The notes under the pieces: generated by a model
What the model saw: the letters and a program-made list of their open reading frames with translations, nothing else
Told to the model about the DNA's origin: nothing
The model's database searches: none
Program-made: the position numbers and the translations under genes
Part shown: positions 1-64,000 of the stretch, piece by piece
Layout: each line of letters begins with the position of its first letter
Position numbering within the stretch: the stretch's first letter is position 1
IMG/VR virus record: IMGVR_UViG_3300032334_002567
Coordinates: 1 to 64,000 of that record
Length of the DNA stretch: 64,000 bases
Direction: 5' to 3' (one strand)
DNA from: a virus

Positions 1-117
1 GTTGGTGTTGGTGTTGGTGTTGGTGTTGGTGTTGGTGTTGGTGTTGGTGTTGGTGTTGGTGTTGGTGTTGGTGTTGGTGTTGGTGTTGGTGTTGGTGTTG
101 GTGTTGGTGTTGGTGTT
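1..117. repeat. Perfect hexanucleotide microsatellite (GTTGGT)n, cut by the left window edge
   Basis: About 19.5 uninterrupted copies of GTTGGT fill the first 117 bases. On the minus strand they read CCA-ACA, that is Pro-Thr repeats, in frame with the LamG fibre-like gene that enters here. Because the unit is 6 bp, copy-number changes lengthen or shorten the linker by two residues without breaking the frame. The array runs off the window, so its full length is unknown. Confidence 0.95.
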
Positions 118-1859
118 GAACAATTAAAATCAGGTGCATCCGAGGACCATGTGACGCTTCCATTGTTTGTGGCTGATTTATTCAAACCACTAGAATCGTC
201 AAGATATGTTCCTGTAGTGTATGCTAACAGCAGCAATTTGGTGCCGCTGATAGCAGCAAGTGGTTCTGTGGGCACTGCTATGGTGGTTTGCGTTCCGTCG
301 TACACAGAATTTCCTTTGACCCATCTAAAGTTGGTTATTTTTCCATTCCACCAATTGCTGCTGCCAAATCCTATTTTTAAAGGATCAGTATTGTTGGTCA
401 CATCGTTGGGAGTAGAATAATTTATTATTCTAGATCCGTTTTGATATACAGAGGATGTTCCGCTTTGTCTTACCACCGCAAAGTGAACCCATTGATTTAA
501 ATAGTTTGCTAAACTTACTCCGCCATACAATTGAGTCCCGTTATTTACCCAAAATATGAAAGTTCCATTTTCAATACTTACGGCTATTGAGTGATTTGGA
601 TAATCTCCAACTTGAAAAAGTCTGCTATACAATGGAGGTGAGGCAGCGGTTTGATATTGCCACCATTCGATACAGAAGTCTCCCGTTCCTAGTGCCCAGT
701 CGTTGTCGCCAGCAAAAGAAACATACTTCTCGTTGGCACCAAAGACTAAGCTGCCGGTGTGACAGGGTAGATTGCTAAAACAAATATGATAGCCATATGC
801 AGCATTGCCACCAGCATTATATCCGCCAATTGTAAAAGAACTATCATATAAGATAAAAGTATAATTTACTGATCCTGCTAGGTTGTCTCTTCCTATTATG
901 CTTCCATTAACTACAAGATCATCATCTGCGACTCCGTTTATAGTAACTTGTGCTGGCAATGAAATACCGTTTGGTATGTCACTTATTGTTACTTCTCCAA
1001 ATGTTCCGTCAGGAAAACTAGATAAGAGAGGAAATTCTATATATATGCAATTTGGATCTGGTGTGGTGGTAATTGTGGGCGTGGGTGTGGGCGTGGGTGT
1101 GGGTGTGGGCGTTGGTGTAGGCACTAATCCTTGAGGGGCTTTAACAAATGAAATCTGCTCTGGTAGGTTGTATAAAGTTTTTTTCCAAAACCTATGAACA
1201 GCGCCTTTTGTTAGTTTATAGTGTCCGTGGGATCTGCTAAATTTATTGGGTAAATTAGTTTGTCCTTTAATAATCTTGAGTTCGTCAATATATCCTTCAA
1301 AATAACCATTCGGATTATTACTTGTACCACCTGCTCTTCCAACAGTAATAACACTGTTTGCATCCGTCATTTCATAAGAATCTTCTATACTCAAAATATC
1401 ATCTACATATATTTTTATATTTGTATAACCGCCTATTGGGTTGTCTCCAACCACTACTACATGATGCCATTCATTGCTCAAAATAAGTGCTGGTCCTACC
1501 AATCCATCGCCACCATTATGACCATAGAAGCCAATATGGTCGTCAGTAATACAAACAGCCCAAGACAAATTAAATCCCCATTGATCTTTGGCTATTATAC
1601 ATCCTTGTGGAACTTCTGATGTTGGATAGAACCAAGCTTCAATAGTAAATGGCGTATTAGATAAATCAAAAATAGGCGAATTAGGAATAATTAGATTTGA
1701 AGATCCATCAAAATACCCACTCGTTGCCCCCGACACGCTTTGAGAGTTGCTGATTACGGGCGATCCTTCTAAGGCTATATTATTAGAATAAGTAGAACTA
1801 TCCACAAATGTGTTACTTCCATTAGAAGCATCAAAATTAAGTAACAACGATGTTGGCAT
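1..1859 (-). CDS. LamG/concanavalin-like lectin protein with Thr-Pro linkers (partial, C-terminus outside window)
   Basis: An open frame on the minus strand runs from ATG at 1859 to the window edge with no stop (about 619 codons seen). Residues ~5-195 look like a LamG/ConA-like beta-sandwich: a YFDGSSNLIIP-type strand, an EAWFYP-type motif, and a closing GYIDELKIIKG. A (Thr-Pro) linker at ~245-265 leads to a second LamG-like domain at ~370-575 with FCIEWWQYQ, WVHFAVVRQ and ITNFRWVKG. A second Thr-Pro run starts near residue 581. LamG domains bind glycans, and in phages they sit on tail fibres or capsid decorations, so this is probably a surface adhesin. It follows a virion-like gene by 30 bp. 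No strong ribosome binding site is visible. The fold is assigned by motif pattern only; fibre versus capsid location is inference. Confidence 0.75.
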   Translation of the reverse strand, partial: MPTSLLLNFDASNGSNTFVDSSTYSNNIALEGSPVISNSQSVSGATSGYFDGSSNLIIPNSPIFDLSNTPFTIEAWFYPTSEVPQGCIIAKDQWGFNLSWAVCITDDHIGFYGHNGGDGLVGPALILSNEWHHVVVVGDNPIGGYTNIKIYVDDILSIEDSYEMTDANSVITVGRAGGTSNNPNGYFEGYIDELKIIKGQTNLPNKFSRSHGHYKLTKGAVHRFWKKTLYNLPEQISFVKAPQGLVPTPTPTPTPTPTPTPTITTTPDPNCIYIEFPLLSSFPDGTFGEVTISDIPNGISLPAQVTINGVADDDLVVNGSIIGRDNLAGSVNYTFILYDSSFTIGGYNAGGNAAYGYHICFSNLPCHTGSLVFGANEKYVSFAGDNDWALGTGDFCIEWWQYQTAASPPLYSRLFQVGDYPNHSIAVSIENGTFIFWVNNGTQLYGGVSLANYLNQWVHFAVVRQSGTSSVYQNGSRIINYSTPNDVTNNTDPLKIGFGSSNWWNGKITNFRWVKGNSVYDGTQTTIAVPTEPLAAISGTKLLLLAYTTGTYLDDSSGLNKSATNNGSVTWSSDAPDFNCSTPTPTPTPTPTPTPTPTPTPTPTPTPTPTPTPTPTPTP

Positions 1860-1889
1860 ATATTTTATTTTGAAAGAAGTATGTTTTAA

Positions 1890-2714
1890 TTATGGTGTAA
1901 CAAGATCACCATCTGTCAACACATATGGGATTTCTGTAACTTGTGAAGGATTTGAATTGCTTGAGGTATATGTGTAATTTATTTTTCTAGCAAATGCACC
2001 AGCTTTTGCACCGGCTGGATATTCTATAATTTCTGTGATTCTGTCACTTCCATCAACGGTTAGCTTTTGAAAGGTAAAAAGACCTGAGGCTCTTCCCTCT
2101 ATTAACTCCCAATCCTCTTTCATATCCCCTACAGAAAAACCTGCGTTTTCTATGTAAATTTGATCTGTGGAGTTTTCTTCGTCAAGAAGGATCAGCTGCC
2201 CTACAGAATCGGAATAATTAAATCTGTTTTCAATGGTGTGTCTAGCAAAATAAGAAGGTAACTCTGAGACTCCTGCTTTTAGGTTGAACCCCATAACAGC
2301 TTCTGCTCCGGTATTGCTTATCCACAACCTAACATCTTTCTTTATTCTATTGACTTTTTGAGTAATTAAAACCGTATTACCGTTTACATTCTCCTTAACG
2401 CTTGCAAAGAACATATCTGTGAATGTGGGGTTCGAATTTAAGGCGGAGCTTACTTCTTCGGGAGTAGTTGCCGCTGCATTGTCTCCTGTGACATTGATTT
2501 CTAGTGCGGCATAATTCTTAAAAGATTCGTCCCAAGCATAATTTAATGTTAAGGTTGCAGAGCCGCTTAAGTCCCAAGGGCCATTGTTATAAGCTAATTG
2601 ATAATTTGAGCTATTTAAATTTGGTGGACAGGCAAAAGTCAAAGAATATTGTCTATCACCTAAAACCCAGTTGCCCCTAAATTCTGTATTAAAAACATTT
2701 TGAAAAAAAGCCAT
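1890..2714 (-). CDS. Probable virion protein, unknown family
   Basis: 274 aa, ATG preceded by GAGG. No signal peptide or membrane segment. The composition (Asn/Thr/Ser-rich, beta-strand patterned, few Cys) and the position just upstream of the LamG fibre-like gene on the same strand suggest a structural protein such as a fibre base or decoration. The segment around residues 55-150 resembles repeated beta-rich phage adhesin modules, but I recognise no named family. A rho-independent terminator lies just upstream, so the gene probably has its own promoter. Confidence 0.6.
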   Translation of the reverse strand: MAFFQNVFNTEFRGNWVLGDRQYSLTFACPPNLNSSNYQLAYNNGPWDLSGSATLTLNYAWDESFKNYAALEINVTGDNAAATTPEEVSSALNSNPTFTDMFFASVKENVNGNTVLITQKVNRIKKDVRLWISNTGAEAVMGFNLKAGVSELPSYFARHTIENRFNYSDSVGQLILLDEENSTDQIYIENAGFSVGDMKEDWELIEGRASGLFTFQKLTVDGSDRITEIIEYPAGAKAGAFARKINYTYTSSNSNPSQVTEIPYVLTDGDLVTP

Positions 2715-2742
2715 TTTATCTCTACCTCATTGTTATAATGAC

Positions 2743-2789
2743 AAAAAACCCGCCAACCACTCATATCTAGAGTGATTAGCGGGTTTTTT
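2743..2789. terminator. Bidirectional rho-independent terminator
   Basis: The arms AACCCGC and GCGGGTT are joined by an imperfect stem with an inner CACTC/GAGTG pairing. The hairpin is flanked by A6 on the left and T7 on the right, so both strands give a stem followed by a U tract. It sits between the minus-strand genes ending at 2817 and starting at 2714. It would end the CYTH/ferritin operon transcript and insulate the virion genes. Confidence 0.85.
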
Positions 2790-2816
2790 TATATTACTAT
2801 TAATTATTTTAGATAA

Positions 2817-3116
2817 CTAAACCCCAGCTTCGATCAAATCCATCAAGGGACGTCTTACCAAAGTGCTTTTTGATGAAACAATCCTTCTTTTCTGGCTTGA
2901 ACGTAAATTGCTTTGTTTCGCAATCTTACTACGGTTATAGGTCTTTACAGGGGCTTTTGAGGCCACTCTAACAATATTTCCGTCCCTGAGTTCGTAACCC
3001 TTAATATGGTCCTTTGTGGACTCAATAACCAATACGGTTCTGCGAACCGGATGAGTGTGATTCCCCTTATACCAAAAACGAGCTACTGGGACATTTTCAA
3101 CTAAATCATACTTCAT
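2817..3116 (-). CDS. Small basic protein, unknown
   Basis: 99 aa with a good AAGGAG Shine-Dalgarno sequence. Its ATG overlaps the stop of the upstream CYTH gene (ATGA), so the two are translationally coupled. The N-terminal half (residues ~8-50, FWYKG...RRTVLVIESTKDHIKGYELRDG) looks like a small beta-barrel module. The C-terminal half is rich in Arg, Lys and Ser. No family is recognised; nucleic-acid binding would fit the charge but is a guess. Confidence 0.65.
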   Translation of the reverse strand: MKYDLVENVPVARFWYKGNHTHPVRRTVLVIESTKDHIKGYELRDGNIVRVASKAPVKTYNRSKIAKQSNLRSSQKRRIVSSKSTLVRRPLMDLIEAGV

Positions 3117-3655
3117 TTGTCAATCTCCTTTCTAATTTCTGTGAGTAACTGTGAAGCATATCGTGCATCTCCAAGTAATTTATTAGAAAATCGTGTGTCA
3201 GTCAAGGGGACTACATATAATAAATTTTCTTTCACAACATCAGGAGTGTCATGAGGCTCATATTGATCTTCTGGCAATTCGACTTCTGCTATTGCCATAT
3301 AAATATGCTCTTTATAATCTCTAAAGAAATCAATTTCCCAAGTATTTTCAAATGAATTAATTATATAACGGGTTTTTTCTAAACGGTTAAGAGCTATATT
3401 CCAAAGATCATCAAAATCTCGCTTATCTAACTTCTTTTCTACTTCTATAGCTCTACCACCTGTTGTAGCTTTTAAAGTAAAATAGTACTCAGTCTTTTGA
3501 TTGCTTAGTTTTACAGACTTACGAACACGTACCGTTATACCTCTTGTGGCTATAAGATAACCTTGGGATATGTCATACTGTGAGGATGAATTCTTTTTAA
3601 CTTCCGACTCACAGAGAGAATCTATGACATATTTTCTTTCATTTTCTGTAGGAAT
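3113..3655 (-). CDS. CYTH-domain triphosphate tunnel metalloenzyme, probable ATT start
   Basis: The open frame continues far upstream of the first in-frame ATG (3298) and encodes a complete CYTH/TTM barrel. Numbered from ATT at 3655 (180 aa): ExExK-type motif ENERK at 4-8, RVR at 43-45, FTLK at 59-62, VEKK at 72-75, KTRY at 94-97, WEID at 106-109, EVELP at 124-128, DTRFSN at 153-158. CYTH enzymes hydrolyse or make triphosphates (adenylyl cyclase CyaB, thiamine triphosphatase, inorganic triphosphatase) with these acidic and basic residues lining a tunnel and binding metal. There is no ATG or GTG ahead of ENERK; an AGGAG overlapping the upstream stop (TAGGAG) sits 8 nt before an ATT. The substrate cannot be predicted. 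Truncation to the ATG at 3298 would remove most of the barrel. Confidence 0.8.
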   Translation of the reverse strand: MPTENERKYVIDSLCESEVKKNSSSQYDISQGYLIATRGITVRVRKSVKLSNQKTEYYFTLKATTGGRAIEVEKKLDKRDFDDLWNIALNRLEKTRYIINSFENTWEIDFFRDYKEHIYMAIAEVELPEDQYEPHDTPDVVKENLLYVVPLTDTRFSNKLLGDARYASQLLTEIRKEIDK

Positions 3656-3666
3656 GGATAAATCTC

Positions 3667-4092
3667 CTATTTTTTTAGTATCTGTCTATAGCTGTCTACA
3701 TCTTCTCTACTCTTCTGAACCTGTCCTTCTAAGAATATCTCTAGCCACTGTCCGTCTACGCCACCAAGCTCAACAGCATCTTTCATTCTTTGAACATAAT
3801 TTTCTACAACTTCTTCTTCCATCTTTAAAGCGTAGGCAAATATTTGCTCAGGATCTGTAAATTTTTCAAAGCTATTTCTTTCATCCGTAGCCGTACCGCC
3901 CAAACCAAGTATTACATCTGAGAATTCTGTGACATGGATCATTTCACCAGCAGCTTCTTTTAGAAAAAATTCTTTATATTCCTCACGGTTTAAGCCAGTC
4001 ACGGCACTTGCGTGATAAAGGTAGAAACAAAGATGTTTCCATTCATTTTTCAAGTCGTTCTTTAATAAATCTATCATTTTATCTTTATTCAT
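3667..4092 (-). CDS. Ferritin-like diiron protein
   Basis: 141 aa, mostly helical, matching the four-helix ferritin-like pattern: E17 in helix 1, an ExxH pair in helix 2 (E50, H53), an acidic MEEEVVENY helix 3, and a further Glu (EGQ) in helix 4 near residue 122. This spacing is typical of bacterioferritin/Dps/rubrerythrin-like diiron sites. The role could be iron storage or peroxide protection during infection; a redox role is equally possible. It has a good AAAAGG ribosome binding site and its TAG overlaps the ribosome binding site of the CYTH gene, so both are one operon. Subfamily is not resolved. Confidence 0.7.
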   Translation of the reverse strand: MNKDKMIDLLKNDLKNEWKHLCFYLYHASAVTGLNREEYKEFFLKEAAGEMIHVTEFSDVILGLGGTATDERNSFEKFTDPEQIFAYALKMEEEVVENYVQRMKDAVELGGVDGQWLEIFLEGQVQKSREDVDSYRQILKK

Positions 4093-4212
4093 AATTTACC
4101 TTTTATATTTTGTAAACAAGGCTAAAAACCATATATATTATGCGTATTTCGCCAAGTTGGACTATCTTATTTTAGTCAAAAGAAATTTTACTTCAAGTCA
4201 AAAAAGGTTCAA

Positions 4213-6039
4213 ATGTCAGAAAAATTTTGGATATCCACCCACGGTTCATTAAAGAAATTTTATGAAAGTGGTGGTATTGCAGATAGAAAAACTGGAAAAC
4301 TGCAGTATGATCCAAAATACTACACTTTTGATAAATATGAACTTGAAATTGATCCCACAGAAACACTAGAAGTTGTTGACCTTTATGATACTGCCAGACA
4401 ACAAAAAGAAATAATTAAATGTTGCAATTCTTTTCCTTATTTTTGTCACAAATATATAAGAATTCTTCATCCAATGAAAGGATTAATTCCTTTCGTATTA
4501 TTTAATTATCAAAGAAAAGTAATAAAAGATTATGAAAACAATAGATTCAATATTATTAGTAAATTTAGACAAGGAGGTTTGACGACAGTAACCTTACTTT
4601 GGGGTCTATGGAAGTGTATGTTTCAAATGGATCAACAAGTAATGTTAATCTCTAAAACAGATAGAGAGGCGACAGATACTGGGCTAATTATTGACAGAGC
4701 TTGTGAAAATTTACCTGCTTGGCTTAAGCCTAAAAAAGATGCAAAATGGAATGACCATTTAAAAATGTTTACAGATACAGGCTCTGCTATAAAGTTTTAT
4801 TCTCCAGAAGCTTCTCGTGGAAAAGCAGTAACTTTTTTAATAATAGACGAAGCTGCATTTATTGAAGATATGGACAAACACTGGAAAGCTATGTGGCCGG
4901 TTTTATCCACGGGTGGTTCTTGTACGCTGATATCAACGGTGAATGGTCTAGGAAATTGGTACGAACAAACGTATAGAGATGCCAAAGATAACAAAAATAA
5001 ATTCCACGTAATAGACCTAGATTTCTGGGAGCATCCTGATTACAACGATGACGACTGGATAGCCGAACAGAAAGCTCAGCTTGGAGAAAAAGGCTTTCTC
5101 CAAGAAGTAATGAGAGAGTTTCTAGGATCAGGAGAAACATATTTTCCAACTAAAACAATCACTCAATTAACCGAGCAAACTAGAAACAATTATCCTAATA
5201 GAAAGCTGTTTGCAAAATGGTGTAATAAAAATGGAAGAATGTCACAGCTAGAAGATGAATATTCTAAAGGTGCATTGTGGCTATGGAAAGAGCCGATAGA
5301 AGGCAGAGAATACATAATAGGAGCAGACTGTGCAGAGGGACAAGGCGAGAACAATGATAGTTCTTGTTTTCAAGTTATTGACACGAACAGTTTAGAACAA
5401 GTTGCTGAGTTTTATTCAAATACTATTTTACCTCATGAATTCGCACAAGTAATGAATGAGGTTGGAACATTTTACAACAATGCAATGTTGGCAATAGAAA
5501 ACATGGGTGCAGGAATGGCTGTTATTAGCAATCTTCAGCACACCCTTTATTATGATAATTTGTACTATGACACAACAAAAATTACAGCGAGCACAAAGCC
5601 CGGAATAAAGATGGGCCAAAATAATAGGTCATTATATCTCGAATGCCTTCAAAACAATATTATAAATCAATCTGTTCTAATTAATAGTATAAGATTTGTT
5701 ACAGAACTACAGACTTTCGAATATAATCCTACTACTAAAAAAGCACAGGCTCAAAAAGGAAAACATGATGATGCAATTATGGCAATGTCGATTGCTTTAT
5801 ACGTAAGAGAATCGTTAACTAGAGATTTGCCTATAGGAGCAGAGTCAAAAGATTCCGCAGCCTTAAAATCACAAGTTTACGATGAAATTAAAAAAGAACT
5901 AGAAGAAGGCATAGAAGATTTTATAAGTAATGAAGAAATAGATTTATTGGCTCCTAATATGGACACATTACACAACATAGATTTCTTCCCAAATGCCCAA
6001 AGAAAGAATGATAGCATAATAAAAGAATTTGGATGGTAA
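4213..6039 (+). CDS. Terminase large subunit (T4 gp17-like)
   Basis: 608 aa, the DNA-packaging motor ATPase and headful nuclease. The ATPase half has a Walker A-like FRQGGLTT loop at residues 118-125 and Walker B LIIDEA with D212/E213. The RNase H-fold nuclease half shows the acidic triad: D372 in GADCAEGQG, E429 in AIENMGAG and D519/D520 in KHDDAIMAM. Length and domain order match the T4 gp17 family. It starts with ATG after AAAAAAGG. It is divergent from the ferritin-like gene across a 120-bp gap. The next gene starts only 1 bp after its stop. This is the main evidence that the window is a tailed phage. Confidence 0.95.
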   Translation: MSEKFWISTHGSLKKFYESGGIADRKTGKLQYDPKYYTFDKYELEIDPTETLEVVDLYDTARQQKEIIKCCNSFPYFCHKYIRILHPMKGLIPFVLFNYQRKVIKDYENNRFNIISKFRQGGLTTVTLLWGLWKCMFQMDQQVMLISKTDREATDTGLIIDRACENLPAWLKPKKDAKWNDHLKMFTDTGSAIKFYSPEASRGKAVTFLIIDEAAFIEDMDKHWKAMWPVLSTGGSCTLISTVNGLGNWYEQTYRDAKDNKNKFHVIDLDFWEHPDYNDDDWIAEQKAQLGEKGFLQEVMREFLGSGETYFPTKTITQLTEQTRNNYPNRKLFAKWCNKNGRMSQLEDEYSKGALWLWKEPIEGREYIIGADCAEGQGENNDSSCFQVIDTNSLEQVAEFYSNTILPHEFAQVMNEVGTFYNNAMLAIENMGAGMAVISNLQHTLYYDNLYYDTTKITASTKPGIKMGQNNRSLYLECLQNNIINQSVLINSIRFVTELQTFEYNPTTKKAQAQKGKHDDAIMAMSIALYVRESLTRDLPIGAESKDSAALKSQVYDEIKKELEEGIEDFISNEEIDLLAPNMDTLHNIDFFPNAQRKNDSIIKEFGW

Positions 6040-6040
6040 A

Positions 6041-6967
6041 ATGTCAATTAAAGAATACTTAAAAAATCGTAAAAATGAGTCTAAAGTATCGCTAGAAAAT
6101 TACAAACAAAGTTTGTATGAAAACTTGGCAATTTTTCTAGGCACAAAAGAAGAATCTTTAGATATAAAAGAAAACCTAATAAATGAAATAGAAATCAAGG
6201 AAGAGACCGATAAACTCGGCTATCCCAACAGTAATTCATTAGTTTTATCTTTAAAAACACAAGATATAAAAGAAGTTATATTAGAAAGAAACAAACTCTT
6301 ACAGTGGGCTCAAAAAAATGAAAAAGAAATCGAAAAAATAAAAAAGACGATGGCAGTTTATGAGTCGTACATGTTGTCTAAAGAGGTTACCCGCTATGTA
6401 ATAGAAAAACTAGTTGAGTCTTGCTTAGCCAAAACAGAAATGAAGATAAATGAATTATCTTTAAAAATAGATAATATAAAAAATAAAATAAAATGGCCAT
6501 TTAAAAATATTCTCATAGAAGCCATTTATCCTGCACAAGGGCTTTTAGCTGTAGAAGCGGATGTAAGTCTGGGAGAAGAGAATGTTCAAAAAGTATTCTC
6601 TATAAATTTAGAGACAAAAGAAATTGAGCTAAATGATGAAATGCCACAAAGAATAAAAAACAAATGTTCTGAACTTGTTAGCAACTTGAATGAAAGAAAA
6701 AAAGAAAAAGTTAAATTTATAAATCTCTACATGCCAATTTTAGCCGAGAATGAAAATAAAATATTAGAATCAAAAAAAGAGATTATACTCGGAATGAAAC
6801 AATACTTACCACATGGTACTAAACTAATGAAAGAGCCTATAGATCAAGAGGGGGCAACCATTTGGAAAGTTCGAATCAATGAAAACCAATTAAAAAAAGA
6901 TGGTGAAGAATACTTAGTAATAGCCGAAAGGGCAGAGTTATTCTGGGTGGGTAAGCATGAAAAATAA
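6041..6967 (+). CDS. Coiled-coil protein downstream of terminase, unknown
   Basis: About 308 aa and very rich in Lys, Glu and Asn. I chose ATG 6041, with GGATGG 4 nt upstream, over an in-frame ATG at 6029 that lies inside the terminase gene. Residues ~75-150 are predicted coiled coil (repeated LxxWAQKNEKEIEKIKK-type heptads), followed by a more globular C-terminal half. The tight coupling to terminase suggests a packaging or head-morphogenesis role, such as a small-terminase or scaffold analogue, but no family is recognised. Confidence 0.7.
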   Translation: MSIKEYLKNRKNESKVSLENYKQSLYENLAIFLGTKEESLDIKENLINEIEIKEETDKLGYPNSNSLVLSLKTQDIKEVILERNKLLQWAQKNEKEIEKIKKTMAVYESYMLSKEVTRYVIEKLVESCLAKTEMKINELSLKIDNIKNKIKWPFKNILIEAIYPAQGLLAVEADVSLGEENVQKVFSINLETKEIELNDEMPQRIKNKCSELVSNLNERKKEKVKFINLYMPILAENENKILESKKEIILGMKQYLPHGTKLMKEPIDQEGATIWKVRINENQLKKDGEEYLVIAERAELFWVGKHEK

Positions 6968-7259
6968 CACAAATAAAGCAAAAAATCTGTTAGAACAGGC
7001 ACTTTTTAATCTTCCTCAGGATTTTTCACTAGAAACAGCCAGAAGATCTATAAAAATTGCACTATCAGAAATAATACAAATAGAAAATAAACGTGAAAAA
7101 AGAAACACACTAAAAGAAAACAGAAAAGAAATTAAAAACAAATTAATGCCTTCATCTATTAAAATAATAGATGAATTAATTAAACAAGAAAACAAAAAAA
7201 TAGAAAATAATAAAAATAGAAAAGAAAGCGAAGATATAGAGATCAACATATCCGAATGA
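6957..7259 (+). CDS. Small Lys/Asn-rich helical protein
   Basis: 100 aa, with its ATG overlapping the end of the preceding gene and GGGTGG just upstream. It is almost entirely helical and highly charged (many Lys, Glu and Asn), with low-complexity sequence in the second half. It belongs to the terminase operon by overlap. No motif or family is recognised. Confidence 0.6.
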   Translation: MKNNTNKAKNLLEQALFNLPQDFSLETARRSIKIALSEIIQIENKREKRNTLKENRKEIKNKLMPSSIKIIDELIKQENKKIENNKNRKESEDIEINISE

Positions 7260-7270
7260 AAGAAGGAAAA

Positions 7271-7801
7271 ATGAAAAAAGATTGGCATGGAATAATCAAA
7301 ATACTAGAGATTCAGCATTTAAGAAACTCAAAAGTTATATGGGAAGAAAAAAATATAAATAATATTCTTCATAGCGAGGGAGAGAACTTTTTTTTAAAAT
7401 GCTGCTTTGTCAATGATGGTTCATATCCTCCGGGTAATTATTACTTTGGACTAGACAATAGGTCGTCTGTTACAGCAGGAGACCTAATAGAAGATCTTAC
7501 GGAAGAACCATCTCTAAGCGGATATAGCAGAGTTGCAGTTGATTCAACTAGTGGATTTACCATAGAAAAAGTTAATCAAGTTTATAGAGCTGCGGGTAGC
7601 ATAATAACTTTTTCTGCTATAGGCGGTTCTTGGGGACCGGTTAGAAATCTATTTTTAACCACAAGCATTAGTTCTACATCTGATAATTTGGCATCTAGTA
7701 TTTTACTTGCGTCTGCCCAGCTGTCCAGCAGCCTTACACTAACGGATGGTGACTCCGTAAACATGAGAATGGCTTTATCTTTACAAGATACAAACGGTTA
7801 G
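7271..7801 (+). CDS. Probable virion structural protein
   Basis: 176 aa from ATG 7271, which has AGAAGGA upstream; an ATG at 7256 is in frame but poorly placed. The pattern GSYPPGNYYFGLDNR, then a long Ser/Thr-rich beta domain ending NMRMALSLQDTNG, resembles small tail- or capsid-associated proteins in large phages. The same general style is seen in the virion-like gene at 34647. It is the last gene of the terminase operon and converges with the next gene by 4 bp. The exact virion position is unknown. Confidence 0.6.
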   Translation: MKKDWHGIIKILEIQHLRNSKVIWEEKNINNILHSEGENFFLKCCFVNDGSYPPGNYYFGLDNRSSVTAGDLIEDLTEEPSLSGYSRVAVDSTSGFTIEKVNQVYRAAGSIITFSAIGGSWGPVRNLFLTTSISSTSDNLASSILLASAQLSSSLTLTDGDSVNMRMALSLQDTNG

Positions 7802-8211
7802 TCTAAAGTATCAAGTAAAATTTCTATAGGTTTTATTTCTATAAAATGAACGACGCTTATATCTTTATTATTTCTATCAATTTTACTGTACTGACGGTAG
7901 GTTAATTCCTCACATCCTCCGTCCTCAACATCCAAAAGCTTTTTTGCAGTAGTAGAATTGTCTTTACCATAAAAAGTTTGTGGCAAATTTAATAAATAAC
8001 CTTCATCAGTTTGTATTATTGATTTAAAACTTAAGTTATTTGTAATTATATACTTACAAAAAACTTCTTGTGCCGGTTCACTAGTATCGCCTTTTCTGAA
8101 CCAAACTGGAACACTAATTCCTGTTGTTTCTAATCTTTCACCTCTAAAAAGAGCATATCTTTCTTCTCGGGTTAAATATATGTAATGAGATATGGTAAGA
8201 GTAGCAGCCAT
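7798..8211 (-). CDS. Hypothetical protein
   Basis: 137 aa, ATG 8211 with only a weak GGA-type ribosome binding site. It begins MAATLTISHYIYLTREERYALFRGER and ends with hydrophobic-acidic sequence. Beta-rich composition could fit a virion accessory protein. It converges with the virion-like gene by 4 bp. Nothing is recognised. Confidence 0.55.
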   Translation of the reverse strand: MAATLTISHYIYLTREERYALFRGERLETTGISVPVWFRKGDTSEPAQEVFCKYIITNNLSFKSIIQTDEGYLLNLPQTFYGKDNSTTAKKLLDVEDGGCEELTYRQYSKIDRNNKDISVVHFIEIKPIEILLDTLD

Positions 8212-8275
8212 AATTGTTATCCAATATAATATATATTAGTAGGAAAAGATCTATTAATCAAGGCTAAGGAGGGCT

Positions 8276-9145
8276 ATGTATAAATTTTTAATTCTAATCT
8301 GCTTATTCTTTGCGGCATCTACAAATGTGAATGGGGTAGATTTTGATGCCCTAGATAAAATGCCAATTCTAGAGGCGTTGCCTACCGAATTAAGAGGGGC
8401 AGCTCCCGTAGAACAGAGAGGAACGGAGTACAGAAAGTTTTTAGCCCCCTCTGTAAAGATAAATGTGGGAAATGGAAGTGGATCAGGAACTATAATATTT
8501 TACGATAAAAAAGAAAATCTTGCATATGTGGCTTCTTGCGGACATTTATGGAATCCAGGTGTCCTAAACGCAGGAGAAGCTCTAAAGAAAAAATTAAAAT
8601 GCAAAGTAATATCATTCTATCAAAATGATAGCAAATTAGAGGAAGTTAAATCCTATGATGCAGATGTAATATTTTACAGTTATATTGATGGACAAGACAC
8701 ATCTTTAGTTGTATTCAAACCAGATTGGGTGCCTACGTATTTTCCTATAGCACCAAAAAACTATACTTATAACATAGGATCTTATTTACATTCATGTGGT
8801 TGTGACCATGGCAGTGAAGTCGCACATTATTCAGTAAAAACTTTAGAACTAAATCAAGACGTAGTTACAACGGAAAATAGTCCTAGACCGGGGAGATCGG
8901 GCGGTGGACTATTAGACGATGAAGGATATTATGTTGGAACTTGCTGGGGAACACAGTATGTGGACGGTAGTGGGAAAGGATTTTTTACACCCTTATCATC
9001 TATTCATAACTTTTGGTCAAAACAAAAAGGGTACGAATTTTTATTAAATCAAAAACCAAACAACATTTTGGCCAAGAATATTCCCATAAAGGACCGAACA
9101 GAAAAACAAAAAACATACACGCCAGACTATATTTTGGTGCCTTAA
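8276..9145 (+). CDS. Secreted trypsin-like serine protease
   Basis: 289 aa with a strong AAGGAGG ribosome binding site. A signal peptide is clear: MYK, a hydrophobic LILICLFFAAS core and a likely cleavage after NVNG (residue ~20). The S1-like triad is visible: H90 in ASCGHLW, D141 in GQDTSLVVF and S208 in PGRSGGGLL. The GTIIF and VGTCWGT strands also fit a chymotrypsin fold. It should be exported from the infected cell or sit in the periplasm. Proteases of this type are rare in phages. Roles in host envelope processing, virion maturation or attack on competing cells are all speculative. It overlaps the methylase gene end by 4 bp (convergent). Confidence 0.8.
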   Translation: MYKFLILICLFFAASTNVNGVDFDALDKMPILEALPTELRGAAPVEQRGTEYRKFLAPSVKINVGNGSGSGTIIFYDKKENLAYVASCGHLWNPGVLNAGEALKKKLKCKVISFYQNDSKLEEVKSYDADVIFYSYIDGQDTSLVVFKPDWVPTYFPIAPKNYTYNIGSYLHSCGCDHGSEVAHYSVKTLELNQDVVTTENSPRPGRSGGGLLDDEGYYVGTCWGTQYVDGSGKGFFTPLSSIHNFWSKQKGYEFLLNQKPNNILAKNIPIKDRTEKQKTYTPDYILVP

Positions 9146-9981
9146 AAGTTTTTTATAATTAACTCTTTGCCTTTTTGTTTGGTAGTGTTCTTACCATTAG
9201 CACTGGAAGTACCGCAATATGTCCATTTCTCTTCAATAATATTAAAACTTTTGTACATTTTACGAATAAAATTATTATTGTCGTAAGAAAGAACAATTTT
9301 ATGCTTAGATTGTTTTATATCTTCGCATAGTTTTTCATGATCCTTTTTTTCAAAGTTTTTTTCATAAAGCCTTGAAGAATTAGGTTGCTGTGTATTACAG
9401 AAATATGGGGGGTCTATATAAACTAAAACGTCTTTACCCTTTTCAAACAAAGGAACCTCATAGCTTTCACAGGTAACTTTTGTATCTTTTATTATTAAAG
9501 CTGCTCTTTCTAATTTATCAGTTTTTACTATATTCCATCCGCTAGGATTAGAGAAGTACATTCTTGATTTCATGCTATAGCGTACTCTACCACCCCATAC
9601 AGTTCGATGTATGAAAAGGTATCGAACTGCTTGATCCATCTCTGCGTCTTGAGAAAACTTATCAAAAGTATCTTTTAACTTAGAACTATAAATTGCCTTG
9701 CCTTTTCTTGCAGGTGCCAATATATCTTTGTTAGAAGCAGGCAATATTTTCTTGCACTTCTGAATGAACTGTTTTGGTCTATCTTTCAATGCTAAGTAGA
9801 CTGACATTAAATGCGGATCAGAGTCGTTTATCCATCTCTTGACATCTATGGGAATGTGGAAAAATATACCGCCTCCACCAACCATAATATCACGAAATTC
9901 GGCATAATTTTGCGGAAAATTAGCAACTATCTTTTCTCTAACAGACTTTCTACTTTTCCCGCCAGGATATCTAAAAATCAA
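9142..9981 (-). CDS. D12-class (Dam-like) DNA adenine N6-methyltransferase
   Basis: 279 aa. It has the FRYPGGKS SAM-binding/N-terminal motif (residues 3-10), a GGGGIFF glycine-rich segment (35-41) and the catalytic motif IV DPPY at 190-193, typical of T4 Dam/DpnM-type enzymes that methylate adenine in a short target such as GATC. It probably protects phage DNA from restriction. No ATG is available at the N-terminus: the frame begins TTG-ATT-TTT-AGA after AGAGGTG, so the start is TTG (9981) or ATT (9978). A second, degenerate paralogue lies at 33597-34346. Confidence 0.9.
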   Translation of the reverse strand: MIFRYPGGKSRKSVREKIVANFPQNYAEFRDIMVGGGGIFFHIPIDVKRWINDSDPHLMSVYLALKDRPKQFIQKCKKILPASNKDILAPARKGKAIYSSKLKDTFDKFSQDAEMDQAVRYLFIHRTVWGGRVRYSMKSRMYFSNPSGWNIVKTDKLERAALIIKDTKVTCESYEVPLFEKGKDVLVYIDPPYFCNTQQPNSSRLYEKNFEKKDHEKLCEDIKQSKHKIVLSYDNNNFIRKMYKSFNIIEEKWTYCGTSSANGKNTTKQKGKELIIKNF

Positions 9982-9992
9982 AAAGCACCTCT

Positions 9993-10769
9993 TTAGGTTA
10001 AACTATAAAAAGGACAAATAGGTCTGTATTCACAACGACGACATTGATCTCCCACCCGACCATAAACATCATTAGGGTGAGTAGAAATTATGTCCTTATA
10101 AGTTTCATGTAGCTCTGTCTGTGCCGAAGTTAAAGACTCTTCAGTAAACTTGGTGGCGACTAAATCAGCTCCATCTAAGTAGAAAAGGGCCGCTTTGATA
10201 TTTTCTGCCTTGGCACCAAATTCAAGTTGCACAACACGAGCATAACACCTCAACTGAATATCTTTTCTTATTGTATTTGAGTTCTTTCTCCAGCGACCTT
10301 TTTTAGTTGTTTTATAGTCTATAATAAAGAACTTATCGCCACGAATTATCAAACGATCCATGACGCCAGTTAAAAAATGATTATTTGGCGGGTCTAAATC
10401 AAAGTGAAAAAGATATTCAACTTTGCCATCAAACCCTATTCGATCATTGAAGTTTTTGATATTGTTAAGATGATCTCTAAATCTATTGCGATATTCTTTT
10501 TCTATTACAGGAGGCGGCTTGCCCTGTTCTACTTCGATTTTCCCAGACAAACAATCGTTAGCAATATCCTGAATTTTTGTTTGACCCTGATTTAAAACAT
10601 AAACTTCTGCAATTTTGTGCACAAGTTTTCCATAAACAAAATAAGGTTGAACAGGTTCATCGGATATTACTTTTAAGTGATATTTAAACCTATATTTTGC
10701 TTGACAATCTCGCCATATTTGCTGACGGGATACAGATATATGTTCACATAATAAATTATCATCTGACAT
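9993..10769 (-). CDS. PD-(D/E)XK nuclease with Fe-S-type cysteines (Cas4/RecB-like)
   Basis: 258 aa. The nuclease core shows H51, D138, the D151-Y-K153 motif and a QxxxY element near 172-176. An N-terminal C22 and the C-terminal triplet C243, C246 and C252 match the four-cysteine 4Fe-4S arrangement of Cas4, AddB and related exonucleases. These act on DNA ends; in large phages they are recombination or host-DNA degradation enzymes. The gene diverges from the TOPRIM primase. No CRISPR array is present, so a Cas4 role in adaptation is not suggested. Confidence 0.85.
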   Translation of the reverse strand: MSDDNLLCEHISVSRQQIWRDCQAKYRFKYHLKVISDEPVQPYFVYGKLVHKIAEVYVLNQGQTKIQDIANDCLSGKIEVEQGKPPPVIEKEYRNRFRDHLNNIKNFNDRIGFDGKVEYLFHFDLDPPNNHFLTGVMDRLIIRGDKFFIIDYKTTKKGRWRKNSNTIRKDIQLRCYARVVQLEFGAKAENIKAALFYLDGADLVATKFTEESLTSAQTELHETYKDIISTHPNDVYGRVGDQCRRCEYRPICPFYSLT

Positions 10770-10776
10770 AAAAAAC

Positions 10777-10805
10777 TTGCCTCAGTTGAATTTATTGAGT
10801 ATATT
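10777..10805 (+). promoter_or_regulatory. Sigma70-like promoter for the primase
   Basis: A TTGCCT -35 element and a TATATT -10 element are separated by exactly 17 bp, 47 bp upstream of the primase ATG. The placement in the divergent gap is right for an early promoter recognised by host RNA polymerase. It is assigned by consensus only. Confidence 0.5.
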
Positions 10806-10851
10806 GCAGCTGTTATTTTACGAGAATATAATTTTCGTTCAAGAGAGAATC

Positions 10852-11910
10852 ATGTCAGTAAACTTTGATAAATTTGAAAGCTGGGCCCGTTTAAAATTCG
10901 GAGAAGATAATGTTGTAGTAAAAGGAAAAGAAATAAGAATCAATTCTATATTTGAGCCGGATGATACTGGTCATCATTTGTGGTGCAATCCAGAAGGTGG
11001 CAAAAAAAAGCACAAATATGGAGTTTTTCATTGCTTTAAAACCGATAATAAAGGGAGCCTTTTAAAGCTTGTTCAAATAGTTGAAAACTGTGATCGTGAA
11101 AGTGCTCTAGATCGAATAAAGGGTAGGACCCCTATCAGAGATCTAGAAAAAAAGCTTGAAGAGATATTTATTCAAGAAGAAGTAGAAATAAAAGAAGTAA
11201 AATCAGATCTTTCACTGCCTCCACAATGCTATTTAATTTCAGAATTAGGAACAAATAATTGGTGGAGAGAAAAAGCAGAAAATTATCTTCTTTCAAGAAA
11301 AATACCAATAGACGGTTTGTACATATGCACCGGGGATAGATATAAAGGAAGAATAGTTATTCCCTACTACGATAAACAAGAAAAATTAATTTATTTCAAC
11401 GGAAGAGCACTTGGAAGTTCTAAATGCAAGTATTTGGGTCCACCAAAAGAAGTTGGAGTTGGCAAAGAAGACGTAGTCTTTATGGCTGGTCGGTGGCCAA
11501 ACTCAGGAGAAACTGTTTATATCTGTGAAGGTGAATTTAATGCTTTGAGCCTTAAAATTGCTGAATTAAATGCTGCGGCTTGTGGTGGAAAAAACATGGG
11601 AGAAAAGCAAGCCATCCTATTGTCTGAGTATAAAGTTGTTTTATGCTTAGACAGAGACAAGGCTGGTAGAGCGGGTACTTTGAAAATGAGCTCTATCATG
11701 ACCTCTATGGAAACAGCAAAAAGCGGTAGTGGAAACAAGCTAATGTTTGTGTTCCCTCCTAAAGACTACAACGACTGGAATGAGTTTTTAGTGAGAAACA
11801 ATCCAGAGTTACTACACCATTATATAATCAAAAATCAAAAAAGCATCGATTACTCTGGGCCGAATGGAACAGCGTGTGACTTTTTTGGCTTTAGCGATAT
11901 ATGGAAGTAA
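10852..11910 (+). CDS. DnaG-type TOPRIM primase
   Basis: 352 aa from ATG 10852; a longer TTG-initiated frame would run through the promoter and is rejected. The N-terminus carries a CHC2-like zinc module (H42, C45, H60, C61 in HLWC...FHC). The TOPRIM domain has the glutamate motif YICEGE (E226) and the DxD motif CLDRD (D267, D269), which coordinate metal for primer synthesis. It is shorter than bacterial DnaG and has no helicase domain. It is followed within 2 bp by another gene on the same strand. A second primase-like protein of a different superfamily lies at 25569. Confidence 0.88.
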   Translation: MSVNFDKFESWARLKFGEDNVVVKGKEIRINSIFEPDDTGHHLWCNPEGGKKKHKYGVFHCFKTDNKGSLLKLVQIVENCDRESALDRIKGRTPIRDLEKKLEEIFIQEEVEIKEVKSDLSLPPQCYLISELGTNNWWREKAENYLLSRKIPIDGLYICTGDRYKGRIVIPYYDKQEKLIYFNGRALGSSKCKYLGPPKEVGVGKEDVVFMAGRWPNSGETVYICEGEFNALSLKIAELNAAACGGKNMGEKQAILLSEYKVVLCLDRDKAGRAGTLKMSSIMTSMETAKSGSGNKLMFVFPPKDYNDWNEFLVRNNPELLHHYIIKNQKSIDYSGPNGTACDFFGFSDIWK

Positions 11911-11912
11911 AA

Positions 11913-12320
11913 ATGAAAACACTAACAGTAAAAAAACTTCAAGGCTTTGTTGGACATGTATGCACAATACTTACAAACTCTGTTTGTAAGAGAGATTTTA
12001 CAGACACTCAATTCCCCGATTTTTTCTTGGGAATAGTAGAAAGCGTAGATGAAGACGGAGTTTTTTCAACACATCCTATTACTGGGTGCAAGAACTTCTA
12101 CTCTTGGCCCCATATTGTTGGGATATTTCAAGAACAGGTAATAGAAGAAACAAATCCAGAATATAAACAAATAGTAGAGGAAGCTAAAAAAGTACCTCAA
12201 CAACAGCAACCGAATATATTTCCCCTAGAAATAGATCCAAAGAAACAAAGTCCTTTTGTTAATCCAGATATGATGGCGGAACTCGCTAAACAAGCAAAAG
12301 AAATTCAAAGGAAAAATTAA
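11913..12320 (+). CDS. Hypothetical protein in the primase operon
   Basis: 135 aa. ATG 11913 is chosen because GGAAG lies 5 nt upstream; an ATG at 11901 overlaps the primase. The first ~80 residues look like a small beta-barrel (VKKLQGFVGHVCTIL...FFLGIVESVDEDGVF). The rest is Pro/Gln-rich and probably disordered. A single-strand-binding or regulatory role beside the primase is possible but unsupported by a recognised motif. It converges with the 929-aa gene, overlapping 4 bp. Confidence 0.6.
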   Translation: MKTLTVKKLQGFVGHVCTILTNSVCKRDFTDTQFPDFFLGIVESVDEDGVFSTHPITGCKNFYSWPHIVGIFQEQVIEETNPEYKQIVEEAKKVPQQQQPNIFPLEIDPKKQSPFVNPDMMAELAKQAKEIQRKN

Positions 12321-15106
12321 CGAAGTTTTTCTTTAAAGTACTTGACTCTTTCGCTTATAGGAAGATCTTTAATATTTTCCCATTCCGTTGCCGGTTCTAT
12401 ATCTCCCGTTGGTTGCTCTGTTGATTGGCCCGTTCTTCTAAACCTTGAAAGAGGAGAAGAAGCTGTATTGGATGGTCTACTCACTGCTCTGGGAAGCGGT
12501 CTTGCTGTTGGAGTCAGCCTAGGGCGTACTCCAGCACGTTCCGCAGGTGGTACAGGAGAAGCTATTGCTGCTGAGGTTCCCTGTACGGTTGCGGGTGCCG
12601 TTGTTGCTGCTGCTTGTGGGGGGGTCGCCGCAAGTCTTTTTAGCTCTTTGTAATCGTCTCTCTCTTTAATATATTTTAATATACTTTGGGCGTCAACATT
12701 TTCGTCTTTCCACGACCTTAATTGAGCATTTATTTCTCTTTCTTTATCTCTCTTAGTAAGCAGTCCGGCAGGTCTTCGTCGTCTTGGATATCTATCTACC
12801 TGAGCTTGCCAAATAGCCCACAGCATTTGTTTTGCTAAATCATAGAATTCATCATTTGCCGCCTCTGCTCTTTGCACGGCTCCCATCAAATTGGTTTGAC
12901 CTCCTGCTTTGGCAGCTAGTTCTTTTAGATAATCTTCAAGTTTTTTATTTTGTTCTTCAGCAGAAAGTTGCGAATCATTTTCTGGATCGGGGCTGCCTTC
13001 AATATCTGTATCTTGGATTTCTCTCTCCGCTGCCTCAATCTCTTTTTCTTTTTCTTCTAGCTCACTAAAAATATCTTGAAAGTTTTTTGCGGTATGCGAC
13101 TGTCCTACTCCTACCCTCGCTGTTCTACCGCTACTTCTTGTGTAGCCAGTTGCAGATGGATCTGATGCTCTGCCTTCTGCGTCTTGTGAGATTGGTACAG
13201 TTGAAGTTGTGTAACCTTGTCGCCTAGTACCTTCTCCCCCCTCTCCCCAAGAAGTTCTAGGAATATTTTGAATAATGTCGGTAGTTCGATCTTTAGCCCA
13301 ATAAACCAAATTATTGTAGCCTGGTTCACCCGGTTCCATTCCTTGTTGACCCCACTTTTTAACTGAGCCAAGGTTGCTCAATAATTGCGTAAAAATAAAA
13401 TTGTGGACATCCAGTAATCTAGATTTTAGTAAATTTCTTAAACGAGCAGGAGCACCACCAGCACATTGTGAGCTGTTCAAACAATATAAAATTCCATAAT
13501 AAAGAGCTGGAATAACTTCGACCGTTCTTCCTGCATAGGATATGTTTTTTTTAGGAAGGTACATTTCCATTATTTTTTGACCACGATCTGTTAGATGATT
13601 TATAAAACTTTGACCTCTAGCATTTTTGTTCAGCGTTGGTGCGAAAGTTCTTATTCCTTCAGTCCCATGAAGCTTGTCATTGGGGTCAGTTGGCATCATA
13701 ACTGGTATTTCTGGTCTTTTTTGTGCACCCCATATTTGTTTTGATTTTTTAAGAGCATCTGCATATTTGGGGTTCGCAACTTTGTTACCTTCTTTGTCTA
13801 TTATCTCTTTTTTTATTGTCTTTAAGTAAGTGGATGGTTTCAATAAAAGCTTGTCATTTTCGTCAAATGGAAGATAAACAATTGGTTTAACTACCTCTCC
13901 GTTTACAATTTTGTACTTTCTTTCTTCTATATCAACTCCATCAACAGGTGGAGCATATAAACCTTCTTCTTCTATCTTACTTTTAAGAACGTTCTCTGCT
14001 GCTTTTTTTGCTTCTTTTTCTTGTTGTTTCGTCAGTTCCGGCACTTTTATTTTGTTTTTATCGCCACTAGCAATAGCAGCACGTTGTAGTTCCTCGTACA
14101 TAGTTTTTTTGATAATTTTCTCTTGTTTTTTTGCCTCTATTTCAAGCAGCCAATCATAAGTTGGATCTTCTAAATATGTGGGTATGCTATTCGAATTGGT
14201 TGAAAGTGTGATTGGTTTCCATGACGCTGAGTGCTCGTCAGGATGTGAGCCAAAATGACCATGTGAACTGTGCTGAAGGTATTTCCTTATGTCGCCAACC
14301 CATTGGCCTGCTCCGACCCAATTTGTTCCTCTTGCCAATTTTCTTGTTTCTCCTCCGGAAATCTGCTCTTTAGGATGAGACAAATCGTATCCATACCTTC
14401 CCACACCAGTATTTTCTGATTCTTCTGTATGGGGTTCACCTTCTGTTCTTTCTAAACGATGATACATTCTATTCAAAAATGGTTTAGCCTTTACTTTGGT
14501 AGTATTAGTATCACTAGTTCTTCCACGTTTACCTGGATGACGAAGAGAAAACTGAACCTCTTCATCTAAGCCTAAAGATTTTAGATTTTCTGTTTGTGGC
14601 TTTATGTATTCAAAAGCTTCATCTTCAGCTATGTGCCTTATTATTTTTAGTTTTTTTCTTTCTATATCACGCTCTCTATCGTTGGTGGCACGTTCACGAT
14701 CAGCAGCATCGGGGCTATCAGGAACTGGGATTGTGGAGCTAATATTTCTGAACTGGCTCTTGGAGTTCATGTCCACAGGTATAGGCCCATGATCAGACTT
14801 TAATCTTTCAATTAATTTTTCAGGTAAATCAGAAGGCGATCCAGTCCTTAAAAAGTTTTCTATTTTTTCTACTAGCCTACCTTCTTGTATCTTACTTTTC
14901 CTAATATCATGAAGTTTTTTTAATGCATCATGAAATAGATCCCATCTCTGGGCGATTGCAGCAGGCCAGAACTGGTGATCAAATTGATTTAGAAAATCTA
15001 AATCATCTTCATCAAAATTAAGTGTGTTCTTTGAAACGTCACCATGATATTCGCCTCTACCCATTTGTGCCATCTCAAGATAAATTTTGTAAGAAATTAA
15101 AGCCAT
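12317..15106 (-). CDS. Large unknown protein (929 aa)
   Basis: The protein starts with SYKIYLE-type residues that weakly resemble the capsid-targeting N-terminus found elsewhere here. It then has a Lys/Glu-rich helical section, a central more globular region (~480-640) and a long Pro/Ala/Arg-rich C-terminal tail. A coiled-coil stretch (SELEEKEKEIEAAEREI) lies near residue 680. The start has AAGGA upstream. Size and composition suggest a virion-internal or structural protein, possibly ejected with DNA, but no family is recognised. The C-terminal tail is less AT-rich than its surroundings. Confidence 0.7.
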   Translation of the reverse strand: MALISYKIYLEMAQMGRGEYHGDVSKNTLNFDEDDLDFLNQFDHQFWPAAIAQRWDLFHDALKKLHDIRKSKIQEGRLVEKIENFLRTGSPSDLPEKLIERLKSDHGPIPVDMNSKSQFRNISSTIPVPDSPDAADRERATNDRERDIERKKLKIIRHIAEDEAFEYIKPQTENLKSLGLDEEVQFSLRHPGKRGRTSDTNTTKVKAKPFLNRMYHRLERTEGEPHTEESENTGVGRYGYDLSHPKEQISGGETRKLARGTNWVGAGQWVGDIRKYLQHSSHGHFGSHPDEHSASWKPITLSTNSNSIPTYLEDPTYDWLLEIEAKKQEKIIKKTMYEELQRAAIASGDKNKIKVPELTKQQEKEAKKAAENVLKSKIEEEGLYAPPVDGVDIEERKYKIVNGEVVKPIVYLPFDENDKLLLKPSTYLKTIKKEIIDKEGNKVANPKYADALKKSKQIWGAQKRPEIPVMMPTDPNDKLHGTEGIRTFAPTLNKNARGQSFINHLTDRGQKIMEMYLPKKNISYAGRTVEVIPALYYGILYCLNSSQCAGGAPARLRNLLKSRLLDVHNFIFTQLLSNLGSVKKWGQQGMEPGEPGYNNLVYWAKDRTTDIIQNIPRTSWGEGGEGTRRQGYTTSTVPISQDAEGRASDPSATGYTRSSGRTARVGVGQSHTAKNFQDIFSELEEKEKEIEAAEREIQDTDIEGSPDPENDSQLSAEEQNKKLEDYLKELAAKAGGQTNLMGAVQRAEAANDEFYDLAKQMLWAIWQAQVDRYPRRRRPAGLLTKRDKEREINAQLRSWKDENVDAQSILKYIKERDDYKELKRLAATPPQAAATTAPATVQGTSAAIASPVPPAERAGVRPRLTPTARPLPRAVSRPSNTASSPLSRFRRTGQSTEQPTGDIEPATEWENIKDLPISERVKYFKEKLR

Positions 15107-15140
15107 AATGTTTTCCTTGTTTGAATTACCTATATATAGT

Positions 15141-16013
15141 ATGAATCAGAATATACTTTATGTACCGAGACCAACAAAAGATGAATATGCACAATTATCA
15201 TGTGCTCAAAATTGTGGTAGTTTAGGGCCAACTGACCCTCTGGAGAGAATAGGACCGAGAAGAAAAAGGCAAAAAGTAAGGGAACAAATAAAGGATTATG
15301 TTCTTACCATGCTAGGAGCACCAGTTTTACCACTAGAATTAGACGATCAACAGGTAGAGAACGCAATAGACTTTGCTTTACAGGTTTTTGAAGATTATGC
15401 TCCAATGGAATATTTCCAATATTACACTTTTTACACAACTCCAGGTCAAAGTGTATACAACCTTCCAGCAGACGTAGGGTTTGTAAGAGATATATCATAT
15501 AAGGAAACTGCTAATTACGCATTTTCTGCCTCTGATTTAGGAGGTGTTATACCTTTAGAATATATGGGTGCCGGTGCTTATGGCTCAGTAGCAGGTGGTA
15601 TTAATCCACAACAACCAGTTTGGGGCAAAATGTCTGACTGGGTTATGTATAAGCAGTACGAAGATATGTACAACAGAATATCTGGGCAACAAGGTGGCTG
15701 GGAGTGGTTAGCGGGCTACAACACAATTAAATTGTATCCAGTACCATATAGAACATACCCTGTGGCTGTAAGATACTTACAAAGAAGACCTGATTTTGGG
15801 ATGGTCACACAGGCTATGCAAGAAGGAGCATTGGCTTTCGCAAAAATAATACTAGGTAGAATTAGAAGTAGGATACAAAATCCTCCGGGTCCAAATGGAG
15901 GAATTCAATTAGACGGCCAGCAAATACTACAAGAAGGCCTTGATGAAAAGAAACAGTGGCAAGAAGATTTAATTACTAGATACGGTGATATACTTGGCCC
16001 AAGAATGATGTAA
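15141..16013 (+). CDS. Virion neck/connector-like structural protein
   Basis: 290 aa from ATG 15141; an in-frame ATG at 15108 is also possible but abuts the divergent gene. Residues ~35-75 (VREQIKDYVLTMLGAPVLPLELDDQQVENAIDFAL in outline) match the helical N-terminal pattern of T4-like neck or adaptor proteins ('IKDY..LGAP....DDDQ...ID.AL'). A strand-rich middle and a long C-terminal helix follow. No good Shine-Dalgarno sequence is seen at either start. The palindromic CTATATATAG at 15130-15139, two bases before the ATG, may be a promoter element serving both directions. Confidence 0.6.
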   Translation: MNQNILYVPRPTKDEYAQLSCAQNCGSLGPTDPLERIGPRRKRQKVREQIKDYVLTMLGAPVLPLELDDQQVENAIDFALQVFEDYAPMEYFQYYTFYTTPGQSVYNLPADVGFVRDISYKETANYAFSASDLGGVIPLEYMGAGAYGSVAGGINPQQPVWGKMSDWVMYKQYEDMYNRISGQQGGWEWLAGYNTIKLYPVPYRTYPVAVRYLQRRPDFGMVTQAMQEGALAFAKIILGRIRSRIQNPPGPNGGIQLDGQQILQEGLDEKKQWQEDLITRYGDILGPRMM

Positions 16014-16033
16014 TTTAAAACTGTGTTTCGAGA

Positions 16034-16041
16034 CATAAATA
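16034..16041 (+). promoter_or_regulatory. Late-promoter-like box CATAAATA
   Basis: CATAAATA matches the T4-like late consensus NATAAATA and lies 29 nt upstream of the ATG of a capsid-targeting-type protein (16071). No separate -35 element is needed for this promoter class. It is assigned by motif and placement only. Confidence 0.45.
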
Positions 16042-16070
16042 AAAAGGCCTACTAAAACGGAAATCTAAAC

Positions 16071-16535
16071 ATGAAAAGCTTTGAAGAGTGGAAACAAATA
16101 AACGAATCTGTTGAAGTATCTAGATACTCTGTAGAGGTCAACTTCAGAACTAACTTGGAAGAAGCTCTAGAAGGTTTCGCCAAAATTACTTTAGGCTACG
16201 TGAGTGCCGCTTTAAAGAAGCATGGATATCATACAAAGCATGTTTTCACAGAAAAGCCCCTAAGGTTATTAGTTTCTTCTAGAAACTGGGATGATGGAGA
16301 ATGGGTTGGTGCTGTTACTTATAACCCACAGTCACATTGCTTTTATCTAAGCAAAGGCTTCTACAACAAAAATCGTAGAAGCATATCAATAGAAAATTCT
16401 CAAAAGTGCGAAGGTAAATCAGCGGCAGAAATAACCAAAGAATTACATAACATGATGCATTCTTTAAAAGACGAACCAAACAAGCATGTAGAAAAATTAA
16501 AACCTGTACCACTAAAAAGAGGTCCCAAAAAATAA
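16071..16535 (+). CDS. Probable internal capsid protein with T4-like targeting N-terminus
   Basis: 154 aa. The N-terminus MKSFEEWKQINE followed by S is close to the T4 internal-protein targeting peptide MKTYQEFIAE, with a candidate prohead-protease site after I-N-E. The mature part (residues ~20-120) is a small alpha/beta domain unlike known internal proteins. The tail is Lys/Pro-rich and basic, which would suit packing against DNA. The enzymatic or anti-host function is unknown. It converges with the next gene. Confidence 0.6.
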   Translation: MKSFEEWKQINESVEVSRYSVEVNFRTNLEEALEGFAKITLGYVSAALKKHGYHTKHVFTEKPLRLLVSSRNWDDGEWVGAVTYNPQSHCFYLSKGFYNKNRRSISIENSQKCEGKSAAEITKELHNMMHSLKDEPNKHVEKLKPVPLKRGPKK

Positions 16536-16536
16536 A

Positions 16537-16764
16537 TTATTTTTGGTTCCATTCTTCATAGTTTCTAGCTTTTCTATTTTCGTAACCAAGTTTGTGTCCA
16601 TCGAAAAAAGCTTGTTTTACAAAACCTAAAAAAGCTTTATCGATACATTCTCCTCTTAGACTAAATTCTCCGTATGGTTCACCCATCCATTCTTTGAATG
16701 CTTCTTCTATTTTTTCGTAGTCTTCATTTAAGTCCAAATTTTTTTCTCCTTTTTTTCTTGCCAT
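16537..16764 (-). CDS. Small hypothetical protein
   Basis: 75 aa, charged, with helical segments and an aromatic-rich end (HKLGYENRKARNYEEWNQK). Its start lies inside the 3' end of the glycosyltransferase gene (37-bp overlap on the same strand), so the two are coupled. No family is recognised. Confidence 0.55.
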   Translation of the reverse strand: MARKKGEKNLDLNEDYEKIEEAFKEWMGEPYGEFSLRGECIDKAFLGFVKQAFFDGHKLGYENRKARNYEEWNQK

Positions 16765-17339
16765 CTAACATTATACAAAATATGGTCTGTCCAGTTGATC
16801 TCTCCACCCTTTTTTTCTATATTAACTAATAAGTCGAAATCTTCATATTGCCCATTATCAAACTTTATATCATTATTTTTTAAGAAATTAATATTCACAG
16901 CAAAGCTTATTCCTACATAAGATGACTTTACTTTTTTTTCAATTGGTAGCACAAAAGAGTTATCTTTGTTGTAAGTCATTCTAAACATATGAACTACTGA
17001 TTTAGAGCTACGTATTTCTTCATATAAAGTTTTAATATATGCATCTTTGAATGTATCATCATCGTCTAAAAAGCAAACCCAGTCTGTTTTTGCCATCTCA
17101 ATAAGATTATTACGAACTTTGCCAGCTTGTCCATGTTGTCCGTCAATTCCCAATTTATCTGGAAAGAAGATATATTCTATTCTTGGATCTTTTGGTAAAG
17201 GAAATTGTATTTTTTCAATAGAGTTAATTCCATCAAAACCAACCAAACATTTCCAATAAAGGTTTGACTGATTAATTAAAGATTTAAGACTATGGAGTAA
17301 TGTAGAGCGACCAATACTTGGAATTATTACTGTTACCAT
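16728..17339 (-). CDS. Family 2 (GT-A) glycosyltransferase
   Basis: 203 aa from ATG 17339; the longer frame upstream crosses the divergent promoter gap. It opens with VTVIIPSIGR, the usual N-terminal beta strand, and carries the metal-binding DDDD stretch in WVCFLDDDDTF near residue 106. GT2 enzymes transfer a sugar from a nucleotide donor. It diverges by 49 bp from a sugar nucleotidyltransferase, suggesting a shared glycan pathway. No membrane segment is present. The acceptor (virion protein, DNA or host glycan) is unknown. Confidence 0.82.
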   Translation of the reverse strand: MVTVIIPSIGRSTLLHSLKSLINQSNLYWKCLVGFDGINSIEKIQFPLPKDPRIEYIFFPDKLGIDGQHGQAGKVRNNLIEMAKTDWVCFLDDDDTFKDAYIKTLYEEIRSSKSVVHMFRMTYNKDNSFVLPIEKKVKSSYVGISFAVNINFLKNNDIKFDNGQYEDFDLLVNIEKKGGEINWTDHILYNVRWQEKKEKKIWT

Positions 17340-17388
17340 TTGATTTATCCAGTTATGCCAAATATAATATAGATAGGTGAAATAAAAA

Positions 17389-18129
17389 ATGACAAAATCA
17401 ATAGTTTTAATGGGTGGAACTGGGAGTCGAATGGCCCCGGCCACCAGCTTTGTTAACAAGCACCTACTGCCCGTCTACTCTGGGCAAGGTGCCGTTCCGA
17501 TGCTTTACTATCCGATTGACACCCTAATCAAAACTGGGTCAAAAGAGATATTAGTTATTTCTTCCCGTGAGCACTGCGGCAGGATAATTGAGCACCTAGG
17601 GGATGGCTCACAGTGGGGAGCAGACTTTACCTATAAGATACAGGACACAACCAGAGTCCCTATGGGTATAGCTAGTGCCTTAAAATTGGCAGAAGATTTT
17701 ACCCGTGACGAACCATTCTTAGTAATTTTGGGAGACAACTTCTTTGAAGACTCATTTGCGAATGAATTAGAAAAAATATCTAAATCAAAAGTTAAAGCTG
17801 GCATATTCTTGAAAGAAGTAGAAGATCCAAAAAGATTTGGAGTATACGCAGATGGGGAAATACAAGAGAAGCCTAAGCGGCCAAAAAGTAATTTGGCAGT
17901 AACGGGCCTTTATTGGTACACGCCGCACGTATACGAAGTAGCTAACAAACTACAAGTTTCTGCTAGAGGAGAGCTAGAAATATCAGATATAAACCAACAT
18001 TACTGTAGGAACAAAGAAGTGAGTGTCGATTATATAAAAGGCTTTTGGAGCGATATGGGCACCCCTTTTAGCCTACAAAAAACACAAGAATTCATTCAAA
18101 AAAAGAATTACAGATTAAAACCTATTTAG
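17389..18129 (+). CDS. Sugar-1-phosphate nucleotidyltransferase (RmlA-like)
   Basis: 246 aa. The signature GGTGSR (residues 9-14), KHLLPVY (24-30), LGDNFFED with metal-binding D116, and a later EKP motif match glucose-1-phosphate thymidylyltransferase. It would make dTDP- or UDP-sugar from NTP and a sugar phosphate. It is shorter than RmlA (~290 aa) and lacks the C-terminal tetramer-contact region. The first third of the gene is visibly richer in G and C than the surrounding phage DNA, which suggests a recent bacterial origin. It converges with the AAA+ gene by 8 bp. Confidence 0.85.
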   Translation: MTKSIVLMGGTGSRMAPATSFVNKHLLPVYSGQGAVPMLYYPIDTLIKTGSKEILVISSREHCGRIIEHLGDGSQWGADFTYKIQDTTRVPMGIASALKLAEDFTRDEPFLVILGDNFFEDSFANELEKISKSKVKAGIFLKEVEDPKRFGVYADGEIQEKPKRPKSNLAVTGLYWYTPHVYEVANKLQVSARGELEISDINQHYCRNKEVSVDYIKGFWSDMGTPFSLQKTQEFIQKKNYRLKPI

Positions 18130-19342
18130 GCTCATTGAAGTTCTCTTCGGCTTTTTGAACCGCATACCAGTCTCTCTGATATGAACCGTCAAGAAGCCCG
18201 TCGCCTCCAGCTAAATAGCTACGAACTATTCTCGGGTCAGTGGCACCAAGTTTAGCTGCCAAGTCTACGGCTGGCTTAATCCAGTCATGGTTTCCACCCT
18301 TCTCCAAAATTTCTTTTTCCAAAATTTGGTAAAGGATATCTTGTGTAGGACGAGGATAGTAAATTTGCGTTACACAACGGCTTGACAAGGCACCGGCTTC
18401 TGAGCCATCTGATCCCATCATTTTGTCAAACAAAACCTTATTGTTAACAGTACAAATAAACAATATTTTCAAAGACCTAAGCTGGTTAACTCTAAAGTTA
18501 ACCTTTCTAATTTCACCACGATCATCTAAGGCTCCCAACCAAATTTTTAAAGCCTCTGGCTCTGCTTTCTCAGCTTCTTCCATAAAAACCAATGGAGGGA
18601 TCTCTGAGAGGTCAGAAAAGAAGAGTTTCTCTAAACCAGCCTTTGTTGTACTAGTTGCGTCAAGCTTTAAGACCGCATCCTTGCCGAACATTTGTTCAAG
18701 GCTGAACATGGTTGTGGTTTTCCCACATCCAGCGTGTCCAAAAAGAACAGCATGGTTTCTGCTGTCGCCATTTGTTTCATGTGCCCTTTTTATATTTCGA
18801 AGAATGAGTCGTATCTGGGGGTTCACGCCATAGAGGTGCTTCCAAGCAGGATGATTGCTAATATGATCATCGCTCTTGTCGCCTAAAAGCTCTTGGGGAA
18901 CCTTCAAATCACTCCAAGTTTTAACTTTGCCTAAAGGCTGAACTTCTCTGACGTTGTTAGCCATTTTTTCATTTTGTAAAACTTGTTGCAGAACTTGGTC
19001 GGGGACTTCGCTGCTGCCTTTGCTAGAATCCTCAACTACCACCCAAGGACTTTCACCAAATTTACTTGCAGACCCAGACTGCTGAATCATGGCTCTGATA
19101 TCTTGCCATTGTTTAAATTCAGCTTCGCCACCAACCTGTCCTGCTTCTTTTTTAAGGGTGATCTCGTAACGATAAACCCATTGACCATTTCTTTCAAATG
19201 GCTCTACAGTGGGAGCGTCTGCGGCCCATGTTTTACCACGGGCACCGGCAATCCCACGGGAAATAATATACTCAATTTGAGAAATTATCTTCGAATTACT
19301 TGGTCTTTTAGATAATGTGCGTTCTAAAACCAATTTATACAT
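18122..19342 (-). CDS. AAA+ ATPase
   Basis: 406 aa. The AAA+ core begins near residue 195: Walker A GHAGCGKTT (202-210), a Walker B variant LVFMEEAE (251-258, with E in place of the usual D), sensor 1 at N300 in FICTVNN, and an arginine finger candidate R322 in SSRC. This resembles RFC/RuvB-type loaders. The N-terminal 190 residues form a separate domain of unknown family with a W/Y-rich strand region. It could be a clamp-loader-like or protein-remodelling factor. GC content is higher than its neighbours. The ribosome binding site is weak. Confidence 0.78.
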   Translation of the reverse strand: MYKLVLERTLSKRPSNSKIISQIEYIISRGIAGARGKTWAADAPTVEPFERNGQWVYRYEITLKKEAGQVGGEAEFKQWQDIRAMIQQSGSASKFGESPWVVVEDSSKGSSEVPDQVLQQVLQNEKMANNVREVQPLGKVKTWSDLKVPQELLGDKSDDHISNHPAWKHLYGVNPQIRLILRNIKRAHETNGDSRNHAVLFGHAGCGKTTTMFSLEQMFGKDAVLKLDATSTTKAGLEKLFFSDLSEIPPLVFMEEAEKAEPEALKIWLGALDDRGEIRKVNFRVNQLRSLKILFICTVNNKVLFDKMMGSDGSEAGALSSRCVTQIYYPRPTQDILYQILEKEILEKGGNHDWIKPAVDLAAKLGATDPRIVRSYLAGGDGLLDGSYQRDWYAVQKAEENFNEPK

Positions 19343-19436
19343 TGTCTTTTGCGTCCTTGTGTATAATTAGCAGGAAACAAAGACAAGTATAGCAGAAAAA
19401 TTTGGCTTGTAAACCAACCCAAATTTTAACTTTAAA

Positions 19437-19922
19437 TTAGCCTAGAATAATTTCAAGACCATCTAAAGGAGATTCATTTAGCAAAACATCAGTTTTTGGA
19501 GATGAATCTGTGGAGTCGTTCATTGGTTGAACGGCAGAATTTCCATCTACAAGAACGTGTTCTACTTTTCCTTGATTTGTCACTGTATCTGGTTGGTCTA
19601 GAATCAACTTCTTTTCATTCATATTGCATTCCTCATTTATGATTGGATCTACATTATTAGTAGGGTTAGTTTTAGGTAGTATCTCTTCTACTAATTTTAA
19701 CAAATTCATTGGTGGTCCAACCCAATTCATGTAGTAACTATCTCCTTGAAATCTCTTTCTTGGAGAAACAGATCTAACCCCGCTGGATGTGGGTTTGGGT
19801 AAAGTCAGATCACCATCTGTGTTATTTTCATATATATAAATTCCGCTTCCGGTCATATTATTCTTGAATTTATCGGCTCGTAACTCTTTTTTTTGTTCTC
19901 TAGTTAATTTTTTTCTTCTCAT
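19437..19922 (-). CDS. Hypothetical protein, mostly disordered
   Basis: 161 aa. The N-terminus is very basic (MRRKKLTREQKKELRADKF), then a short conserved-looking core (FQGDSYYMNWVGPPMNLLKLVEEIL, in outline), then a long Asn/Asp/Ser/Pro-rich acidic tail. This suggests a nucleic-acid- or protein-binding peptide rather than an enzyme. The ribosome binding site is weak. It diverges from a winged-helix protein across 70 bp that contains a TATAAT-like hexamer. Confidence 0.5.
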   Translation of the reverse strand: MRRKKLTREQKKELRADKFKNNMTGSGIYIYENNTDGDLTLPKPTSSGVRSVSPRKRFQGDSYYMNWVGPPMNLLKLVEEILPKTNPTNNVDPIINEECNMNEKKLILDQPDTVTNQGKVEHVLVDGNSAVQPMNDSTDSSPKTDVLLNESPLDGLEIILG

Positions 19923-19991
19923 TTTATTTTCTTTTGGGGTTAAAGCGTATAATTATTATAGTACGAAACAAATAAAAGAGAAAGGGTAAAA

Positions 19992-20324
19992 ATGAGCAAG
20001 CAAAAGACTCCACCAAAGTGGATCGACGTATATCCACAAGGAACAAAAGAGGGAGATGAAGAACAAGGTGTTTTTATTTGCTTAGCAAGGAATCTTAAAT
20101 GGACTTATAGATCAGTTGCCCAGATAGCAAAAGAAACAAATCTTACGAAGGAAAGAGTAGAAGAAATACTATCAAAATACTGGAAAAGAAATATGGTCTT
20201 CCAGAATCCTACAAATGAAGACCATTGGGCGTATTGGGAGCGTGTACCTGAGTTATTGCCTAAAGAGCAAAAGTCGGTAACCAGAGAAGATCAAGACCAA
20301 AGAGTAAACAGCTTAAAGCCTTAA
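19992..20324 (+). CDS. Winged-helix/HTH-like small protein
   Basis: 110 aa with an AAAGGG ribosome binding site. Residues ~28-75 form a helix-turn-helix/winged-helix pattern (YRSVAQIAKETNLTKERVEEIL) followed by a wing-like strand segment (NMVFQNP..HWAYWERV). It may regulate transcription of phage or host genes. It ends 2 bp from a convergent capsid-targeting-type gene. Confidence 0.6.
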   Translation: MSKQKTPPKWIDVYPQGTKEGDEEQGVFICLARNLKWTYRSVAQIAKETNLTKERVEEILSKYWKRNMVFQNPTNEDHWAYWERVPELLPKEQKSVTREDQDQRVNSLKP

Positions 20325-20325
20325 C

Positions 20326-20532
20326 TCAGCCCTTTCTATCAGGCTTATGATTTCCCATCTTCTGCATAGCATCGGCAGCTATTGGCATAAAGTAGGCATC
20401 TGGATATTGCTGGCGAGCATAAGCATCTGGGTATGCCCAGTGTGCGATACCAGCACGATGTGTCTTTTCTTCCACTTGGTACAAGGGAAGCTCTCTTTTT
20501 GATTCTCCAGCCCATTGAATGAATGTCTTCAT
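20326..20532 (-). CDS. Small protein with capsid-targeting-type N-terminus
   Basis: 68 aa with a good AAGGAAATT ribosome binding site. The start MKTFIQWAGE-S closely parallels the T4 targeting peptide, with a candidate cleavage after A-G-E. The remaining ~58 residues are His/Tyr/Ala-rich (YPDAYARQQYPDAYF duplicates YPDAY). It is likely packaged in the head and cut to a short peptide. Function is unknown. Confidence 0.55.
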   Translation of the reverse strand: MKTFIQWAGESKRELPLYQVEEKTHRAGIAHWAYPDAYARQQYPDAYFMPIAADAMQKMGNHKPDRKG

Positions 20533-20552
20533 AATTTCCTTACTTTAAGTGT

Positions 20553-20564
20553 ACTAGTACTAGT
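20553..20564. promoter_or_regulatory. 12-bp palindrome in a divergent promoter gap
   Basis: ACTAGTACTAGT is a perfect palindrome midway between the starts of two divergent genes (20532 minus, 20598 plus). The placement fits an operator for a dimeric regulator such as one of the HTH proteins in this window. No second copy was noticed nearby. Confidence 0.3.
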
Positions 20565-20597
20565 TTATTATATGTATGTTCTAACTTGAAATTTTAA

Positions 20598-21257
20598 ATG
20601 AATATTTCCAAAGTAAAATTAGAACCAATTGAACAGTCTCATATAAAAGAGCTTGCAGAAAGCTTTTTTATAAAATGTTCTTTTTGTGAAAAAAGATGCA
20701 AGAACACCTATGAAACTGCAGAATTATTAATAAGACTATCAGGGGACCAAGGATTTTTCTGCCCTTTTTGTATTAGAAATGGATTTAATACAAAAAATAG
20801 CAGAAATATATTGGTGCTAAGCTTTAGGAGCTTAGTAGGATATTGCTACCTAGAAAGAGGACAGATTAAAGACGAAAAAATAATTTCTAACCAAATTACA
20901 AAGCTTGTAGAAAAACACACAAAAATAGGTTTAATGAACCCTATTTTTTACTATGATTCAGAAACTATGCTTTGGTTTATTAATTTTGAAAAAGTAGGTA
21001 ATACAAGAAAAAAAGTTTCTATAGAAGAGATAAATCAAACAATACAAAAGATACTAGAATGTTTTTTGCAACAAGATTCTTTATCTGATGCCGATATAGA
21101 ATCTGTATACCAAAAGTACAAAAAAGCTATAGAGATATTTTACTCCAAAAGACGCAGACCAAACAAAAAAAGAATGCTGATACCTACTTTGGGGCTAGAG
21201 ATAAAATCTAATGTGAATATAAGAAATTTTACTTGGAATATAACAAAATGTTACTAG
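20598..21257 (+). CDS. Zinc-ribbon-containing hypothetical protein
   Basis: 219 aa. Residues ~27-58 hold a four-cysteine zinc site: CSFC near residue 27 with another Cys at KRC, and FCPFC near 53-57. The C-terminal half is helical and ends in a basic stretch (SKRRRPNKKRM). A role as a phage transcription or replication accessory factor is possible. No family is recognised. The ribosome binding site is not obvious. Confidence 0.6.
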   Translation: MNISKVKLEPIEQSHIKELAESFFIKCSFCEKRCKNTYETAELLIRLSGDQGFFCPFCIRNGFNTKNSRNILVLSFRSLVGYCYLERGQIKDEKIISNQITKLVEKHTKIGLMNPIFYYDSETMLWFINFEKVGNTRKKVSIEEINQTIQKILECFLQQDSLSDADIESVYQKYKKAIEIFYSKRRRPNKKRMLIPTLGLEIKSNVNIRNFTWNITKCY

Positions 21258-21280
21258 ATTAAATCAAAGAAGGGGAAAAA

Positions 21281-21508
21281 ATGGACAACACACTATCAGT
21301 AAAAATAACACAAGCTAAGAATGGAACCTACGAAGGAACTGTGAGCATTTCTGGTCTGAGGCCAACAAAATTAATTAGAAAGTCAGATGGTAAGACTAAT
21401 TTTCCAAATAAGTCCTCTATAGGCGGGGCAGCTAGAAACCTAGCTAAGTCACTAGGGTTTACTGATGTGGAGATTTCAGACGGAACAAAAAAAGCAGCTT
21501 TACAATGA
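21281..21508 (+). CDS. Small hypothetical protein
   Basis: 75 aa with a good AAGGGG ribosome binding site, 24 bp after the zinc-ribbon gene. It has a beta-hairpin-like N-terminus (LSVKITQAKNGTYEGTVSISG) and a short helical C-terminus. No family is recognised. It converges with the next gene by 9 bp. Confidence 0.55.
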   Translation: MDNTLSVKITQAKNGTYEGTVSISGLRPTKLIRKSDGKTNFPNKSSIGGAARNLAKSLGFTDVEISDGTKKAALQ

Positions 21509-21784
21509 ATTTACAATTTCCAAACCCTTGACAGGATTAATTTCGTTCAAAAACTTCAAACTTCTTTTGGCTTCTTGCACATTTGGAAAGAATCTAAGTA
21601 TTTTTTCTGCTTTGTCATAGAGATTGTCTAATTGATTCTTTTCATATTGGTCTGAGTCGGGCGGATAAGCTGCTCTTTCTTGTTCATCGTAATAAAAAGC
21701 GTGAAATAGCATTCTTGCAACTTCTTCGATATCTTTTTGGTAGGCCAGGTTTTTATCTAGTATTTCTTGGTTCATATTTGCCAT
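21500..21784 (-). CDS. Small helical hypothetical protein
   Basis: 94 aa with a strong AAAGGAG ribosome binding site. It is wholly alpha-helical and acidic. No motif is recognised. It diverges from the 54-aa Cys protein across 54 bp that probably carries promoters for both. Confidence 0.55.
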   Translation of the reverse strand: MANMNQEILDKNLAYQKDIEEVARMLFHAFYYDEQERAAYPPDSDQYEKNQLDNLYDKAEKILRFFPNVQEAKRSLKFLNEINPVKGLEIVNSL

Positions 21785-21838
21785 TATATCTCCTTTACAA
21801 TACCATAGTATATTTCATTTTTTTTTGATATATACAAT

Positions 21839-22003
21839 ATGGGAGAAAACAAAAAAAATGCAGTGGTAAAAAAAGGATGCGGCTGCGGCGGCAAGGCATT
21901 TAAGGCTTCTGAATTTTCTGTACAAGAGCACAAAAAGCAAGAATTATTAAATAGACTGAAAAAAAACAACATATATAAATCAAGAAACAAAATGTTTATG
22001 TGA
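21839..22003 (+). CDS. 54-aa protein with a CGCGG cysteine motif
   Basis: This short frame (ATG 21839 to TGA 22003) carries KKGCGCGGKA near residues 11-20, then a basic helix. Its neighbour, starting 9 bp later, also has a GCGC motif at its start (MGCGCNK), which supports both as real and related in style. A CxC pair could bind metal or form a redox site. The ribosome binding site is unclear. Confidence 0.5.
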   Translation: MGENKKNAVVKKGCGCGGKAFKASEFSVQEHKKQELLNRLKKNNIYKSRNKMFM

Positions 22004-22011
22004 GGAAAAAA

Positions 22012-22263
22012 ATGGGATGTGGATGTAACAAATCAAGGCTGAGCAATAGAACAACTGGAATTAGAAGTGGATTAATTTCTAATAACACAAATAAGCAGAA
22101 CGCAGTAGTTGCTGGTGTACGAACTATAAATAATAGTGTTCAAACAAGAAACTCGGGCAAAGCTCCGAAAGCCCAAGTAAACAATAATGGAATTACATCA
22201 GAAAAAAGAAGGATACAGGCTCTTAGAAGAGAAGCTATACTTAAAAAATCTGGAAAAATTTAA
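22012..22263 (+). CDS. Small basic protein starting MGCGCNK
   Basis: 83 aa from ATG 22012, with TGAGGA just upstream overlapping the previous stop; an in-frame GTG at 22000 is less likely. The CxC motif is at residues 3-5. The rest is Asn/Arg/Lys-rich and likely disordered, ending in a basic helix. Small phage proteins with this kind of N-terminus are familiar to me as unannotated genes in T4-like genomes; function is unknown. Confidence 0.55.
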   Translation: MGCGCNKSRLSNRTTGIRSGLISNNTNKQNAVVAGVRTINNSVQTRNSGKAPKAQVNNNGITSEKRRIQALRREAILKKSGKI

Positions 22264-23090
22264 TTTTCTGCCATGTTGATTGATTGCTTGTAATAAGGTA
22301 ATTCCCAATTAGTTGGGTCTATACACAGATTAATTCCCACGCCAGACATATCCCATTCCATATAAATATTTTCTTCCGGCCATGTTATTCTTAAAGACGT
22401 TGGAATAATGACTCCGAACTTATCACATCTTTTAAATGACTTAAACTCTACACTAGCTAATAAGCTTCCATCCTCACGATAAAGATACTTTCCAGCTATG
22501 GCATTTATTTTAGGGTCCAATAAAGTAATTATAAATACGTTTTCACCTAAAGCACTCACTTTATACTGAATGATGCCTTGAAGAAATCCACACTTAACAA
22601 ATTCAATGTTTTTTTCTGGTAATTGAGTGATACCAAAAGATTCTAAAAGCCAGTCTGGGTTGAGCGGTGTTTTTAACATCGTCTTATCTAAATCTTTGTG
22701 GTGAGCATAAAACAATGCAGGCGGGTTCATTCTTTTAGACCAAAACCAAAAAAAGTCTTCATTAGAACCTATATCCATTTCTTGTCCGAACAGACCGTGA
22801 CTTATAAAAATCCTAAGAAATTTATCCTTTTGAAAAAATAATTTTCCCTTTGCCCTAATTGTGAGTTTTTGTGAAAATTGTATCTTTATATCCGTATAAT
22901 ATAAGCTTTTGACTCTTGAATTTGCATTATTAACAGACCTAATCAGTGACAAGGTGCCTAAGTCATCATTTTTAGAAGCCTCCGACAAATTCTCTAGAGG
23001 ATGATTATATTTATTTTTTAGGCTCAGACTCAAAAAAAGATAGATATAAACCAAGGAGAGCAATAGTGCTAATAGTTTAATTATTTTCAT
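22260..23090 (-). CDS. Membrane-anchored LolA/LolB-like protein
   Basis: 276 aa. A strong N-terminal hydrophobic segment (residues 4-25) acts as an uncleaved signal anchor. The remainder (~65-265) is a beta-rich domain whose sequence pattern (IRAKGKLFFQKDKFLRI, GQEMDIGSNEDFFWFW) resembles the lipoprotein-carrier LolA/LolB fold, which binds acyl chains in diderm bacteria. In a phage this could interfere with lipoprotein traffic or alter the envelope. The assignment rests on pattern similarity and needs profile comparison. It converges with the MGCGC gene by 4 bp. Confidence 0.45.
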   Translation of the reverse strand: MKIIKLLALLLSLVYIYLFLSLSLKNKYNHPLENLSEASKNDDLGTLSLIRSVNNANSRVKSLYYTDIKIQFSQKLTIRAKGKLFFQKDKFLRIFISHGLFGQEMDIGSNEDFFWFWSKRMNPPALFYAHHKDLDKTMLKTPLNPDWLLESFGITQLPEKNIEFVKCGFLQGIIQYKVSALGENVFIITLLDPKINAIAGKYLYREDGSLLASVEFKSFKRCDKFGVIIPTSLRITWPEENIYMEWDMSGVGINLCIDPTNWELPYYKQSINMAEN

Positions 23091-23167
23091 TAATAAGCTT
23101 TAAAATATTTGGTAACAGACATATATAACGTACCACACCACATAATAGAAATAAGAAGAGAGGAAAA

Positions 23168-24493
23168 ATGTTATCTTACAAACAATGGAAATCAATAAAT
23201 GAATCCGTTCTACCGAGTTTTACTCTCGGACTATCAAACCCTTTGAACTTGGGCATAAAAGCACAAGGAGGAGTCGAACTTGATGAAGCCGGTCACGGCC
23301 ACCACAAAAAGAAAAAAGATAACAAAGAAGAACCAGAAGTCGAAGTAGATGTTAAAGAAGATGATGAAAAATGTAAGTGTGGTAAAAAATGTGGTATGAA
23401 ATGTGGAAAAATGTCTAAGAAGAAAATGTGGTCAGACGAAGATGATCAAGAAGATGAAGAAGAAGATCATGACGAAGATTCTGAAGAAGAATCCGAAGAA
23501 GAAGATCACGACGAAGATTCTGAAGAAGAATCCGAAGAAGAAGATCACGACGAAGATTCTGAAGAAGATGCTGAGGAGATGAAGTTCAGCAAAAAATCTA
23601 AGAAAAAAATGCTAAAAGGCAACCAGCACAAACTAGATGCCAATCATAATGGAAAAATAGATGCAGAAGATTTTAAGATTCTAAAAAGCAAGAAAAAGAA
23701 AATGGGTTCAGATAGCGTACAAAAACAAATAGACTACCATAAAGAAGTTGGATCTGATGGGATGCCCGATACTCCAGCAAAGGGTAAAACGATAAACAGC
23801 AATAAAAACTTCAGAGGCGGAAATGATTACCAACATCCATATGCCAAAAACATGAAGAAGATGAAGAATAAAATGAAAAAAGAAGAAACAGAATGGTGGA
23901 CAAGCGTACAAAATATGTTAGGGGCTGATCCCAACACCAAATTCAACGACGGATGGACAGAATATCAGTCTGACTCGCTGTTTACGCCAGTTGATACAAA
24001 TTCTTTAACACAAGCAATTAGACCAGACGGTGAGCCTGCTCCCGGCGAAGTAGGCTTTGCTCCACAAGGAAGAATGAATAGCTTTGCAAACGCAGAAGTT
24101 ACAGAAGCAATGGACTTGGATCTTGGAAAAGCTGAGGTGCCACACAGAAGGGCCCTAATACAAGATCCTAAACTAGGTGATCTAGTTAGCACTGCAACAG
24201 CACTAAAAGCTCATCAAAATAACTTAAGTAAAAATGATGATGGAATAGTTCATGATGAAAAGAAAAAACCAGTTTGGATAAAAACTGGTGATTCTGATCA
24301 TCGTGTTTTGGGTAACCCACTAACAAAAGAACCAGTATTATATCTAACTAGAAGTGATGCAAATGCAGCTGCAGCCTTAAAGGGCGGAAGAGCAATGAGA
24401 TCACATGGTGGTTACATATTAGTAAAACATGCCGTACCTGAAAAATCACAGTACGGCCTAGGATTCAGCTCAGATCAATGGGACTTGGCCTGA
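23168..24493 (+). CDS. Acidic, EF-hand-containing protein with capsid-targeting-type N-terminus
   Basis: 441 aa with an AGAGAGGA ribosome binding site. MLSYKQWKSINE-S matches the targeting consensus with an I-N-E site. Residues ~65-80 hold a Cys/Lys cluster (KCKCGKKCGMKCGK), likely metal-binding. Residues ~88-138 are a very acidic stretch built from a 13-residue repeat. An EF-hand-type calcium loop, DANHNGKIDAED, spans residues 157-168. The C-terminal ~200 residues are globular and unrecognised. It may be a head-internal protein that manages divalent ions or DNA contacts. The 3' end overlaps the convergent epimerase by 19 bp. Confidence 0.65.
   Translation: MLSYKQWKSINESVLPSFTLGLSNPLNLGIKAQGGVELDEAGHGHHKKKKDNKEEPEVEVDVKEDDEKCKCGKKCGMKCGKMSKKKMWSDEDDQEDEEEDHDEDSEEESEEEDHDEDSEEESEEEDHDEDSEEDAEEMKFSKKSKKKMLKGNQHKLDANHNGKIDAEDFKILKSKKKKMGSDSVQKQIDYHKEVGSDGMPDTPAKGKTINSNKNFRGGNDYQHPYAKNMKKMKNKMKKEETEWWTSVQNMLGADPNTKFNDGWTEYQSDSLFTPVDTNSLTQAIRPDGEPAPGEVGFAPQGRMNSFANAEVTEAMDLDLGKAEVPHRRALIQDPKLGDLVSTATALKAHQNNLSKNDDGIVHDEKKKPVWIKTGDSDHRVLGNPLTKEPVLYLTRSDANAAAALKGGRAMRSHGGYILVKHAVPEKSQYGLGFSSDQWDLA
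23465..23581. repeat. 39-bp tandem repeat, 3 copies, coding for an acidic 13-mer
   Basis: Copies begin at 23465, 23504 and 23543 and differ by only a few bases; the last diverges at its end. Each encodes D-H-D-E-D-S-E-E-E-S-E-E-E or a near variant. The in-frame unit allows length change in the acidic region without a frameshift. Confidence 0.85.
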
Positions 24494-25374
24494 TTTTTTA
24501 CAACAACTCTTTTGAGATCTTCGATACCATCCTCAACTAAATATTGAGGATGGTATTTTAGTTTATTCCTAGCTTTTTCAATATTTACAACTACCTCACC
24601 TTGGTACTTATCTGTATTGAGAGTGGGGTATTCTGGGCGAATGTTTTTCTTCATTTTTCTATTTATTATTTCTACAATTTTAGCGGCAGTTAAACTATTT
24701 CCTGATCCTATATTGAAGATGTCTACCCCCTTATACTTACTTGCCAAAAACATAGCATTAATAACATCTTTTACATACACCCAGTCCTTTACTATATCCT
24801 TGCCAAAAATCTTTACACTTTCATCTTTATAAATTGATTTAAAAAGTCTATTGACAAGGCTAGCAGATTTTCCTTTATGCGACTCATGAGTCCCAAAAAC
24901 CTCTGTGAGTCTCAATCCAACGCAACTAATTTTATTTCTATTTGAAAAATCACTTGCAAAATCTTCAAACATGGTTTTTGATTTTGCACAAAAGTTTATA
25001 GGATTTAAAGTCTGGGACTCTAGAAAAGGTGTTGGTGAATTACCATAGACAGAAACAGATGAAGCATAAATAAATTGAGTGCAACCTCTTTCTGCCGCTT
25101 TTTTAAACATAGAAATTGGCATATGATAATTAGCATAAAGAATATTGTCTTCTTTTTCATTTGGATCGTCTATTGATGCTAAATGAAAAAATGCATCAAT
25201 GTGTGAGATGTCTTCCCAAGATACTTTTGAACCTGTGTAAAATTCTTGGCAAGTAATTTTATTTTCGTCTTTTCTTCCAAGAGCAATTATTCTATAACCT
25301 TCTTGGTACAACTTGTTGCATAGGTGAAAACCAATGAATCCAGTTGCCCCAGTGACAAATACGTTTTTTATCAT
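24475..25374 (-). CDS. NAD-dependent epimerase/dehydratase (extended SDR) lacking the catalytic Tyr
   Basis: 299 aa. The Rossmann GATGFIG motif is at residues 9-15, a Ser-rich YASSVSVYG strand is at 103-111, and the substrate half has NIGSG near residue 231, as in UDP-glucose 4-epimerase and heptose epimerases. The YxxxK catalytic pair reads C129-A-K-S-K133: the Tyr codon is TGT. The enzyme may be inactive as a classical epimerase, or use another base. It would belong with the nucleotidyltransferase and glycosyltransferases in a sugar pathway. No strong ribosome binding site is seen. Confidence 0.82.
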   Translation of the reverse strand: MIKNVFVTGATGFIGFHLCNKLYQEGYRIIALGRKDENKITCQEFYTGSKVSWEDISHIDAFFHLASIDDPNEKEDNILYANYHMPISMFKKAAERGCTQFIYASSVSVYGNSPTPFLESQTLNPINFCAKSKTMFEDFASDFSNRNKISCVGLRLTEVFGTHESHKGKSASLVNRLFKSIYKDESVKIFGKDIVKDWVYVKDVINAMFLASKYKGVDIFNIGSGNSLTAAKIVEIINRKMKKNIRPEYPTLNTDKYQGEVVVNIEKARNKLKYHPQYLVEDGIEDLKRVVVKNQAKSH

Positions 25375-25413
25375 TTGAAAACCCTTGTACTATCATTATA
25401 GCAAAAAACCGTC

Positions 25414-25572
25414 ATGAAGCTACGAAATTTTTGGCTAAACCGGATAAATGAGAAAAGTATTTTTAAAGTAATAGAATGGGCACACAAAAATAATAGAAAG
25501 ATTAAAACATTAGAAATTATGGAAATAATTGATGCTTTAAAGTCCTACATAAGGGATTCTTTGCACGCATGA
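25414..25572 (+). CDS. 52-aa hypothetical protein upstream of the PrimPol-like gene
   Basis: A short frame from ATG 25414 whose TGA overlaps the next ATG (ATGA at 25569-25572), the usual coupling seen throughout this genome. The product is basic, Trp-containing and helical. No ribosome binding site is obvious, so support is mainly the coupling. Confidence 0.45.
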   Translation: MKLRNFWLNRINEKSIFKVIEWAHKNNRKIKTLEIMEIIDALKSYIRDSLHA

Positions 25573-26270
25573 ATCAGTATTTAGATTATTTCGATAATTA
25601 CGTTTGCAAGGGTTTAATGCCCATAGCAATTCATAAAGGCACAAAAGTGCCTGTAGCACAAAAATGGAATATTGGCTGGAGTGCAAGGAAATGGCGTCAT
25701 TTTTTTTATGATGAAGAACATGAATTAGGTTTATTATGGAATGGAAATATAGTAGACGTAGAAGCGGACGATGAAACTTCAAATGCTTTTTTAAATAAAT
25801 TAATAGGAAACATAGACAGACCAATATACAAAAGTCATAGATCACACCACAATCTATTCATTACACCTAATCCAAAACTTACTAAGGTAAATCTATATGG
25901 TTCAAGAGGAGAAAAGATAGAAATATTTGGCAAAAAAACATTTACAATGGCCCCGCCTTCTAACCATATAAAAGAAGGTATAAAGTATGAATTTATAAAT
26001 GATTTTTGGCCTCCACCAAAGTTCCCAAATGCACTTAAAAGTTTATATTTTCAACAAAAGAAAATTAAACTATTAAACAAGGAAAAGAAAGAAAGTACTT
26101 GCACTGACTGTGGTGTTGGCTATTGCCTACACAAAAAAAGACTTACTTTAGAAGTCCGATCTTTTATTTCATTGGGGCTAGGATGGAAATGTATCAAGTG
26201 CAGAAAAAACTATGATATAGATATAAAAGAAGAATGCAGGAAGTTAAGAAAAACTATTGAAAAAATTTAA
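25569..26270 (+). CDS. PrimPol-like (archaeo-eukaryotic primase superfamily) protein with zinc fingers
   Basis: 233 aa. The N-terminal ~160 residues match the bifunctional primase-polymerase domain: PIAIHKGTKVPV near 18-29, the metal-binding D63-V-E65 in IVDVEADD, a SHHNLF histidine element near 92-97, and MAPPSNH..G..YEF toward the end. The C-terminus adds a cysteine cluster (CTDC..GYC and CIKC) that probably binds zinc. It could prime replication or act in repair. It lacks the usual fused helicase. The window also has a TOPRIM primase, so the two may serve different steps. Confidence 0.65.
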   Translation: MNQYLDYFDNYVCKGLMPIAIHKGTKVPVAQKWNIGWSARKWRHFFYDEEHELGLLWNGNIVDVEADDETSNAFLNKLIGNIDRPIYKSHRSHHNLFITPNPKLTKVNLYGSRGEKIEIFGKKTFTMAPPSNHIKEGIKYEFINDFWPPPKFPNALKSLYFQQKKIKLLNKEKKESTCTDCGVGYCLHKKRLTLEVRSFISLGLGWKCIKCRKNYDIDIKEECRKLRKTIEKI

Positions 26271-26852
26271 TGCTTGTTCAATATCTTCATTATCAACGTA
26301 GTGACCACCCTCATTCTTTTCAAGAAAACTGACTATGAAAGAGTTTTCTATTAAAAATTCTTTCATGGGAATGAATCGCTCATCCCAACTAAAGCATTCA
26401 TCATCACTACAGTGGATAACAAGAACAGGTGTTGTGTTTGATGTAGAGAGCTTATTCATATCTAAAATAGCACCATTATGGCAAACTATGCCTTTAAATA
26501 TGTCATCTGTACTTAACAAAATTTGAAGAGCGACAACGGCACCAGCCGAAAAACCTGATATGAAAAGATTTGATTCATGTAAATCATAAACTTCCCTCAG
26601 CTTATTTATCATGTTTTTAAGACGTGGGATTGTGTCCCTAAGACCTAAAACTGCTTCTTCTTGATCTCCAGTACCATTTGGTATCGGATACCATTCAGAA
26701 TATGGTTCTACAGATATCAACCTGTAATGGTCACTCTTTTGATTGTTTTTATATGCCACCAATAAATCATAGACTGAGTTGCCTCTGCCAGAGAGAAGCA
26801 ATATTGTGCCTTTATAATCTTTGCTAGGCTCTTCTGTTAAAACGTGATACAT
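26244..26852 (-). CDS. Alpha/beta hydrolase (carboxylesterase/phospholipase-like)
   Basis: 202 aa with a GGGGGA ribosome binding site inside the preceding gene. The catalytic triad is visible: S102 in GFSAGA, D150 (or D151) in HCSDDE, and H184 in EGGHYV. This fits the Abhydrolase_2 esterase group. It is the third gene of a late operon behind an amidoligase, overlapping it by 29 bp. It may cleave an ester or amide linked to whatever the ligase builds; the substrate is unknown. No signal peptide, so it acts in the cytoplasm. Confidence 0.8.
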   Translation of the reverse strand: MYHVLTEEPSKDYKGTILLLSGRGNSVYDLLVAYKNNQKSDHYRLISVEPYSEWYPIPNGTGDQEEAVLGLRDTIPRLKNMINKLREVYDLHESNLFISGFSAGAVVALQILLSTDDIFKGIVCHNGAILDMNKLSTSNTTPVLVIHCSDDECFSWDERFIPMKEFLIENSFIVSFLEKNEGGHYVDNEDIEQALNFFNSFS

Positions 26853-27771
26853 TGTTTATCCCCCAAGCTGAGTAAGGGTCGGGTAGATATCTTTTTGAGC
26901 TTAACTTTTCAATAGAGTTTATTATTTCGTTTGGCAAATAATGACTAATAAAAGTCATAAACTTTTTGGCTAAGTCTATATCACATGAGTTTATACATTT
27001 CTTAAGCAGTTCTACATCATAACCAAAGCAGCAATAAGCCTTGCTTGGGTCCTCATCATCTAAAAATGAATCATCAACAGACCAAAATTTGTTATGAAGT
27101 TCATCTTGAACAAAATTCAAAACAAAATCACTCAAATCATATATCAAACCCATGTACTCCGGCGAAGCAAACCAAAAATTACCTAAAGACCTATATTCAA
27201 GCCCATAGTCCGTAACTCTGTGAGAACCAGCTTGTCCATAGACTTTTTTTCTTTTTTTTGTCATAGGGTCAACGTCTAAAAAGACTGCTGGGACGCCTAT
27301 AAATAAATCCATCATTCGAACTGTATTAAATATACTGAGTGGTTCACGTAAGAAACTGGCTCCTAGGTGAATATGACCACCAGCAGTTCTAAAAGGAGTT
27401 TTAGAAATAACTTCTTCTGGGGGTAGTATACATTGCAAACTATAGACATCCCATTCCGGGTTGCAGCCTGCTATCCTTGCCTCTTCATGCCTTAATTCTC
27501 TATCCGGATAGTCTTCGGCACAGCTTATATCAAACTTAATGGGATGAATAATTTCTGCTAAACGGGTTAATGATCTTTTGGTGTTTTCTATAAACTCTTG
27601 TTTGCTTTTGCCAGGCTTTATGGCTATTTCAGCAAGAACATTATCGTAATAAATAAAATTACCTTTAAAAGGAATTGCAGAGGTTTTTTTTGGCAATATT
27701 CCAATTGCACTTTTAGGGCAACTGTTGTTTGTTAGTATAAACTCTGGGTCGCTTCCAAATGTAAAACTCAT
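26824..27771 (-). CDS. phiEco32-type COOH.NH2 amidoligase
   Basis: 315 aa with the clear signature of the phage amidoligase family (glutamine-synthetase-like fold): GSDPEF at 6-11, GGHIHLG at 131-137, and YGQAGSHR...YGLEYRSLGNFWF at 178-201. These enzymes use ATP to join a carboxylate to an amine; family members were predicted to modify peptides or small metabolites, but the phage substrate is not known. It is co-directional with an unknown 259-aa gene 9 bp upstream and an overlapping hydrolase downstream. A class II glutamine amidotransferase, a common functional partner, lies at 45769. Confidence 0.85.
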   Translation of the reverse strand: MSFTFGSDPEFILTNNSCPKSAIGILPKKTSAIPFKGNFIYYDNVLAEIAIKPGKSKQEFIENTKRSLTRLAEIIHPIKFDISCAEDYPDRELRHEEARIAGCNPEWDVYSLQCILPPEEVISKTPFRTAGGHIHLGASFLREPLSIFNTVRMMDLFIGVPAVFLDVDPMTKKRKKVYGQAGSHRVTDYGLEYRSLGNFWFASPEYMGLIYDLSDFVLNFVQDELHNKFWSVDDSFLDDEDPSKAYCCFGYDVELLKKCINSCDIDLAKKFMTFISHYLPNEIINSIEKLSSKRYLPDPYSAWGINNVSRFNRRA

Positions 27772-27780
27772 TCATTCACC

Positions 27781-28560
27781 TCATTTAAATTCATGCCAAG
27801 ATGGGACCGCAACAGGACTGCCTTGTGATTTGAGATTTATGTCTCCAGCAAATCCCATGATACCCAAGCGATTGTGTACGGTGTCCATCACCATATTGCT
27901 TGGGTAATTTTCTTTTATTCTTTTAGAGAATATCTTTTTATCGCCTAGTCTCAAGATTTTATCTAGAGCTTGTTGCGTATCTTGCAGCCATCTTTTATCA
28001 AATTTTTGATAAGGCTTGATTACACCTAGTTTTATACCTTCTATAGTAGAATAAAAAGGACAGCCTATATTATGTGAAAGGCCTACCCTTAACAACAAAG
28101 AGTATAAAGAAAGCATAGGTGGAGCATTTAGCCACCTTTTATTTGCCTCAAATAAAAATATACCATTTTTTTCATAACCAATTGGAGGATTAGAACACTT
28201 ACGAACCTTGGTTCTCTTTATTGTCAGCCTATCCTCTATTTGATTTATAAAATCTAAACAATCTATAATTTTAGAAGAAAACTTTTTATCTTTAGGGTTT
28301 GAAAGCAGTATTCTTAGGCTTTTTAAGCAAGGTTTAGGGCTTGTATTTGGATCGTATCTAAATTTATATATCTCAAAAGACCTATTGTTGATACAAGAAT
28401 AGACAACATCATGAAGAAAGTCTTTGCACCAAACGAAATCATGACATTGCTCAAAGTCGTCAGAAACCAAAGCGTATTCTAGACCTTTAGAATAAACCTG
28501 CAGAATTTTTTGTGTTAGAGGAGTTTTTTTCCATTTAATTTTTCGTTTATAGACGCTCAT
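27781..28560 (-). CDS. Unknown protein heading the amidoligase operon
   Basis: 259 aa, basic, mixed alpha/beta, with seven or more Cys scattered through it. No recognised domain. It precedes the amidoligase by 9 bp, and a perfect T4-type late box TATAAATA lies 23 nt before its ATG. Tight linkage suggests it is the amidoligase partner, either substrate carrier or delivery protein. Confidence 0.6.
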   Translation of the reverse strand: MSVYKRKIKWKKTPLTQKILQVYSKGLEYALVSDDFEQCHDFVWCKDFLHDVVYSCINNRSFEIYKFRYDPNTSPKPCLKSLRILLSNPKDKKFSSKIIDCLDFINQIEDRLTIKRTKVRKCSNPPIGYEKNGIFLFEANKRWLNAPPMLSLYSLLLRVGLSHNIGCPFYSTIEGIKLGVIKPYQKFDKRWLQDTQQALDKILRLGDKKIFSKRIKENYPSNMVMDTVHNRLGIMGFAGDINLKSQGSPVAVPSWHEFK

Positions 28561-28583
28561 TTTTGGTCCTTCGAAAAGCCCTC

Positions 28584-28591
28584 TATTTATA
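28584..28591 (-). promoter_or_regulatory. T4-type late promoter TATAAATA
   Basis: On the minus strand the sequence is exactly TATAAATA, the T4 late consensus, 23 nt upstream of the first gene of the amidoligase operon. This predicts expression with the virion genes. Confidence 0.55.
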
Positions 28592-28635
28592 GTTTAGTTG
28601 AATCAATAATTTTAGACAAGGGCAATACATAAAAT

Positions 28636-28920
28636 ATGTACGGATTTTATAAATTCATTCAAAATAACCCTTTGGATAGAGAGATTATTGGATTATATTA
28701 TCATAATCCTCATATGAATTTATCAGAAATTTCAAAAAAAACAAATGTATCAATAGGAGAGATTTATCGAATATTACATGCAAATGAAATTAATCCTAAT
28801 AGATTAAAAAATAATCATCAAAAAGTTCACAATCTATCTAACTTAGGATGGGGGATTAGCGAAATAGCAAGCTTTACCGGCTACACTCCAAGAAATATAA
28901 GATACATACTTAAGAAATAA
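28636..28920 (+). CDS. Double helix-turn-helix protein
   Basis: 94 aa. Two HTH-like units are visible: residues ~28-50 ([21 protein letters not shown]) and ~68-92 ([21 protein letters not shown]). This is the architecture of small resolvase- or Trp-repressor-like DNA binders. It lies just upstream of the Thr-Pro fibre-like gene (2 bp gap). It may regulate late genes or modulate a host promoter. Confidence 0.65.
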
Positions 28921-28922
28921 AA

Positions 28923-30686
28923 ATGACACCAATAGAATTATCTCCTACAGATACACCAACTCCAACACCAACGGATACTCCACCTACAGATACTCCTACT
29001 CCTACTCCTACTCCTACTCCAACACCAACGGATACTCCACCTACAGATACACCAACCCCAACACCAATTCCACCTACAGATACTCCTACTCCAACACCAA
29101 TTCCACCTACAGATACACCAACTCCAACACCAATTCCACCTACAGATACTCCAACTCCAACACCAATTCCACCAACAGATACTCCTACTCCAACTCCAAC
29201 GCCAATTCCACCAACAGATACTCCTACTCCAACTCCAACACCAATTCCACCAACAGATACTCCTACTCCAACACCAATCCCACCAACAGATACTCCTACT
29301 CCAACACCTACCAATACACCTACCAATACACCCACCAATACACCTACCAATACACCTACCAATACACCCACCAATACACCTACCAATACACCCACCAATA
29401 CACCTACCAATACACCTACCAATACACCTACCCCTACTCCAACTCCTGCTCCTCAATTAATTAAATCAGGAGAAATTGTTCTTCTACTTTCTGGTTCGGG
29501 TGTTACCAGTCCAGGTCAGTCTTTGGGTGGAGAACCTTCTAATACTTTTGTGTCTCAGAGACTTTTTTCAGATATATCTGCTGATCAGGCACAAGAAGGC
29601 AAGACAGACTACAGATGCATATACGTTAGCAATGCAAGTAACGAAGGAACTCTTTATGGTGCAAAAGTTTATATACTTTACAAAGAAACAAGTGACGTAA
29701 CAGTAAATTTGGGATTCGTGGCTAGAAATGAAGTTCAACAGATAATAATATCAAAAGTAAAATCCATATGCAGTGGTACTTTTAAAATAATATACACAGA
29801 CACTTATTTAGGAAATATACGACAACAAGTTACATCAGAAATAGATCTATTCACAGAAGCCGGTGAAGCAAAAAGCATTGAAGAGATATCTTCTTCTATA
29901 AAAGAAAAACTCTCAGAACTAAATGGTTTAGAAACTGTTAATTCTATTGATTCAATATCAGTAGGTGGAAGCCAAGATGTAGGCGAAGAACAAAACGTTG
30001 TAAACGAAAATAGTCAAACAAATTCGGGAAGTTCAAGTATTTCAGAATTCACTCTCAGACATTCCCCTATAACTAGTAATTCTATATCAGGAACAATATA
30101 CTTAAATAGCAACCCAATACAAACATTCGTAATGCAGGAATCCGGAACAAGCGGTGAATGTGGAATAAACTATAATTTAATCTTTACAAGTATAGGTTCT
30201 CAAGCAATAAAAGCAACTAGTGGAACAATAAATCTAACAAGTGGAAATTTGACTTTAAATTGGAACAATAGTTCTCCTGGTGTTAACTACGTACGGACTA
30301 ATTACACCTATAAAAACACTACCTTTACTTTTAATATAACTTTTCAAGGACAAGTAGGAAATCGTTTTAATGATGAATTGGCTGTTAGTGATGTTAATCT
30401 TGATTCAATAGAAAGTCCTACAATTCAAACATATAGATTGTTTTCAGGAGGACCTGTTAATACAGAAGCAGATATCATAGACGTAGAAACAACTACGCCA
30501 AATGGTGTAGAATTTTGTAGAAATACAAGTTGCTCAAGTGAAGGGTACGATAACGCTTTTTATCTAGGAGATCTACATCCTTTAGATGTAGCTCCTATTT
30601 GGATAGAAAGAATAGCACCAGCAGATTCAAACGCTATTGAAAATGATGGATTTACTTTAAAAATTGACGGCACAACTTCGAGATAG
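28923..30686 (+). CDS. Fibre-like protein with a ~165-residue Thr-Pro stalk
   Basis: 587 aa. Residues ~8-177 are a Thr-Pro stalk in three flavours: [17 protein letters not shown] and PTNT repeats. The rest (~178-587) is a beta-rich, Asn/Ser/Thr-rich domain set with few charged residues, typical of adhesins. It shares the stalk type with the LamG protein at the left edge. A tail fibre, capsid fibre or baseplate spike are all possible. No Shine-Dalgarno sequence precedes the ATG. Confidence 0.65.
28950..29448. repeat. Low-complexity Thr-Pro coding repeats (6-, 12- and 30-bp-scale units)
   Basis: The stretch is nested: CCTACT/CCAACA hexamers, longer [11 protein letters not shown] units recurring about every 30-36 bp, and near 29305-29430 about eleven copies of a 12-bp CCTACCAATACA unit with single-base C/T variation. 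All unit sizes are multiples of three, so the frame is kept when copies are gained or lost. Confidence 0.9.
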
Positions 30687-30693
30687 GTGAAAA

Positions 30694-30996
30694 ATGGAAT
30701 TCTGTCCTTTGAATAATAAAAATTGTGAAAAAGAAAAAATTATAAATATAATACAACTTAAAAAAGGAAAAATAAAAGAAATAAACGTCTGTAATGATTG
30801 TGTTTGTGATTATGCAGAAAATAATTTGTTAGATGATATTGGGCCTCTAAAAAACCTAGTAGAAACAATAGAAGAAAGCCCAGAATATAAACTGAGTAAT
30901 CTAAAAAACAAAATGGCTGCTGCTATAGAAATTGAAGACTATGAAGCAGCAGCCATTATCAAGAAAAAGATTGAAGATTTGACTAAAAAATCTTGA
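30694..30996 (+). CDS. McsA-like zinc and UVR-motif protein
   Basis: 100 aa. The N-terminus has a cysteine set (C4, C10, and CNDCVC near 33-38) that probably binds zinc. Residues ~66-97 are a UVR motif (KMAAAIEIEDYEAAAIIKKKIEDL in outline), the helical hairpin of UvrB, UvrC and McsA. McsA activates an arginine kinase in Gram-positive bacteria; here no kinase is seen. It may be a protein adaptor for a protease or repair enzyme. It converges with the subtilisin gene by 14 bp. Confidence 0.72.
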   Translation: MEFCPLNNKNCEKEKIINIIQLKKGKIKEINVCNDCVCDYAENNLLDDIGPLKNLVETIEESPEYKLSNLKNKMAAAIEIEDYEAAAIIKKKIEDLTKKS

Positions 30997-31912
30997 CCCA
31001 TTCTTCCATTTTTCTGGGATCAATTATACCAAAACCTTCAAAGGCATGTTGGCCAGCAAATTGATTTGTAGATATTGTGTATTTCTTTAAAAAGTTTATA
31101 TAATCTTGAGCATTATTTAACTTTAGATCTAAACCCTTCTTCCTCTTGTAAGAAAGTAATAAACAACCTATACCAACAGCGAATGGATTAGCCATGCTGG
31201 TGCCAGAAAGTATTGCGTACCAATTTTTTGGAACCGTACTGAGTATTTTGACTCCCGGTGCTAGAAAGTCTAAATCAGGGCCTGTGCAGCTAAAACTAGC
31301 ACGATCAAAGCTCTCGTTTATGGCTCCTATTCCTATGGTTTCTGGATGGGCTGCTGGGTAAAAGATATTATGAGTCTTTCCCGCATTTCCAGCAGCACAC
31401 CAGACTACAACTCCTTTGGAAGATGCATACTTGATGGCATCGTGAAGAATTTTAGATGGATTAGGAGAACCTAAAGACATAGTTATAAAATCTACACCTT
31501 GATCCGCTGCCCAGATCACTCCATTTGAAACATCAGAAAGTTTTCCAGAACCTTTATTGTCTAAAACCTTAACAGGAACGACCTTTGTTTTTGGAGCTAC
31601 GCCTACAACACCTAGTTTGTTATTTGAGGCACATATAGTGCCCGTTACGTGGCTACCATGTCCTTGATCATCTTGAGGAGGCAACTTAGGATTAACAAAG
31701 TTTTTACCGGGAAGCAAATTATCAACTAGATCTTCATGTTCAAGATCAGCTCCTGTATCTAATACAGCTACAGTAACTCCTTCACCTTGAGTCCACTCCC
31801 AAGTTTTGGGAAGATTAAAAGCAGTTATTTCCCAACCAATTTTCTGTTCTACGTCTTGTACACTTAGAACCTCTTCTCTTTCATGAGGCAGTAGTTTTAT
31901 TCTTTTTGTCAT
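30983..31912 (-). CDS. Subtilisin-like (S8) serine protease, intracellular type
   Basis: 309 aa from ATG 31912, with GGAGGA just upstream. The complete S8 triad is present: D52 in AVLDTGADLEH, H85 in GHGSHV and S239 in SGTSMANP; the oxyanion Asn is in AAGNAG (N176). No signal peptide and only a short N-terminal extension, as in intracellular subtilisins. It may process virion or host proteins in the cytoplasm. It is translationally coupled to the membrane protein upstream (ATATGA overlap). Confidence 0.9.
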   Translation of the reverse strand: MTKRIKLLPHEREEVLSVQDVEQKIGWEITAFNLPKTWEWTQGEGVTVAVLDTGADLEHEDLVDNLLPGKNFVNPKLPPQDDQGHGSHVTGTICASNNKLGVVGVAPKTKVVPVKVLDNKGSGKLSDVSNGVIWAADQGVDFITMSLGSPNPSKILHDAIKYASSKGVVVWCAAGNAGKTHNIFYPAAHPETIGIGAINESFDRASFSCTGPDLDFLAPGVKILSTVPKNWYAILSGTSMANPFAVGIGCLLLSYKRKKGLDLKLNNAQDYINFLKKYTISTNQFAGQHAFEGFGIIDPRKMEEWVKIF

Positions 31913-32319
31913 ATTCCTCCTTGATTTGCAGTCACTCTCCAAGATCCATCACGATATTTAGAAACTATAAATTCAATTAATTGGCTCACTATAACACCTA
32001 CAATTATTTGTTTTACTACTGGTGTCAATGGTATCAGCCAAGCCGGAAAACTATTAGTAGCTACATAGTCAAAAATTTTAGAGATAACCAGTAGTACTAC
32101 GGCTTTCTTATCAGATCCTTTAGGTATGTTTTCTTGTACAAATAAAATTAAGTCATCTAAAGCACAGATTAAAAACTTAGTACACTCAGCAATTTGAGTT
32201 TGGTGGATCGTAAACCAAGATTTTTTTGGTGGGGCAGTTTCATCCCATTTTGTCTTCAAGTCTTCTAGATAAAAATCAAGCTTGAGCAAGACATCTTTAT
32301 CAATGTTTTCTACATTCAT
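31909..32319 (-). CDS. Membrane-associated hypothetical protein
   Basis: 136 aa from ATG 32319, spaced 5 nt from AGGAGG; a GTG two codons upstream is also in frame. The N-terminal half is charged and helical, and the C-terminal half has hydrophobic segments around residues 68-85 and 92-118. It could be a membrane anchor, a holin-like protein or a partner of the coupled subtilisin. No family is recognised. Confidence 0.6.
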   Translation of the reverse strand: MNVENIDKDVLLKLDFYLEDLKTKWDETAPPKKSWFTIHQTQIAECTKFLICALDDLILFVQENIPKGSDKKAVVLLVISKIFDYVATNSFPAWLIPLTPVVKQIIVGVIVSQLIEFIVSKYRDGSWRVTANQGGI

Positions 32320-32363
32320 AGACACCTCCTTTTGTCTATTGTATATATGAAAATTAAAGCCAA

Positions 32364-32660
32364 TTATTCAGGCAAGCCAGTTTTTAAAAGTTTTTGTCTT
32401 TCTTTTGGAACTAATCGCTCATCAGCTTGATTAACTTTTGCAACATTATTTTTTATTCTTTCTGTCCAAGCTGAGACTTTTTCAAATGGTATATCTAATA
32501 AATCTGCAACTCCTTTAGAGTCATTTAGCAAAGAGAGAAAATCATCCCAAAATTCACTCCTAATGCCTATTCCGTTCCTAATTGCCGACATAGCAGAATC
32601 TTCAGAATTGTTTTCATCATCTTGTCTTACTTTTTCCCATAGTTTCTGAAAAGATTTCAT
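32364..32660 (-). CDS. Small protein with weak capsid-targeting-type N-terminus
   Basis: 98 aa. MKSFQKLWEKVRQ resembles the targeting peptide but lacks a clear (I/L)xE cleavage site, so the assignment is weaker than for others. The rest is helical with WDDFLSLLNDSKGVADLLDIPFEKVSAW, HTH-like in spacing. Function is unknown. Confidence 0.5.
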   Translation of the reverse strand: MKSFQKLWEKVRQDDENNSEDSAMSAIRNGIGIRSEFWDDFLSLLNDSKGVADLLDIPFEKVSAWTERIKNNVAKVNQADERLVPKERQKLLKTGLPE

Positions 32661-32711
32661 TAAATCGCCTTTATTAATTTGAACTTTATTACCTTATTTA
32701 TACTTTATGTG

Positions 32712-32719
32712 CATAAATA
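32712..32719 (+). promoter_or_regulatory. Late-promoter-like box CATAAATA, 5 nt before the ATG
   Basis: CATAAATA ends 5 nt before the ATG at 32725, which would put the predicted transcription start at or next to the start codon. It is assigned by motif and spacing only. Confidence 0.45.
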
Positions 32720-32724
32720 AATAT

Positions 32725-33600
32725 ATGAATTTTAAAGAGTGGCTAACAATTTTAGAAGCAACAGATTTGGAAACAGCTCCTAGTGAAGCCATCCATATTC
32801 ATAAGACCCATGATGGAGATGGAGGAACCCAATACGTAGCCACCTTTCAAATAAACAAAGGATCAGAAAGAGTAGGGTTTAAAGTAGCTGCAGAATTATT
32901 AGAAGATGAAAAAATTAGAAAAAGAGACCAAAATGGAAAAATCTATTCCATTCCTTTGAAAGGGGTTCTTTCTATAGTTTTTGGCCCCGACAAAGGATAT
33001 GGAGATCCTTCTTATGACGTTTCTAATATTTGGGGGTCTAACGCAAAATATATCTATACAAATGTAATGGTGGCAGTAAATAAAATTATTGATAGTGTGA
33101 CAGAAACTGATGTGGATGGCCTTGTTTTTACAGCCTATGATCAACGAACAGAACCAATATATCATAGGATATATTTAACGCAATTAAAACCAAGGGGCTT
33201 TATAAAAGTAGCTGACGATATGTATGCTAAGAAGGAAGTACTAGAGGCTGGGTTAAAAAAATTCCCTCCGGATGTTCAAGAATTTATAAAAAATGATGTA
33301 GAGTCCGCAGAGAGAAAGACTGTAAACAGATTAGATGCCGTGAGAAGAGAAAAAATAGAATCCAGACAAAAAACAGTACAAGCAGAAAATTTAAAAAGAT
33401 TAATTGGAAAAATAGTTTTATATAAAAATAATCCTAAGTTTGAGGGCACTGTATCTTCTGGATTGCTTTGGTCTGTGGATATGTCGCAGCACTATGCTTT
33501 AATAAAAAATAAAAAATTACCTGCGGGGCGTGAAGAAGATGCTTCATCGTGGTATGGTTCCATACAGGTTCCGGTAATGGATGTTATTGGATTAAGCTAA
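32725..33600 (+). CDS. Probable internal capsid protein (292 aa scale) with targeting N-terminus
   Basis: 291 aa from ATG 32725, preferred over the ATG at 32707 because MNFKEWLTILE-A then matches the shared N-terminus with an I-L-E cleavage site. The body has an alpha/beta domain to ~residue 180 (YIYTNVMVAVNKIIDS...DGLVFTAYDQ), resembling GNAT-like or toxin-like small enzymes without clear catalytic residues. A charged helix (~190-235) and a small beta domain at the end (GKIVLYKNNPKFEGTVSSGL) follow. Function is unknown. It converges with the degenerate methylase by 4 bp. Confidence 0.6.
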   Translation: MNFKEWLTILEATDLETAPSEAIHIHKTHDGDGGTQYVATFQINKGSERVGFKVAAELLEDEKIRKRDQNGKIYSIPLKGVLSIVFGPDKGYGDPSYDVSNIWGSNAKYIYTNVMVAVNKIIDSVTETDVDGLVFTAYDQRTEPIYHRIYLTQLKPRGFIKVADDMYAKKEVLEAGLKKFPPDVQEFIKNDVESAERKTVNRLDAVRREKIESRQKTVQAENLKRLIGKIVLYKNNPKFEGTVSSGLLWSVDMSQHYALIKNKKLPAGREEDASSWYGSIQVPVMDVIGLS

Positions 33601-34346
33601 AAATTTTTCCAAATAACTTCTACTTTTTTTGTTTTACTCTTTATCTTTGATTTGCAAAAGTTCCAATTTTTATAAAGTCTGCTATAGAGGGGGGAAGTAG
33701 CTCCACTTATCACAACTTTGCCTCTAAAAGAATTTAGCAAATGTGACAATTGAATATGAGCATCTGTCGTTATTTCGGAACTATAAACGGTTTTACTCTT
33801 TTTATTTTCATAAAGATAAGGAGGACAACAATACAGCAGACTATCTGCAGAATTGAAAGTTGTAATTATTTCTAAAGGCTTATTGTTAAAGATAAAAACT
33901 TCTTGAAGACGGTCAGAAGTATCTTTCAAATCTTTTATAGATTCTTTCCAATCATCTGTACTAGATTTTGCAAATGTTTTTTTCAACTCTCCTCTACTCA
34001 TTTTTCTTAAAACATACTCATTCACAGCACCATCTAAATAGTCATCATTTGATTGCTTTTTTTGAAGCTTTAAAAAAGTATCTTCACAATACTTAAAACG
34101 AGTAAGCTTTTTAGTCATTTCCTTAGGCTCATCTCTTAGAGCTCTATAAACATCAATTAAAGAAGCATCGACGTAATTTAAAACTTCTAAGTAAGACTTA
34201 TTTTTTACGAAAAGAACATTGGGTTCAACACAATACGGCTCTACATAAACCAATTCACAATAGTTTTCTGGAAATTGTGATGCTATCCATTTAGCTAGTG
34301 ATCTTTTGCTGTTACCTGATTTTGAAATAGTCTTAAGCGTTTTCAT
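33597..34346 (-). CDS. Degenerate D12-class methyltransferase paralogue (motif IV DPPY changed to CPPY)
   Basis: 249 aa from ATG 34346; the upstream frame overlaps a zinc-ribbon gene. The overall layout follows Dam-type enzymes: GNSKRSLAKWIASQFP at the N-terminus, VEPY...NVLF in place of the glycine motif, and LLYCCPPYLY in place of the catalytic (N/D)PPY. The acidic residue is Cys (TGT), and the N-terminal GGK is GNSK. It is probably catalytically dead, acting as a DNA-binding or inhibitor version, or has altered chemistry. Related to the intact enzyme at 9142. Confidence 0.7.
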   Translation of the reverse strand: MKTLKTISKSGNSKRSLAKWIASQFPENYCELVYVEPYCVEPNVLFVKNKSYLEVLNYVDASLIDVYRALRDEPKEMTKKLTRFKYCEDTFLKLQKKQSNDDYLDGAVNEYVLRKMSRGELKKTFAKSSTDDWKESIKDLKDTSDRLQEVFIFNNKPLEIITTFNSADSLLYCCPPYLYENKKSKTVYSSEITTDAHIQLSHLLNSFRGKVVISGATSPLYSRLYKNWNFCKSKIKSKTKKVEVIWKNF

Positions 34347-34548
34347 TTTTTTCCTTAGTCGGACTGTATATCTCGTGTCCGCACACGCAACAAATAAACT
34401 CAAATGGTCCGTAACCAAGCTTAGAACCCTCCCAAAACCAACCGGCTTCGGAAATCTTGTCCCTACCACATTTTTGACAAAATACACTGATCTTCTGATT
34501 GTCAGTTTTTTGATGTGGATCTACCCAAAAGTAACAATCTTCTAGCAT
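34333..34548 (-). CDS. Small zinc-ribbon protein
   Basis: 71 aa from ATG 34548. Two CxxC knuckles, CQKC near residue 24-27 and CCVCG near 53-56, make a complete zinc ribbon. It overlaps the start of the methylase-like gene by 14 bp, so the pair is coupled and may act together. A DNA- or RNA-polymerase-binding role is plausible. Confidence 0.65.
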   Translation of the reverse strand: MLEDCYFWVDPHQKTDNQKISVFCQKCGRDKISEAGWFWEGSKLGYGPFEFICCVCGHEIYSPTKEKNENA

Positions 34549-34607
34549 TTGTCGCTCCAACGTGCCTACATTATATTAGCGATATTCTTCAAATTCTAAA
34601 AAAGACC

Positions 34608-34615
34608 ACTAAATA
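34608..34615 (+). promoter_or_regulatory. Late-promoter-like box ACTAAATA
   Basis: ACTAAATA lies 31 nt upstream of a virion-protein ATG, with a TTAGGAG ribosome binding site between. The same octamer occurs near 36986 (minus), 37339 and 52040, which supports it as a variant late box. Confidence 0.5.
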
Positions 34616-34646
34616 CTACAGACAAATATTTAATTAGGAGAATAAA

Positions 34647-35063
34647 ATGGCTAATTCACTTTATGACATTGGAAGAAACGGATTTTTAAATGGCGATATA
34701 GATTTTTTAAATGACACAATAAAAATGGCATTGGTAAAAGATTCTTATTCTCCTGATTTGTCTATGGATGAGTATTACAGCGACGTATCCTCCAATATTA
34801 TTTCTACACCACAAGCACTATCAGGAAAAACCACAAGTGCGGGTGTTGCAAATTGCTCAGACGTAACTTTTACAGCAGTCCCAGCAGGGGCTCCCACGCC
34901 AAACACAATAGGATACATTTTAATATTTAAATACACAGGAAATGATGCCACATCTCCTTTAATAGCATTATATGATACAGCTTCCGGCTTACCTATAATT
35001 ACAAGTAATGCAGATATTACAATAAAAATTGATACGGGCGTTAATAAACTATTTAAGCTATAA
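34647..35063 (+). CDS. Phage virion protein (tail or head decoration type)
   Basis: 138 aa with a TTAGGAG ribosome binding site and an upstream late-like box. The start MANSLYDIGRNGFLNGDIDFLNDTIKMALV matches, in outline, a widespread small phage structural family ('MAN.LYD.GR..FL.G.I.W....I...L'). A beta-rich domain with a conserved GY-L-I-F-K centre follows. It is one of the few genes here with a clear virion-family look; the exact location in the particle is not known. Confidence 0.75.
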   Translation: MANSLYDIGRNGFLNGDIDFLNDTIKMALVKDSYSPDLSMDEYYSDVSSNIISTPQALSGKTTSAGVANCSDVTFTAVPAGAPTPNTIGYILIFKYTGNDATSPLIALYDTASGLPIITSNADITIKIDTGVNKLFKL

Positions 35064-35118
35064 CATTTAACCACTAGATTTAATTTTAGCGATATACTAA
35101 AATAATCATGAGGCAAAA

Positions 35119-35517
35119 ATGAAACAAGAATGGTATGAAATAATAGATCTTTTTGGATTTACTTCAAGTTTAAGAGAAATGATAATAGAAGATTTCTACT
35201 CTGAGGAAGAGAAGTTTAAAAAAAATAAATTTGGTGGGCTATTTAAAGAACAAAAAGAACAAATAGAAAAAAGACTATCACTACAAGAGGCAGAAAACAT
35301 AGTTTCTTCTTTTGTAAAAACTAAAAAAGATAACCTTGGTAATCAATTCTATACTATTTCAAAAAAATCTCTGGCCAAAGCCCTTAAAGATTTAAATACT
35401 AGAATAACAAGTAATATATTAAAAGATTTAGTTTCCAAGGGTGTTATAGATACCGCTTATGATAATGAAAAAAATGATTTTATATTTTGGATTAAAGACC
35501 AAGATAATTTGGAATAA
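35119..35517 (+). CDS. Hypothetical protein, winged-helix-like C-terminus
   Basis: 132 aa with a GAGGC ribosome binding site. It is helical and highly charged. Residues ~75-128 (FYTISKKSLAKALKDLNTRITSNILKDLVSKGVID) have a winged-helix pattern. It may bind DNA or a replication protein. It overlaps the convergent helicase by 26 bp. Confidence 0.55.
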   Translation: MKQEWYEIIDLFGFTSSLREMIIEDFYSEEEKFKKNKFGGLFKEQKEQIEKRLSLQEAENIVSSFVKTKKDNLGNQFYTISKKSLAKALKDLNTRITSNILKDLVSKGVIDTAYDNEKNDFIFWIKDQDNLE

Positions 35518-36589
35518 AAGATTCTTCTGCGGCCCAAATTAAACTATTTACAGCTCTAGAAGCGGCTGTATACGCCCAGCGGGTGTGGTCCCACTTGTTA
35601 CATCTTTGCTCAAAAACAATTAAAGAGCCAAATTGATCACCTTGTGCTTTATGACATGTTATACAATATGCATAGTCAAAAGGTTCAGATTCACTAGAGA
35701 AAGAAAATTTGTTAGTCTCTTGACCAAACTGGTCTGGATCGTATCTAATCTGTTCAAATTGCTGTCCATCGGAAATAAAATCAAAATGTTCATTTTTTCT
35801 AATTTTTGTAACAACACCCTGCATACCGTTGAATAAACCTTTTAGTCTATTGTTTTTAAGGCATATAATCTTCTCTCCAACTGCGACATATGTGTAGTGT
35901 ATATTCTTTTCTTTTCTAGCTCTTTCATTTACTATAACTCTAGTTTTGTTATAAGCACAAATTACTTGATCGACTAGAGCTATGTGCTTGTCTTCAACAG
36001 CATTATGTTTAACAACCTGTACCTTATGTGATCCTTTAAATAAAGTTGCCATCTTTCCTTGTCTTAGATGTTCTGCGAAGTGGGCTATTTCCCCTGCATT
36101 TCTGTGAACTGTTTCTAATTTATATTTGGGGTCTTTCATCAAGTTAAATTCTGTGCCGATTGGTTCTAATTGGCCGTGATCTCCAATATAGATGATTGGA
36201 AGACCAAAAGAACAAAGATCGTTATGAATTTCTTTACTAACCATTGATGCTTCATCAACAATAAACCCATCAATTATTCCATCAAAATAATCTCTCTCAA
36301 CTAATTGCCAAAAAGTTTCATCTTTTTCATCTTTAAAGGGCCTATAGATTGAACTATGAATAGTACAGGCCTTAGAAATACCCTTTTTTCTTAAAACATT
36401 TGCTGCTTTTCCCGTGTAGGCACAAGGGAGAAAATTTAGGTTCTTTTTTTCTAATATATTAAGAAGAACACGTATAAGAGTGGATTTACCAGTGCCTGCA
36501 TAACCGCCTAAAGTAGTAATTAGTTCGTTACTTATATCTTTAACAATATATCTAATAATATTTTTTTGTTCTTCGGTAAGCTGGGGCAT
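35492..36589 (-). CDS. Dda/RecD-like SF1 DNA helicase
   Basis: 365 aa. SF1B motifs in order: motif I GGYAGTGKST (28-37), motif II IVDEAS near residue 113, motif III IGDHGQLEPIG, motif V CHKAQGDQFGS, and motif VI YTAASRA at the C-terminus. T4 Dda is a 5'-3' helicase that helps origin initiation, displaces proteins and aids recombination; this protein is close to it in length (439 aa) but shorter. The ribosome binding site is weak. Confidence 0.92.
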   Translation of the reverse strand: MPQLTEEQKNIIRYIVKDISNELITTLGGYAGTGKSTLIRVLLNILEKKNLNFLPCAYTGKAANVLRKKGISKACTIHSSIYRPFKDEKDETFWQLVERDYFDGIIDGFIVDEASMVSKEIHNDLCSFGLPIIYIGDHGQLEPIGTEFNLMKDPKYKLETVHRNAGEIAHFAEHLRQGKMATLFKGSHKVQVVKHNAVEDKHIALVDQVICAYNKTRVIVNERARKEKNIHYTYVAVGEKIICLKNNRLKGLFNGMQGVVTKIRKNEHFDFISDGQQFEQIRYDPDQFGQETNKFSFSSESEPFDYAYCITCHKAQGDQFGSLIVFEQRCNKWDHTRWAYTAASRAVNSLIWAAEESFIPNYLGL

Positions 36590-36609
36590 TTGCAGGCTCT
36601 GACTAGAGG

Positions 36610-36981
36610 TTATTGATTACGTTGCCTAGTTTGAACATAAAAAACATAAGATTTTTTCAGATTTCCAGCTTCAACCTGACTTGGCGATTGAGTTTCTCTA
36701 TATGAGACGACTAACTTCGTACTTTCTGTTTCATAAGCCAATATACTTTTTAATTTGCCTAAAACCGATGCTACAAATTCTGGTCTTCCTGTAATTCTGA
36801 TGCCGTCTTCGCCGTATGTTGAACCTTTGTGATCATAGCTTATCGGTGCCATTTGTATAGGGGAATCAATCCTTAGAGTTTTCCAAAAGTCAATAATTTG
36901 ATCTTTAGTCGCTCTCCATTCTGATTTTTTTCCCAATTCTTTTTGGGATTCTCTATCACTAATCCAATTTTTAAATTCCAT
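36610..36981 (-). CDS. Probable internal capsid protein with targeting N-terminus
   Basis: 123 aa from ATG 36981; upstream in-frame codons lie inside a terminator and are rejected. MEFKNWISDRE-S gives the targeting motif with a D-R-E site. The body is a compact alpha/beta domain (FWKTLRIDSPIQMAPISYD..., FVASVLGKLKSIL) with no recognised catalytic residues. An ACTAAATA box ends 4 nt before the ATG, so the transcript is probably leaderless. Confidence 0.6.
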   Translation of the reverse strand: MEFKNWISDRESQKELGKKSEWRATKDQIIDFWKTLRIDSPIQMAPISYDHKGSTYGEDGIRITGRPEFVASVLGKLKSILAYETESTKLVVSYRETQSPSQVEAGNLKKSYVFYVQTRQRNQ

Positions 36982-36985
36982 ACGA

Positions 36986-36993
36986 TATTTAGT
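36986..36993 (-). promoter_or_regulatory. Late-promoter-like box ACTAAATA, 4 nt before the ATG
   Basis: The octamer reads ACTAAATA on the minus strand and lies between a rho-independent terminator and the ATG at 36981. This terminator-promoter-ATG order supports a real initiation site. Confidence 0.5.
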
Positions 36994-37007
36994 GTAAAAA
37001 CAAAAAA

Positions 37008-37036
37008 AATATAGAGTGGGTTTCCCCACTCTATAT
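37008..37036 (-). terminator. Rho-independent terminator (minus strand)
   Basis: A near-perfect hairpin with ATATAGAGTGGG and CCCACTCTATAT arms and a tiny loop is followed on the minus strand by T8. It would stop any minus-strand transcript arriving from the right before the late box for the 36981 gene. There is no matching U tract on the plus strand. Confidence 0.85.
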
Positions 37037-37338
37037 AACTATTCTTATCTTATGTGCATTCAAGGAAGTACGATAAAAACAGTAAAAAGGAACCTTTTGG
37101 AACTTTGCAATTTACTGTGGTTCGTATATATCCTGCCTATTTTTTTAGGTTTTTTCATTTTAAATTCAGCCAAACAACTAAGCTACCACGTTTGGTGGGT
37201 CGCCTCTATGCAATCCATTACATTAGATTGTTGTTTTTCCTCAAGAGTCCTTCTCTTGTTCTTTCAGAGTCTTCATTTCTTTTTCTACTATATTTAGTAA
37301 AATGAAATTTAAATTGAACAAATATTTGGTGAAAAACG
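37037..37338. other. Gene-poor stretch, possible decayed minus-strand gene
   Basis: About 300 bp without a convincing gene. Two overlapping plus-strand frames exist but have no ribosome binding site and a composition unlike phage proteins. On the minus strand a frame opens at ~37285 (MKTLKEQEKDS, then TGA) and continues in another frame as a short Glu/Gln/Asn-rich peptide ending THQTW-TAG. This could be a small gene broken by a frameshift, and the terminator at 37008 would be its leftover. Evidence is thin. Confidence 0.3.
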
Positions 37339-37346
37339 ACTAAATA
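37339..37346 (+). promoter_or_regulatory. Late-promoter-like box ACTAAATA, 5 nt before the ATG
   Basis: The same octamer as at 36986, here on the plus strand, ends 5 nt before ATG 37352. The two face apart around the terminator and gene-poor stretch. Confidence 0.5.
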
Positions 37347-37351
37347 TGAAT

Positions 37352-37660
37352 ATGATAACTTTTAAAGGGTTTTTAGAATCCAAAGTAATAATAGAAGCAG
37401 ACGCACCACCACCCGCTGGTGGGCCTCCAACGCCTCCCAGTGGTGGACCTGCCGCAGGAGGAGCCGGTGGCATATCTTCGCCTGCTTCATTGCCTGGTGG
37501 GCCTCCAATGCCACCTCCTGCTATGGGTGGAGGTATGGGAGGTGGTCCTGCTATGGGTGGGCCTCCAACAGGAGATGCATCAAGTCAAAATAAATCTATG
37601 AAATTAAAAGCTTATAACGTTTGGGACGTAATAGAAAAATTAATTACCAAAGATAGCTGA
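37352..37660 (+). CDS. Gly/Pro-rich protein with capsid-targeting-type N-terminus
   Basis: 102 aa from ATG 37352 (an ATG at 37346 overlaps the promoter box). MITFKGFLES-KVIIE-A carries the targeting motif with an I-I-E site. Residues ~18-75 are almost all Gly, Pro, Met and Ala (GGPP, PPP and MGGG repeats) and must be disordered. The last 25 residues form a helix (LKAYNVWDVIEKLI). It could be a flexible core or scaffold protein. It precedes SbcD by 64 bp. Confidence 0.6.
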   Translation: MITFKGFLESKVIIEADAPPPAGGPPTPPSGGPAAGGAGGISSPASLPGGPPMPPPAMGGGMGGGPAMGGPPTGDASSQNKSMKLKAYNVWDVIEKLITKDS

Positions 37661-37724
37661 TTCCTGCCTTGATTTTTTTCTAATTTTCTGAATAATCGAA
37701 CTCTCCAACAATTCAGGCAAATTT

Positions 37725-38789
37725 ATGAACAAAATTCTTTTATTTTCTGATATTCATATTTTCCCACACAAACGTAAAAATGAACGGCTAGAGGACTGCC
37801 TCTCTGCGTTGCGGTGGGTTTTTAAAACAGCCGAGTCTAGAGGGATTAAAAACTTACTTTTTGGCGGTGATTTTTTTCATGATAGACAAAAAATAGACGT
37901 ATATACCTATCAAAAAACCTTTGAAATACTCCAAGAACAAATGAATAATTCTGACATAGAATTGTTTCTTTTACTTGGAAACCATGATATATGGTTCAAC
38001 GATAATACAAGTATTAGCAGCGTATTCCCGTTATCTGCCCTAAGGGGTGTGCATTTAATTGCAAAGCCAGAAAGAATAAAAATAGAAGGACATAATTGGG
38101 ATTTTATACCATTCACACACAATCCAATAGAAGCATTAAAACAATTAAAAGAAAAAGACGGAAGTCCTGAGTTTGCATTGGGTCATATTGCAATAGATGG
38201 CGCAATATTACACCACAACCAATATTCTGATGTTTGCGTTGAACACGATGGGGACATGGTTCCTATTAACTCTTCCTTATTTGAGGAATATAAACACACA
38301 TTTCTGGGTCATTACCACGCAGAACAAAGAGTGAGCAAAAAAGTCGAATACATCGGCTCTCCTCTGCAACTTAGCTTTGGAGAAGCATTTCAAGAAAAGC
38401 ATATAATTATATTTGACGGTGACAAAAATGAAAGAGAATACATAAAAAATGAATTCTCTCCCAAACATCTAATTTTAAACATAGAAGAATGCAAAAACCA
38501 TTCTTTAGATGGTAATTTTGTTCAAATAAAAGTAGATGAAGATAAAATTGGAACAACAGACCTGATCGCCTTGAAAAAAGAACTAATACAAACAAATAAA
38601 ATTGGAAGTTTGGAGATCAGACATCAGAAGAAAAAAATAGAAGAGCATGTGATAAAAGACGCTAAAGCTATACTTCTTAAAGGAGAAGAAATGCTATCAA
38701 AATACGTAGAAGAAGTTGGTTCAAATGAACTAGACAAAAAAATACTAATAGAAGTAGGAAAGAAAATTTGCAGAAAGGCAGAAAAATGA
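37725..38789 (+). CDS. SbcD/Mre11-like nuclease subunit (T4 gp47-like)
   Basis: 354 aa. Metallophosphoesterase motifs are complete: SDIHIF (8-13, D9/H11), GGDFFHD (47-53), GNHD near residue 87, LGHIAID, and GHYHAE near residue 199. With the ATPase subunit SbcC (39510) it forms the Mre11-Rad50-type complex that resects DNA ends for phage recombination and degrades host DNA. In T4, genes 47 and 46 are near neighbours; here a glycosyltransferase-like gene lies between. It overlaps that gene by 4 bp (ATGA). Confidence 0.93.
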   Translation: MNKILLFSDIHIFPHKRKNERLEDCLSALRWVFKTAESRGIKNLLFGGDFFHDRQKIDVYTYQKTFEILQEQMNNSDIELFLLLGNHDIWFNDNTSISSVFPLSALRGVHLIAKPERIKIEGHNWDFIPFTHNPIEALKQLKEKDGSPEFALGHIAIDGAILHHNQYSDVCVEHDGDMVPINSSLFEEYKHTFLGHYHAEQRVSKKVEYIGSPLQLSFGEAFQEKHIIIFDGDKNEREYIKNEFSPKHLILNIEECKNHSLDGNFVQIKVDEDKIGTTDLIALKKELIQTNKIGSLEIRHQKKKIEEHVIKDAKAILLKGEEMLSKYVEEVGSNELDKKILIEVGKKICRKAEK

Positions 38790-39502
38790 ATTACGTTGTA
38801 ACTGGAATCAATGAAGGATATTGGCAAAATTGGGGTTCTTCTTGGATATTGTCTCTCAGAGATGTAGCAAAGTACCAAGGTAAGGTGCTTGTAGTTGCTC
38901 ACAATCTGTCTGACTCTACAAAAAATAAACTAAAAAGCAAAGAAGTAGAAATAGTTGAATGTGAAAAAGATGAAGCTAGTGTGCGAACTTCTACTATAAG
39001 AAAAATAATAGAAAGAGCAGAAAAAGGAAACAATAAATTTGTGTATTGGGATGCTGATGTTTTCTTTCAAGAAGAAATAGATAGCATATTTGATTTAATT
39101 GAAGATAAGTTTTTGGTCACAAAAAATCTGAACAAAGGGTTCATTGCCGCTCAGGGCAAAAGATGGAACACATTAGAAGACATTGAAAAGTTCATGGAGT
39201 TAGCCAAAGATAACATTGTTTATGAAAAAATGTTTGATCTGTTGGTTAAAAATATGGAAAGGCTAACAACTAAAATTGAAGATACTTGGAACTTCATAGA
39301 AATACAAGAAGCTAAAAAGAATGAACTAGGGTTAATTACACATAAAGAAATTTTACAAAAAGCAATACACCCTACAGGAAATATTAAGCATACAATTTCT
39401 GGGGGTGGTTTTCTCTTTTTTGAAAAAGAAAAAGAAAAACACCAGAACTTCATTTCTTCAAAAAATCAAACTACAAGAAAACTCTTAACAAAAAAGCACT
39501 AA
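38786..39502 (+). CDS. Glycosyltransferase-like protein (DxD motif) inserted between sbcD and sbcC
   Basis: 238 aa from ATG 38786, coupled to the sbcD stop. The N-terminal half has a Rossmann-like start (MNYVVTGINEGYW), and the VYWDADVFF segment (DAD near residues 91-93) is a DxD nucleotide-sugar site as in GT-A enzymes. The C-terminal half is helical and Lys-rich. Substrate is unknown. The placement within the recombination operon suggests co-expression with early genes and perhaps DNA-related glycosylation, though that is inference. Confidence 0.65.
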   Translation: MNYVVTGINEGYWQNWGSSWILSLRDVAKYQGKVLVVAHNLSDSTKNKLKSKEVEIVECEKDEASVRTSTIRKIIERAEKGNNKFVYWDADVFFQEEIDSIFDLIEDKFLVTKNLNKGFIAAQGKRWNTLEDIEKFMELAKDNIVYEKMFDLLVKNMERLTTKIEDTWNFIEIQEAKKNELGLITHKEILQKAIHPTGNIKHTISGGGFLFFEKEKEKHQNFISSKNQTTRKLLTKKH

Positions 39503-39509
39503 GAGAAAA

Positions 39510-41543
39510 ATGAGAAATCTTGATTTTAAGTATGCCGGGGCTTGGAATTTTTTACCATTTGGCCCCGAAGGCGTAGAAATTAAATTTAAGGACTATGGAA
39601 ACATAGTCCTTATAGAAGGACTGAATAAAGACGCCAAGCCTATAGACGAGCCATTAGATGACTTGAAAATGAGCAGTAATGGAACTGGGAAAAGTAGCAT
39701 ACAGGAAATTATAGTTTTTACTTTATATGGAAAAACAATAAAACGACCAGAAAAAATAAACATTGACGATGTAGTTCACAACAAGATTGGCAAGGACTGC
39801 CGCTGTGTTGTTGAGTTCGACAAATATCGCATTGTCAGAACAAGGATAGAAGGTGGTAAAAAGAATAAGAATAGTCTTCGCTTGTGGGAAAGCGAAGAAG
39901 CAAAATGGGACGACTCGACAGAGCTCACTTTAGGAAGCATGTCGAACACACAAAAAAAGATAGAAGAAATTATTGGTTTATCTTATGAAAGTTTTGTAAA
40001 CATTTGTATTTTTACAGATGACCAAAGATCCTGTTTCTTAGAATGTGATAAAAACACAAAAAGAGAAATTGTAGAAAACTTATTATCTTTGGGAGAGTAT
40101 AGGGAGTGGTTTGAGAACGCAAAGTCTATTAAAAAAGAAACAAAAAATAAAATAGATTTTCAGTCTAAAGAATATTCTTTATTTTTAAGAAATAAAGAAG
40201 ATGCAGAAAAAAGACTAACTCTCACGGAGAGTAAAAAAGATCAATGGATTAGACAAAAAAAAGAAGAACAAATTCAACTGGAGAACAATATAGAGTTTAA
40301 AAAGAAAGAACTTAAGAACTCGGACACGGGAGCAGCACTTGTTCTATACCAAGAAGCACAAGAACTTATATCTAAAATAAACGAAGATACACCCGAGATA
40401 GAGAAAGAAAGAAAAGAGCTTGTTGATAGAATTATTTTAATAGAAGGAAAAGAAGAAACGCAGAAAGAAGCGGCCCAAAAGGTATCAGAACAGCTTAAAG
40501 ACTGTTCCAGAGAAATTAAATACAAACTTGAAGAAAGAAAGCAAAAAGAAAAAGAAATAGAAGAGCTCCAAAAAGAAGTTCCAGGATCCAAATGCAATAA
40601 ATGCAAAAGTACAGTTGAATCAAAAAATATAGAAGAATATGTAAAAGAACTACAAAAAGAATTAAATGATATCAATGATTATATTAAGGGTCAAGCAAAG
40701 GTTGTAGAAGATACAAAAGAAAAAGTAGAAAACGTAAAAGCAAACCAAGAAAAATTAAGCAAGTTGAGATCTCAAACAGAGATTAAAATAAAAGAAATAG
40801 ACAAAAAACTTGCTGATCTTCGGGCAAAATTTGCAGAGGCAAGCAAAATAAAAGAACCAAAGACAGAAAATCGTGAACTAATTATTCAACAAAAAATAGA
40901 AGAACTTAAAAACCAGCTATCGGCTAAAAAAGATGAACAAAAAAATGGTTCGCCTTTTGAGGATATATTACAAAACGGCAAAGAAGAACTAAAAGAAATA
41001 AATAAAGTTACGGAAGAAAAAAAGAAAGAAATAGAAGTTTTAGAAAAAGAATTGCCTTACTACGACTATTGGATTTCTGGGTTTGGTGAACAAGGAATAA
41101 GAAAATGGATAATAGAAGGTATAATACCAGATTTAAACAAAAAGATAAATTATTGGCTTCAATTCCTCATTGAAGGAATGGTGTCTTTGTCTTTTGATAA
41201 TGAGCTACAAGAGAAGATTGAAAGAAGCCCACCAGACGGAGATCCCTACATTTATTATGCAATGAGCACAGGCCAAAGAAGAAGATTAAATTTAGCCGTT
41301 GGTCACTCTTTTGCATATATTACAGAATTAAGTTCTGATGCGATTCCGAGCTTGATTTTCTTAGACGAAGTGACTACAAATGTCGATCCTCTTGGAGTAC
41401 ATGGGATATACAACATGATTAGAGAGCTTGCAGAAAATAAACAAGTTTTTATAACTACGCACGATCCCGATTTAGTAAAAATGTTAGATGATTCATCAAA
41501 AATAAAACTTGTTCATGAGAACGGTTTTACTAAAAAGGTTTGA
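39510..41543 (+). CDS. SbcC/Rad50-like ATPase subunit (T4 gp46-like)
   Basis: 677 aa. An SMC-type ATPase split by a long coiled coil: Walker A NGTGKSS (57-63), zinc hook C362-N-K-C365 at the coiled-coil apex, an MSTGQRRRLN signature near residue 587, and Walker B LIFLDE with D619/E620. Length is slightly above T4 gp46 (560 aa). It works with SbcD at 37725. Confidence 0.93.
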   Translation: MRNLDFKYAGAWNFLPFGPEGVEIKFKDYGNIVLIEGLNKDAKPIDEPLDDLKMSSNGTGKSSIQEIIVFTLYGKTIKRPEKINIDDVVHNKIGKDCRCVVEFDKYRIVRTRIEGGKKNKNSLRLWESEEAKWDDSTELTLGSMSNTQKKIEEIIGLSYESFVNICIFTDDQRSCFLECDKNTKREIVENLLSLGEYREWFENAKSIKKETKNKIDFQSKEYSLFLRNKEDAEKRLTLTESKKDQWIRQKKEEQIQLENNIEFKKKELKNSDTGAALVLYQEAQELISKINEDTPEIEKERKELVDRIILIEGKEETQKEAAQKVSEQLKDCSREIKYKLEERKQKEKEIEELQKEVPGSKCNKCKSTVESKNIEEYVKELQKELNDINDYIKGQAKVVEDTKEKVENVKANQEKLSKLRSQTEIKIKEIDKKLADLRAKFAEASKIKEPKTENRELIIQQKIEELKNQLSAKKDEQKNGSPFEDILQNGKEELKEINKVTEEKKKEIEVLEKELPYYDYWISGFGEQGIRKWIIEGIIPDLNKKINYWLQFLIEGMVSLSFDNELQEKIERSPPDGDPYIYYAMSTGQRRRLNLAVGHSFAYITELSSDAIPSLIFLDEVTTNVDPLGVHGIYNMIRELAENKQVFITTHDPDLVKMLDDSSKIKLVHENGFTKKV

Positions 41544-41545
41544 TT

Positions 41546-41776
41546 GTGAAAAGAGAAATCAGCATTGTTTCTGTTGTTTTTGTATTGGTTGGATTCTTTT
41601 TTATAATTGGTTATGTATCAAAGGAACAAGCAAAAAATATTTCAAATTTTCCATGCACAACTTGGCATAAAAACCATTGTAGGCTTTGCGGAAAAATATT
41701 TTTATGCGAAGAAGGAGTAAAAATGCTCAAAATAGATGTAAAAAACAACAATAATTCACAACAAAAAAATTTTTGA
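41546..41776 (+). CDS. Small single-span membrane protein with a zinc knuckle
   Basis: 76 aa from GTG 41546; AAAAGG is 6-7 nt upstream and there is no ATG. A hydrophobic span (residues ~5-21) is followed by CTTWHKNHCRLCGKIFLC, a Cys/His set that could bind zinc on the far side of the membrane. No family is recognised; a small host-envelope-targeted early protein is possible. Confidence 0.5.
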   Translation: MKREISIVSVVFVLVGFFFIIGYVSKEQAKNISNFPCTTWHKNHCRLCGKIFLCEEGVKMLKIDVKNNNNSQQKNF

Positions 41777-41824
41777 ACCGACAAACATTAGATAAGTTTC
41801 ATGCAAAAAGAAGAAAGGTGAAAA

Positions 41825-44098
41825 ATGTCAAAGCAACACAAGAAAACGAGAAACTTTCACGCTGGAATGGGTCAAGCTGTAGCGGAGAGAACGATTCTCA
41901 GAAAGAAAGAAGATGGTAAGTGGGAAACATGGGCAGATGTTGCCAATCGTGTTGCACTAGGAAATTCACTTCTATGCAAAGAATCAAAAGAACAAGAGTC
42001 AGAATATGAGGCTTTACAAAAGCATTTAATAAACGCAACAACTCTTATGAGCGGTAGACATCTACAGCACGGAGATGAGTCGCAACCAGAAAGAAACATG
42101 GAAGTTTACACCAACTGTTCAACTTCCAGCACTAGCTTCATGCTTTTTTACTTATTAATGAACGGTTCTGGTGTGGGTAGAAGTTATGACGACGACATGA
42201 TGCTTGTTGATTGGGATAACGCTCCAGCTCTTAGGTGTGTTTTAAGTGAAACTCATGCAAATTTTGATTTTTCGGCTCACGAATCTGTGAGAGATGCAAA
42301 ACACAAATATGGCAGCGGCAAAGACGTTTTATGGCATCTCGTTGAAGATACAAGAGAGGGATGGGCAAAAGCACTAGAAATATGGGAAAATGCAGCTTTT
42401 GAAAAAATCCATAAAGATAAATTGTTCATACTTGACTTTTCAAACGTTCGACCAAAAGGTGCTCCTATAAATGGAATGCAGAAACGTCCAGCTAGCGGAC
42501 CTGTTCCCTTGATGAACGCATTCAACAAAGCTGCAACTCTAAAAGCAACTGGTTTGCCCCGGTGGATGCAGACAATTTATATTGATCATTATTTTGCCGA
42601 ATGTGTTTTGGTCGGTGGGGCCAGAAGAGCAGCAAGAATGTCTACTAAGACATGGAGAGATGATAGTGTGTTAGAATTTATTACTATCAAAAGACCAATT
42701 GAATTTGCCAATAAAGGGGTAGATGAAATAACAGAGCTAAGAAAGCAAATAAGTCCAATGGGATTCTTGTGGTCTTCAAACAATAGCATTACTGTTGACC
42801 AAGAATTCTGGAAGCTCTTGAATGTAAAAAAAGGTAGTGAAGAATATAGTTCTGAATTAGCCAAACATGCAAGGAATGTTTATAAACTTGCAGTTTCTGC
42901 TTCTTATGGTGATGGCACTGGTGAGCCTGGATTTATCAATGTTGACAAACTAAATCAAGATAAGCTCGGAACTGAGAAGCTTGTTAAAGAAAGTGACTCA
43001 CTTGTTGGTAGCAAAAAATATAGCTTAAATGAAGACACAGGACTTTATATTAATAGGCTTTTGAAGAAAGCTGTTAAAAAACAGCATTTCATGATAACCA
43101 ATCCATGTGGTGAAATTTCTATTGCTGTGTGGGGTGCTTTTTGCACTATTGCGGATGTGGTTCCTTATCATGCTGAAACCTTGGAAGAAGCAGAAGACGC
43201 ATTTAGGTGTGTTACAAGAGCTTTAATCAGGGTAAACACCATGGATAGTGTTTATAAAAAAGAAGTTAAAAGAACTAACAGAATAGGAGTTGGAATAACT
43301 GGGATTCATGAATTTGCATGGAAGTTCTTTGGATTAGGATTTAAAGATCTAATAAATGAAGAAAAGTCCAAGGAATTTTGGATGACTATGGCAAGATTTA
43401 AAAGAGCCGTGCAAGACGAAGCCAGAGAATACTCAAAGAAAATTGGCGTAAATGTTCCTCATTCTGACACGACAATTAAGCCTGCTGGCACAACGAGTAA
43501 ATTATTTGGCCTCACAGAGGGATGGCATCTACCGTCTATGAGATGGTACATGAGATGGGTTCAATTCAGTAAATCAGATCCATTGGTCAAAAAGTATAGT
43601 GAATCTGGTTACCCTGTGAAAGAACTGACTAGCTACCAGAATACTGTTATTATCGGATTTCCAACTACCCCAGTTATAACTGAGCTTGGGATGGAAGACG
43701 CCCTGATTACAGCCGGTGAAGCTTCACCAGAAGAGCAGTACAAGTGGTTAATGCTCGGTGAAAAATACTGGATTCGTGGCGTAGATGTTGACGGAAATCC
43801 ACTAGATAAAGATACGGGAAACCAAATTAGCTACACGTTAAAGTACAACCCCAATAAGGTTGATTTTAAGACTTTCTGTGACACGCTAAAAAATAGTCAG
43901 AGCCTAATTAAATGTTGTTCGGTAATGCCACAAGAAGATCGTAGCAGTTATGAATATTTACCAGAGGAATCGGTGACAAAAGCAGAATACGAAAACGTTG
44001 TAAGAAAAATTACTTCTTCTTTGCAGGAAGACGTAGATCGTACACACGTAGATTGTGCAGGCGGTGCATGTCCCGTTGACTTTAAGAAAGAATCATGA
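41825..44098 (+). CDS. nrdJ: Class II (adenosylcobalamin-dependent) ribonucleoside-triphosphate reductase
   Basis: 757 aa, close to the monomeric Lactobacillus-type enzyme. Active-site residues: C98 in YTNCSTSS and the NPCGEIS loop with C428 and E430. The C-terminal dithiol C744-AGGA-C749 re-reduces the active site. It converts ribonucleotides to deoxyribonucleotides with B12 and so works with or without oxygen, needing no small subunit. It has an AAAGGTG ribosome binding site. Its ATG sits behind the membrane protein, and its TGA overlaps the next ATG (ATGA at 44095-44098). GC content is a little above the surroundings, which may reflect bacterial origin. Confidence 0.93.
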   Translation: MSKQHKKTRNFHAGMGQAVAERTILRKKEDGKWETWADVANRVALGNSLLCKESKEQESEYEALQKHLINATTLMSGRHLQHGDESQPERNMEVYTNCSTSSTSFMLFYLLMNGSGVGRSYDDDMMLVDWDNAPALRCVLSETHANFDFSAHESVRDAKHKYGSGKDVLWHLVEDTREGWAKALEIWENAAFEKIHKDKLFILDFSNVRPKGAPINGMQKRPASGPVPLMNAFNKAATLKATGLPRWMQTIYIDHYFAECVLVGGARRAARMSTKTWRDDSVLEFITIKRPIEFANKGVDEITELRKQISPMGFLWSSNNSITVDQEFWKLLNVKKGSEEYSSELAKHARNVYKLAVSASYGDGTGEPGFINVDKLNQDKLGTEKLVKESDSLVGSKKYSLNEDTGLYINRLLKKAVKKQHFMITNPCGEISIAVWGAFCTIADVVPYHAETLEEAEDAFRCVTRALIRVNTMDSVYKKEVKRTNRIGVGITGIHEFAWKFFGLGFKDLINEEKSKEFWMTMARFKRAVQDEAREYSKKIGVNVPHSDTTIKPAGTTSKLFGLTEGWHLPSMRWYMRWVQFSKSDPLVKKYSESGYPVKELTSYQNTVIIGFPTTPVITELGMEDALITAGEASPEEQYKWLMLGEKYWIRGVDVDGNPLDKDTGNQISYTLKYNPNKVDFKTFCDTLKNSQSLIKCCSVMPQEDRSSYEYLPEESVTKAEYENVVRKITSSLQEDVDRTHVDCAGGACPVDFKKES

Positions 44099-44646
44099 AT
44101 TTCAAAGATTTTTTAGTTTGCGAACAACAAGTAAGTTTGAGCCAAAAAATTGGCCCGATCCTAGGGGACGCACAACAGTTGCGTGATCAGGCCAATAAGC
44201 TTGCTGTAAAGCATTTAGCCCAATTTTCTGGGGATGTGGTGAGAAAGATAAGGGATATACTTCATAGCCATTGGTCGGATGAACAAGTTAAATATTTAGA
44301 AAGGCTAAGAATTGTAGCTTTTAATATAGCTGATGCTATAAAAGAAAAAGGAGACCTACCAGGAATCATAGCTGCATCTGTGGAAGAATTAGATAAAATT
44401 GTTAAGGACATTGGTTCTCCAATAAACTCACTTGCAGTTGATCCAGGAACCGATAATAAAGAAACGGATTCAAAGGGCACAAGTCCCGCAATTAAGAACG
44501 TACCAAATAAGGACCAGTCCAAGCCGCCAGCACAAACTAAAACTGTTGATTCGGCCGTAACAGCTACAAATCCACTTAGCAACGATCCTGAGTCGGTTGT
44601 AAGCCCTCCTTTGGGAGGCAGCTCTGGTACTTTAGATGCGTTTTAA
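44095..44646 (+). CDS. Probable internal capsid protein with targeting N-terminus
   Basis: 183 aa, coupled to the RNR stop. MNFKDFLVCE-Q fits the targeting peptide with a V-C-E site. The body has a helical domain (~15-105: QLRDQANKLAVKHLAQF...HSHWSDEQVKYLERLR) and a disordered Asp/Ser/Pro/Thr tail. No recognised function. Packing between an RNR and a GMP reductase gene is odd for a virion protein. Confidence 0.55.
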   Translation: MNFKDFLVCEQQVSLSQKIGPILGDAQQLRDQANKLAVKHLAQFSGDVVRKIRDILHSHWSDEQVKYLERLRIVAFNIADAIKEKGDLPGIIAASVEELDKIVKDIGSPINSLAVDPGTDNKETDSKGTSPAIKNVPNKDQSKPPAQTKTVDSAVTATNPLSNDPESVVSPPLGGSSGTLDAF

Positions 44647-44713
44647 CATTGATTTTCTTAAATAATTTAAATATAATCCTAAGCACCTTCCCCAATTAAT
44701 TAGGATAGAAAAA

Positions 44714-45757
44714 ATGAAAGTTGAAAGCGAAATAAAGCTAGATTTCAACGATGTGTTAATAAAGCCAAAAAGAAGTAGTCTCGAAAGCAGATCTCAAGTA
44801 GACCTGAATAGAGAATACAAATTTAGAAATTCTTCCATAAAAATTGAGGTTGGTGTGCCTCTCGTAGCAGCCAACATGGATACAATTGCTACGTTTGAAA
44901 TGGCCCGAGCTTTGTCAAAAAGAAACATATGGACAGCCTTACATAAATTTTACTCTATCAATGAGATTGAAAAATTTTTTAAAGAAGAAGCAGACGTAGC
45001 TTCTAAGTGCTTTTATTCTCTAGGAATAAATGAAGATGATTTTGATAAGATAAAAAAACTTCAAGGATTAGGTGTAAAGCTTCCGTTCATTTGTGTTGAC
45101 GTTGCAAACGGCTATAGCCAAAAGTTCGTAAATGAATGTGGTTATTTAAGAAAGCTATTCCCAAATGCAGTAATATTGGCTGGGAACGTATGTACACCAG
45201 AAATGGTACAAGAGCTACTGATTTCGGGCGGAGTGGACATAATTAAAGTAGGGATAGGTGGTGGAAGTGGATGTATCACTAGGCATACAACGGGCATAGG
45301 ATTTCCACAACTTAGTGCCGTAATAGAATGCGGCGATGCTGCTCATGGTCTAGGCGGGCATATCTGCTCTGATGGTGGTTGTAGGGCTCCTGGCGACATA
45401 GCCAAAGCATTTGCTGCTGGTGCTGACTTTGTGATGATGGGAGGCATGTTAGCGGGGCATGATGAATGTGGAGGTGAATTTAAACTAAATGAAAATGGCG
45501 AAAGAAAATCCATGTGTTTTTATGGAATGAGCTCTGAGCTTGCTATGAAAAAATACTATGGAGGCAAAGCTAGCTATAGAGCAAGTGAAGGAAGAGTAAT
45601 AGAAGTCCCCTATAAAGGCCATGTAGATCAGACTATAGAACAAATATTGGGTGGGTTAAGAAGCACTTGCACTTATGTTGGTACAGATAAATTAAAAGAC
45701 TTATCAAAGTGCACTACATTTATAAGAGTGAATAGAGTACACGATAATATGAATTAA
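44714..45757 (+). CDS. guaC: GMP reductase
   Basis: 347 aa, the same length as E. coli GuaC, and similar along its whole length. The catalytic loop reads GIGGGSGCITRHTTG, with the conserved Cys but Gly where E. coli has Pro and Val. The phosphate-site motif SDGGCRAPGD and the GGMLAGHDECGGE segment follow. It reduces GMP to IMP with NADPH, steering purines away from guanine and releasing ammonia. A phage-borne copy may rebalance purine pools for its own DNA. The flap residues AEYRAAEG-like (ASYRASEG) are intact. Confidence 0.92.
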   Translation: MKVESEIKLDFNDVLIKPKRSSLESRSQVDLNREYKFRNSSIKIEVGVPLVAANMDTIATFEMARALSKRNIWTALHKFYSINEIEKFFKEEADVASKCFYSLGINEDDFDKIKKLQGLGVKLPFICVDVANGYSQKFVNECGYLRKLFPNAVILAGNVCTPEMVQELLISGGVDIIKVGIGGGSGCITRHTTGIGFPQLSAVIECGDAAHGLGGHICSDGGCRAPGDIAKAFAAGADFVMMGGMLAGHDECGGEFKLNENGERKSMCFYGMSSELAMKKYYGGKASYRASEGRVIEVPYKGHVDQTIEQILGGLRSTCTYVGTDKLKDLSKCTTFIRVNRVHDNMN

Positions 45758-45768
45758 GAGGTGAAAAT

Positions 45769-46911
45769 ATTTGTGGAATAGCAGGTTTTATAGGTTTATC
45801 TAAAAAACCTATCTTTAGTTACCAGCTTACAACTAAACTATTTGAAATAAGTGAATCCAGAGGAATTGATGCCGCAGGATTTTGGGCCGTGCGTCCTGAT
45901 GGTGGCGTTATATACCATAAAAAACCCATTAGATCATCTAGGTTTGTAAAGAGAGATGAATGGAGGGATGTTTTTAAATATAATCCTAATTTATTATTAG
46001 CACACGCAAGAGGAGCTTCTAAAGGTGTAGGAGAGCCTATGTTTAATAAAAACAATCATCCTTTCACAAGCTTAGACAAGTCTATTGGTCTTATCCACAA
46101 TGGCAGGGTAGAAGACTCTGAGTATCGGTCTTTAAAAAAAGCATATGAAGTATCAAGTGATTGCGATTCTGAAGTTATCCTTAGAATAATAGAAGCTGGC
46201 TCGCACTATCATCCGCATGAGATTACAGAGTTTATAAATCTGGATTATCCAAATAGATTAGCAGGGATTAGGGACGTTTATTCCTTTATAAACTCTGGTC
46301 ATTTAGCTGTGGCTGTGGGTGAGAGGAATGACGAAAACAATAGATCCCTGTGGCTTTTTAGAAACGCTTATAGACCTCTTTGGATTGTGGATATGCGTGA
46401 GCTACTAGGACAAATATTCTTTGTCTCAGAGCCGGGAATATGGGAGGAGTCAATAAATGAATGTCCTTCTATTAGAGGACATTCTAAATTTCAAAAATTA
46501 ATAGAGTTGCCACCGGAAGAAGTTTGGTTGATAGAATCAACAAAAGAAGAACCAACTCCAAATAAAATAAAAAAATACAAAGTTTCTAAAAGCAAAGAAA
46601 TAAGTGCTAATGAAATAAACAAATATTTTCCATTGATAGAAAAGCAGCCGTCGTTTGAAGTAATAAGCACAATAAGCGAAGAAAAAGAAACCCACCAATT
46701 TTTCGAAAATAATGATTGGGAAGAATTAGAATTAAAAGAGCTTGAAAGTAAATGCAACAAAGTTTCAGAAACTGTTCAAGAAATTAAAAATTGGGTAAAA
46801 GAAAAAACTACAAAACAGTCTATAGGCAAGGACGAAATAGATAGAATCTCTAATTTAATGAATAATCAAATCGATGATATGAACAAAATAGTTTCAATAC
46901 TGGAGAATTAG
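45769..46911 (+). CDS. Class II glutamine amidotransferase (GAT-II) with an ATT start
   Basis: 380 aa. There is no ATG; reading from ATT 45769 (5 nt after GAGGTG) gives fMet-C2-G-I-A-G-F, placing the nucleophile Cys exactly where the Ntn hydrolase family needs it. Other active-site motifs: AHARGA (H79, R81), IHNG (N111, G112) and CDSE (D133). GAT-II domains release ammonia from glutamine for a partner synthetase. The C-terminal ~160 residues are helical and coiled-coil-like, not a known synthetase, so the acceptor enzyme must be separate; the amidoligase at 26824 is a candidate. Starting at the first in-frame GTG (45889) would delete the active site. Confidence 0.85.
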   Translation: MCGIAGFIGLSKKPIFSYQLTTKLFEISESRGIDAAGFWAVRPDGGVIYHKKPIRSSRFVKRDEWRDVFKYNPNLLLAHARGASKGVGEPMFNKNNHPFTSLDKSIGLIHNGRVEDSEYRSLKKAYEVSSDCDSEVILRIIEAGSHYHPHEITEFINLDYPNRLAGIRDVYSFINSGHLAVAVGERNDENNRSLWLFRNAYRPLWIVDMRELLGQIFFVSEPGIWEESINECPSIRGHSKFQKLIELPPEEVWLIESTKEEPTPNKIKKYKVSKSKEISANEINKYFPLIEKQPSFEVISTISEEKETHQFFENNDWEELELKELESKCNKVSETVQEIKNWVKEKTTKQSIGKDEIDRISNLMNNQIDDMNKIVSILEN

Positions 46912-46942
46912 TAACTATATAAGATATAGAAATGAGGTTTCT

Positions 46943-47482
46943 ATGTCTTATAATTTTGAAGATTTTGAAGATTTTGTTACAGACGAAGATTTCTTAAATA
47001 AGAAGAAAAAGAAAAAAGTTAATGGAAAGAAAAAAGGCAATAGGACTGAGCTTGAACTAACTAAAATACTCAATAAGAGATTCGGAACAGGATTCAGCAG
47101 ATCAGTTGGCTCCGGAAATCGTTGGTCACAAACTAACCACTTGCCAAAACACGCCCAAGAAATATTTTCTGGGGACCTGATTGTTCCTTTGGGGTTTAAG
47201 TTTGTATTAGAAAGCAAGGGCGGCTACGAAGACATAGACATAAATGGTCTATTTGTACGAGGCAACAAAGAACTTGATGGATTCTTGGACCAAGTTTCAA
47301 GAGATGCCAAAAGATGTGACAAAAAACCAATGCTATGCTGGAAGAAAAACAGAAAACCGTGGTTGGTTGCTATTTTGACTAAAGACATGACACGGGAGTT
47401 CAAATATGAACTTCGCTACGGAAAATGGTCTATTCTAGCACTTGAAGAACTTCTAGGTTTAGAGGACGAGTTTTTCATCTAA
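46943..47482 (+). CDS. Holliday-junction resolvase-like nuclease (Hjc-type PD-(D/E)XK)
   Basis: 179 aa with a GAGG ribosome binding site. After a Lys-rich N-terminus the core has E36 in RTELELTK, SRSVGSGNRW, D78 in GDLIVP and E90-S-K92 in LESKGG, the order of archaeal Hjc resolvases. It would cut branched recombination or packaging intermediates. It replaces the T4 gp49 type (endonuclease VII), which I do not see here. It converges with the MoxR-operon end by 4 bp. Confidence 0.82.
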   Translation: MSYNFEDFEDFVTDEDFLNKKKKKKVNGKKKGNRTELELTKILNKRFGTGFSRSVGSGNRWSQTNHLPKHAQEIFSGDLIVPLGFKFVLESKGGYEDIDINGLFVRGNKELDGFLDQVSRDAKRCDKKPMLCWKKNRKPWLVAILTKDMTREFKYELRYGKWSILALEELLGLEDEFFI

Positions 47483-47883
47483 ATGTCCCTAGAAGAAGGT
47501 CTGATTTCTCTTACCTTCTTGCCTTCAAGATAGTTGCGTAACGCATAAACAACACTAGGATATAGATTTGAAGGGTTTTTATCAGCCCTTTTAAGAAAAC
47601 GCCATAGTAGGAACACAGGGTCATTAGGCCCGCTAAAATTCTTATTGCAAAAGTCATCACAGAACTTGATGACCTTTTCTCGGTCATGTTTAGCAAGAGC
47701 TTTCGCAATAACAGCGATCATGGAAGTTGGTCTTTGAGGCATAAGTCTCATTGCTTCGATAATTTCTTCTTCATACATGATCTTAAAATCGAGCCTTTGA
47801 TTTGAAGTAGCCCGTAGTTTTTTTGCACTACCGGACTTCATCATTTGATTTGTAACGCTTTCTACAATTTTTTCTTTGTTCAT
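47479..47883 (-). CDS. Small helical protein in the MoxR/VWA operon
   Basis: 134 aa with an AAAGG ribosome binding site. It is helical and basic, with an invariant-looking MRLMPQRPTSMIAVIAKALAKHD segment in the middle. It directly follows the VWA-metallopeptidase gene (11 bp gap) and is probably the third component of that system. No family is recognised. Confidence 0.6.
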   Translation of the reverse strand: MNKEKIVESVTNQMMKSGSAKKLRATSNQRLDFKIMYEEEIIEAMRLMPQRPTSMIAVIAKALAKHDREKVIKFCDDFCNKNFSGPNDPVFLLWRFLKRADKNPSNLYPSVVYALRNYLEGKKVREIRPSSRDI

Positions 47884-47894
47884 ACCAAGCCTTT

Positions 47895-49118
47895 CTATTC
47901 AAAATCCGACAAGTTGAAGAAATTGCATTCTTCTGAAATAAACTTTTTAGTCGAGAAATCAGTTAGAAACCAGTACCAATTCTTGGGTTTCTCTGGCTCA
48001 ACTGCTTCTCCATAGCCATCCGTTATGACGAAAACGCCGTCTGGGTACTTTTCACCATTTTGGATATGCTGCTGGATTGTTTGCTCCAATACAGCTAAAG
48101 AAGTGCCTCCACCACCATAAACAGAGACTTTCCCATTCTGCTTTGGACTAACTTCTGCCACCTTAGTATCGAAGCAAAATAGACGAACGTCAAATTTTTC
48201 GGAAGGCAATGAAGAAACTGCGGAGAAAAACCTATCTTTGTATCCCCAGCAAGACCCAGAGGTGTCAAGAAAGAAGTAAATTTTAATTTTAGATTTGCTC
48301 TTTTCAAGATGTTCAACTTCCATTTCTGACGGGATAAAGATTTCATCTAAGGCGGTAAGTCCTGATAAACGTCGATTAATTCTAGCCCATTGATCTATTT
48401 CTTTAAATTTACTTTGGTATTTGGCGTGGCACCATTTCTTGATTACAGTTTCCCATTTTCTTTTTTTTGTTTTAACTTCAAAATTTAAAACCTGCCAGAT
48501 TCCTTCCCCTAGCCCAATATGTTTTTGTATAGCATCAGAGAGACTCTTTTTTTCTTCTTTTGACATGCCTTCCAAAATATTGTTAGGAAGGTCGTTTTTA
48601 AAGGCGTGTTCGTCTACAGTGGATATTTCACCTTCACCTGGACCACCATCTCCGAATGACTTTTCAAACAAACTGTAGTAAAACTCATATGTTTCAGAAT
48701 TGGAAAGGTTAACTTTTTCTGCGAAAACGGTGTCCACCCAACAATAACTTTCCCAATTAAGTATGCTTTCTCTCTTAAAACCAAATTTTTCCACTAAAAG
48801 ATGGTTGACAACCACATCTAGGCATTGGTTACAGGCCAACATATTCACAGAGTCTTTAGTTCTTTTGCCGTGATTCAAAATCAAGTGCAAAGATTCATGG
48901 CAAATTACAAAGAGTTTATTGTAATAATCTAAAGAGTTCCAGAAATCCTCATTAAAAAGAAAGACAACAAACTCTCCTTCTTTGTCAAATTGAACGGCGG
49001 CCGTGTTGACTCTATTGGTAAAATGAGGTTTACCAATTTGCCATATTTTATAAAATATGGCATGGTGTTCTTCTAAACTCCTACTAATCTCTATCCACTC
49101 TTTATTTGTAATGCTCAT
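47895..49118 (-). CDS. Zinc metallopeptidase with a C-terminal VWA domain (DUF2201-like)
   Basis: 407 aa. Residues 74-78 are H-E-S-L-H, a zinc-protease motif, with a further His at 83 (ILNHG). The C-terminal third is a VWA domain with a MIDAS: DTSGS at 285-289, a GGGGTSL loop near residue 334, and TDGYG near 362. This combination is known from bacterial MoxR/VWA modules. It is preceded by a MoxR ATPase gene 10 bp upstream; a chaperone-protease role on one substrate is likely. Phage examples are rare in my knowledge. Confidence 0.82.
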   Translation of the reverse strand: MSITNKEWIEISRSLEEHHAIFYKIWQIGKPHFTNRVNTAAVQFDKEGEFVVFLFNEDFWNSLDYYNKLFVICHESLHLILNHGKRTKDSVNMLACNQCLDVVVNHLLVEKFGFKRESILNWESYCWVDTVFAEKVNLSNSETYEFYYSLFEKSFGDGGPGEGEISTVDEHAFKNDLPNNILEGMSKEEKKSLSDAIQKHIGLGEGIWQVLNFEVKTKKRKWETVIKKWCHAKYQSKFKEIDQWARINRRLSGLTALDEIFIPSEMEVEHLEKSKSKIKIYFFLDTSGSCWGYKDRFFSAVSSLPSEKFDVRLFCFDTKVAEVSPKQNGKVSVYGGGGTSLAVLEQTIQQHIQNGEKYPDGVFVITDGYGEAVEPEKPKNWYWFLTDFSTKKFISEECNFFNLSDFE

Positions 49119-49128
49119 TTTAGTTGCT

Positions 49129-50820
49129 CTAGGCGTAGAAGTTCTCTATAGCATAATTAAAGTGCTCCTGAGTTCTCACTACCTTATGAATATTTCCAGA
49201 TAATCTTATTGCAGAAAAAAGAGTAGTGAAGATTCTTGAATTATCAACCAAAAAACTACTAAAGTCTTTTGGAGTAGGAACTAACTTGGCAACCCAATCG
49301 GCGTTAGACAGCCAACTTTTCTCTTTGCTGGAGAATTTTCTATTCTGTACGCCAGATACAATACAATGGTTAACTATCGAAATAAAGTTTGCCCAAGGGT
49401 CTCTAGGATCTAATAAACCCTGTGAAACTTCTGTGGGCGAAAGCTCCATATTACATAATATTTCCAAGCAATTCATTGCTTCTTCACCCGTCATTAATTT
49501 GGGAATAGATTTCACTATATTCTGAAACTCTCCCAACCGTAACTTTGAAAGATCGGCATTTTTTTGTATTTTTTCTAAAGTGGTTCCCCACATTACACTC
49601 ATAGCCTTCTTGTTATAAAAAGGCTGTGCTAGATTTATCAGGTCTCCTTCATTATCTTCAAACTTAATAGCCTGCAACTCTGTGAAATACTTTCTAATTT
49701 TCTTTACCACGCTACTGTTGGTGTTGGCCTTTAGTATCTCTTCACAAACTTCTTTAAATACAGAAACCTTGTCGATTTTTCCAATAATGTACGTAGAAGT
49801 CTTGCTGTTTTCAGAAATTAAAGAAGATATTTTTTCTTTTGGAACAAGTGGCAAAAAGTAATCTTTTAATGCGTCTGACTTAAGAACGTACTTCATGGCA
49901 GATGCATAGTTGTTCTCATTTGAAAGAAAAACTTTTGCTTGATCTGTATCTTTGGCAGACATCAAAGATTCAAGCTTTTCTAAAATAGGACCGCTACTTA
50001 GAGAAGAATAAAGCTTTGAAATATTACTAGATGAAGGGAGTATGTCTCTCATATCCCCCTTACAGCAATATGTATCCAGAGCATATTGCAGCCTTCTGGG
50101 TGATACCTTGCCTTTTTCTTCTGTTGAAAGGTCTTCCCACCATTGAATAGCCGAGTCGGCTGTTCTCTGTCCGTATCTAGTGCGAAACCAGTCAACACTA
50201 GGCGAGTAGGGAACTTCCACAGATACATGGAAACGATCTTTTTGTGCTGGGTCTAGCCTTTCAACGTCATAAGTTTGATCTTCATCATCTGGATTGATTG
50301 CAGCCCAGATCATTTTTAATTTAGGAAATTTGTATCCGTTAATGGATTTAAATTGCAGCAGCTCCATTACCGCATTTCTAACTTTTTTAGGGCTGCGGTT
50401 AAACTCATCAAAAAATAACGCCTCTATTTCCCCTGTGGCGAAAACAAGAGGACGGATCAAGTCCAAATATGCCAAGCCCTGTTCTCTGCCTATCGCATGA
50501 TCTACGATCTTTGATGCAGATGATTCTGACATTTTCCAATTAGAAACAACCCAATCAACAGCAAGTTGCCGGTCGATTGTTGAAAGCTCTTTCAAAATTA
50601 AGAATTGTTCTGGGACTTTATTCTCTATTTTCTCTTTTGGAACACCAACAAAGTCAACCCAAGGGTCCATTGTAGAGGCACTAAAATACCTGTAATTTAT
50701 TGAGCGACGTTCAAAAGCATCTTTTACCATGGCTGTTTTACCAACGCCATGCCTGCCGATGAACAAAACATTCTGGCTATTTTCAATCCAGAATTCAATT
50801 TTTTTGTCGATTTGATTCAT
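49129..50820 (-). CDS. MoxR-family AAA+ ATPase
   Basis: 563 aa from ATG 50820, which has GGAG upstream; a longer frame runs into the terminator. Walker A GRHGVGKT is at 22-29 and Walker B LFFDEFNR with D138/E139 at 136-142, followed by the sensor-1 region IWAAINPDDED and a RDRFHV-like arginine finger (KDRFHV). The C-terminal 250 residues are a helical extension. MoxR proteins load or remodel VWA-bearing partners, here the metallopeptidase next door. The operon is closed upstream by a terminator, so it needs its own promoter. Confidence 0.85.
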   Translation of the reverse strand: MNQIDKKIEFWIENSQNVLFIGRHGVGKTAMVKDAFERRSINYRYFSASTMDPWVDFVGVPKEKIENKVPEQFLILKELSTIDRQLAVDWVVSNWKMSESSASKIVDHAIGREQGLAYLDLIRPLVFATGEIEALFFDEFNRSPKKVRNAVMELLQFKSINGYKFPKLKMIWAAINPDDEDQTYDVERLDPAQKDRFHVSVEVPYSPSVDWFRTRYGQRTADSAIQWWEDLSTEEKGKVSPRRLQYALDTYCCKGDMRDILPSSSNISKLYSSLSSGPILEKLESLMSAKDTDQAKVFLSNENNYASAMKYVLKSDALKDYFLPLVPKEKISSLISENSKTSTYIIGKIDKVSVFKEVCEEILKANTNSSVVKKIRKYFTELQAIKFEDNEGDLINLAQPFYNKKAMSVMWGTTLEKIQKNADLSKLRLGEFQNIVKSIPKLMTGEEAMNCLEILCNMELSPTEVSQGLLDPRDPWANFISIVNHCIVSGVQNRKFSSKEKSWLSNADWVAKLVPTPKDFSSFLVDNSRIFTTLFSAIRLSGNIHKVVRTQEHFNYAIENFYA

Positions 50821-50831
50821 AATAAAAAAGT

Positions 50832-50866
50832 AGCTCCGTTGAGAAGGCAAACCTCTCAACGGAGCT
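50832..50866 (-). terminator. Rho-independent terminator
   Basis: Perfect 13-bp arms (AGCTCCGTTGAGA and its complement) with a 9-nt loop, followed on the minus strand by ACTTTTTT. It terminates the ParB-like gene upstream and isolates the MoxR operon. Confidence 0.9.
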
Positions 50867-50889
50867 AAGTTGGAATTTAGCCTAAGAGG

Positions 50890-51918
50890 TCAAGCGTCTT
50901 TTCTATACCACCAAGAGTTCTTGGGTGCAAGCCATTCGCCATCTTCGTGACGCCATTCAAAAACATCGCTCTGAACTTCACGCAAAACCTTGATCTTGCG
51001 ATTGTTGACCAAGCTATTCATGGCAGAAAGGGCCAATCGGTACTTCTTTAAGTCTTCACATCTGGTGAGTCTGTCCAATGCCAGATACAAAGCCTTAGCT
51101 GGATCTCCCTCGTCTACGAATCGCACATTCTTAATGCGATCACAGAAATCAGAAAGCAAAGCCGGTCCATAGAAGATATACATTTTTCCTACAGCCGCCT
51201 GCACTTCTGCTTGGGCCTTGGGAATGTGAGTCATCACCCAATCGATCACTTCTGACCACTGGATTGCAAACTCTGTGATTTCTGATGGTGTGTAGGAGAG
51301 CTTGGCATCAAGTCCACGCATAATCGCCTTGCAGAAACCAGCGGTTTTATTGCCCCAACGACGATCAACGACCATCTGCATCTTCTCACCAACACTTCTT
51401 TTCGATCCTGAGTCGATGGCAAACTTGCTCTCTGGAAGCACTCCAAAAGTGAAGTAAAAACAAACCTCTTGCTTTTTGCTTGCCAAGAAGGCGTTGATTC
51501 GATGTTGGCCATCACCAGCTTGTCCGTTGGTATCAATCGCAATGCTTTCATGAGTAGGAAGCCAGCGATCAGACTCAATGTCTCTTTGCAAAGCTTCAAC
51601 GTGCATTCTTTTAACACGCCGATTACCCTCGCTAATCGACCAAATTGCTCCAAGCAATTCTTCTGCCATTGGTCGAGTCAACATAATGAATTCACTGTAT
51701 TGGGTGCTCTTCTTCACGCATGTGAACCAAGGCTTTCCGCTACGGTGAGCTTCGCTGAGATAGTGGTTTCGGTTTTCAATCGCTTCTGCTTCGATGAGCT
51801 TGATTTGCTCTTCGCTGCTGCTTGAGACGATTGATTCTTTTGGAGTGACACCAGGAATGCTGGGCTTCAACTTCGAACCAGCAATGATTAAATCAGCGAC
51901 CGAGCCTACCTTACCCAT
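50890..51918 (-). CDS. ParB-like/DGQHR-domain protein
   Basis: 342 aa with an AAAGGAG ribosome binding site. The DGQHR motif (136-140, in GQAGDGQHRINAF) is the hallmark of ParB/sulfiredoxin-like and DndB-like proteins. The N-terminal 50 residues are charged, and the C-terminal 190 residues are helical. Roles range from DNA binding and nuclease to protein-DNA clamp. GC content is visibly higher than neighbouring genes, as in a recently acquired host gene. A plausible -35/-10 pair lies ~50 bp upstream. Confidence 0.75.
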   Translation of the reverse strand: MGKVGSVADLIIAGSKLKPSIPGVTPKESIVSSSSEEQIKLIEAEAIENRNHYLSEAHRSGKPWFTCVKKSTQYSEFIMLTRPMAEELLGAIWSISEGNRRVKRMHVEALQRDIESDRWLPTHESIAIDTNGQAGDGQHRINAFLASKKQEVCFYFTFGVLPESKFAIDSGSKRSVGEKMQMVVDRRWGNKTAGFCKAIMRGLDAKLSYTPSEITEFAIQWSEVIDWVMTHIPKAQAEVQAAVGKMYIFYGPALLSDFCDRIKNVRFVDEGDPAKALYLALDRLTRCEDLKKYRLALSAMNSLVNNRKIKVLREVQSDVFEWRHEDGEWLAPKNSWWYRKDA

Positions 51919-51965
51919 GGATTAGCTCCTTTGTTAGGGTTGTTTTGGTTATTGATCTGTCAGCT

Positions 51966-51993
51966 ATGTTAGCACGACTTATTCGGTTGTAAA
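51966..51993 (-). promoter_or_regulatory. Sigma70-like promoter for the ParB-like gene
   Basis: On the minus strand TTTACA (51993-51988) and TAACAT (51971-51966) are spaced by 16 bp and lie 47 bp before the start codon. It is a moderate match to consensus, consistent with early expression. Confidence 0.4.
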
Positions 51994-52039
51994 GGGGGCC
52001 ACAATCAACTTCTTCTATTTCAAAATTAGCACAAAAGAC

Positions 52040-52047
52040 ACTAAATA
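52040..52047 (+). promoter_or_regulatory. Late-promoter-like box ACTAAATA
   Basis: The fourth copy of ACTAAATA in an intergenic gap, 43 nt before the ATG of a glycosyltransferase and opposite in direction to the ParB-like gene. Confidence 0.45.
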
Positions 52048-52090
52048 AAGTGGCGAGTTAAGGATAACTTTTGCTTTTACAAGGAGGTAA

Positions 52091-52759
52091 ATGATTTGGC
52101 ACTCCCCCAAAATTTTAATTTGTTTGCCTACATTTCACTCAGAAATAGCATGGCTTGAACGATCTACAGAATCAGTTTCAAAGCAAACTTACGCAAACTT
52201 TGATTGCTATCTAGTCAAAGATTCTTGTACCAAGGCAGGCACTCCATGCCTTGAGTGCGACAACTGCAGGGCGACTGTGTCTTTTTGCCAGAAGCTTGCA
52301 CAAAAGGATAAAAGATTCAAGTTTTTTAATTTGCCTCTTAATTGTGCAGGTGCAGGTTGGGGGCCGAGAAATTTTGCTATACAAAATACTAAGCATGATT
52401 TAATAGCCTACCTAGATGATGATAATTGGTATGAGCCAAATCATCTAGAACTGTTGCTAGAAGCTTTAAAATCTAAAGATTCAGATATGGCATACACAGG
52501 CACTAGGTTAATTAAAAAAGATGGAACAATAGAAGGCATAAGAATTCATCCGTATGAGCCAAAGCAAGGGTACATAGATACATCTGAAATACTACACAAG
52601 AGGTTTTTAATAGAAAAATATGGAGGGTGGAGATGGGTAAAAAAAGGAAATGATTGGGATATAGTCTCTAGGTGGGTTCCGGGGTTAAAATGGAGCCACA
52701 CAAATCAAATCACCTTAAATTTTTACCTTCGTGAAGGATGTGGAATACACAGAACTTAA
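52091..52759 (+). CDS. Family 2 (GT-A) glycosyltransferase with a Cys-rich insert
   Basis: 222 aa with an AAGGAGG ribosome binding site. It starts KILICLPTFHSEIAWLERS and has the DDD motif in YLDDDNWY near residues 111-113. An unusual insert near residues 45-62 has CTKAGTPCLECDNC, four or five Cys that could bind zinc. GT2 enzymes transfer a sugar from a nucleotide donor. It is likely cytoplasmic. It is one of four glycosyltransferase-like proteins in the window. Confidence 0.8.
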   Translation: MIWHSPKILICLPTFHSEIAWLERSTESVSKQTYANFDCYLVKDSCTKAGTPCLECDNCRATVSFCQKLAQKDKRFKFFNLPLNCAGAGWGPRNFAIQNTKHDLIAYLDDDNWYEPNHLELLLEALKSKDSDMAYTGTRLIKKDGTIEGIRIHPYEPKQGYIDTSEILHKRFLIEKYGGWRWVKKGNDWDIVSRWVPGLKWSHTNQITLNFYLREGCGIHRT

Positions 52760-53166
52760 AAGAACTTCCAGAATTTTGATTTTTCTTTTGGTTTTTGCTC
52801 TGGCTCTTCTTTTATTTTTTGAGCTAACATTTTTTGCTTTTCTTTTTTTCTTGCATTGTGTATGGCTCTTTTCACAAGTAGTTTGGCTGCGATTGGAATA
52901 AAAGGTAGATTCCTTTTATCCGACTCTTCTTTGAGCCAATCAACCACTCTATCAATGTTTTGTTCTGTCCATTCGCTTCCATTTTGATCCATTATTGCAG
53001 CTCTTTCGTTACATTTACAACTTGGAGTAGGAACTATGCCTACTTTTGCTAAAAGAGCTTTTAGTTCAGTGCCGGGACCTTCAGGGTTTTCTAGATAATT
53101 TTGTAGATTTTCTATGTATCTGGTTCTTAGATTTTGTACGTCTTCTATGTTGAAAGATTTACGCAT
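52756..53166 (-). CDS. Hypothetical protein
   Basis: 136 aa. The N-terminal half is helical (RNLRTRYIENLQNYLENPEG outline), with a CKC pair near residue 49. The C-terminus is a Lys-rich helix ending in FWKFF. It starts 1 bp from the stop of the Cys-rich gene, so they are coupled. No family is recognised. Confidence 0.55.
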   Translation of the reverse strand: MRKSFNIEDVQNLRTRYIENLQNYLENPEGPGTELKALLAKVGIVPTPSCKCNERAAIMDQNGSEWTEQNIDRVVDWLKEESDKRNLPFIPIAAKLLVKRAIHNARKKEKQKMLAQKIKEEPEQKPKEKSKFWKFF

Positions 53167-53739
53167 TTAATTTGCCTCTTTACGTAATCTAAAATTATTT
53201 CTACTAATCATAGCACGAGTTTGATGTGCAAAAGAAACTATATCTGCCCTGTGTTCGGTGATTGTTTCTTTAGCAGGCAAACCAGAATCTAATTTATCCA
53301 AGCAAACTACTAAAGGTATTCTAGCAACCGGACCAAAGTGAAAACATCCATCTTTTAGTATCGCTCCACATTGCTTTGCTGCTTCCCAAGCATCTTCTTT
53401 GCTAACATTTGGAAACTCAACAAAGCTATTCTCTAAATTTTCTATTGTTATTCTTTCTGGTTCTTGACTTGGAGGCTCAAACAAAGAGTCAAGCGGAGTA
53501 GTATAGGTGCAACAATCCTCAGCATTAATATCACAACAATCAAAACACTCTGTGTAGCATCGTCTATCACAAAAACAGCCGTCGTCTTGTGGTGATCCAG
53601 TTGGAACACAAAGAGGTCCTGGACCACCGAGGGCACAAGTCCAGTTAGGATTTTGATCGTCTGGTGGGTAACAGCAACCTTCTGCTTTTGCCAACATTAC
53701 AAATAAAATATCGTCTTCTTCTTGTTTTTCTTGGCTCAT
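53167..53739 (-). CDS. Cysteine-rich protein
   Basis: 190 aa. Residues ~22-75 hold about 16 Cys in a dense array (including CFCDRRCYTECFDCC and DCC), as in small disulfide- or metal-binding domains. There is no signal peptide, so metal binding in the cytoplasm is more likely than disulfides, unless it is a virion surface knob. The C-terminal ~100 residues are a separate alpha/beta region. No family is recognised. It is coupled by 4-bp overlap to the adenylate-forming enzyme upstream. Confidence 0.6.
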   Translation of the reverse strand: MSQEKQEEDDILFVMLAKAEGCCYPPDDQNPNWTCALGGPGPLCVPTGSPQDDGCFCDRRCYTECFDCCDINAEDCCTYTTPLDSLFEPPSQEPERITIENLENSFVEFPNVSKEDAWEAAKQCGAILKDGCFHFGPVARIPLVVCLDKLDSGLPAKETITEHRADIVSFAHQTRAMISRNNFRLRKEAN

Positions 53740-54950
53740 TCTTCCACCTTAAAAGTAAAATCAATGTCTAAAAACTTATCACTTATTCTTTTTTTGTCTT
53801 CTTCGCTTATTTCTTTGCTAGAAATGATTAAAATACTTTCTACTTGACATCTAACTTGTTTTATACCTATTATATTTAAACTTAGTAATTCTTGTTTAAT
53901 TTTATTTATAGATTCACCTTTAATTGTAAAAGGTCTACTATCTAAAAATTCAAATTGACGATAAAGCCTTCCGCAATCACAACGAGAATATTCTTGCTCT
54001 ATTTTACAATAATCTCCATTCCAATATCTTATAAAAGGACTTGGTAACGAAAAATAATCAGTGCTAAGTAATTTTTTGTCTTTTTCTTCGCACCAACTTA
54101 AATTATCTAATAGATGTTGTCTTCTTTCTTTACAAGTGATAAATGTAGATCCGCCATCCCAGCAACGCATATGGTCACAAAATTTATCTATAAAACCAGA
54201 TTCCAATAAAAAGCTTACATCTTTTTTGAGTATTTTTTCATTTGTATTGCTTAAAAGTGTACAAATTTTACCCTTAAAATTAAACTTTTTAATATAGTGA
54301 CACAAAGAGTTTATAGTAGAACCGGGACCTAACAAAACATCTATTTTATTTTCAGATAAAAATTTCAGCAAATCACGATAAAAAACATCTGGTTGATATT
54401 TGAGTAATTCTAAACTAGCACAATGCGATGTGGATTGATACTTTTCGCCATGCTTCTCCATAAAATTAGGGGGGTTTTTAAAAGTCTCCACGGCATTGTT
54501 AGACACTACCCTATTCTTAAAAAGATAAAGAACATGTGGATTAAAAATATTAAATTCGTCTAAAATCAAATCATAATGATTTTCACATTCTATGAATTTT
54601 AAGAATGGATCCCACCTAAGATACTCAAATCCAACGCCGGTTGTGCTTCCACTACTACGCATTATTTGAGATTCAGATGATAACTCACTAACATACCAAT
54701 CCTTTTTATTCAACAAATCGTCTTTTGAAAAATAAAATTGATTTTTATCTCTATAAACCTTGCTGTTTTTAAAAGCCCAAAGCTCAATATTTTTCTTTAA
54801 AACATTAACAACATCTAAAAGAACTTCTTGATCTTCATAAAGCAAGCCAGAACAAAAACTTTTGTAATCGTACAATACTTGTTTATTAGGTAAGTTATTT
54901 TTCCATTTAACTAGAAATTCTTTAGTTTTTTTATAACCTAGTTTTAGCAT
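53736..54950 (-). CDS. PaaK/CapK-like adenylate-forming enzyme
   Basis: 404 aa. The AMP-binding P-loop SSGSTTG is at 99-105, a VLLGPGSTINSL segment at ~205-216, and a CxC pair (C324, C326) in EYSRCDCGR leads into SRPFTIKGESIN, as in phenylacetate-CoA-ligase-like proteins (PaaK, CapK, F390 synthetase). These activate a carboxylic acid as the AMP ester. A phage-borne member could provide activated carboxylate for amide formation or envelope modification. The N-terminal lid is degenerate. It shares a strand with the Cys-rich protein and a LAGLIDADG-like gene. Confidence 0.6.
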   Translation of the reverse strand: MLKLGYKKTKEFLVKWKNNLPNKQVLYDYKSFCSGLLYEDQEVLLDVVNVLKKNIELWAFKNSKVYRDKNQFYFSKDDLLNKKDWYVSELSSESQIMRSSGSTTGVGFEYLRWDPFLKFIECENHYDLILDEFNIFNPHVLYLFKNRVVSNNAVETFKNPPNFMEKHGEKYQSTSHCASLELLKYQPDVFYRDLLKFLSENKIDVLLGPGSTINSLCHYIKKFNFKGKICTLLSNTNEKILKKDVSFLLESGFIDKFCDHMRCWDGGSTFITCKERRQHLLDNLSWCEEKDKKLLSTDYFSLPSPFIRYWNGDYCKIEQEYSRCDCGRLYRQFEFLDSRPFTIKGESINKIKQELLSLNIIGIKQVRCQVESILIISSKEISEEDKKRISDKFLDIDFTFKVEE

Positions 54951-54952
54951 AG

Positions 54953-55513
54953 CTATAACATAAAATCTGGTGTTTTTGGAGTAATGTATTTTAGGAACTC
55001 CACAGTTCCATTATTTGTAAAAACTACCTCATATCGACCTCTACATTGATGAGTGCTGCATTCGCAGTCCAAAGATCTAAAGTACTCTGCAATTGTTTCG
55101 CTTCCAGTTTTCCCAAATTTTTGTGTTCTAAGATAACATTTTCTTTTGCTTCTTCTGCCTGAGTCTAAAAACCAAACCATCCAAGACTCATCTGTCAAAA
55201 CCTCTAAAGTTTCCCGAGCTATTATCTTCGATGAGTCTTTATAAAAAATGTTATGTATGTCATTAAAGATAGGATATGCTACACTATAAACTCTATAAGT
55301 ATTTTTATCTTTTTTTATAGTATTCTTATCTATCTTAAAAAAATTACTTAACATATCAACTTTATAAGACAGCCAGTCTTTATTTTTATCTCGCATGGCC
55401 AAGTAGCAGTTCTTACCTTTGGATGGTCTTATAATAGAAGAACCTCCCAAGATAGTACCATAAAGCACTTGCTTTTGTTTTTCTGTAAATTTTGGACCAA
55501 TTTGGTAAGTCAT
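54953..55513 (-). CDS. LAGLIDADG-like homing endonuclease, catalytic Asp altered
   Basis: 186 aa. Motif 1, LYGTILGGSSI (residues 17-27), corresponds to LxGxLLGDGxI but has Gly in place of the catalytic Asp. Motif 2, WMVWFLDSGRR (110-120), keeps D116. Freestanding LAGLIDADG proteins are mobile elements in phages. The lost Asp suggests a decaying or repurposed copy. It sits between an adenylate-forming enzyme and a capsid-targeting-type gene, 2 bp from the former. Confidence 0.68.
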   Translation of the reverse strand: MTYQIGPKFTEKQKQVLYGTILGGSSIIRPSKGKNCYLAMRDKNKDWLSYKVDMLSNFFKIDKNTIKKDKNTYRVYSVAYPIFNDIHNIFYKDSSKIIARETLEVLTDESWMVWFLDSGRRSKRKCYLRTQKFGKTGSETIAEYFRSLDCECSTHQCRGRYEVVFTNNGTVEFLKYITPKTPDFML

Positions 55514-55516
55514 AAA

Positions 55517-56056
55517 TTAATCTTTGTCTTTAAAAAATTGCATATTTTTATCTGCCCATTCTATAACCATGTGCGTTCCTCTGGACAACAGTCCTACCAA
55601 TTGGGTGGGGTTTCCAGAACCCTCTATTGATATGTTTTCTCTTTCATTATTCTCGATCCAAACCAAAGAAAATATTAAACTTTTTCTTTTCTTAAGTTCT
55701 TCTACCATTTGGTGAATAGTAACTAGAGATAAATCTGGGATGCCTAGTTCTTGATATTTTTTCTTTAGTTTTTCTTCTTGGGACTCAATTATTAGCAATA
55801 AATTATCAGAAAGAGCTTTTAAACCAGCTTCTAAATTTGCTCCACTAAAAAATATTTTACATAAGTTTGAATCAACTTTGGTTAATTTGGCTTCGAAACT
55901 TGTCGTTTCATTAGCATTTTTTACCATGTATTCTATTTCTTCTTGCACTCCCCTAGACAGTATTTCATAAAAAACAAAGAAAGGTCCGTCTTTTGTTTCT
56001 ACTAATTTAACCCCGTCTATTCTTTTAAAAATATTTATAAAATCTTCAAAATTCAT
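55517..56056 (-). CDS. Hypothetical protein with partial targeting-type N-terminus
   Basis: 179 aa. MNFEDFINIFKRIDG starts like the targeting peptide but has no (I/L)xE site nearby. The body is alpha/beta with a coiled-coil stretch (EEKLKKKYQELG). It lies 7 bp downstream of a clear targeting-type gene and may have lost the site. Function is unknown. Confidence 0.5.
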   Translation of the reverse strand: MNFEDFINIFKRIDGVKLVETKDGPFFVFYEILSRGVQEEIEYMVKNANETTSFEAKLTKVDSNLCKIFFSGANLEAGLKALSDNLLLIIESQEEKLKKKYQELGIPDLSLVTIHQMVEELKKRKSLIFSLVWIENNERENISIEGSGNPTQLVGLLSRGTHMVIEWADKNMQFFKDKD

Positions 56057-56063
56057 TTAATTC

Positions 56064-56579
56064 CTATCTAATCATTGATTTTGGAAGAACCCTATAGAGT
56101 TTGATAATATGCTTACAAAGCATAGGATCATTGTTTGGATTCACAGAAGGTCTATTACCAGTGGGTGTGTATGAAGACCTTTTTCTTCCAAACAAGGATT
56201 TGTCTAGGTGGTCGGCATAATTGCCTCGCCAATAAAAATCCTTACAATTGCAGCGAACTAAAACATGACTATTTGGATCAATTTTATTAAATTCATAGCT
56301 TTTACCATTATTTGCAACTATTTTAACATTAAGTCCCGCACCATATTTGACATTTTTAAACAATATAGAAGGCATATATTCTTTGCCATTTTCTGTATTT
56401 TGAGCCAAACCTTTCAGGTATAGAGTTTTTAATCCTAAATAAGGGACCCAGTGTAGTTTTGATATCTTTATTGGGTCTATTGCGTATTGTCTTCTAGTGG
56501 CCTTAGGAAAAGCCTTCACGGTACTTGTGTACAAGTCGTTTAAACTGCTCTCTGCTATAAACCATTGTTCGAAATTCAT
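56064..56579 (-). CDS. SWIM zinc-finger protein with capsid-targeting-type N-terminus
   Basis: 171 aa. MNFEQWFIAE-S is the closest match here to the T4 targeting peptide (MKTYQEFIAE). A SWIM finger is complete: C110-N-C112, then C155-K-H157, a DNA- or protein-binding motif. The middle residues (SYEFNKIDPNSHVLVRC) form the preceding hairpin. Packing in the head and binding to DNA would fit both features. AATAAATA ends 4 nt before the ATG. Confidence 0.65.
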   Translation of the reverse strand: MNFEQWFIAESSLNDLYTSTVKAFPKATRRQYAIDPIKISKLHWVPYLGLKTLYLKGLAQNTENGKEYMPSILFKNVKYGAGLNVKIVANNGKSYEFNKIDPNSHVLVRCNCKDFYWRGNYADHLDKSLFGRKRSSYTPTGNRPSVNPNNDPMLCKHIIKLYRVLPKSMIR

Positions 56580-56583
56580 ACTA

Positions 56584-56591
56584 TATTTATT
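56584..56591 (-). promoter_or_regulatory. Late-promoter-like box AATAAATA, 4 nt before the ATG
   Basis: AATAAATA fits NATAAATA and repeats the short spacing seen at 32712, 36986 and 37339, all before targeting-type genes. Confidence 0.45.
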
Positions 56592-56633
56592 ATCATAATG
56601 TTCAAAACTTAACTATAATAAATCGGAGGAATA

Positions 56634-56930
56634 ATGGAAAAAGAAGAAAAAGAAGAGATTATAAAGTTTGAGAATAGAAAGACTTTTGAAGTCAAAATGA
56701 GACCTGCCAATGGAGGGGGAATAGAAAAAGCAATTTTTATAGATGGTGAACTACTAGATTGGCAAGTAGATATAAACTCTTTGGTAGATGCTATGAAAAT
56801 GGGGCCACAGTACATGAGAGAAATTCAAAGGGACATAGAAAAGCACTTTGTAGAATCTGTGTCTGATACTGTTGGAAGAAAAGTCACAGCAGAAGATATT
56901 AAACAAGCAATTAAAGTTGGATATATCTGA
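56634..56930 (+). CDS. Hypothetical protein
   Basis: 98 aa with a GGAGG ribosome binding site. A basic N-terminus is followed by an alpha/beta region and a C-terminal helix (SDTVGRKVTAEDIKQAIKVG) reminiscent of short histone-like or NAP contacts, without a match I trust. It lies 1 bp before the aminotransferase ATG, so it is coupled to it. Confidence 0.55.
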   Translation: MEKEEKEEIIKFENRKTFEVKMRPANGGGIEKAIFIDGELLDWQVDINSLVDAMKMGPQYMREIQRDIEKHFVESVSDTVGRKVTAEDIKQAIKVGYI

Positions 56931-56931
56931 T

Positions 56932-58206
56932 ATGAGTATGGTACATGATATACTGTGTAAACACACTATAGGCGATGGAGAAAAAATCGTCATAGACCCA
57001 GTTAAAAGCAATGGTGTGTATCTTGTAGACTTAATTGATGGAAAAAAATACCTAGACTGTTCAAGTCAATATGCCAGCATGGCTCTTGGTTGGAATAATC
57101 CAACATTAAAAAAATACCTAGAAGAAAACAAAGAAAGTCTAAATTTCTGTAATTTGCATAAAATTGCAAACTGTGATTTTTACACAACAGTGTATGCAGA
57201 ATTTGTAAGCAAGTTTTCTGAAATTACAAGTGATTTCAAACATTTGTTTTTTGTAGAAGGTGGAACTTTAGGTGTAGAAAACGCAATAAAAGCAGCCTTT
57301 GATTGGAAAGCTAAGAAACTCGGGCTGACTCATAAAGCTTCTAATTCTATAGTTAACAAGTTCGATGTTATACATTTACAGCAGGCGTTTCATGGAAGAA
57401 GCGGATATTGTTTGTCTATAACTAACACAATAGCAAACAAAGTTTCATTGTTCCCAAAGTTTAATTGGACAAGAATAAAAAATCCAAAGTTAGAATTTCC
57501 TATCGTTGAAAGCAAAGTCGCAATAGATGAAGAGCTAAGCTTGTTGCAGGCCGAAAATGCTCTGAAATCGAATAATGTGGCTGCAATAGTTCTGGAAACC
57601 ATTCAAGGTGAAGGAGGTGATAATCACTTTAGAACAGAATATTTCAAAGCTTTGCGTAAACTTGCAGATCAATATGAGGCATTACTTATATTGGACGAGG
57701 TTCAAACTGGTGTTGGACTTACGGGTAAAATGTGGGCTTACCAACATTCTGGGATAATCCCAGATATAATAGCTTTTGGAAAAAAGACACAAGTTTGCGG
57801 CTTTGCTTCCACCGATAGGATTGATGAAGTTTCTGATAATGTTTTTCGTGAATCAAGTAGAATAAGTTCTACTTGGGGCGGTAATATAATTGATATGTAC
57901 AGATTTACTCAAATAATAGAAATATTACAAGAACAAAGATTGGTTGATAATGCCAAAGAAGTGGGCGAATATTTTTTAAATAAACTTTATGAAGTAAAAA
58001 ATATAAAGAATGTTAGGGGCAAAGGATTAATGATTGCCTTTGATCTAAATACAACCCAAGAAAGAAATGAAGTTCTAAAAAAGCTTCAGTCAGATATGGC
58101 TATATTGCCTTGTGGAGAAAAGTCAATTCGTTTAAGGCCACATCTCATCTTCTCTAAAGATAATGTAGATGAAGCCATATATTATATAAATAAATCTGTT
58201 TCTTAA
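56932..58206 (+). CDS. lat: L-lysine 6-aminotransferase
   Basis: 424 aa from ATG 56932, the first in-frame ATG after the previous stop. Class III aminotransferase with L-lysine epsilon-transaminase features: the AFHGRSGYC loop (152-160), LETIQGEGGD (221-230), D255/E256 in LDEVQTG, and the PLP lysine in AFGKKTQVCG (K284/K285), characteristic of Lat. It converts lysine and 2-oxoglutarate to allysine and glutamate. The same phage carries glutamate dehydrogenase nearby, which would recycle the glutamate. The ribosome binding site is weak. Confidence 0.85.
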   Translation: MSMVHDILCKHTIGDGEKIVIDPVKSNGVYLVDLIDGKKYLDCSSQYASMALGWNNPTLKKYLEENKESLNFCNLHKIANCDFYTTVYAEFVSKFSEITSDFKHLFFVEGGTLGVENAIKAAFDWKAKKLGLTHKASNSIVNKFDVIHLQQAFHGRSGYCLSITNTIANKVSLFPKFNWTRIKNPKLEFPIVESKVAIDEELSLLQAENALKSNNVAAIVLETIQGEGGDNHFRTEYFKALRKLADQYEALLILDEVQTGVGLTGKMWAYQHSGIIPDIIAFGKKTQVCGFASTDRIDEVSDNVFRESSRISSTWGGNIIDMYRFTQIIEILQEQRLVDNAKEVGEYFLNKLYEVKNIKNVRGKGLMIAFDLNTTQERNEVLKKLQSDMAILPCGEKSIRLRPHLIFSKDNVDEAIYYINKSVS

Positions 58207-59568
58207 TCAACCAAACCAAGTAAATTTGTTATCTTTACCACGACCTAATATGGAATTTAAAAATTCTTGGTCTGGTATGTTGTGATCTCCATACACGCCA
58301 CCTGTAGGATTGCCTCCCGAACTTACGTCTGAGCTGTAGTTGATGTTAGGAGGGGCAACATCTGAACTGCCTGTTCCAAAAGGCTCTTTTCTCTTTGTGA
58401 ATGAACCCTTTTCTCTAAGAGGCGGAGCTTTTAATGGCTTGTTTTTTCCTACATATTGATATGTTGCATGATCTGCTGCAGCTGAGTCTGGGCCCATGTC
58501 TGATACGCTTCCTGTTTGAGGACCAGCACCAACAAAAGACTGATAACTTTCTGGAGGCTGTTGTGCTGATTGTGTATTTTGTGGTGTTTGATTTCCCATA
58601 TTTCCTAATTTATCAACTACAGCATTTAAAGTCTTGGTAAAATCTTGATTAACATTAGTATTGCCTAGTTTAGACTGTAAATCACGTAGTGCAGACATTG
58701 CAAGAGTTATAGACTGCAGATCTCTTTCAGCGTCTACTCCAGCTTGTCTTTGTTGTCCAGCCTTGCCCCAATTTGACCAAGCAGATTTTACATTGGCCCA
58801 TTGATTGCCTATCCAATCACCTGCTTTTTGCAACCAATTCTCTGAGTAATTATCTACATACCACTCTGTGAAAGCTACAATATCTATTCCTTGATTTTGC
58901 AATTCAAATAGTTGCTTTTTTATTTCTAGGTCTTCATCAAAAAACTCTGTTTGAACAGATTCATCTAAACTATTTTTAAGTAAACCAATTAAATTAATTA
59001 TATTTTTATGAAACTCTGGATCTGCTACTTTATTTTGTAGATCTTTTGAAACCCCTAACCTTTTGGACAAAGTATCTAATGCATGTCTGGCAACCGCTTG
59101 GGATTTTTGAAGGGGTGTCATTTGTGGTTGTGGTTGTCCATTAGTAGTTGTAGAACCTTGCTGTGCTTGGGCTTGGTTTTGATTTTGTTGTGGTTGATCT
59201 CCTATGACACCCTTTGTAAAACTATCTCCGGCTCCTTTTGCAGAACTTGCCCAAGAACCGATTCTTTTGGCTAAACCTTGTGCTGCTGAGCCTAGGGCAC
59301 TTCCCATATATTCTGCACTTGCTGATGGCTTTTCTACAGAAGAACCGGCTGAGTAACCTTGACTGGCTCTGTTAGCCAAACCTGCTGCTGTCGGGAACCA
59401 TTTGTTCAAAAATTCATTTAAAATAAGTTTATCTTCAAATTGACCATCTTCAACATACCAATTGATGAATTTTTCTGGGTCTATACCCTTGTCTGCCATT
59501 ATAACCAGTGCTTGTTCTAGCAATTTAATGTTTTTGGTGATTCTAAGACTTTCAGAAAAACTTCTCAT
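58207..59568 (-). CDS. Structural-like protein with duplicated N-terminal domain
   Basis: 453 aa from ATG 59568, with TTAGGAG upstream. Two ~55-residue segments share a pattern: L...A.QGID...F..WYV, at residues ~28-75 and again at ~222-275 (GIDPEKFINWYVED, GIDIVAFTEWYVDN). These are separated by a long Ala/Ser/Gln-rich, low-charge linker. The C-terminal ~120 residues are Gly/Ser/Pro-rich. The start MRSFSESLRIT is a partial match to the targeting peptide. Likely a virion or core protein. Confidence 0.6.
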   Translation of the reverse strand: MRSFSESLRITKNIKLLEQALVIMADKGIDPEKFINWYVEDGQFEDKLILNEFLNKWFPTAAGLANRASQGYSAGSSVEKPSASAEYMGSALGSAAQGLAKRIGSWASSAKGAGDSFTKGVIGDQPQQNQNQAQAQQGSTTTNGQPQPQMTPLQKSQAVARHALDTLSKRLGVSKDLQNKVADPEFHKNIINLIGLLKNSLDESVQTEFFDEDLEIKKQLFELQNQGIDIVAFTEWYVDNYSENWLQKAGDWIGNQWANVKSAWSNWGKAGQQRQAGVDAERDLQSITLAMSALRDLQSKLGNTNVNQDFTKTLNAVVDKLGNMGNQTPQNTQSAQQPPESYQSFVGAGPQTGSVSDMGPDSAAADHATYQYVGKNKPLKAPPLREKGSFTKRKEPFGTGSSDVAPPNINYSSDVSSGGNPTGGVYGDHNIPDQEFLNSILGRGKDNKFTWFG

Positions 59569-59648
59569 ACTTTCTCCTAAATTATTCAAAATATCTCTCT
59601 TTTATATAGAGAAGACCTGTATTTTTTACCAATAACCAAGGAAATAAC

Positions 59649-60908
59649 ATGACAATGCTCCAAGAAGCTAAAAAACAACTAGAAGCAGCGTATGGGTTTG
59701 CACAAATAGACAAAGAAAGCTGGGAGCGTCTTCAATATCCACAAAAAACACTACAAGTCTCTATCCCAATACGTCACGATGATGGCACCTTAAAGGTTTA
59801 CCAGGCGTACAGATGCCAGTATGACAGCACACTTGGGCCATATAAAGGAGGGATAAGATATCATCCAAATGTAGATCGTGATCACTGTGAGGCTCTTGCT
59901 TTTTGGATGACTTTTAAATGTGGTTGTTTAAAACTTCCTTACGGAGGTGCAAAAGGTGGTATAAGTGTAGATGCAACAAAATTATCGCACAGAGAGCTAG
60001 AAAGAATCAGCAAGGCATATATTGCTTCAATAATGGACTTTATAGGCCCCGATTCAGATATACCTGCTCCTGATCTTTACACAGATGAAAGAATAATGGG
60101 ATGGATGTATTCTGAGTACAAAAGAATCAAAGGAGGCCATCCAAAAGACATTATAACCGGCAAGCCAGTGGCGTTAGGAGGAATAGAAGGAAGAAGCTCC
60201 GCTACAGGTCACGGTGGTTATTATGTTTTAGAAAATATTTTGAAAAGCAATGTGAAAGATATTTCAACTAATCCAGAAGATATTAAAATAGCAATACAAG
60301 GTTTCGGCAAAGTAGGTTACTGGCTTGCAGAGAAGTGCTTTAGATCAGGTATGAGAGTAGTGGCAGTTACGAACGAATTTGGTGGAGTTTATAACAAGAA
60401 TGGATTAAATATAATTTCTTGTAAAAAATGTATAGAAAATAGCTCTGGACAAGAGTGGGGTGAAGGAGAAAAAATTACAAATGAAGAAATTTGGGATTTA
60501 GATGTAGACGTAATTGCTCCTTCTGCGGTGGAAAATGTGATTACTAAAGATATAGCATCTAAGATTAAAGCTAAAATAGTTTTAGAAATGGCTAATGGAC
60601 CAACTACAAATGAAGGGGATGCAATTTTAAATGATCGTGATATTTTAGTTGTCCCAGATATATTGGCAAATGGCGGAGGAGTAGTTGTTAGCTATTTTGA
60701 ATGGCTCCAGAACAGAAATGCTATTACAAGGTCCTTAGAAAAAGTGGAAGCAGACCTAAAAGAAATGATGGTCTATGCAACAGAAAGAGTTTTAGGGTTA
60801 CACACAAAACACAATATACCAGCAAGAACTGCTGCTTATGTTTTAGCACTCAAAAGAATAAACGATTCAAATGTTTGTTTAGGAATAAAAGACTACTTTC
60901 AAAAATAA
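59649..60908 (+). CDS. gdhA: Glutamate dehydrogenase
   Basis: 419 aa, full length for the hexameric family. Substrate residues are conserved: K66 in GPYKGGIRYHP, K90 and K102 in LPYGGAKGG, and D142 in PAPDLYTD. The cofactor domain has the GFGKVG dinucleotide loop near residue 217, and the NGPTTNEG and ANGGGVVVSYFEW segments fit bacterial/archaeal GDH. It interconverts glutamate and 2-oxoglutarate plus ammonia. GDH is very unusual on a phage. The start has AAGGAAATAAC ahead. It diverges from the virion-like gene, and its 3' end overlaps a convergent gene by 10 bp. Confidence 0.93.
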   Translation: MTMLQEAKKQLEAAYGFAQIDKESWERLQYPQKTLQVSIPIRHDDGTLKVYQAYRCQYDSTLGPYKGGIRYHPNVDRDHCEALAFWMTFKCGCLKLPYGGAKGGISVDATKLSHRELERISKAYIASIMDFIGPDSDIPAPDLYTDERIMGWMYSEYKRIKGGHPKDIITGKPVALGGIEGRSSATGHGGYYVLENILKSNVKDISTNPEDIKIAIQGFGKVGYWLAEKCFRSGMRVVAVTNEFGGVYNKNGLNIISCKKCIENSSGQEWGEGEKITNEEIWDLDVDVIAPSAVENVITKDIASKIKAKIVLEMANGPTTNEGDAILNDRDILVVPDILANGGGVVVSYFEWLQNRNAITRSLEKVEADLKEMMVYATERVLGLHTKHNIPARTAAYVLALKRINDSNVCLGIKDYFQK

Positions 60909-61234
60909 GTGGGCACTGTATAAGATAGAGTGAGACCGTCATCAAAAGACACACAAACTTCTCTTGTTCTTGGATTAAAAGCTTTTACACTCCAATTTGG
61001 ATTGTCTAAAAGTATTTTTCTTGGATAAGATTTCTCAATTGGACGATATTTATTTTTATAAAGTCCATTTTTGAGATCTAAAGGTTTGGCTGCTGAGTTG
61101 ATTGAATCTATTCTTATTTTTTCCCCAGAAGCAACTTCGATAATATACGTAGGATCAGGATATGTTGGCAAAATAGCCAATAAAGTTTCTCTTCTCATTC
61201 TTTGAAGATTTAGACACGCTCTTTTTTGATTCAT
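60899..61234 (-). CDS. Hypothetical protein
   Basis: 111 aa. A helical N-terminus (RACLNLQRMRRETLLAIL) is followed by a beta-rich segment. No recognised family and no strong ribosome binding site. It is convergent with GDH. Confidence 0.5.
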   Translation of the reverse strand: MNQKRACLNLQRMRRETLLAILPTYPDPTYIIEVASGEKIRIDSINSAAKPLDLKNGLYKNKYRPIEKSYPRKILLDNPNWSVKAFNPRTREVCVSFDDGLTLSYTVPTYF

Positions 61235-61291
61235 CTTGATTTTTTTTCCAATACATGTAAGATAAGTTATTTAGTGGGCTCAAATTGCAAA

Positions 61292-61666
61292 ATGCAAAGA
61301 AAAAGCTATATTGATAGAATTCATATTTCTACTTTTGGAAACAACAAAACTTTGTTTTTCACCAAAAACAAACTTAGAATTGCCAATGGCTATGAAAAGA
61401 TAATTATAGAAGAAAAGCCTTTCTGCGTGTTTTTGCACAAACAAATTTGCCATGAAAACATTGCTATTCCCTTTAAGCAAATTTGGAGAGAAGAAAGTGA
61501 AAAGTCCGATTACATTGAGTATAGAAGCAAAGATTATTGCAACATAAAACTAAAGTACGACAAGAAAACGCTAAGATTTTTCGTTTCATTATTTGACTTA
61601 TCCACAGAAGAAATACAAACACTGGTAGAACCGCTGCTCAGGACCAAAACAATTCAAAGGATGTAA
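61292..61666 (+). CDS. Hypothetical protein upstream of the exonuclease
   Basis: 124 aa from ATG 61292; the open frame extends upstream but overlaps the divergent gene. It is a small alpha/beta protein with many Lys and Ile residues and one CNIKLKYDKKTLRF strand pair. It precedes the exonuclease by 1 bp. No motif is recognised. Confidence 0.5.
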   Translation: MQRKSYIDRIHISTFGNNKTLFFTKNKLRIANGYEKIIIEEKPFCVFLHKQICHENIAIPFKQIWREESEKSDYIEYRSKDYCNIKLKYDKKTLRFFVSLFDLSTEEIQTLVEPLLRTKTIQRM

Positions 61667-61667
61667 T

Positions 61668-62264
61668 ATGAAATACGTGTCAATTGATATCGAAACAACT
61701 GGGTTGGATTTTCAAAAGTGTGATATCATTCAATTTGCAGCTGTTATAGATGATTTATCCGAAAGAGAGCCTATAAAGGAACTGCCTAAGCTAAATGTAT
61801 ATTTTACGAAGGATCATTATGTTGGAGAGCCCATAGCTCTTTCCATGCACTCAGATATATTCAAGAAAATAGCCCTTGCTCGTAAAAACAAAGTTGAATA
61901 TGACGAAGTAAGCGAGTCGCATTTTGCCAACATAGAAGATTTGCCTTCTATATTTAGAAATTTTCTGACCAAAAATGGAATAGAAGAAAACATAAGAACG
62001 GGTGCAATCGTTATCAATGTCGCCGGTAAAAATATTGGCGGGTTTGACATACCATTTTTAAAAGAAAAAATTAAAGACTGGGAACAAGTTTATTTCAGAC
62101 AAAGAGTTTTAGATCCATCTATTTTGTATATGAACATAGAAACGGATAAAGAAATTCCAGATAGTAAAACCTGCATGGAAAGAGCAGGAATAAAAGGTGC
62201 TGTGTCTCACACTGCACTTGAAGATGCAATGGTTATTGTAGAGTTAATTAGATATAAGTTTTAA
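61668..62264 (+). CDS. DnaQ-like (DEDDh) 3'-5' exonuclease
   Basis: 198 aa. DEDDh motifs: D7-I-E9-T-T-G, D125 region in NIGGFDIPFL, and H...D in SHTALEDAMV near the end. It could proofread the phage polymerase (which is outside this window), trim RNA primers or degrade RNA. It converges with the large glycosyltransferase by 17 bp. Confidence 0.88.
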   Translation: MKYVSIDIETTGLDFQKCDIIQFAAVIDDLSEREPIKELPKLNVYFTKDHYVGEPIALSMHSDIFKKIALARKNKVEYDEVSESHFANIEDLPSIFRNFLTKNGIEENIRTGAIVINVAGKNIGGFDIPFLKEKIKDWEQVYFRQRVLDPSILYMNIETDKEIPDSKTCMERAGIKGAVSHTALEDAMVIVELIRYKF

Positions 62265-64000
62265 AAGGCTTTTGTATCACTAGTTCTTTTGCAAGTTTTG
62301 AACAGTTCTCTTTTTCATCTTTATATTTATTATAAAGATCATTATATTCTGGATATTTTTCTAGTTCTTCTTCTAACTCTAAAGCATCTTTGTCTTTAGT
62401 GTTTTCGTTTTTTTTACACCAACTTCTGGCCCCGTAGTGTCTTCTTGTATTAGGGTCGAACATTTCCACAACGTAATCTGAATTTAAAATTTTTGGTAAA
62501 ATAAAAGCACCCACATCTAAACTCAAAAGTCTAAATTCATTATTTGGGTCATAAACATCTTTATACAAAGAGTTTTGTTCATGTTCTAAAAGTCTTTTTC
62601 CTCGCCAATACTCTAGAAAAGCAGATGAACTAGTAAAATTGTCTATCTTGAACCTTTTTTCTATGTCTACATGATATCCAACCCAATTTGCTTTAATTCT
62701 TTTCATTAATGGTAGGCTACATAAGAGAAAATCTGTGCTTGTTACATGCGGCATTCTAAGTTGATCTTCACTCTTGGGATATGCAAGTACACCTACAGCA
62801 CTCAGAGGAGCGGCTGTCTTCATTATTGCATTTTTATTGCTAAAAAAAGATTTAAGTTGACTTTCCCAATCACGACTTAGAACTATAACATCATCGTGCA
62901 TTAGAAGATAATACTCTGTGTGAACCCAAGAAATACATTGTTCTATAATCTGTGAATGACCTACACGACTCCAAGTTCTACTAATCGTGATTGGCATAGG
63001 TTTATCCCATGCCCCATTAATATCTACCCAATTTAGAGATCTAAGCTCTTCTAAAAACTTTTGTTTCTTATCCTGTAATTCTGGGGGATTATTTTTATCT
63101 CTATCATCTCCTCCATTAATGCCAACTATAAAATGTTCTAAAGTTTCTGGGGTGGTTCTGAGCAGTAAAGAAAAAATACATCTCATAAAAGTATTAATGT
63201 CACAATTATATGTTGGGATAATTGCTGTCATTTTGTTAGGTACTTTAGTTATTTTCTCACACTCATACTCAGTCAAAATTGTATACGGGTCAGATTCTAC
63301 ATCGAGTTTTTCTATAGATTTAAATTGATCCTCATAAACATCCCAGTATTGTTTCCATTCACCCAACAAATGACAATCCCACATCCAGTCTAAAAAAGAA
63401 GTCCAATGTACATAATTAAGACTATCTATTTTTGAATGGGTTAATTGAACATCATGTCCCATTTTTCTGACTTGTTCTAAAATATGATTGTCCCCATGTT
63501 CAAATATTTCCCGAGCGGTTAGACGAAAAGGATTCGTCGCAGACCAAGCTGGTCGTGTGCCTATTTGAAGCTCACCTTCTTTTGGAAAAGTTAATTTTCT
63601 TGCTACTTCACTTGTAATTCCATACGCCACAGTTCTTATGTGACCACCTTCTCTGTGCGGGGTTTTTGGTTCATAACATTGAGCAACAAGGCCAACTTTT
63701 GGATTAAAAAACTTTTCAATAAAAGGGACCAAAAAGTTTTTTCTCATAGGGAGCATATCATCTGAAAACCAAAACATTTTTTTCCACTTTAATAAGTGCA
63801 ACATTTCCCCACATGCATAAATTAAAGCTTTAAGATCCATCAAAGATGAATTTTCAAACTGAATGTAGAAGTCGGGATTATACTTTAGTATGTTTTCTTT
63901 TTCTTCTTCTAAAGAATTATGATTCGAATCAATAGAGTGAAAAACAAAAAGTTTACAATTGCATTTATTTGCATTGTTCCAAGCCCTAAGCCATTTATCG
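62248..64000 (-). CDS. Two-domain glycosyltransferase (partial, N-terminus outside window)
   Basis: The frame stays open upstream of the first ATG (63843) all the way to the right edge: at least 583 codons with sense sequence such as KWLRAWNNANKCNCKLFVFHS. The first visible part is an N-terminal alpha/beta domain with WFSDDMLPMRKN (a DD pair) and a long conserved GHIRTVAYGIT segment. From ~residue 260 of the visible part a GT2 domain begins (MTAIIPTYNCDIN), with MHDDVIVLSRDW as its metal site. A double-GT protein may add two sugars. No membrane segment. Confidence 0.75.
   Translation of the reverse strand, partial: DKWLRAWNNANKCNCKLFVFHSIDSNHNSLEEEKENILKYNPDFYIQFENSSLMDLKALIYACGEMLHLLKWKKMFWFSDDMLPMRKNFLVPFIEKFFNPKVGLVAQCYEPKTPHREGGHIRTVAYGITSEVARKLTFPKEGELQIGTRPAWSATNPFRLTAREIFEHGDNHILEQVRKMGHDVQLTHSKIDSLNYVHWTSFLDWMWDCHLLGEWKQYWDVYEDQFKSIEKLDVESDPYTILTEYECEKITKVPNKMTAIIPTYNCDINTFMRCIFSLLLRTTPETLEHFIVGINGGDDRDKNNPPELQDKKQKFLEELRSLNWVDINGAWDKPMPITISRTWSRVGHSQIIEQCISWVHTEYYLLMHDDVIVLSRDWESQLKSFFSNKNAIMKTAAPLSAVGVLAYPKSEDQLRMPHVTSTDFLLCSLPLMKRIKANWVGYHVDIEKRFKIDNFTSSSAFLEYWRGKRLLEHEQNSLYKDVYDPNNEFRLLSLDVGAFILPKILNSDYVVEMFDPNTRRHYGARSWCKKNENTKDKDALELEEELEKYPEYNDLYNKYKDEKENCSKLAKELVIQKPFKTYI

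Follow-up and report, generated by a model that had tools for sequence, protein, structure and literature searches.

The internal proteins IPI, IPII and IPIII of phage T4 and its Alt protein carry a capsid-targeting sequence (CTS) that is cut by gp21, an N-terminal leader of 10-15 residues with aromatic residues at positions 4 and 7 (PMC9026906, PMC7697877). Mutagenesis in T4 showed that residues 4 and 7 govern targeting and residues 8 and 10 govern processing (PMC9026906). IPI blocks the GmrSD restriction enzyme, and IPIII is required on the E. coli strain ECOR17 (PMC9391042). Proteins with a CTS or a CTS-like leader are already known in T4 and its relatives; leaders of similar length and aromatic placement recur in the phage described here, and what we report is very probably T4's system with an unusually large cargo repertoire. 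A non-exhaustive literature search found no description of a repertoire this large, nor of this clade.

The analysis centred on the first 64 kb (hereafter the window) of the 381,443-base virus record IMGVR_UViG_3300032334_002567 (GC content ~35%). The stretches read cover about 204 of 381 kb (54% of the record), including 140 kb outside the window. The source phage is a giant relative of T4, and the T4-type genes in the window encode a terminase large subunit, a neck protein, a Dda-like helicase, ribonucleotide reductase and an SbcD-like nuclease subunit. A LAGLIDADG homing endonuclease gene (phrog_11023) at 54953-55513 lies near the tagged gene at 56064-56579. Further along the record (G000:C1:264001-284000, L004), one stretch has a GC content of 0.37-0.44 against ~0.35, repeated short genes with a GPIYSxLSGK motif, and a gene style unlike the remainder.

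A first-pass annotation had singled out eight N-termini in the window, here named by the positions at which they start, as sharing a T4-like leader. All eight are present in the sequence and read as described (Table 1); three of them need an internal ATG rather than the start of the longest open reading frame (32725, where the frame opens at 32707; 36981, with a GTG at 37029; and 37352, with the frame opening at 37346). The pattern originally given, M-x-[SNT]-[FY], strictly fits only four (16071, 20532, 23168 and 37352). All eight do share a core, M-x(1-2)-[FY]-x-x-[WF], in which an aromatic pair occupies residues 3 and 6 or 4 and 7. The leaders had also been said to reach a Glu followed mostly by Ser or Ala, as is seen in seven of the eight, with Gln at 44095, and to precede unrelated bodies, in agreement with which no BLAST cluster contained two tagged proteins of this phage. 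In a predicted structure of the 16071 protein, the body folds moderately (mean pLDDT 66) and had no confident match in the PDB; residues 1-25 fall below a pLDDT of 50, as would be expected if the leader were detachable. The prediction for 56579 reached a pLDDT of only 35.

Table 1. Candidate capsid-targeting leaders and context features of the window (a slash marks the predicted cut after Glu)
Feature	Positions	Strand	Observation
CTS leader MKSFEEWKQINE/S, 154-aa protein (gene 16071-16535)	16071..16106	+	Relatives keep [IL]xE/[SA] directly before V[EQ][VT]SRY; leader predicted disordered, body folded
CTS leader MKTFIQWAGE/S, 68-aa protein (gene 20326-20532)	20503..20532	-	8 relatives: MKTF[IM]QWA conserved, Glu not
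CTS leader MLSYKQWKSINE/S, 441-aa acid-rich protein (gene 23168-24493)	23168..23203	+	Orthologues MLSYKQWKNLNES, MLSYKQWKTLNES
CTS leader MNFKEWLTILE/A, 291-aa protein (gene 32725-33600)	32725..32757	+	TAAATA 1 base before ATG
CTS leader MEFKNWISDRE/S, 123-aa protein (gene 36610-36981)	36949..36981	-	Orthologues keep aromatic pair, leaders differ
CTS leader MITFKGFLESKVIIE/A, 102-aa Pro/Gly-rich protein (gene 37352-37660)	37352..37396	+	G006 orthologue MNTFKEFLESKLINE/D
CTS leader MNFKDFLVCE/Q, 183-aa protein (gene 44095-44646)	44095..44124	+	No relative in pattern scans of viral contigs
CTS leader MNFEQWFIAE/S, 171-aa protein with CxC...CxH zinc-finger-like pattern (gene 56064-56579)	56550..56579	-	Relatives MEFYKWFLKES, MQFQNWLFINES
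Left end of record	1..1889		G001 portal-p614-protease-scaffold-gp23 block (~36.2-43.8 kb there) starts ~6 kb beyond gene matching 1890-2714; protease ~10 kb beyond
Terminase large subunit (context)	4213..6039	+	PF03237, E=1.4e-10; 78% identity to G001 counterpart
Neck / head-tail adaptor protein (context)	15141..16013	+	phrog_211, E=8e-16; 87% to G001

We consider it very probable that this common N-terminus is a T4-type CTS, by which the proteins would be packed in the head, trimmed, and delivered with the DNA. The first-pass annotation had proposed the same interpretation; support for it comes from the motif together with its statistics and conservation, and from the head machinery of collinear relatives. 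The aromatic spacing also matches the two targeting positions of T4 (PMC9026906), which supports the CTS reading. From these observations we infer a path of core binding, packaging, cleavage and injection. The tagged proteins would be made late in the infected cell. A short helix made up of roughly the first 10 residues would attach to the growing gp22-type scaffold core through its aromatics (3/6 or 4/7), and the protein would thereby be enclosed in the prohead. A gp21-type protease would then cut after the Glu and free the mature cargo as the scaffold is destroyed; DNA would be packed around the cargo, which would enter the next host with the genome. The bodies would mostly be early-acting host-takeover or anti-defence factors, some of them enzymatic, along with a few core proteins, as some tagged proteins may themselves be core structural proteins.

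The proposed late timing can be compared with upstream sequences, as TAAATA is the core of the T4 late promoter. This hexamer was found within 60 bases upstream of 11 of 24 tagged genes but of only 18 of 236 others in this record (P=5e-6). No relative taken singly showed a significant enrichment, and we regard the TAAATA result as supporting evidence only. For tagged genes 32725, 36981, 37352 and 56579, TAAATA ends 1-5 bases before the ATG; if it is the late promoter core, the messages of these genes would be almost leaderless.

The leader is transferable between unrelated bodies: unrelated bodies are tagged, and a NUDIX hydrolase is known both with it (MIEFSKWREKKLNEQ in relative G006) and, in LR756511 and G003, without any N-terminal leader. 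Elsewhere in this record leaders precede a PLA2-like domain (223104), a PolyA-polymerase head domain (340477) and a weak HD match (157711), while most tagged bodies match no known family. The enzymatic look of the NUDIX, PLA2-like, PolyA_pol head and HD-like bodies counts against the strongest alternative, in which the leader acts as an address for the prohead core, yet many of the proteins that carry it are building blocks of the scaffold or core, comparable to gp67 and gp68 of T4, and are degraded or retained in the head rather than injected as effectors. The repertoire also differs greatly among relatives, as expected of accessory cargo. Building blocks would nevertheless fit the low-complexity, Pro/Gly-rich 37352 protein, the acid-rich 23168 protein and the short, strongly conserved 20532 protein, and in relatives the gene immediately preceding that of the protease encodes a ~614-aa protein that itself starts with MKRKLISFDxFKxxEE and has many [ILM]xE/[AS] sites. 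We judge it unlikely that building blocks make up many of the bearers, and prefer injected cargo for most of them.

A broader idea is that the clade runs a general protein-delivery system in which a transplantable leader sends 25-40 fast-evolving effectors, enzymes among them, into the head and can even move to the C-terminus; we offer this tentatively, as somewhat less probable than not. NUDIX enzymes of relatives that have no N-terminal leader (L042:18464-18874, L012:4471-5085, L013:4471-5085) end in SFKEWLSQRI or SFADWCETRKAQN, and from their sequences these ends may be leaders moved to the C-terminus. As a general C-terminal CTS, [FY]xxW was not clearly enriched, and a narrower post-hoc pattern for C-terminal copies was borderline (P=0.03).

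The first-pass annotation had suggested searching the genome for a gp21-type protease and counted its absence from the complete genome against the CTS reading. Such a protease, with a gp22-type scaffold, was detected in the records of four relatives and in the 595-kb relative LR756511, but not in this incomplete record. Our searches of the 381-kb record, Pfam S77 among them, found no S77/gp21 protease, and Pfam searches of it for gp23, portal and sheath gave no matches. By contrast, records holding relatives of the 16071 protein carry an S77/gp21 protease (E~1e-28; PDB 5jbl, prohead core protein protease, E=5e-18), and the head block of the relatives follows T4 order: portal, the ~614-aa protein, protease, a coiled-coil gp22-like scaffold and gp23 (PDB gp23, E~1e-33). 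We initially read the lack of a protease as a true absence and replaced that reading after comparison with the relative G001, which is collinear, in reverse, with window positions 1.9-34 kb. In G001 the counterpart of the gene at window 1890-2714 ends at 30.5 kb, the head block runs from ~36.2 kb and the protease starts at 40.8 kb, so that in this phage the corresponding block would lie past the left end, outside the contig. Judged from gene order, the missing protease is best explained as a limit of assembly rather than as biology, and it contradicts the CTS reading only superficially. At the end of the record (G000:C1 ~379,000-381,400; L026:17645-19942) there are long Gly/Ile-type repeat frames, probably a collagen-like fibre gene read on its reverse strand; these frames are a likely cause of the assembly break. 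The major capsid protein match in the record itself (29937-30314) was rejected as a capsid gene, as it is a domain shared with the Pro/Thr-repeat protein at 28923. That 587-aa protein (28923-30686) has long Thr-Pro repeats, and over ~110 residues it shows 36% identity with residues 139-238 of the major capsid protein found in relatives, which suggests a common surface domain.

The relatives also show how the leaders evolve. Pattern scans of viral contigs yielded no relatives of 32725, 23168, 36981 or 44095; orthologues of 23168 and 36981 are present in the stretches of relatives that were read. Orthologues of 36981, 56579, 37352 and 16071 keep the starting aromatic pair while other leader residues change. 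For example, the body that follows MEFKNWISDRE in this phage follows METFNEFLKSRD in G006 and MMTFKEFMGSQE in G003, and the 56579 body follows MNFEQWFIAES, MEFYKWFLKES or MQFQNWLFINES. In several relatives the 16071 gene reaches further upstream, where a sequence resembling a ribosome-binding site accompanies the new start and its fresh leader (MKDFQVW or MKNFQNW), and the old internal position has lost its first aromatic (MKTHHEY). The motif thus tracks what is probably the true N-terminus. The [IL]xE/[SA] site is kept in orthologues of the two best-sampled genes, 16071 and 56579; among the six close homologues of 16071, the Glu site that precedes V[EQ][VT]SRY reads INE/S, FIE/S, LVE/A, LVE/S or LTE/A, and it reads LEE/V in a more distant relative from LR756511. 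In these orthologues conservation rests with the motif and with the Glu site and not with the sequence, which points to selection on the motif. The 20532 family has a tandem duplicate in one relative (L054:2001-2539), reading MKTFIQWAGEVK and MNTFIQWAGENQ.

Exact cleavage after each named Glu is a weaker claim than targeting. A gp21-type (L/I)xE site ends five of the eight leaders (16071, 23168, 32725, 37352 and 56579), and those of 20532, 36981 and 44095 have no canonical [IL]xE. In pooled counts, a loose Glu site was present in 23/69 tagged proteins against 80/711 in the background (P=5e-6), and the strict [IL]xE/[AS] site in 6/69 against 26/711, a marginal difference (P=0.055). The three leaders without a gp21-like cut site would be compatible with sorting to another destination, such as a membrane, a replication compartment or another part of the virion, with the likeness to the T4 CTS a coincidence, and in this clade the tie between motif and head is drawn from sequence. 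We find such a destination improbable, since the aromatic spacing is the same as in the T4 CTS, the relatives hold a complete T4 head module, and the Glu-Ser/Ala sites of several leaders resemble those of the scaffold: [IV][NT]E/S is conserved across the scaffolds of five relatives, whose protease has, near its N-terminus, LNES in four cases and LKES in the fifth.

We evaluated the motif with a fixed rule, an aromatic pair spaced +3 and then a Glu within nine residues, applied to predicted starts with internal methionines of the same proteins as the control. In the window, 11 of 79 genes matched this strict rule against 1.4 expected (P=1.5e-4); when the Glu also had to be followed by A, S, G or Q, nine genes matched against 0.4 expected (P=4e-5). 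The scan for further members proposed in the first-pass annotation was productive, with 13 of 181 genes matching in the 140 kb outside the window against 2.5 expected. The rule matched 18/98 genes in relative G006 (1.4 expected) and 16/221 in LR756511 (1.9 expected). T4 itself had 7/219 matches (3.1 expected), recovering IPII and IPIII and missing IPI and Alt, and the stretches of P-SSM2, RaK2 and phiKZ showed no significant excess. Across 780 genes of this phage and four relatives, +3 aromatic pairs began at residue 3 in 25 cases and at residue 4 in 44 (7.0 expected at either position), or 69 against 14 expected at residues 3/6 and 4/7, where all eight members fit; spacings of +1, +2, +4, +5 and +6 at these two residues were near background, and only +3 was clearly enriched. 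Extrapolated from the excess in 54% of the record, these counts suggest roughly 25-40 tagged proteins per genome. Some matches are chance, a probable example being 10852, which encodes a primase and was set aside. Chance resemblance among short aromatic-rich starts picked by eye would account for such matches and for a formal pattern that fits half of the eight, but as an explanation of the whole it is refuted by enrichment in this phage and its relatives (P between 1e-4 and 1e-13, controlled by internal methionines and by spacing), the lack of significant excess in the RaK2, phiKZ and P-SSM2 stretches, and conservation across orthologues.

Four weaker relatives of the leader had also been listed. 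We rejected 56056, which has no cleavable Glu and whose near relatives keep an uninterrupted body sequence, and 59568, which has no +3 aromatic pair. The 32660 start is doubtful, with F4 and W8 giving a +4 spacing, and 15106 is ambiguous, its homologues having different, F-rich N-terminal extensions.

If the CTS reading is correct, a simple rule on the N-terminus would be enough to find injected first-strike proteins in the raw sequence of uncultured giant phages. As the internal proteins of T4 include anti-defence factors, the tagged orphans, mostly without a recognised family, would form a ranked list of anti-defence and takeover candidates. The system would also show how far the T4-type head extends as a protein-delivery device.

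The candidate system resembles the T4 internal proteins and Alt in the Glu cleavage context of five of the eight leaders, in the unrelated bodies and in the gp21-22-23 module (PMC9026906, PMC7697877), here seen in relatives. It differs from T4 in that Trp is preferred as the second aromatic and F is often at residue 3, in that some bodies have recognisable enzyme domains, and in an estimated 25-40 bearers per genome where T4 has three internal proteins plus Alt. The ejection proteins of phiKZ-like phages and SPN3US are likewise internal proteins of giant phages trimmed by a gp21-related protease (PMC5694885), as is predicted here. However, their propeptides are mostly longer than 100 residues and a gp22 counterpart is not confirmed, whereas here the leaders have 10-15 residues and, in relatives, a scaffold gene adjoins the protease. 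DarB of phage P1 is similar in having an N-terminal signal, which sends an anti-restriction protein into the head (PMC9024508). It differs in that its first 30 residues have been shown to be sufficient, and in that P1 is described as having no separate scaffold system (PMC9024508).

Follow-up and report, generated by a model that had tools for sequence, protein, structure and literature searches.

Three open reading frames abut on the minus strand of the window, meaning here the whole stretch of 64,000 bases that was analysed, which is itself part of a virus record of 381,443 bases. The first encodes a protein of 259 amino acids (u259; 27781–28560) and stands before a gene for a GS-like COOH-NH2 ligase of 315 amino acids (26824–27771; PF14395, phiEco32 type), recognised with Pfam and PHROG profiles, while the third encodes an alpha/beta hydrolase of 202 amino acids (26244–26852), recognised with the Pfam profile PF02230 and carrying an S102-D151-H184 triad. 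The u259 and ligase genes are separated by 9 bases and the ligase and hydrolase genes overlap by 29 bases; place and strand are as the original prediction had described them. An AAGGA motif is found 5' of u259 and a GAGGTG motif 5' of the ligase. The genome also encodes a T4-type large terminase, a primase, SbcCD and a ribonucleotide reductase, a content which, in a record of this length, identifies the source as a tailed phage of the jumbo class. Its terminase has its nearest named counterpart (49%) in a 595-kb uncultured phage.

The surroundings of the trio hold several further genes. A small Prim-Pol-like protein (PF09250, 25569–26270) is encoded convergently with the trio and is syntenic in relatives. 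At 28923–30686 there is a gene for a protein with a long Pro-Thr (PTPTDTP/NTPT) repeat, and the two long antisense ORFs lying over it are apparent repeat artefacts. A subtilase (mycosin-like, S8) at 30983–32325, with a small conserved gene upstream of it, shows 66–73% identity across all nine closest relatives, which exceeds the conservation of the trio.

The three genes had been presented as a late operon following an exact TATAAATA box. The exact copy is indeed present at 28584–28591 on the minus strand; as evidence it is weak, since the window holds 12 copies where 7.8 ± 2.7 are expected and 8 of 100 shuffles reach 12, and the box precedes only two of the approximately 70 window genes. In the 80 bases upstream of u259 an exact copy is missing from all 22 relatives examined, and 4 of the 22 have a copy there with at most one mismatch, compared with 11.7% of random stretches. 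Given that the box is neither clearly enriched nor kept in relatives, a T4-type late promoter was rejected as evidence of timing; the "late" label falls with it, and a late-promoter function for the copy before u259 is unsupported.

The original prediction proposed looking for the same trio in other phage genomes. A u259 query of IMG/VR returned nine contigs at 54–61% identity, all nine with the ligase and hydrolase in the same order, and profiles of u259 and of the ligase then extended this set to 39 distinct IMG/VR contigs. Order and strand of u259–ligase–hydrolase were kept in 25 of these 39; the others carried u259–ligase (2), ligase–hydrolase (3), the ligase alone (7, one interrupted) or u259 paralogs otherwise arranged (2). 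Searches of IMG/VR for close relatives gave no match with the ligase alone or with the hydrolase alone, and alignment-based searches with either succeeded. An independent search seeded with the hydrolase found the ligase directly upstream in 34 of 34 contigs and the whole trio in 31 of them, these contigs being mostly shared with the set of 39. The trio is retained even where the identity of the ligase falls to 36–45%. Recurrence of order and strand at this frequency is far beyond chance: the three genes are one conserved unit, and the outcome that would have spoken against the prediction, genes lying apart in all relatives, was not what was found. In one contig (L061:6001–8232; IMGVR_UViG_3300032249_001461) an ORF on the opposite strand (6705–7865) interrupts the ligase gene and matches the Cas12f1-like/TnpB domain (PF07282), an IS605-type TnpB insertion within a phage amidoligase gene.

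The assignment of the second gene to the phiEco32-type amidoligases holds, with a score of 44.2 bits against PF14395 (cut-off 25) and an E-value of 1.6e-44 against phrog_3815; residues D8, E10, D43, E48, H133, E192 and R194 are invariant in 34 sequences. The best 50 PDB fold matches of its AF2 model (pLDDT 95.3) all belong to the GS/GCL/Dop superfamily and include glutamine synthetases and their homologs, glutamate-cysteine ligases, bifunctional glutathione synthetases, gamma-glutamylmethylamide synthetase, YbdK and Dop. The E-values of these matches are weak, from approximately 1.1e-3 at best to 5e-2 with TM scores of 0.3–0.5, but the matches agree strongly with one another. By computation, then, the ligase is predicted to fold like glutamine synthetase and glutamate-cysteine ligase, and it keeps a set of conserved polar residues. 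The likeness to solved GS, GCL, YbdK and Dop members is one of predicted fold, with no detectable sequence similarity and approximately 10% identity in structural alignment. Families of the GS/glutamate-cysteine ligase type join an ATP-activated carboxylate, mostly the gamma-carboxyl of glutamate, to an amine, and the phage ligase would be expected to perform the same ATP-dependent joining; we infer the type of its substrate from the fold relatives and the neighbouring genes only.

The hydrolase scored 53 bits against PF02230 (cut-off 23), and its profile matches solved carboxylesterases at E 1e-13. As had been predicted, its Ser-Asp-His triad is intact, S102, D151 and H184 being invariant in 22 sequences. 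It shares fold family and these residues with the PF02230 phospholipase/carboxylesterases (e.g., 4fhz, 5dwd, 2h1i) and differs from them in motifs of its own, EWYPxPxGxxDQ (partly shared with 4fhz) and DDxCFxWxERYLP. No relative of it was detected among 50,697 named phages. Identity with h200, the gene of approximately 200 amino acids that follows the ligase in classical phage amidoligase cassettes, was considered and rejected as no relation was detected.

What the hydrolase may do is suggested by what replaces it. In two bins (L091, L092) the order is u259–ligase–Peptidase_C26, with C26 at the hydrolase position and its GICRGxQ, HHQ and HPE motifs (Cys/His/Glu) intact, the u259 match in L091 being weak (E 2.6e-4) and its gene apparently truncated. 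Five further u259-family cassettes (L025, L026, L076, L077, L095) have C26 and no alpha/beta hydrolase, and L025 and L026 carry GGACT too. Gamma-glutamyl amides are cleaved both by Peptidase_C26, the gamma-glutamyl-hydrolase family (PuuD-like), and by GGACT enzymes; the PF02230 family is known chiefly for esterases and thioesterases. The simplest inference, from shared position and the chemistry of C26 and GGACT, is that the alpha/beta hydrolase stands in functionally for C26 and cuts or proof-reads the ligase product. The earlier idea that the hydrolase trims the product gains indirect support from the finding of C26 at the same position in two contigs, which is a shared position and not a shared activity. 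C26 matches of 530–594 amino acids in relatives were left out of account, their size being that of CTP synthase. A separate region of the window (44714–46911) encodes a phage GMP reductase (above its curated cut-off) followed by a GATase_6 protein; the latter is present in all seven trio-clade records tested and in several trio-clade records adjoins a C26 protein of CTP-synthase size, an arrangement suggestive of chemistry on nucleotides or bases.

The first gene proved the most difficult to place. u259 matched no Pfam or PHROG family above noise, and its AF2 model, although predicted with high confidence (pLDDT 94.6), had no fold match in the PDB. Against BFVD it matched one uncharacterised phage protein (1.9e-6), and amidoligases appeared at ranks 2, 4 and 45, all non-significant (E ≥ 0.16). 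A YpsA/SLOG assignment was rejected, the match scoring 17.6 bits against a cut-off of 27.7, spanning only 35 residues and occurring in one of nine members. Profile–profile comparison of u259 with amidoligase_2, the ligase, h200 and the 300-amino-acid genes upstream in classical cassettes gave no signal; as the ligase and amidoligase_2 also give none, a common fold is still conceivable.

Searches of genomic context were more informative. u259 had no match among the 50,697 named phages, and tblastn against them gave two weak matches (E 0.08 and 0.3), both within amidoligase cassettes and both confirmed by an iterated u259 profile at round one (E 6e-14 and 9e-17). A u259 pattern search of species-representative genomes did not find the gene, and a ligase search of the same genomes led to bins carrying u259-like genes. 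Family members are found within the amidoligase cassettes of unrelated phages (ctOsX528, Leptolyngbya phage Lbo-JY46, ctwe8250 and the contigs L025, L026 and L095) and also in bins L092 and L094; the genome of the window itself has a diverged member in its 161-kb region (L071:8680–9324), 2.3 kb downstream of an Amidoligase_2 gene. Tandem, diverging paralogs occur as four copies in L026 and two each in L025, L077, L092 and L094. In L026 (4973–12285) the four paralogs lie in one locus with a ligase, ATP-grasp, C26 and GGACT.

Across 38 members of the u259 family, Cys45 is invariant (38/38) in a C-[KR]-[DE] motif, with W143 present in 37, R158 in 36 and E109 in 35, the W and R positions in the most distant members depending on the alignment. 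Recurrence in amidoligase cassettes together with these conserved residues marks u259 as a recurring partner of phage COOH-NH2 ligases. Computation thus supports u259 as a recurring component of phage amidoligase cassettes, and judging from its conserved residues it may well be catalytic. A bolder reading, which we consider rather unlikely, is that u259, with its invariant cysteine, represents a new family of enzymes or adaptors that would be a general second subunit of phage COOH-NH2 ligases, possibly as a highly diverged amidoligase-fold protein, and so would define a new two-component gamma-glutamyl transfer system with exchangeable hydrolases.

Taking the three proteins together, it is reasonably probable that the trio is a compact offshoot, in jumbo phages, of the phage COOH-NH2 ligase (amidoligase) systems, and that it produces and trims an amide of the gamma-glutamyl type. 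The ligase would couple an ATP-activated carboxylate to an amine, and by analogy with its structural relatives that carboxylate would most likely be the gamma-carboxyl of glutamate or of a glutamyl residue. Through its invariant Cys and other fixed polar residues u259 would work with the ligase, either choosing the acceptor or performing a coupled step. The hydrolase, in the place which C26 gamma-glutamyl hydrolase has in sister cassettes, would cleave or proof-read the amide, or an ester or thioester form of the product. Elsewhere the same genome encodes two enzymes of the Amidoligase_2 family, together with a glutamine amidotransferase and a gamma-glutamyl cyclotransferase. Candidate targets would be, in order, the peptides of host peptidoglycan, as proposed for small phages, followed by free amino acids or amines, or proteins. 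Within this overall reading peptidoglycan is a tentative choice, held at somewhat less than even confidence, and small gamma-glutamyl compounds would fit the C26 and GGACT neighbours and a recurring pair of metabolic genes described below. Proteins are possible targets given that Dop is a close fold relative of the ligase; nothing points to virion proteins, on which amide-linked modifications had been envisaged.

The alternative that survives best, although we regard it as doubtful, is that the ligase is a metabolic enzyme of the Puu or GMAS type, gamma-glutamylating free amino acids or amines for glutamate and lysine metabolism during infection, with the hydrolase releasing them. The best fold matches of the ligase include gamma-glutamylmethylamide synthetase and GS, and the window encodes at 56872–60908 a lysine-6-transaminase-like enzyme (LAT; 503 bits against a cut-off of 521) and an archaeal-type glutamate dehydrogenase (GDH), which recur in trio-bearing phages. 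GDH was found in five of nine trio-bearing records and LAT in three; the two form a pair in G001, G004 and G010, approximately 10–20 kb from the trio in G001 and G010, and GDH occurs without LAT in G002 and G015. However, LAT and GDH lie approximately 28 kb from the trio in the window, several trio-bearing records (possibly fragments) are without them, and neither Puu-type nor GMAS pathways contain anything that corresponds to u259.

It is also conceivable, but distinctly unlikely, that the trio modifies a host or phage protein by attaching or taking off a gamma-glutamyl-type amide in the manner of Pup ligase and Dop; u259 would then serve as the substrate or an adaptor, and the hydrolase would erase the modification. 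Among the best fold matches of the ligase are Dop structures, and the tandem u259 paralogs, which diverge within L026, L025, L077, L092 and L094, would fit adaptors or substrates. Against this, GS and glutamate-cysteine ligases match the fold equally well, nothing resembling a small substrate of the Pup kind was seen next to the trio, and neighbouring C26 and gamma-glutamyl cyclotransferase genes are a better fit to small gamma-glutamyl compounds. That the three genes are merely neighbours in a conserved genome block without joint function is most improbable, for although the surrounding subtilase, HTH, Prim-Pol-like and epimerase genes are also syntenic in close relatives, the trio outlasts the divergence of its ligase noted above, and u259 accompanies the ligase into unrelated small-phage cassettes where the surroundings are quite different.

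Our preferred reading, that of a compact amidoligase branch, matters in that amidoligase cassettes are annotated in many phages while neither their chemistry nor their target is demonstrated in the literature that we found. The trio is the smallest conserved unit observed among the cassettes compared, and it names u259 as the partner that recurs across differing cassettes. It would also indicate a testable chemistry, a gamma-glutamyl-type amide from a GS-fold ligase with an exchangeable hydrolase, and its three small genes offer a practical system for learning the products of phage COOH-NH2 ligases.

Phage amidoligase cassettes with the same ligase family, such as those of phiEco32, LUZ24-like UFV-P2 (ORF21–29), PSA-HP1 (ORF40–47) and RIO-1, have been described as a peptidoglycan-modification module (PMC3890496, PMC5498523, PMC11945000), and a role in modifying the cell wall against superinfection has been proposed for them (PMC5498523, PMC10580990, PMC11945000). 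The module was thus partly nameable where the original prediction could give it no name, the ligase family being known from these cassettes. In classical cassettes (phiEco32 type, LUZ24/UFV-P2, PSA-HP1 and Zobellviridae) the ligase, h200, amidoligase_2, GATase, ATP-grasp and GGCT are found together. The window ligase belongs to the same PF14395 family and is 25–37% identical to members, but at its locus it stands only with u259 and the alpha/beta hydrolase; h200 is absent, and of the contiguous ligase–h200–amidoligase_2–GATase–ATP-grasp–GGCT series the ligase alone is present. Amidoligase_2, GATase and gamma-glutamyl cyclotransferase genes are present in the genome but scattered tens of kb away, with Amidoligase_2 (PF12224) at 97 and 161 kb, GATase_6 at 46 kb and GGACT at 197 kb, and no match to an ATP-grasp partner was found in this genome. 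An ATP-grasp match in another contig, G009 (L089; G009:127083–128045), contains one in-frame TAA. As the cassette enzymes are scattered and ATP-grasp was not found, we class the trio as a related branch of such systems and not as a member of the cassette. The closest parallels among named phages are Podoviridae sp. ctOsX528 (MW202697) and ctwe8250 (MW202615), in which u259-family genes likewise occur with the ligase. Their copies lie at the end of a cassette with amidoligase_2, GATase and ATP-grasp genes, ctOsX528 having two after C26–ligase–amidoligase_2–GATase–ATP-grasp, whereas the u259 gene of the window precedes the ligase.

Follow-up and report, generated by a model that had tools for sequence, protein, structure and literature searches.

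An ATT start codon behind an extended Shine-Dalgarno sequence in a class II glutamine amidotransferase gene of a huge phage

The amidotransferase gene and its start site

The window analyzed here is a stretch of 64,000 nucleotides (positions 1 to 64,000) of IMG/VR virus record IMGVR_UViG_3300032334_002567, which comprises 381,443 bases and carries a terminase, a class II ribonucleotide reductase, and at least 10 tRNA genes. On its forward strand, positions 45769 to 46911 encode a 380-amino-acid protein that matches GATase_6 and phage amidotransferase families (PF13522, 4.6e-8; phrog_4736, 7e-17), and a profile search with this family finds PurF and GlmS. The protein has the hallmarks of a class II (Ntn) amidotransferase, with a cysteine directly after the initiator residue and Arg, His-Asn-Gly, and Asp sites that align with those of PurF; C2, R31, H79, R81, H110-N111-G112, and D133 are invariant among 36 relatives. 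The predicted structure (pLDDT, 92.3; residues 1 to 10 at 97, with the first strand beginning at residue 3) has a GlmS/PurF-type Ntn glutaminase fold, with GlmS 2j6h and PurF 1ecf as the best matches to the model (E about 1e-12). The likeness to PurF and GlmS is confined to their glutaminase domains, with which it shares the catalytic Cys directly after Met, the HNG and D residues, and the fold; their second, synthase domain, expected of an orthologue of either, was not found. Unlike PurF and GlmS, it carries no phosphoribosyltransferase or isomerase domain but has its own C-terminal part with a two-helix hairpin, and its structural matches to them are only ∼18% identical. Cellular relatives are GlmS-like only, at ∼30% identity. 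Three viral homologues (L232, L235, and L236) are about twice the usual length (∼740 to 765 amino acids), with an extra C-terminal part.

Most of 100 viral loci preserve the cassette around this gene, and VWA and MoxR-type genes frequently accompany it on the opposite strand. An uncharacterized gene upstream (44095 to 44646, forward strand) has a same-strand upstream homologue in 72 of the 100 loci, and a PDDEXK nuclease gene (46943 to 47482, forward strand; PF24608, 9e-26) follows the amidotransferase in 87. In the window, the uncharacterized gene is separated from the amidotransferase by a GMP reductase/IMPDH-family gene (44714 to 45757, forward strand; PF00478, 2.5e-72), whose stop ends 11 nt before the ATT discussed below; it is 52% identical to enterobacterial GuaC, and its placement is shared by 1 of the 100 relatives (L196). 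Class III aminotransferase and glutamate dehydrogenase genes, unusual in phage, lie at 56872 to 60908 of the window; taken with the amidotransferase and GMP reductase genes, they point to a set for nitrogen metabolism.

A TAA stop (45745 to 45747, forward strand) bounds the amidotransferase frame on its 5′ side, and from there the frame reads TAT GAA TTA AGA GGT GAA AAT ATT TGT GGA. Reading back to this stop bears out the claim of a first-pass annotation that no ATG, GTG, or TTG precedes the catalytic cysteine; no CTG is present there either. The sole plausible in-frame start before the cysteine is ATT at 45769 to 45771, followed by TGT at 45772 to 45774 (both forward strand), which encodes Cys2, the catalytic Ntn nucleophile, invariant in the 36 aligned relatives and aligned with the Cys of PurF and GlmS. 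From 45758 the sequence runs GAGGTG-AAAAT-ATT-TGT-GGA-ATA-GCA, so that an extended Shine-Dalgarno (SD) sequence, GAGGTG (45758 to 45763, forward strand), complementary to CACCUC of 16S rRNA, is separated from ATT by a 5-nt spacer, AAAAT, a spacing and coordinates that the first-pass annotation gave correctly; the predicted duplex of GAGGTG with the anti-SD has an energy of −11.7 kcal/mol. RNA structure at the start was not above that of shuffled sequences (z = 0.25).

Two other ways of reading the 5′ end were weighed. Translation might begin at the first canonical in-frame codon, GTG at 45889 to 45891 (forward strand), or the gene might be dying after loss of its start. This GTG lies 40 codons 3′ of ATT, inside the conserved domain and beyond C2, G3, G6, G9, R31, G32, A35, and G37; it is rejected as a start because residues invariant in 36 aligned sequences would be deleted, and the earlier argument that it would remove the active site thus holds for Cys2 and for the other invariant residues. 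The frame is moreover intact over 380 codons with all invariant residues kept, and the gene sits in a conserved cassette, all of which makes a lost start highly unlikely. Alternatively, ribosomes might initiate at the GTG inside GAGGTG (45761), from which GTG AAA ATA TTT GTG GAA TAG is open for six codons, and then shift into the amidotransferase frame. The distance from this GTG to Cys is 11 nt in the window and 10 nt in most ATT relatives, so different shifts would be needed; there is no classical slippery heptamer, relatives with canonical starts begin directly with Met-Cys, and in sigR, too, a GTG within AGGAGGTG had been wrongly annotated as the start (PMC5472188). We give this frameshift next to no chance. 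To judge from the reading frame and its alignment, the protein is very probably a stand-alone class II (Ntn) amidotransferase of a huge phage whose translation begins at ATT 45769.

Start codons and Shine-Dalgarno pairing across the family

A single-sequence query of viral contigs returned no close relatives of the amidotransferase. Related viruses were reached instead through terminase and RNR, and their six amidotransferases have ATG (five) or GTG (one) at the aligned start position. A profile search on internal peptides, which is blind to the start codon, yielded 62 distinct viral relatives, all of which have ATG, GTG, TTG, ATT, or ATC at this position and no other codon, an agreement beyond chance. 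Comparison with relatives, which the first-pass annotation had proposed as a check, thus places the start codon exactly here: among 63 sequences (the 62 relatives and the window) we found ATG in 41, GTG in 7, and TTG in 6, and the ATT reading is further backed by recurrence, with ATT in 8 (7 relatives and the window) and ATC in 1. About a third of the family therefore has a non-ATG start.

Viral contigs were also scanned for ATT, ATC, or ATA before a Cys-Gly-Ile motif, a search whose results overlap the start-blind set. It returned 33 records, of which 6 are chance matches and 27 belong to the amidotransferase family (24 ATT, 3 ATC, and no ATA). No canonical in-frame codon lies upstream in 18 of 23 distinct ATT/ATC copies, and the other five have one further upstream. 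When start codons were mapped as ATT/ATC or not on a tree of 72 rows, the label changed nine times, with at least six of the changes forced by well-supported branches, although the bootstrap values are not fully settled. In two groups, one of 7 rows and one of 6, every start is ATT/ATC, and the nearest relatives of the window's amidotransferase start with ATG. Given the nine changes and the two uniform groups, the trait has recurred and is also stable inside groups.

Pairing of the 20 nt upstream of the start with the anti-SD was calculated for 77 distinct copies, assuming a standard anti-SD that may not be that of the host. Mean pairing was −5.05 kcal/mol for ATG, −7.95 for TTG, −8.44 for GTG, and −11.79 for ATT/ATC; SD strength is thus graded with start weakness, weaker starts carrying stronger pairing. 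The window's value, −11.7 kcal/mol, is attained by only 1 of the 41 ATG relatives. Strong SDs are also rare within this virus, in which −11.5 is reached by 5 of 161 ATG genes. The arrangement is equally distinctive: GGTG followed by exactly 4 nt precedes the start in 21 of 23 ATT/ATC copies and in 0 of 54 canonical ones (Fisher, 6e-17), in an ATT set made up partly of sequences chosen for ATT. In the start-blind subset alone, the corresponding numbers are 5 of 6 and 0 of 54 (p = 1e-6); some start-blind ATT copies are represented in this comparison by identical records that the second scan had returned. The base preceding the start is a pyrimidine in 23 of 23 ATT/ATC copies, versus 26 of 54 canonical ones. 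With its 5-nt spacer, the window is an exception to the GGTG-plus-4-nt rule, unlike nearly all other ATT copies.

These comparisons bear on the simplest alternative, that ATT at 45769 to 45771 reflects a sequencing or assembly mistake at its last base, 45771, where the true codon would be ATG. The window is a single record, and its nearest relatives on the tree do have ATG. However, ATT/ATC recurs at the aligned position in independent assemblies (some 20 distinct copies in other records), and therefore ATT is not the error of one record; 8 of 9 one-step non-canonical changes from ATG are to ATT (p about 1e-6 under equal chance), the record itself has an ATT-type SD context, and two further genes in the same record start with ATT (see below). 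An error is accordingly very improbable, and as judged by comparison of sequences, ATT is a real, SD-compensated weak start.

Two further ATT-start genes in the same virus

The second ATT gene lies on the reverse strand of the window at 3113 to 3655, with its ATT at 3653 to 3655 and AGGAG 8 nt upstream. Its 180-amino-acid product resembles that of phage genes annotated as inorganic triphosphatase or CYTH, and its frame has no ATG, GTG, or TTG before 3298; the gene is absent from canonical-start ORF lists. A frameshift at 3685 to 3667 (reverse strand) was considered and rejected in favor of a distinct CYTH-like gene that starts with ATT. The third is a Zn-ribbon (PF09723-like) gene outside the window, at virus position 114505 (L398, 10505 to 10840; forward strand), with an SD and with no ATG, GTG, or TTG in the whole frame. 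Relatives of both genes have ATG or TTG at the start codon, and one relative of each (L444 for the Zn-ribbon gene) has ATT behind GGTG plus 4 nt. Staphylococcal cvfC1, which starts with AUU, is likewise a small putative zinc finger.

A coding-potential survey of virus bases 1 to 164,000 found three ATT genes among 177, and the same survey of 100-kb stretches of eight other viruses found one, an amidotransferase; ATT starts are therefore sparse. The amidotransferase, CYTH-like, and Zn-ribbon families all begin with Met-Cys or Met-Pro and have conserved N termini, so that a replacement start further down is impossible, which may explain why ATT is visible in these three families. In virus record G087 (54493 to 55800; L410), a DNA polymerase III alpha-like (PHP) frame has no canonical start in its first 41 codons, for which an intron, a frameshift, or another odd start are candidate readings.

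Precedents, possible meaning of the weak start, and the phage IF3

Non-canonical starts directed by an extended SD are a mechanism class already known from bacteria, as in infC and cvfC1. In Staphylococcus aureus, cvfC1 starts with AUU, and ccpN and infC start with AUA, each with an extended SD, and in poor medium the non-canonical starts tested there yielded ∼10% of the output obtained with AUG (PMC13009471). The phage amidotransferase shares with AUU starts of the infC/cvfC1 type the lack of a canonical start at a conserved N terminus, recurrence of the start in relatives, and an extended SD, GAGGTG. The infC gene, which encodes IF3, has a start of the AUU class (AUU in E. coli, AUC in Streptomyces, and AUA in S. 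aureus, where an extended SD is predicted as it is here); it differs in encoding the very factor that rejects AUU and in regulating itself, whereas the gene here encodes a metabolic enzyme and the phage IF3 gene has an ATG start. Staphylococcal cvfC1 (AUU) and ccpN (AUA) likewise have a conserved non-canonical start to which an extended SD directs initiation (PMC13009471), but they are bacterial, putative or known regulators, in contrast to a phage enzyme family whose members have gained or lost ATT several times. Streptomyces sigR shares a AGGAGGTG ribosome-binding site in which the GTG does not serve as the start, and tests there showed that IF3 represses its rare start (PMC5472188); sigR is one bacterial regulator with a GTC start, whereas the ATT of the phage amidotransferase is known here from sequence comparison. 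We did not find in the open-access literature searched a phage enzyme family with recurrent gain and loss of AUU and graded SD compensation. The recurrence of ATT in the family, the SD compensation, the two further ATT genes, and the phage IF3 had gone unnoticed in the first-pass annotation.

By analogy with known initiation, initiator fMet-tRNA would decode AUU with a third-position mismatch, tolerated because the strong, closely spaced GAGGTG holds the mRNA in place; deformylation and loss of Met would then leave Cys as the N-terminal nucleophile. If the S. aureus output is a guide, the weak start would lower amidotransferase synthesis relative to AUG, and the ATT start probably limits expression, keeping synthesis low. 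That selection keeps it for this reason, and because it makes synthesis responsive to IF3 or to infection phase, we judge to be about an even bet. ATT could instead be functional but devoid of regulatory meaning, a drift from ATG that is tolerated while a strong SD compensates, and to this we assign a chance somewhat below even. The frequent turnover among ATG, GTG, TTG, and ATT, the compensating SD strength, and the presence of ATT in two unrelated genes of the same virus are all consistent with drift; however, entire groups retain ATT although a single substitution would bring back ATG, the pattern scan returned no ATA, which is as near to ATG, and non-ATG starts make up so large a share of the family.

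Few bacterial genes are documented to start with AUU, and common gene finders do not consider this codon, so that phage genes with AUU starts will be truncated or missed. The family also offers repeated natural experiments within one group of viruses, in which starts switch among ATG, GTG, TTG, and ATT with SD strength changing alongside, and thereby makes possible a direct test of the trade-off between SD pairing and start codon. With an IF3 gene in the same genome, control by a phage of start-codon stringency also becomes testable.

Within about 7 kb of one another, the virus carries genes for IF3, bS21, and peptide deformylase (L268, 1243 to 1773; L468, 1435 to 1683 and 2009 to 2497). Residues R112, R116, R147, and R168 of E. 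coli IF3 are important for fidelity, and in an alignment the phage protein has S, D, H, and N at these positions. IF3 and S21 in huge phages were already known (PMC7162821; PMC7824862), and IF3 normally destabilizes or represses initiation at AUU (PMC5472188). The AUU starts might then mark a gene set controlled by phage IF3 (and bS21), which would reset start-codon stringency during infection; the three translation genes, the known repression of AUU, and the four divergent residues suggest such a link, as does the presence of IF3 in 3 of 4 records >100 kb with an ATT amidotransferase versus 4 of 16 whose amidotransferase starts canonically. However, these proportions do not differ significantly (p = 0.10); most ATT records are fragments in which IF3 was not detected, several viruses with IF3 have an ATG amidotransferase, and ATG is the start codon of the phage's own IF3 gene, so that this gene does not fit autoregulation of the infC kind, the AUU gene being the amidotransferase. 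We therefore consider control by phage IF3 unlikely here, and equally doubtful is the wider proposal that huge phages with IF3 and bS21 alter the stringency of host ribosomes and that genes with AUU and an extended SD form a regulon following phage IF3 activity. The virus's CAT tRNA was also considered as an initiator and rejected because it has a G1-C72 pair and an anticodon stem without GGG/CCC.
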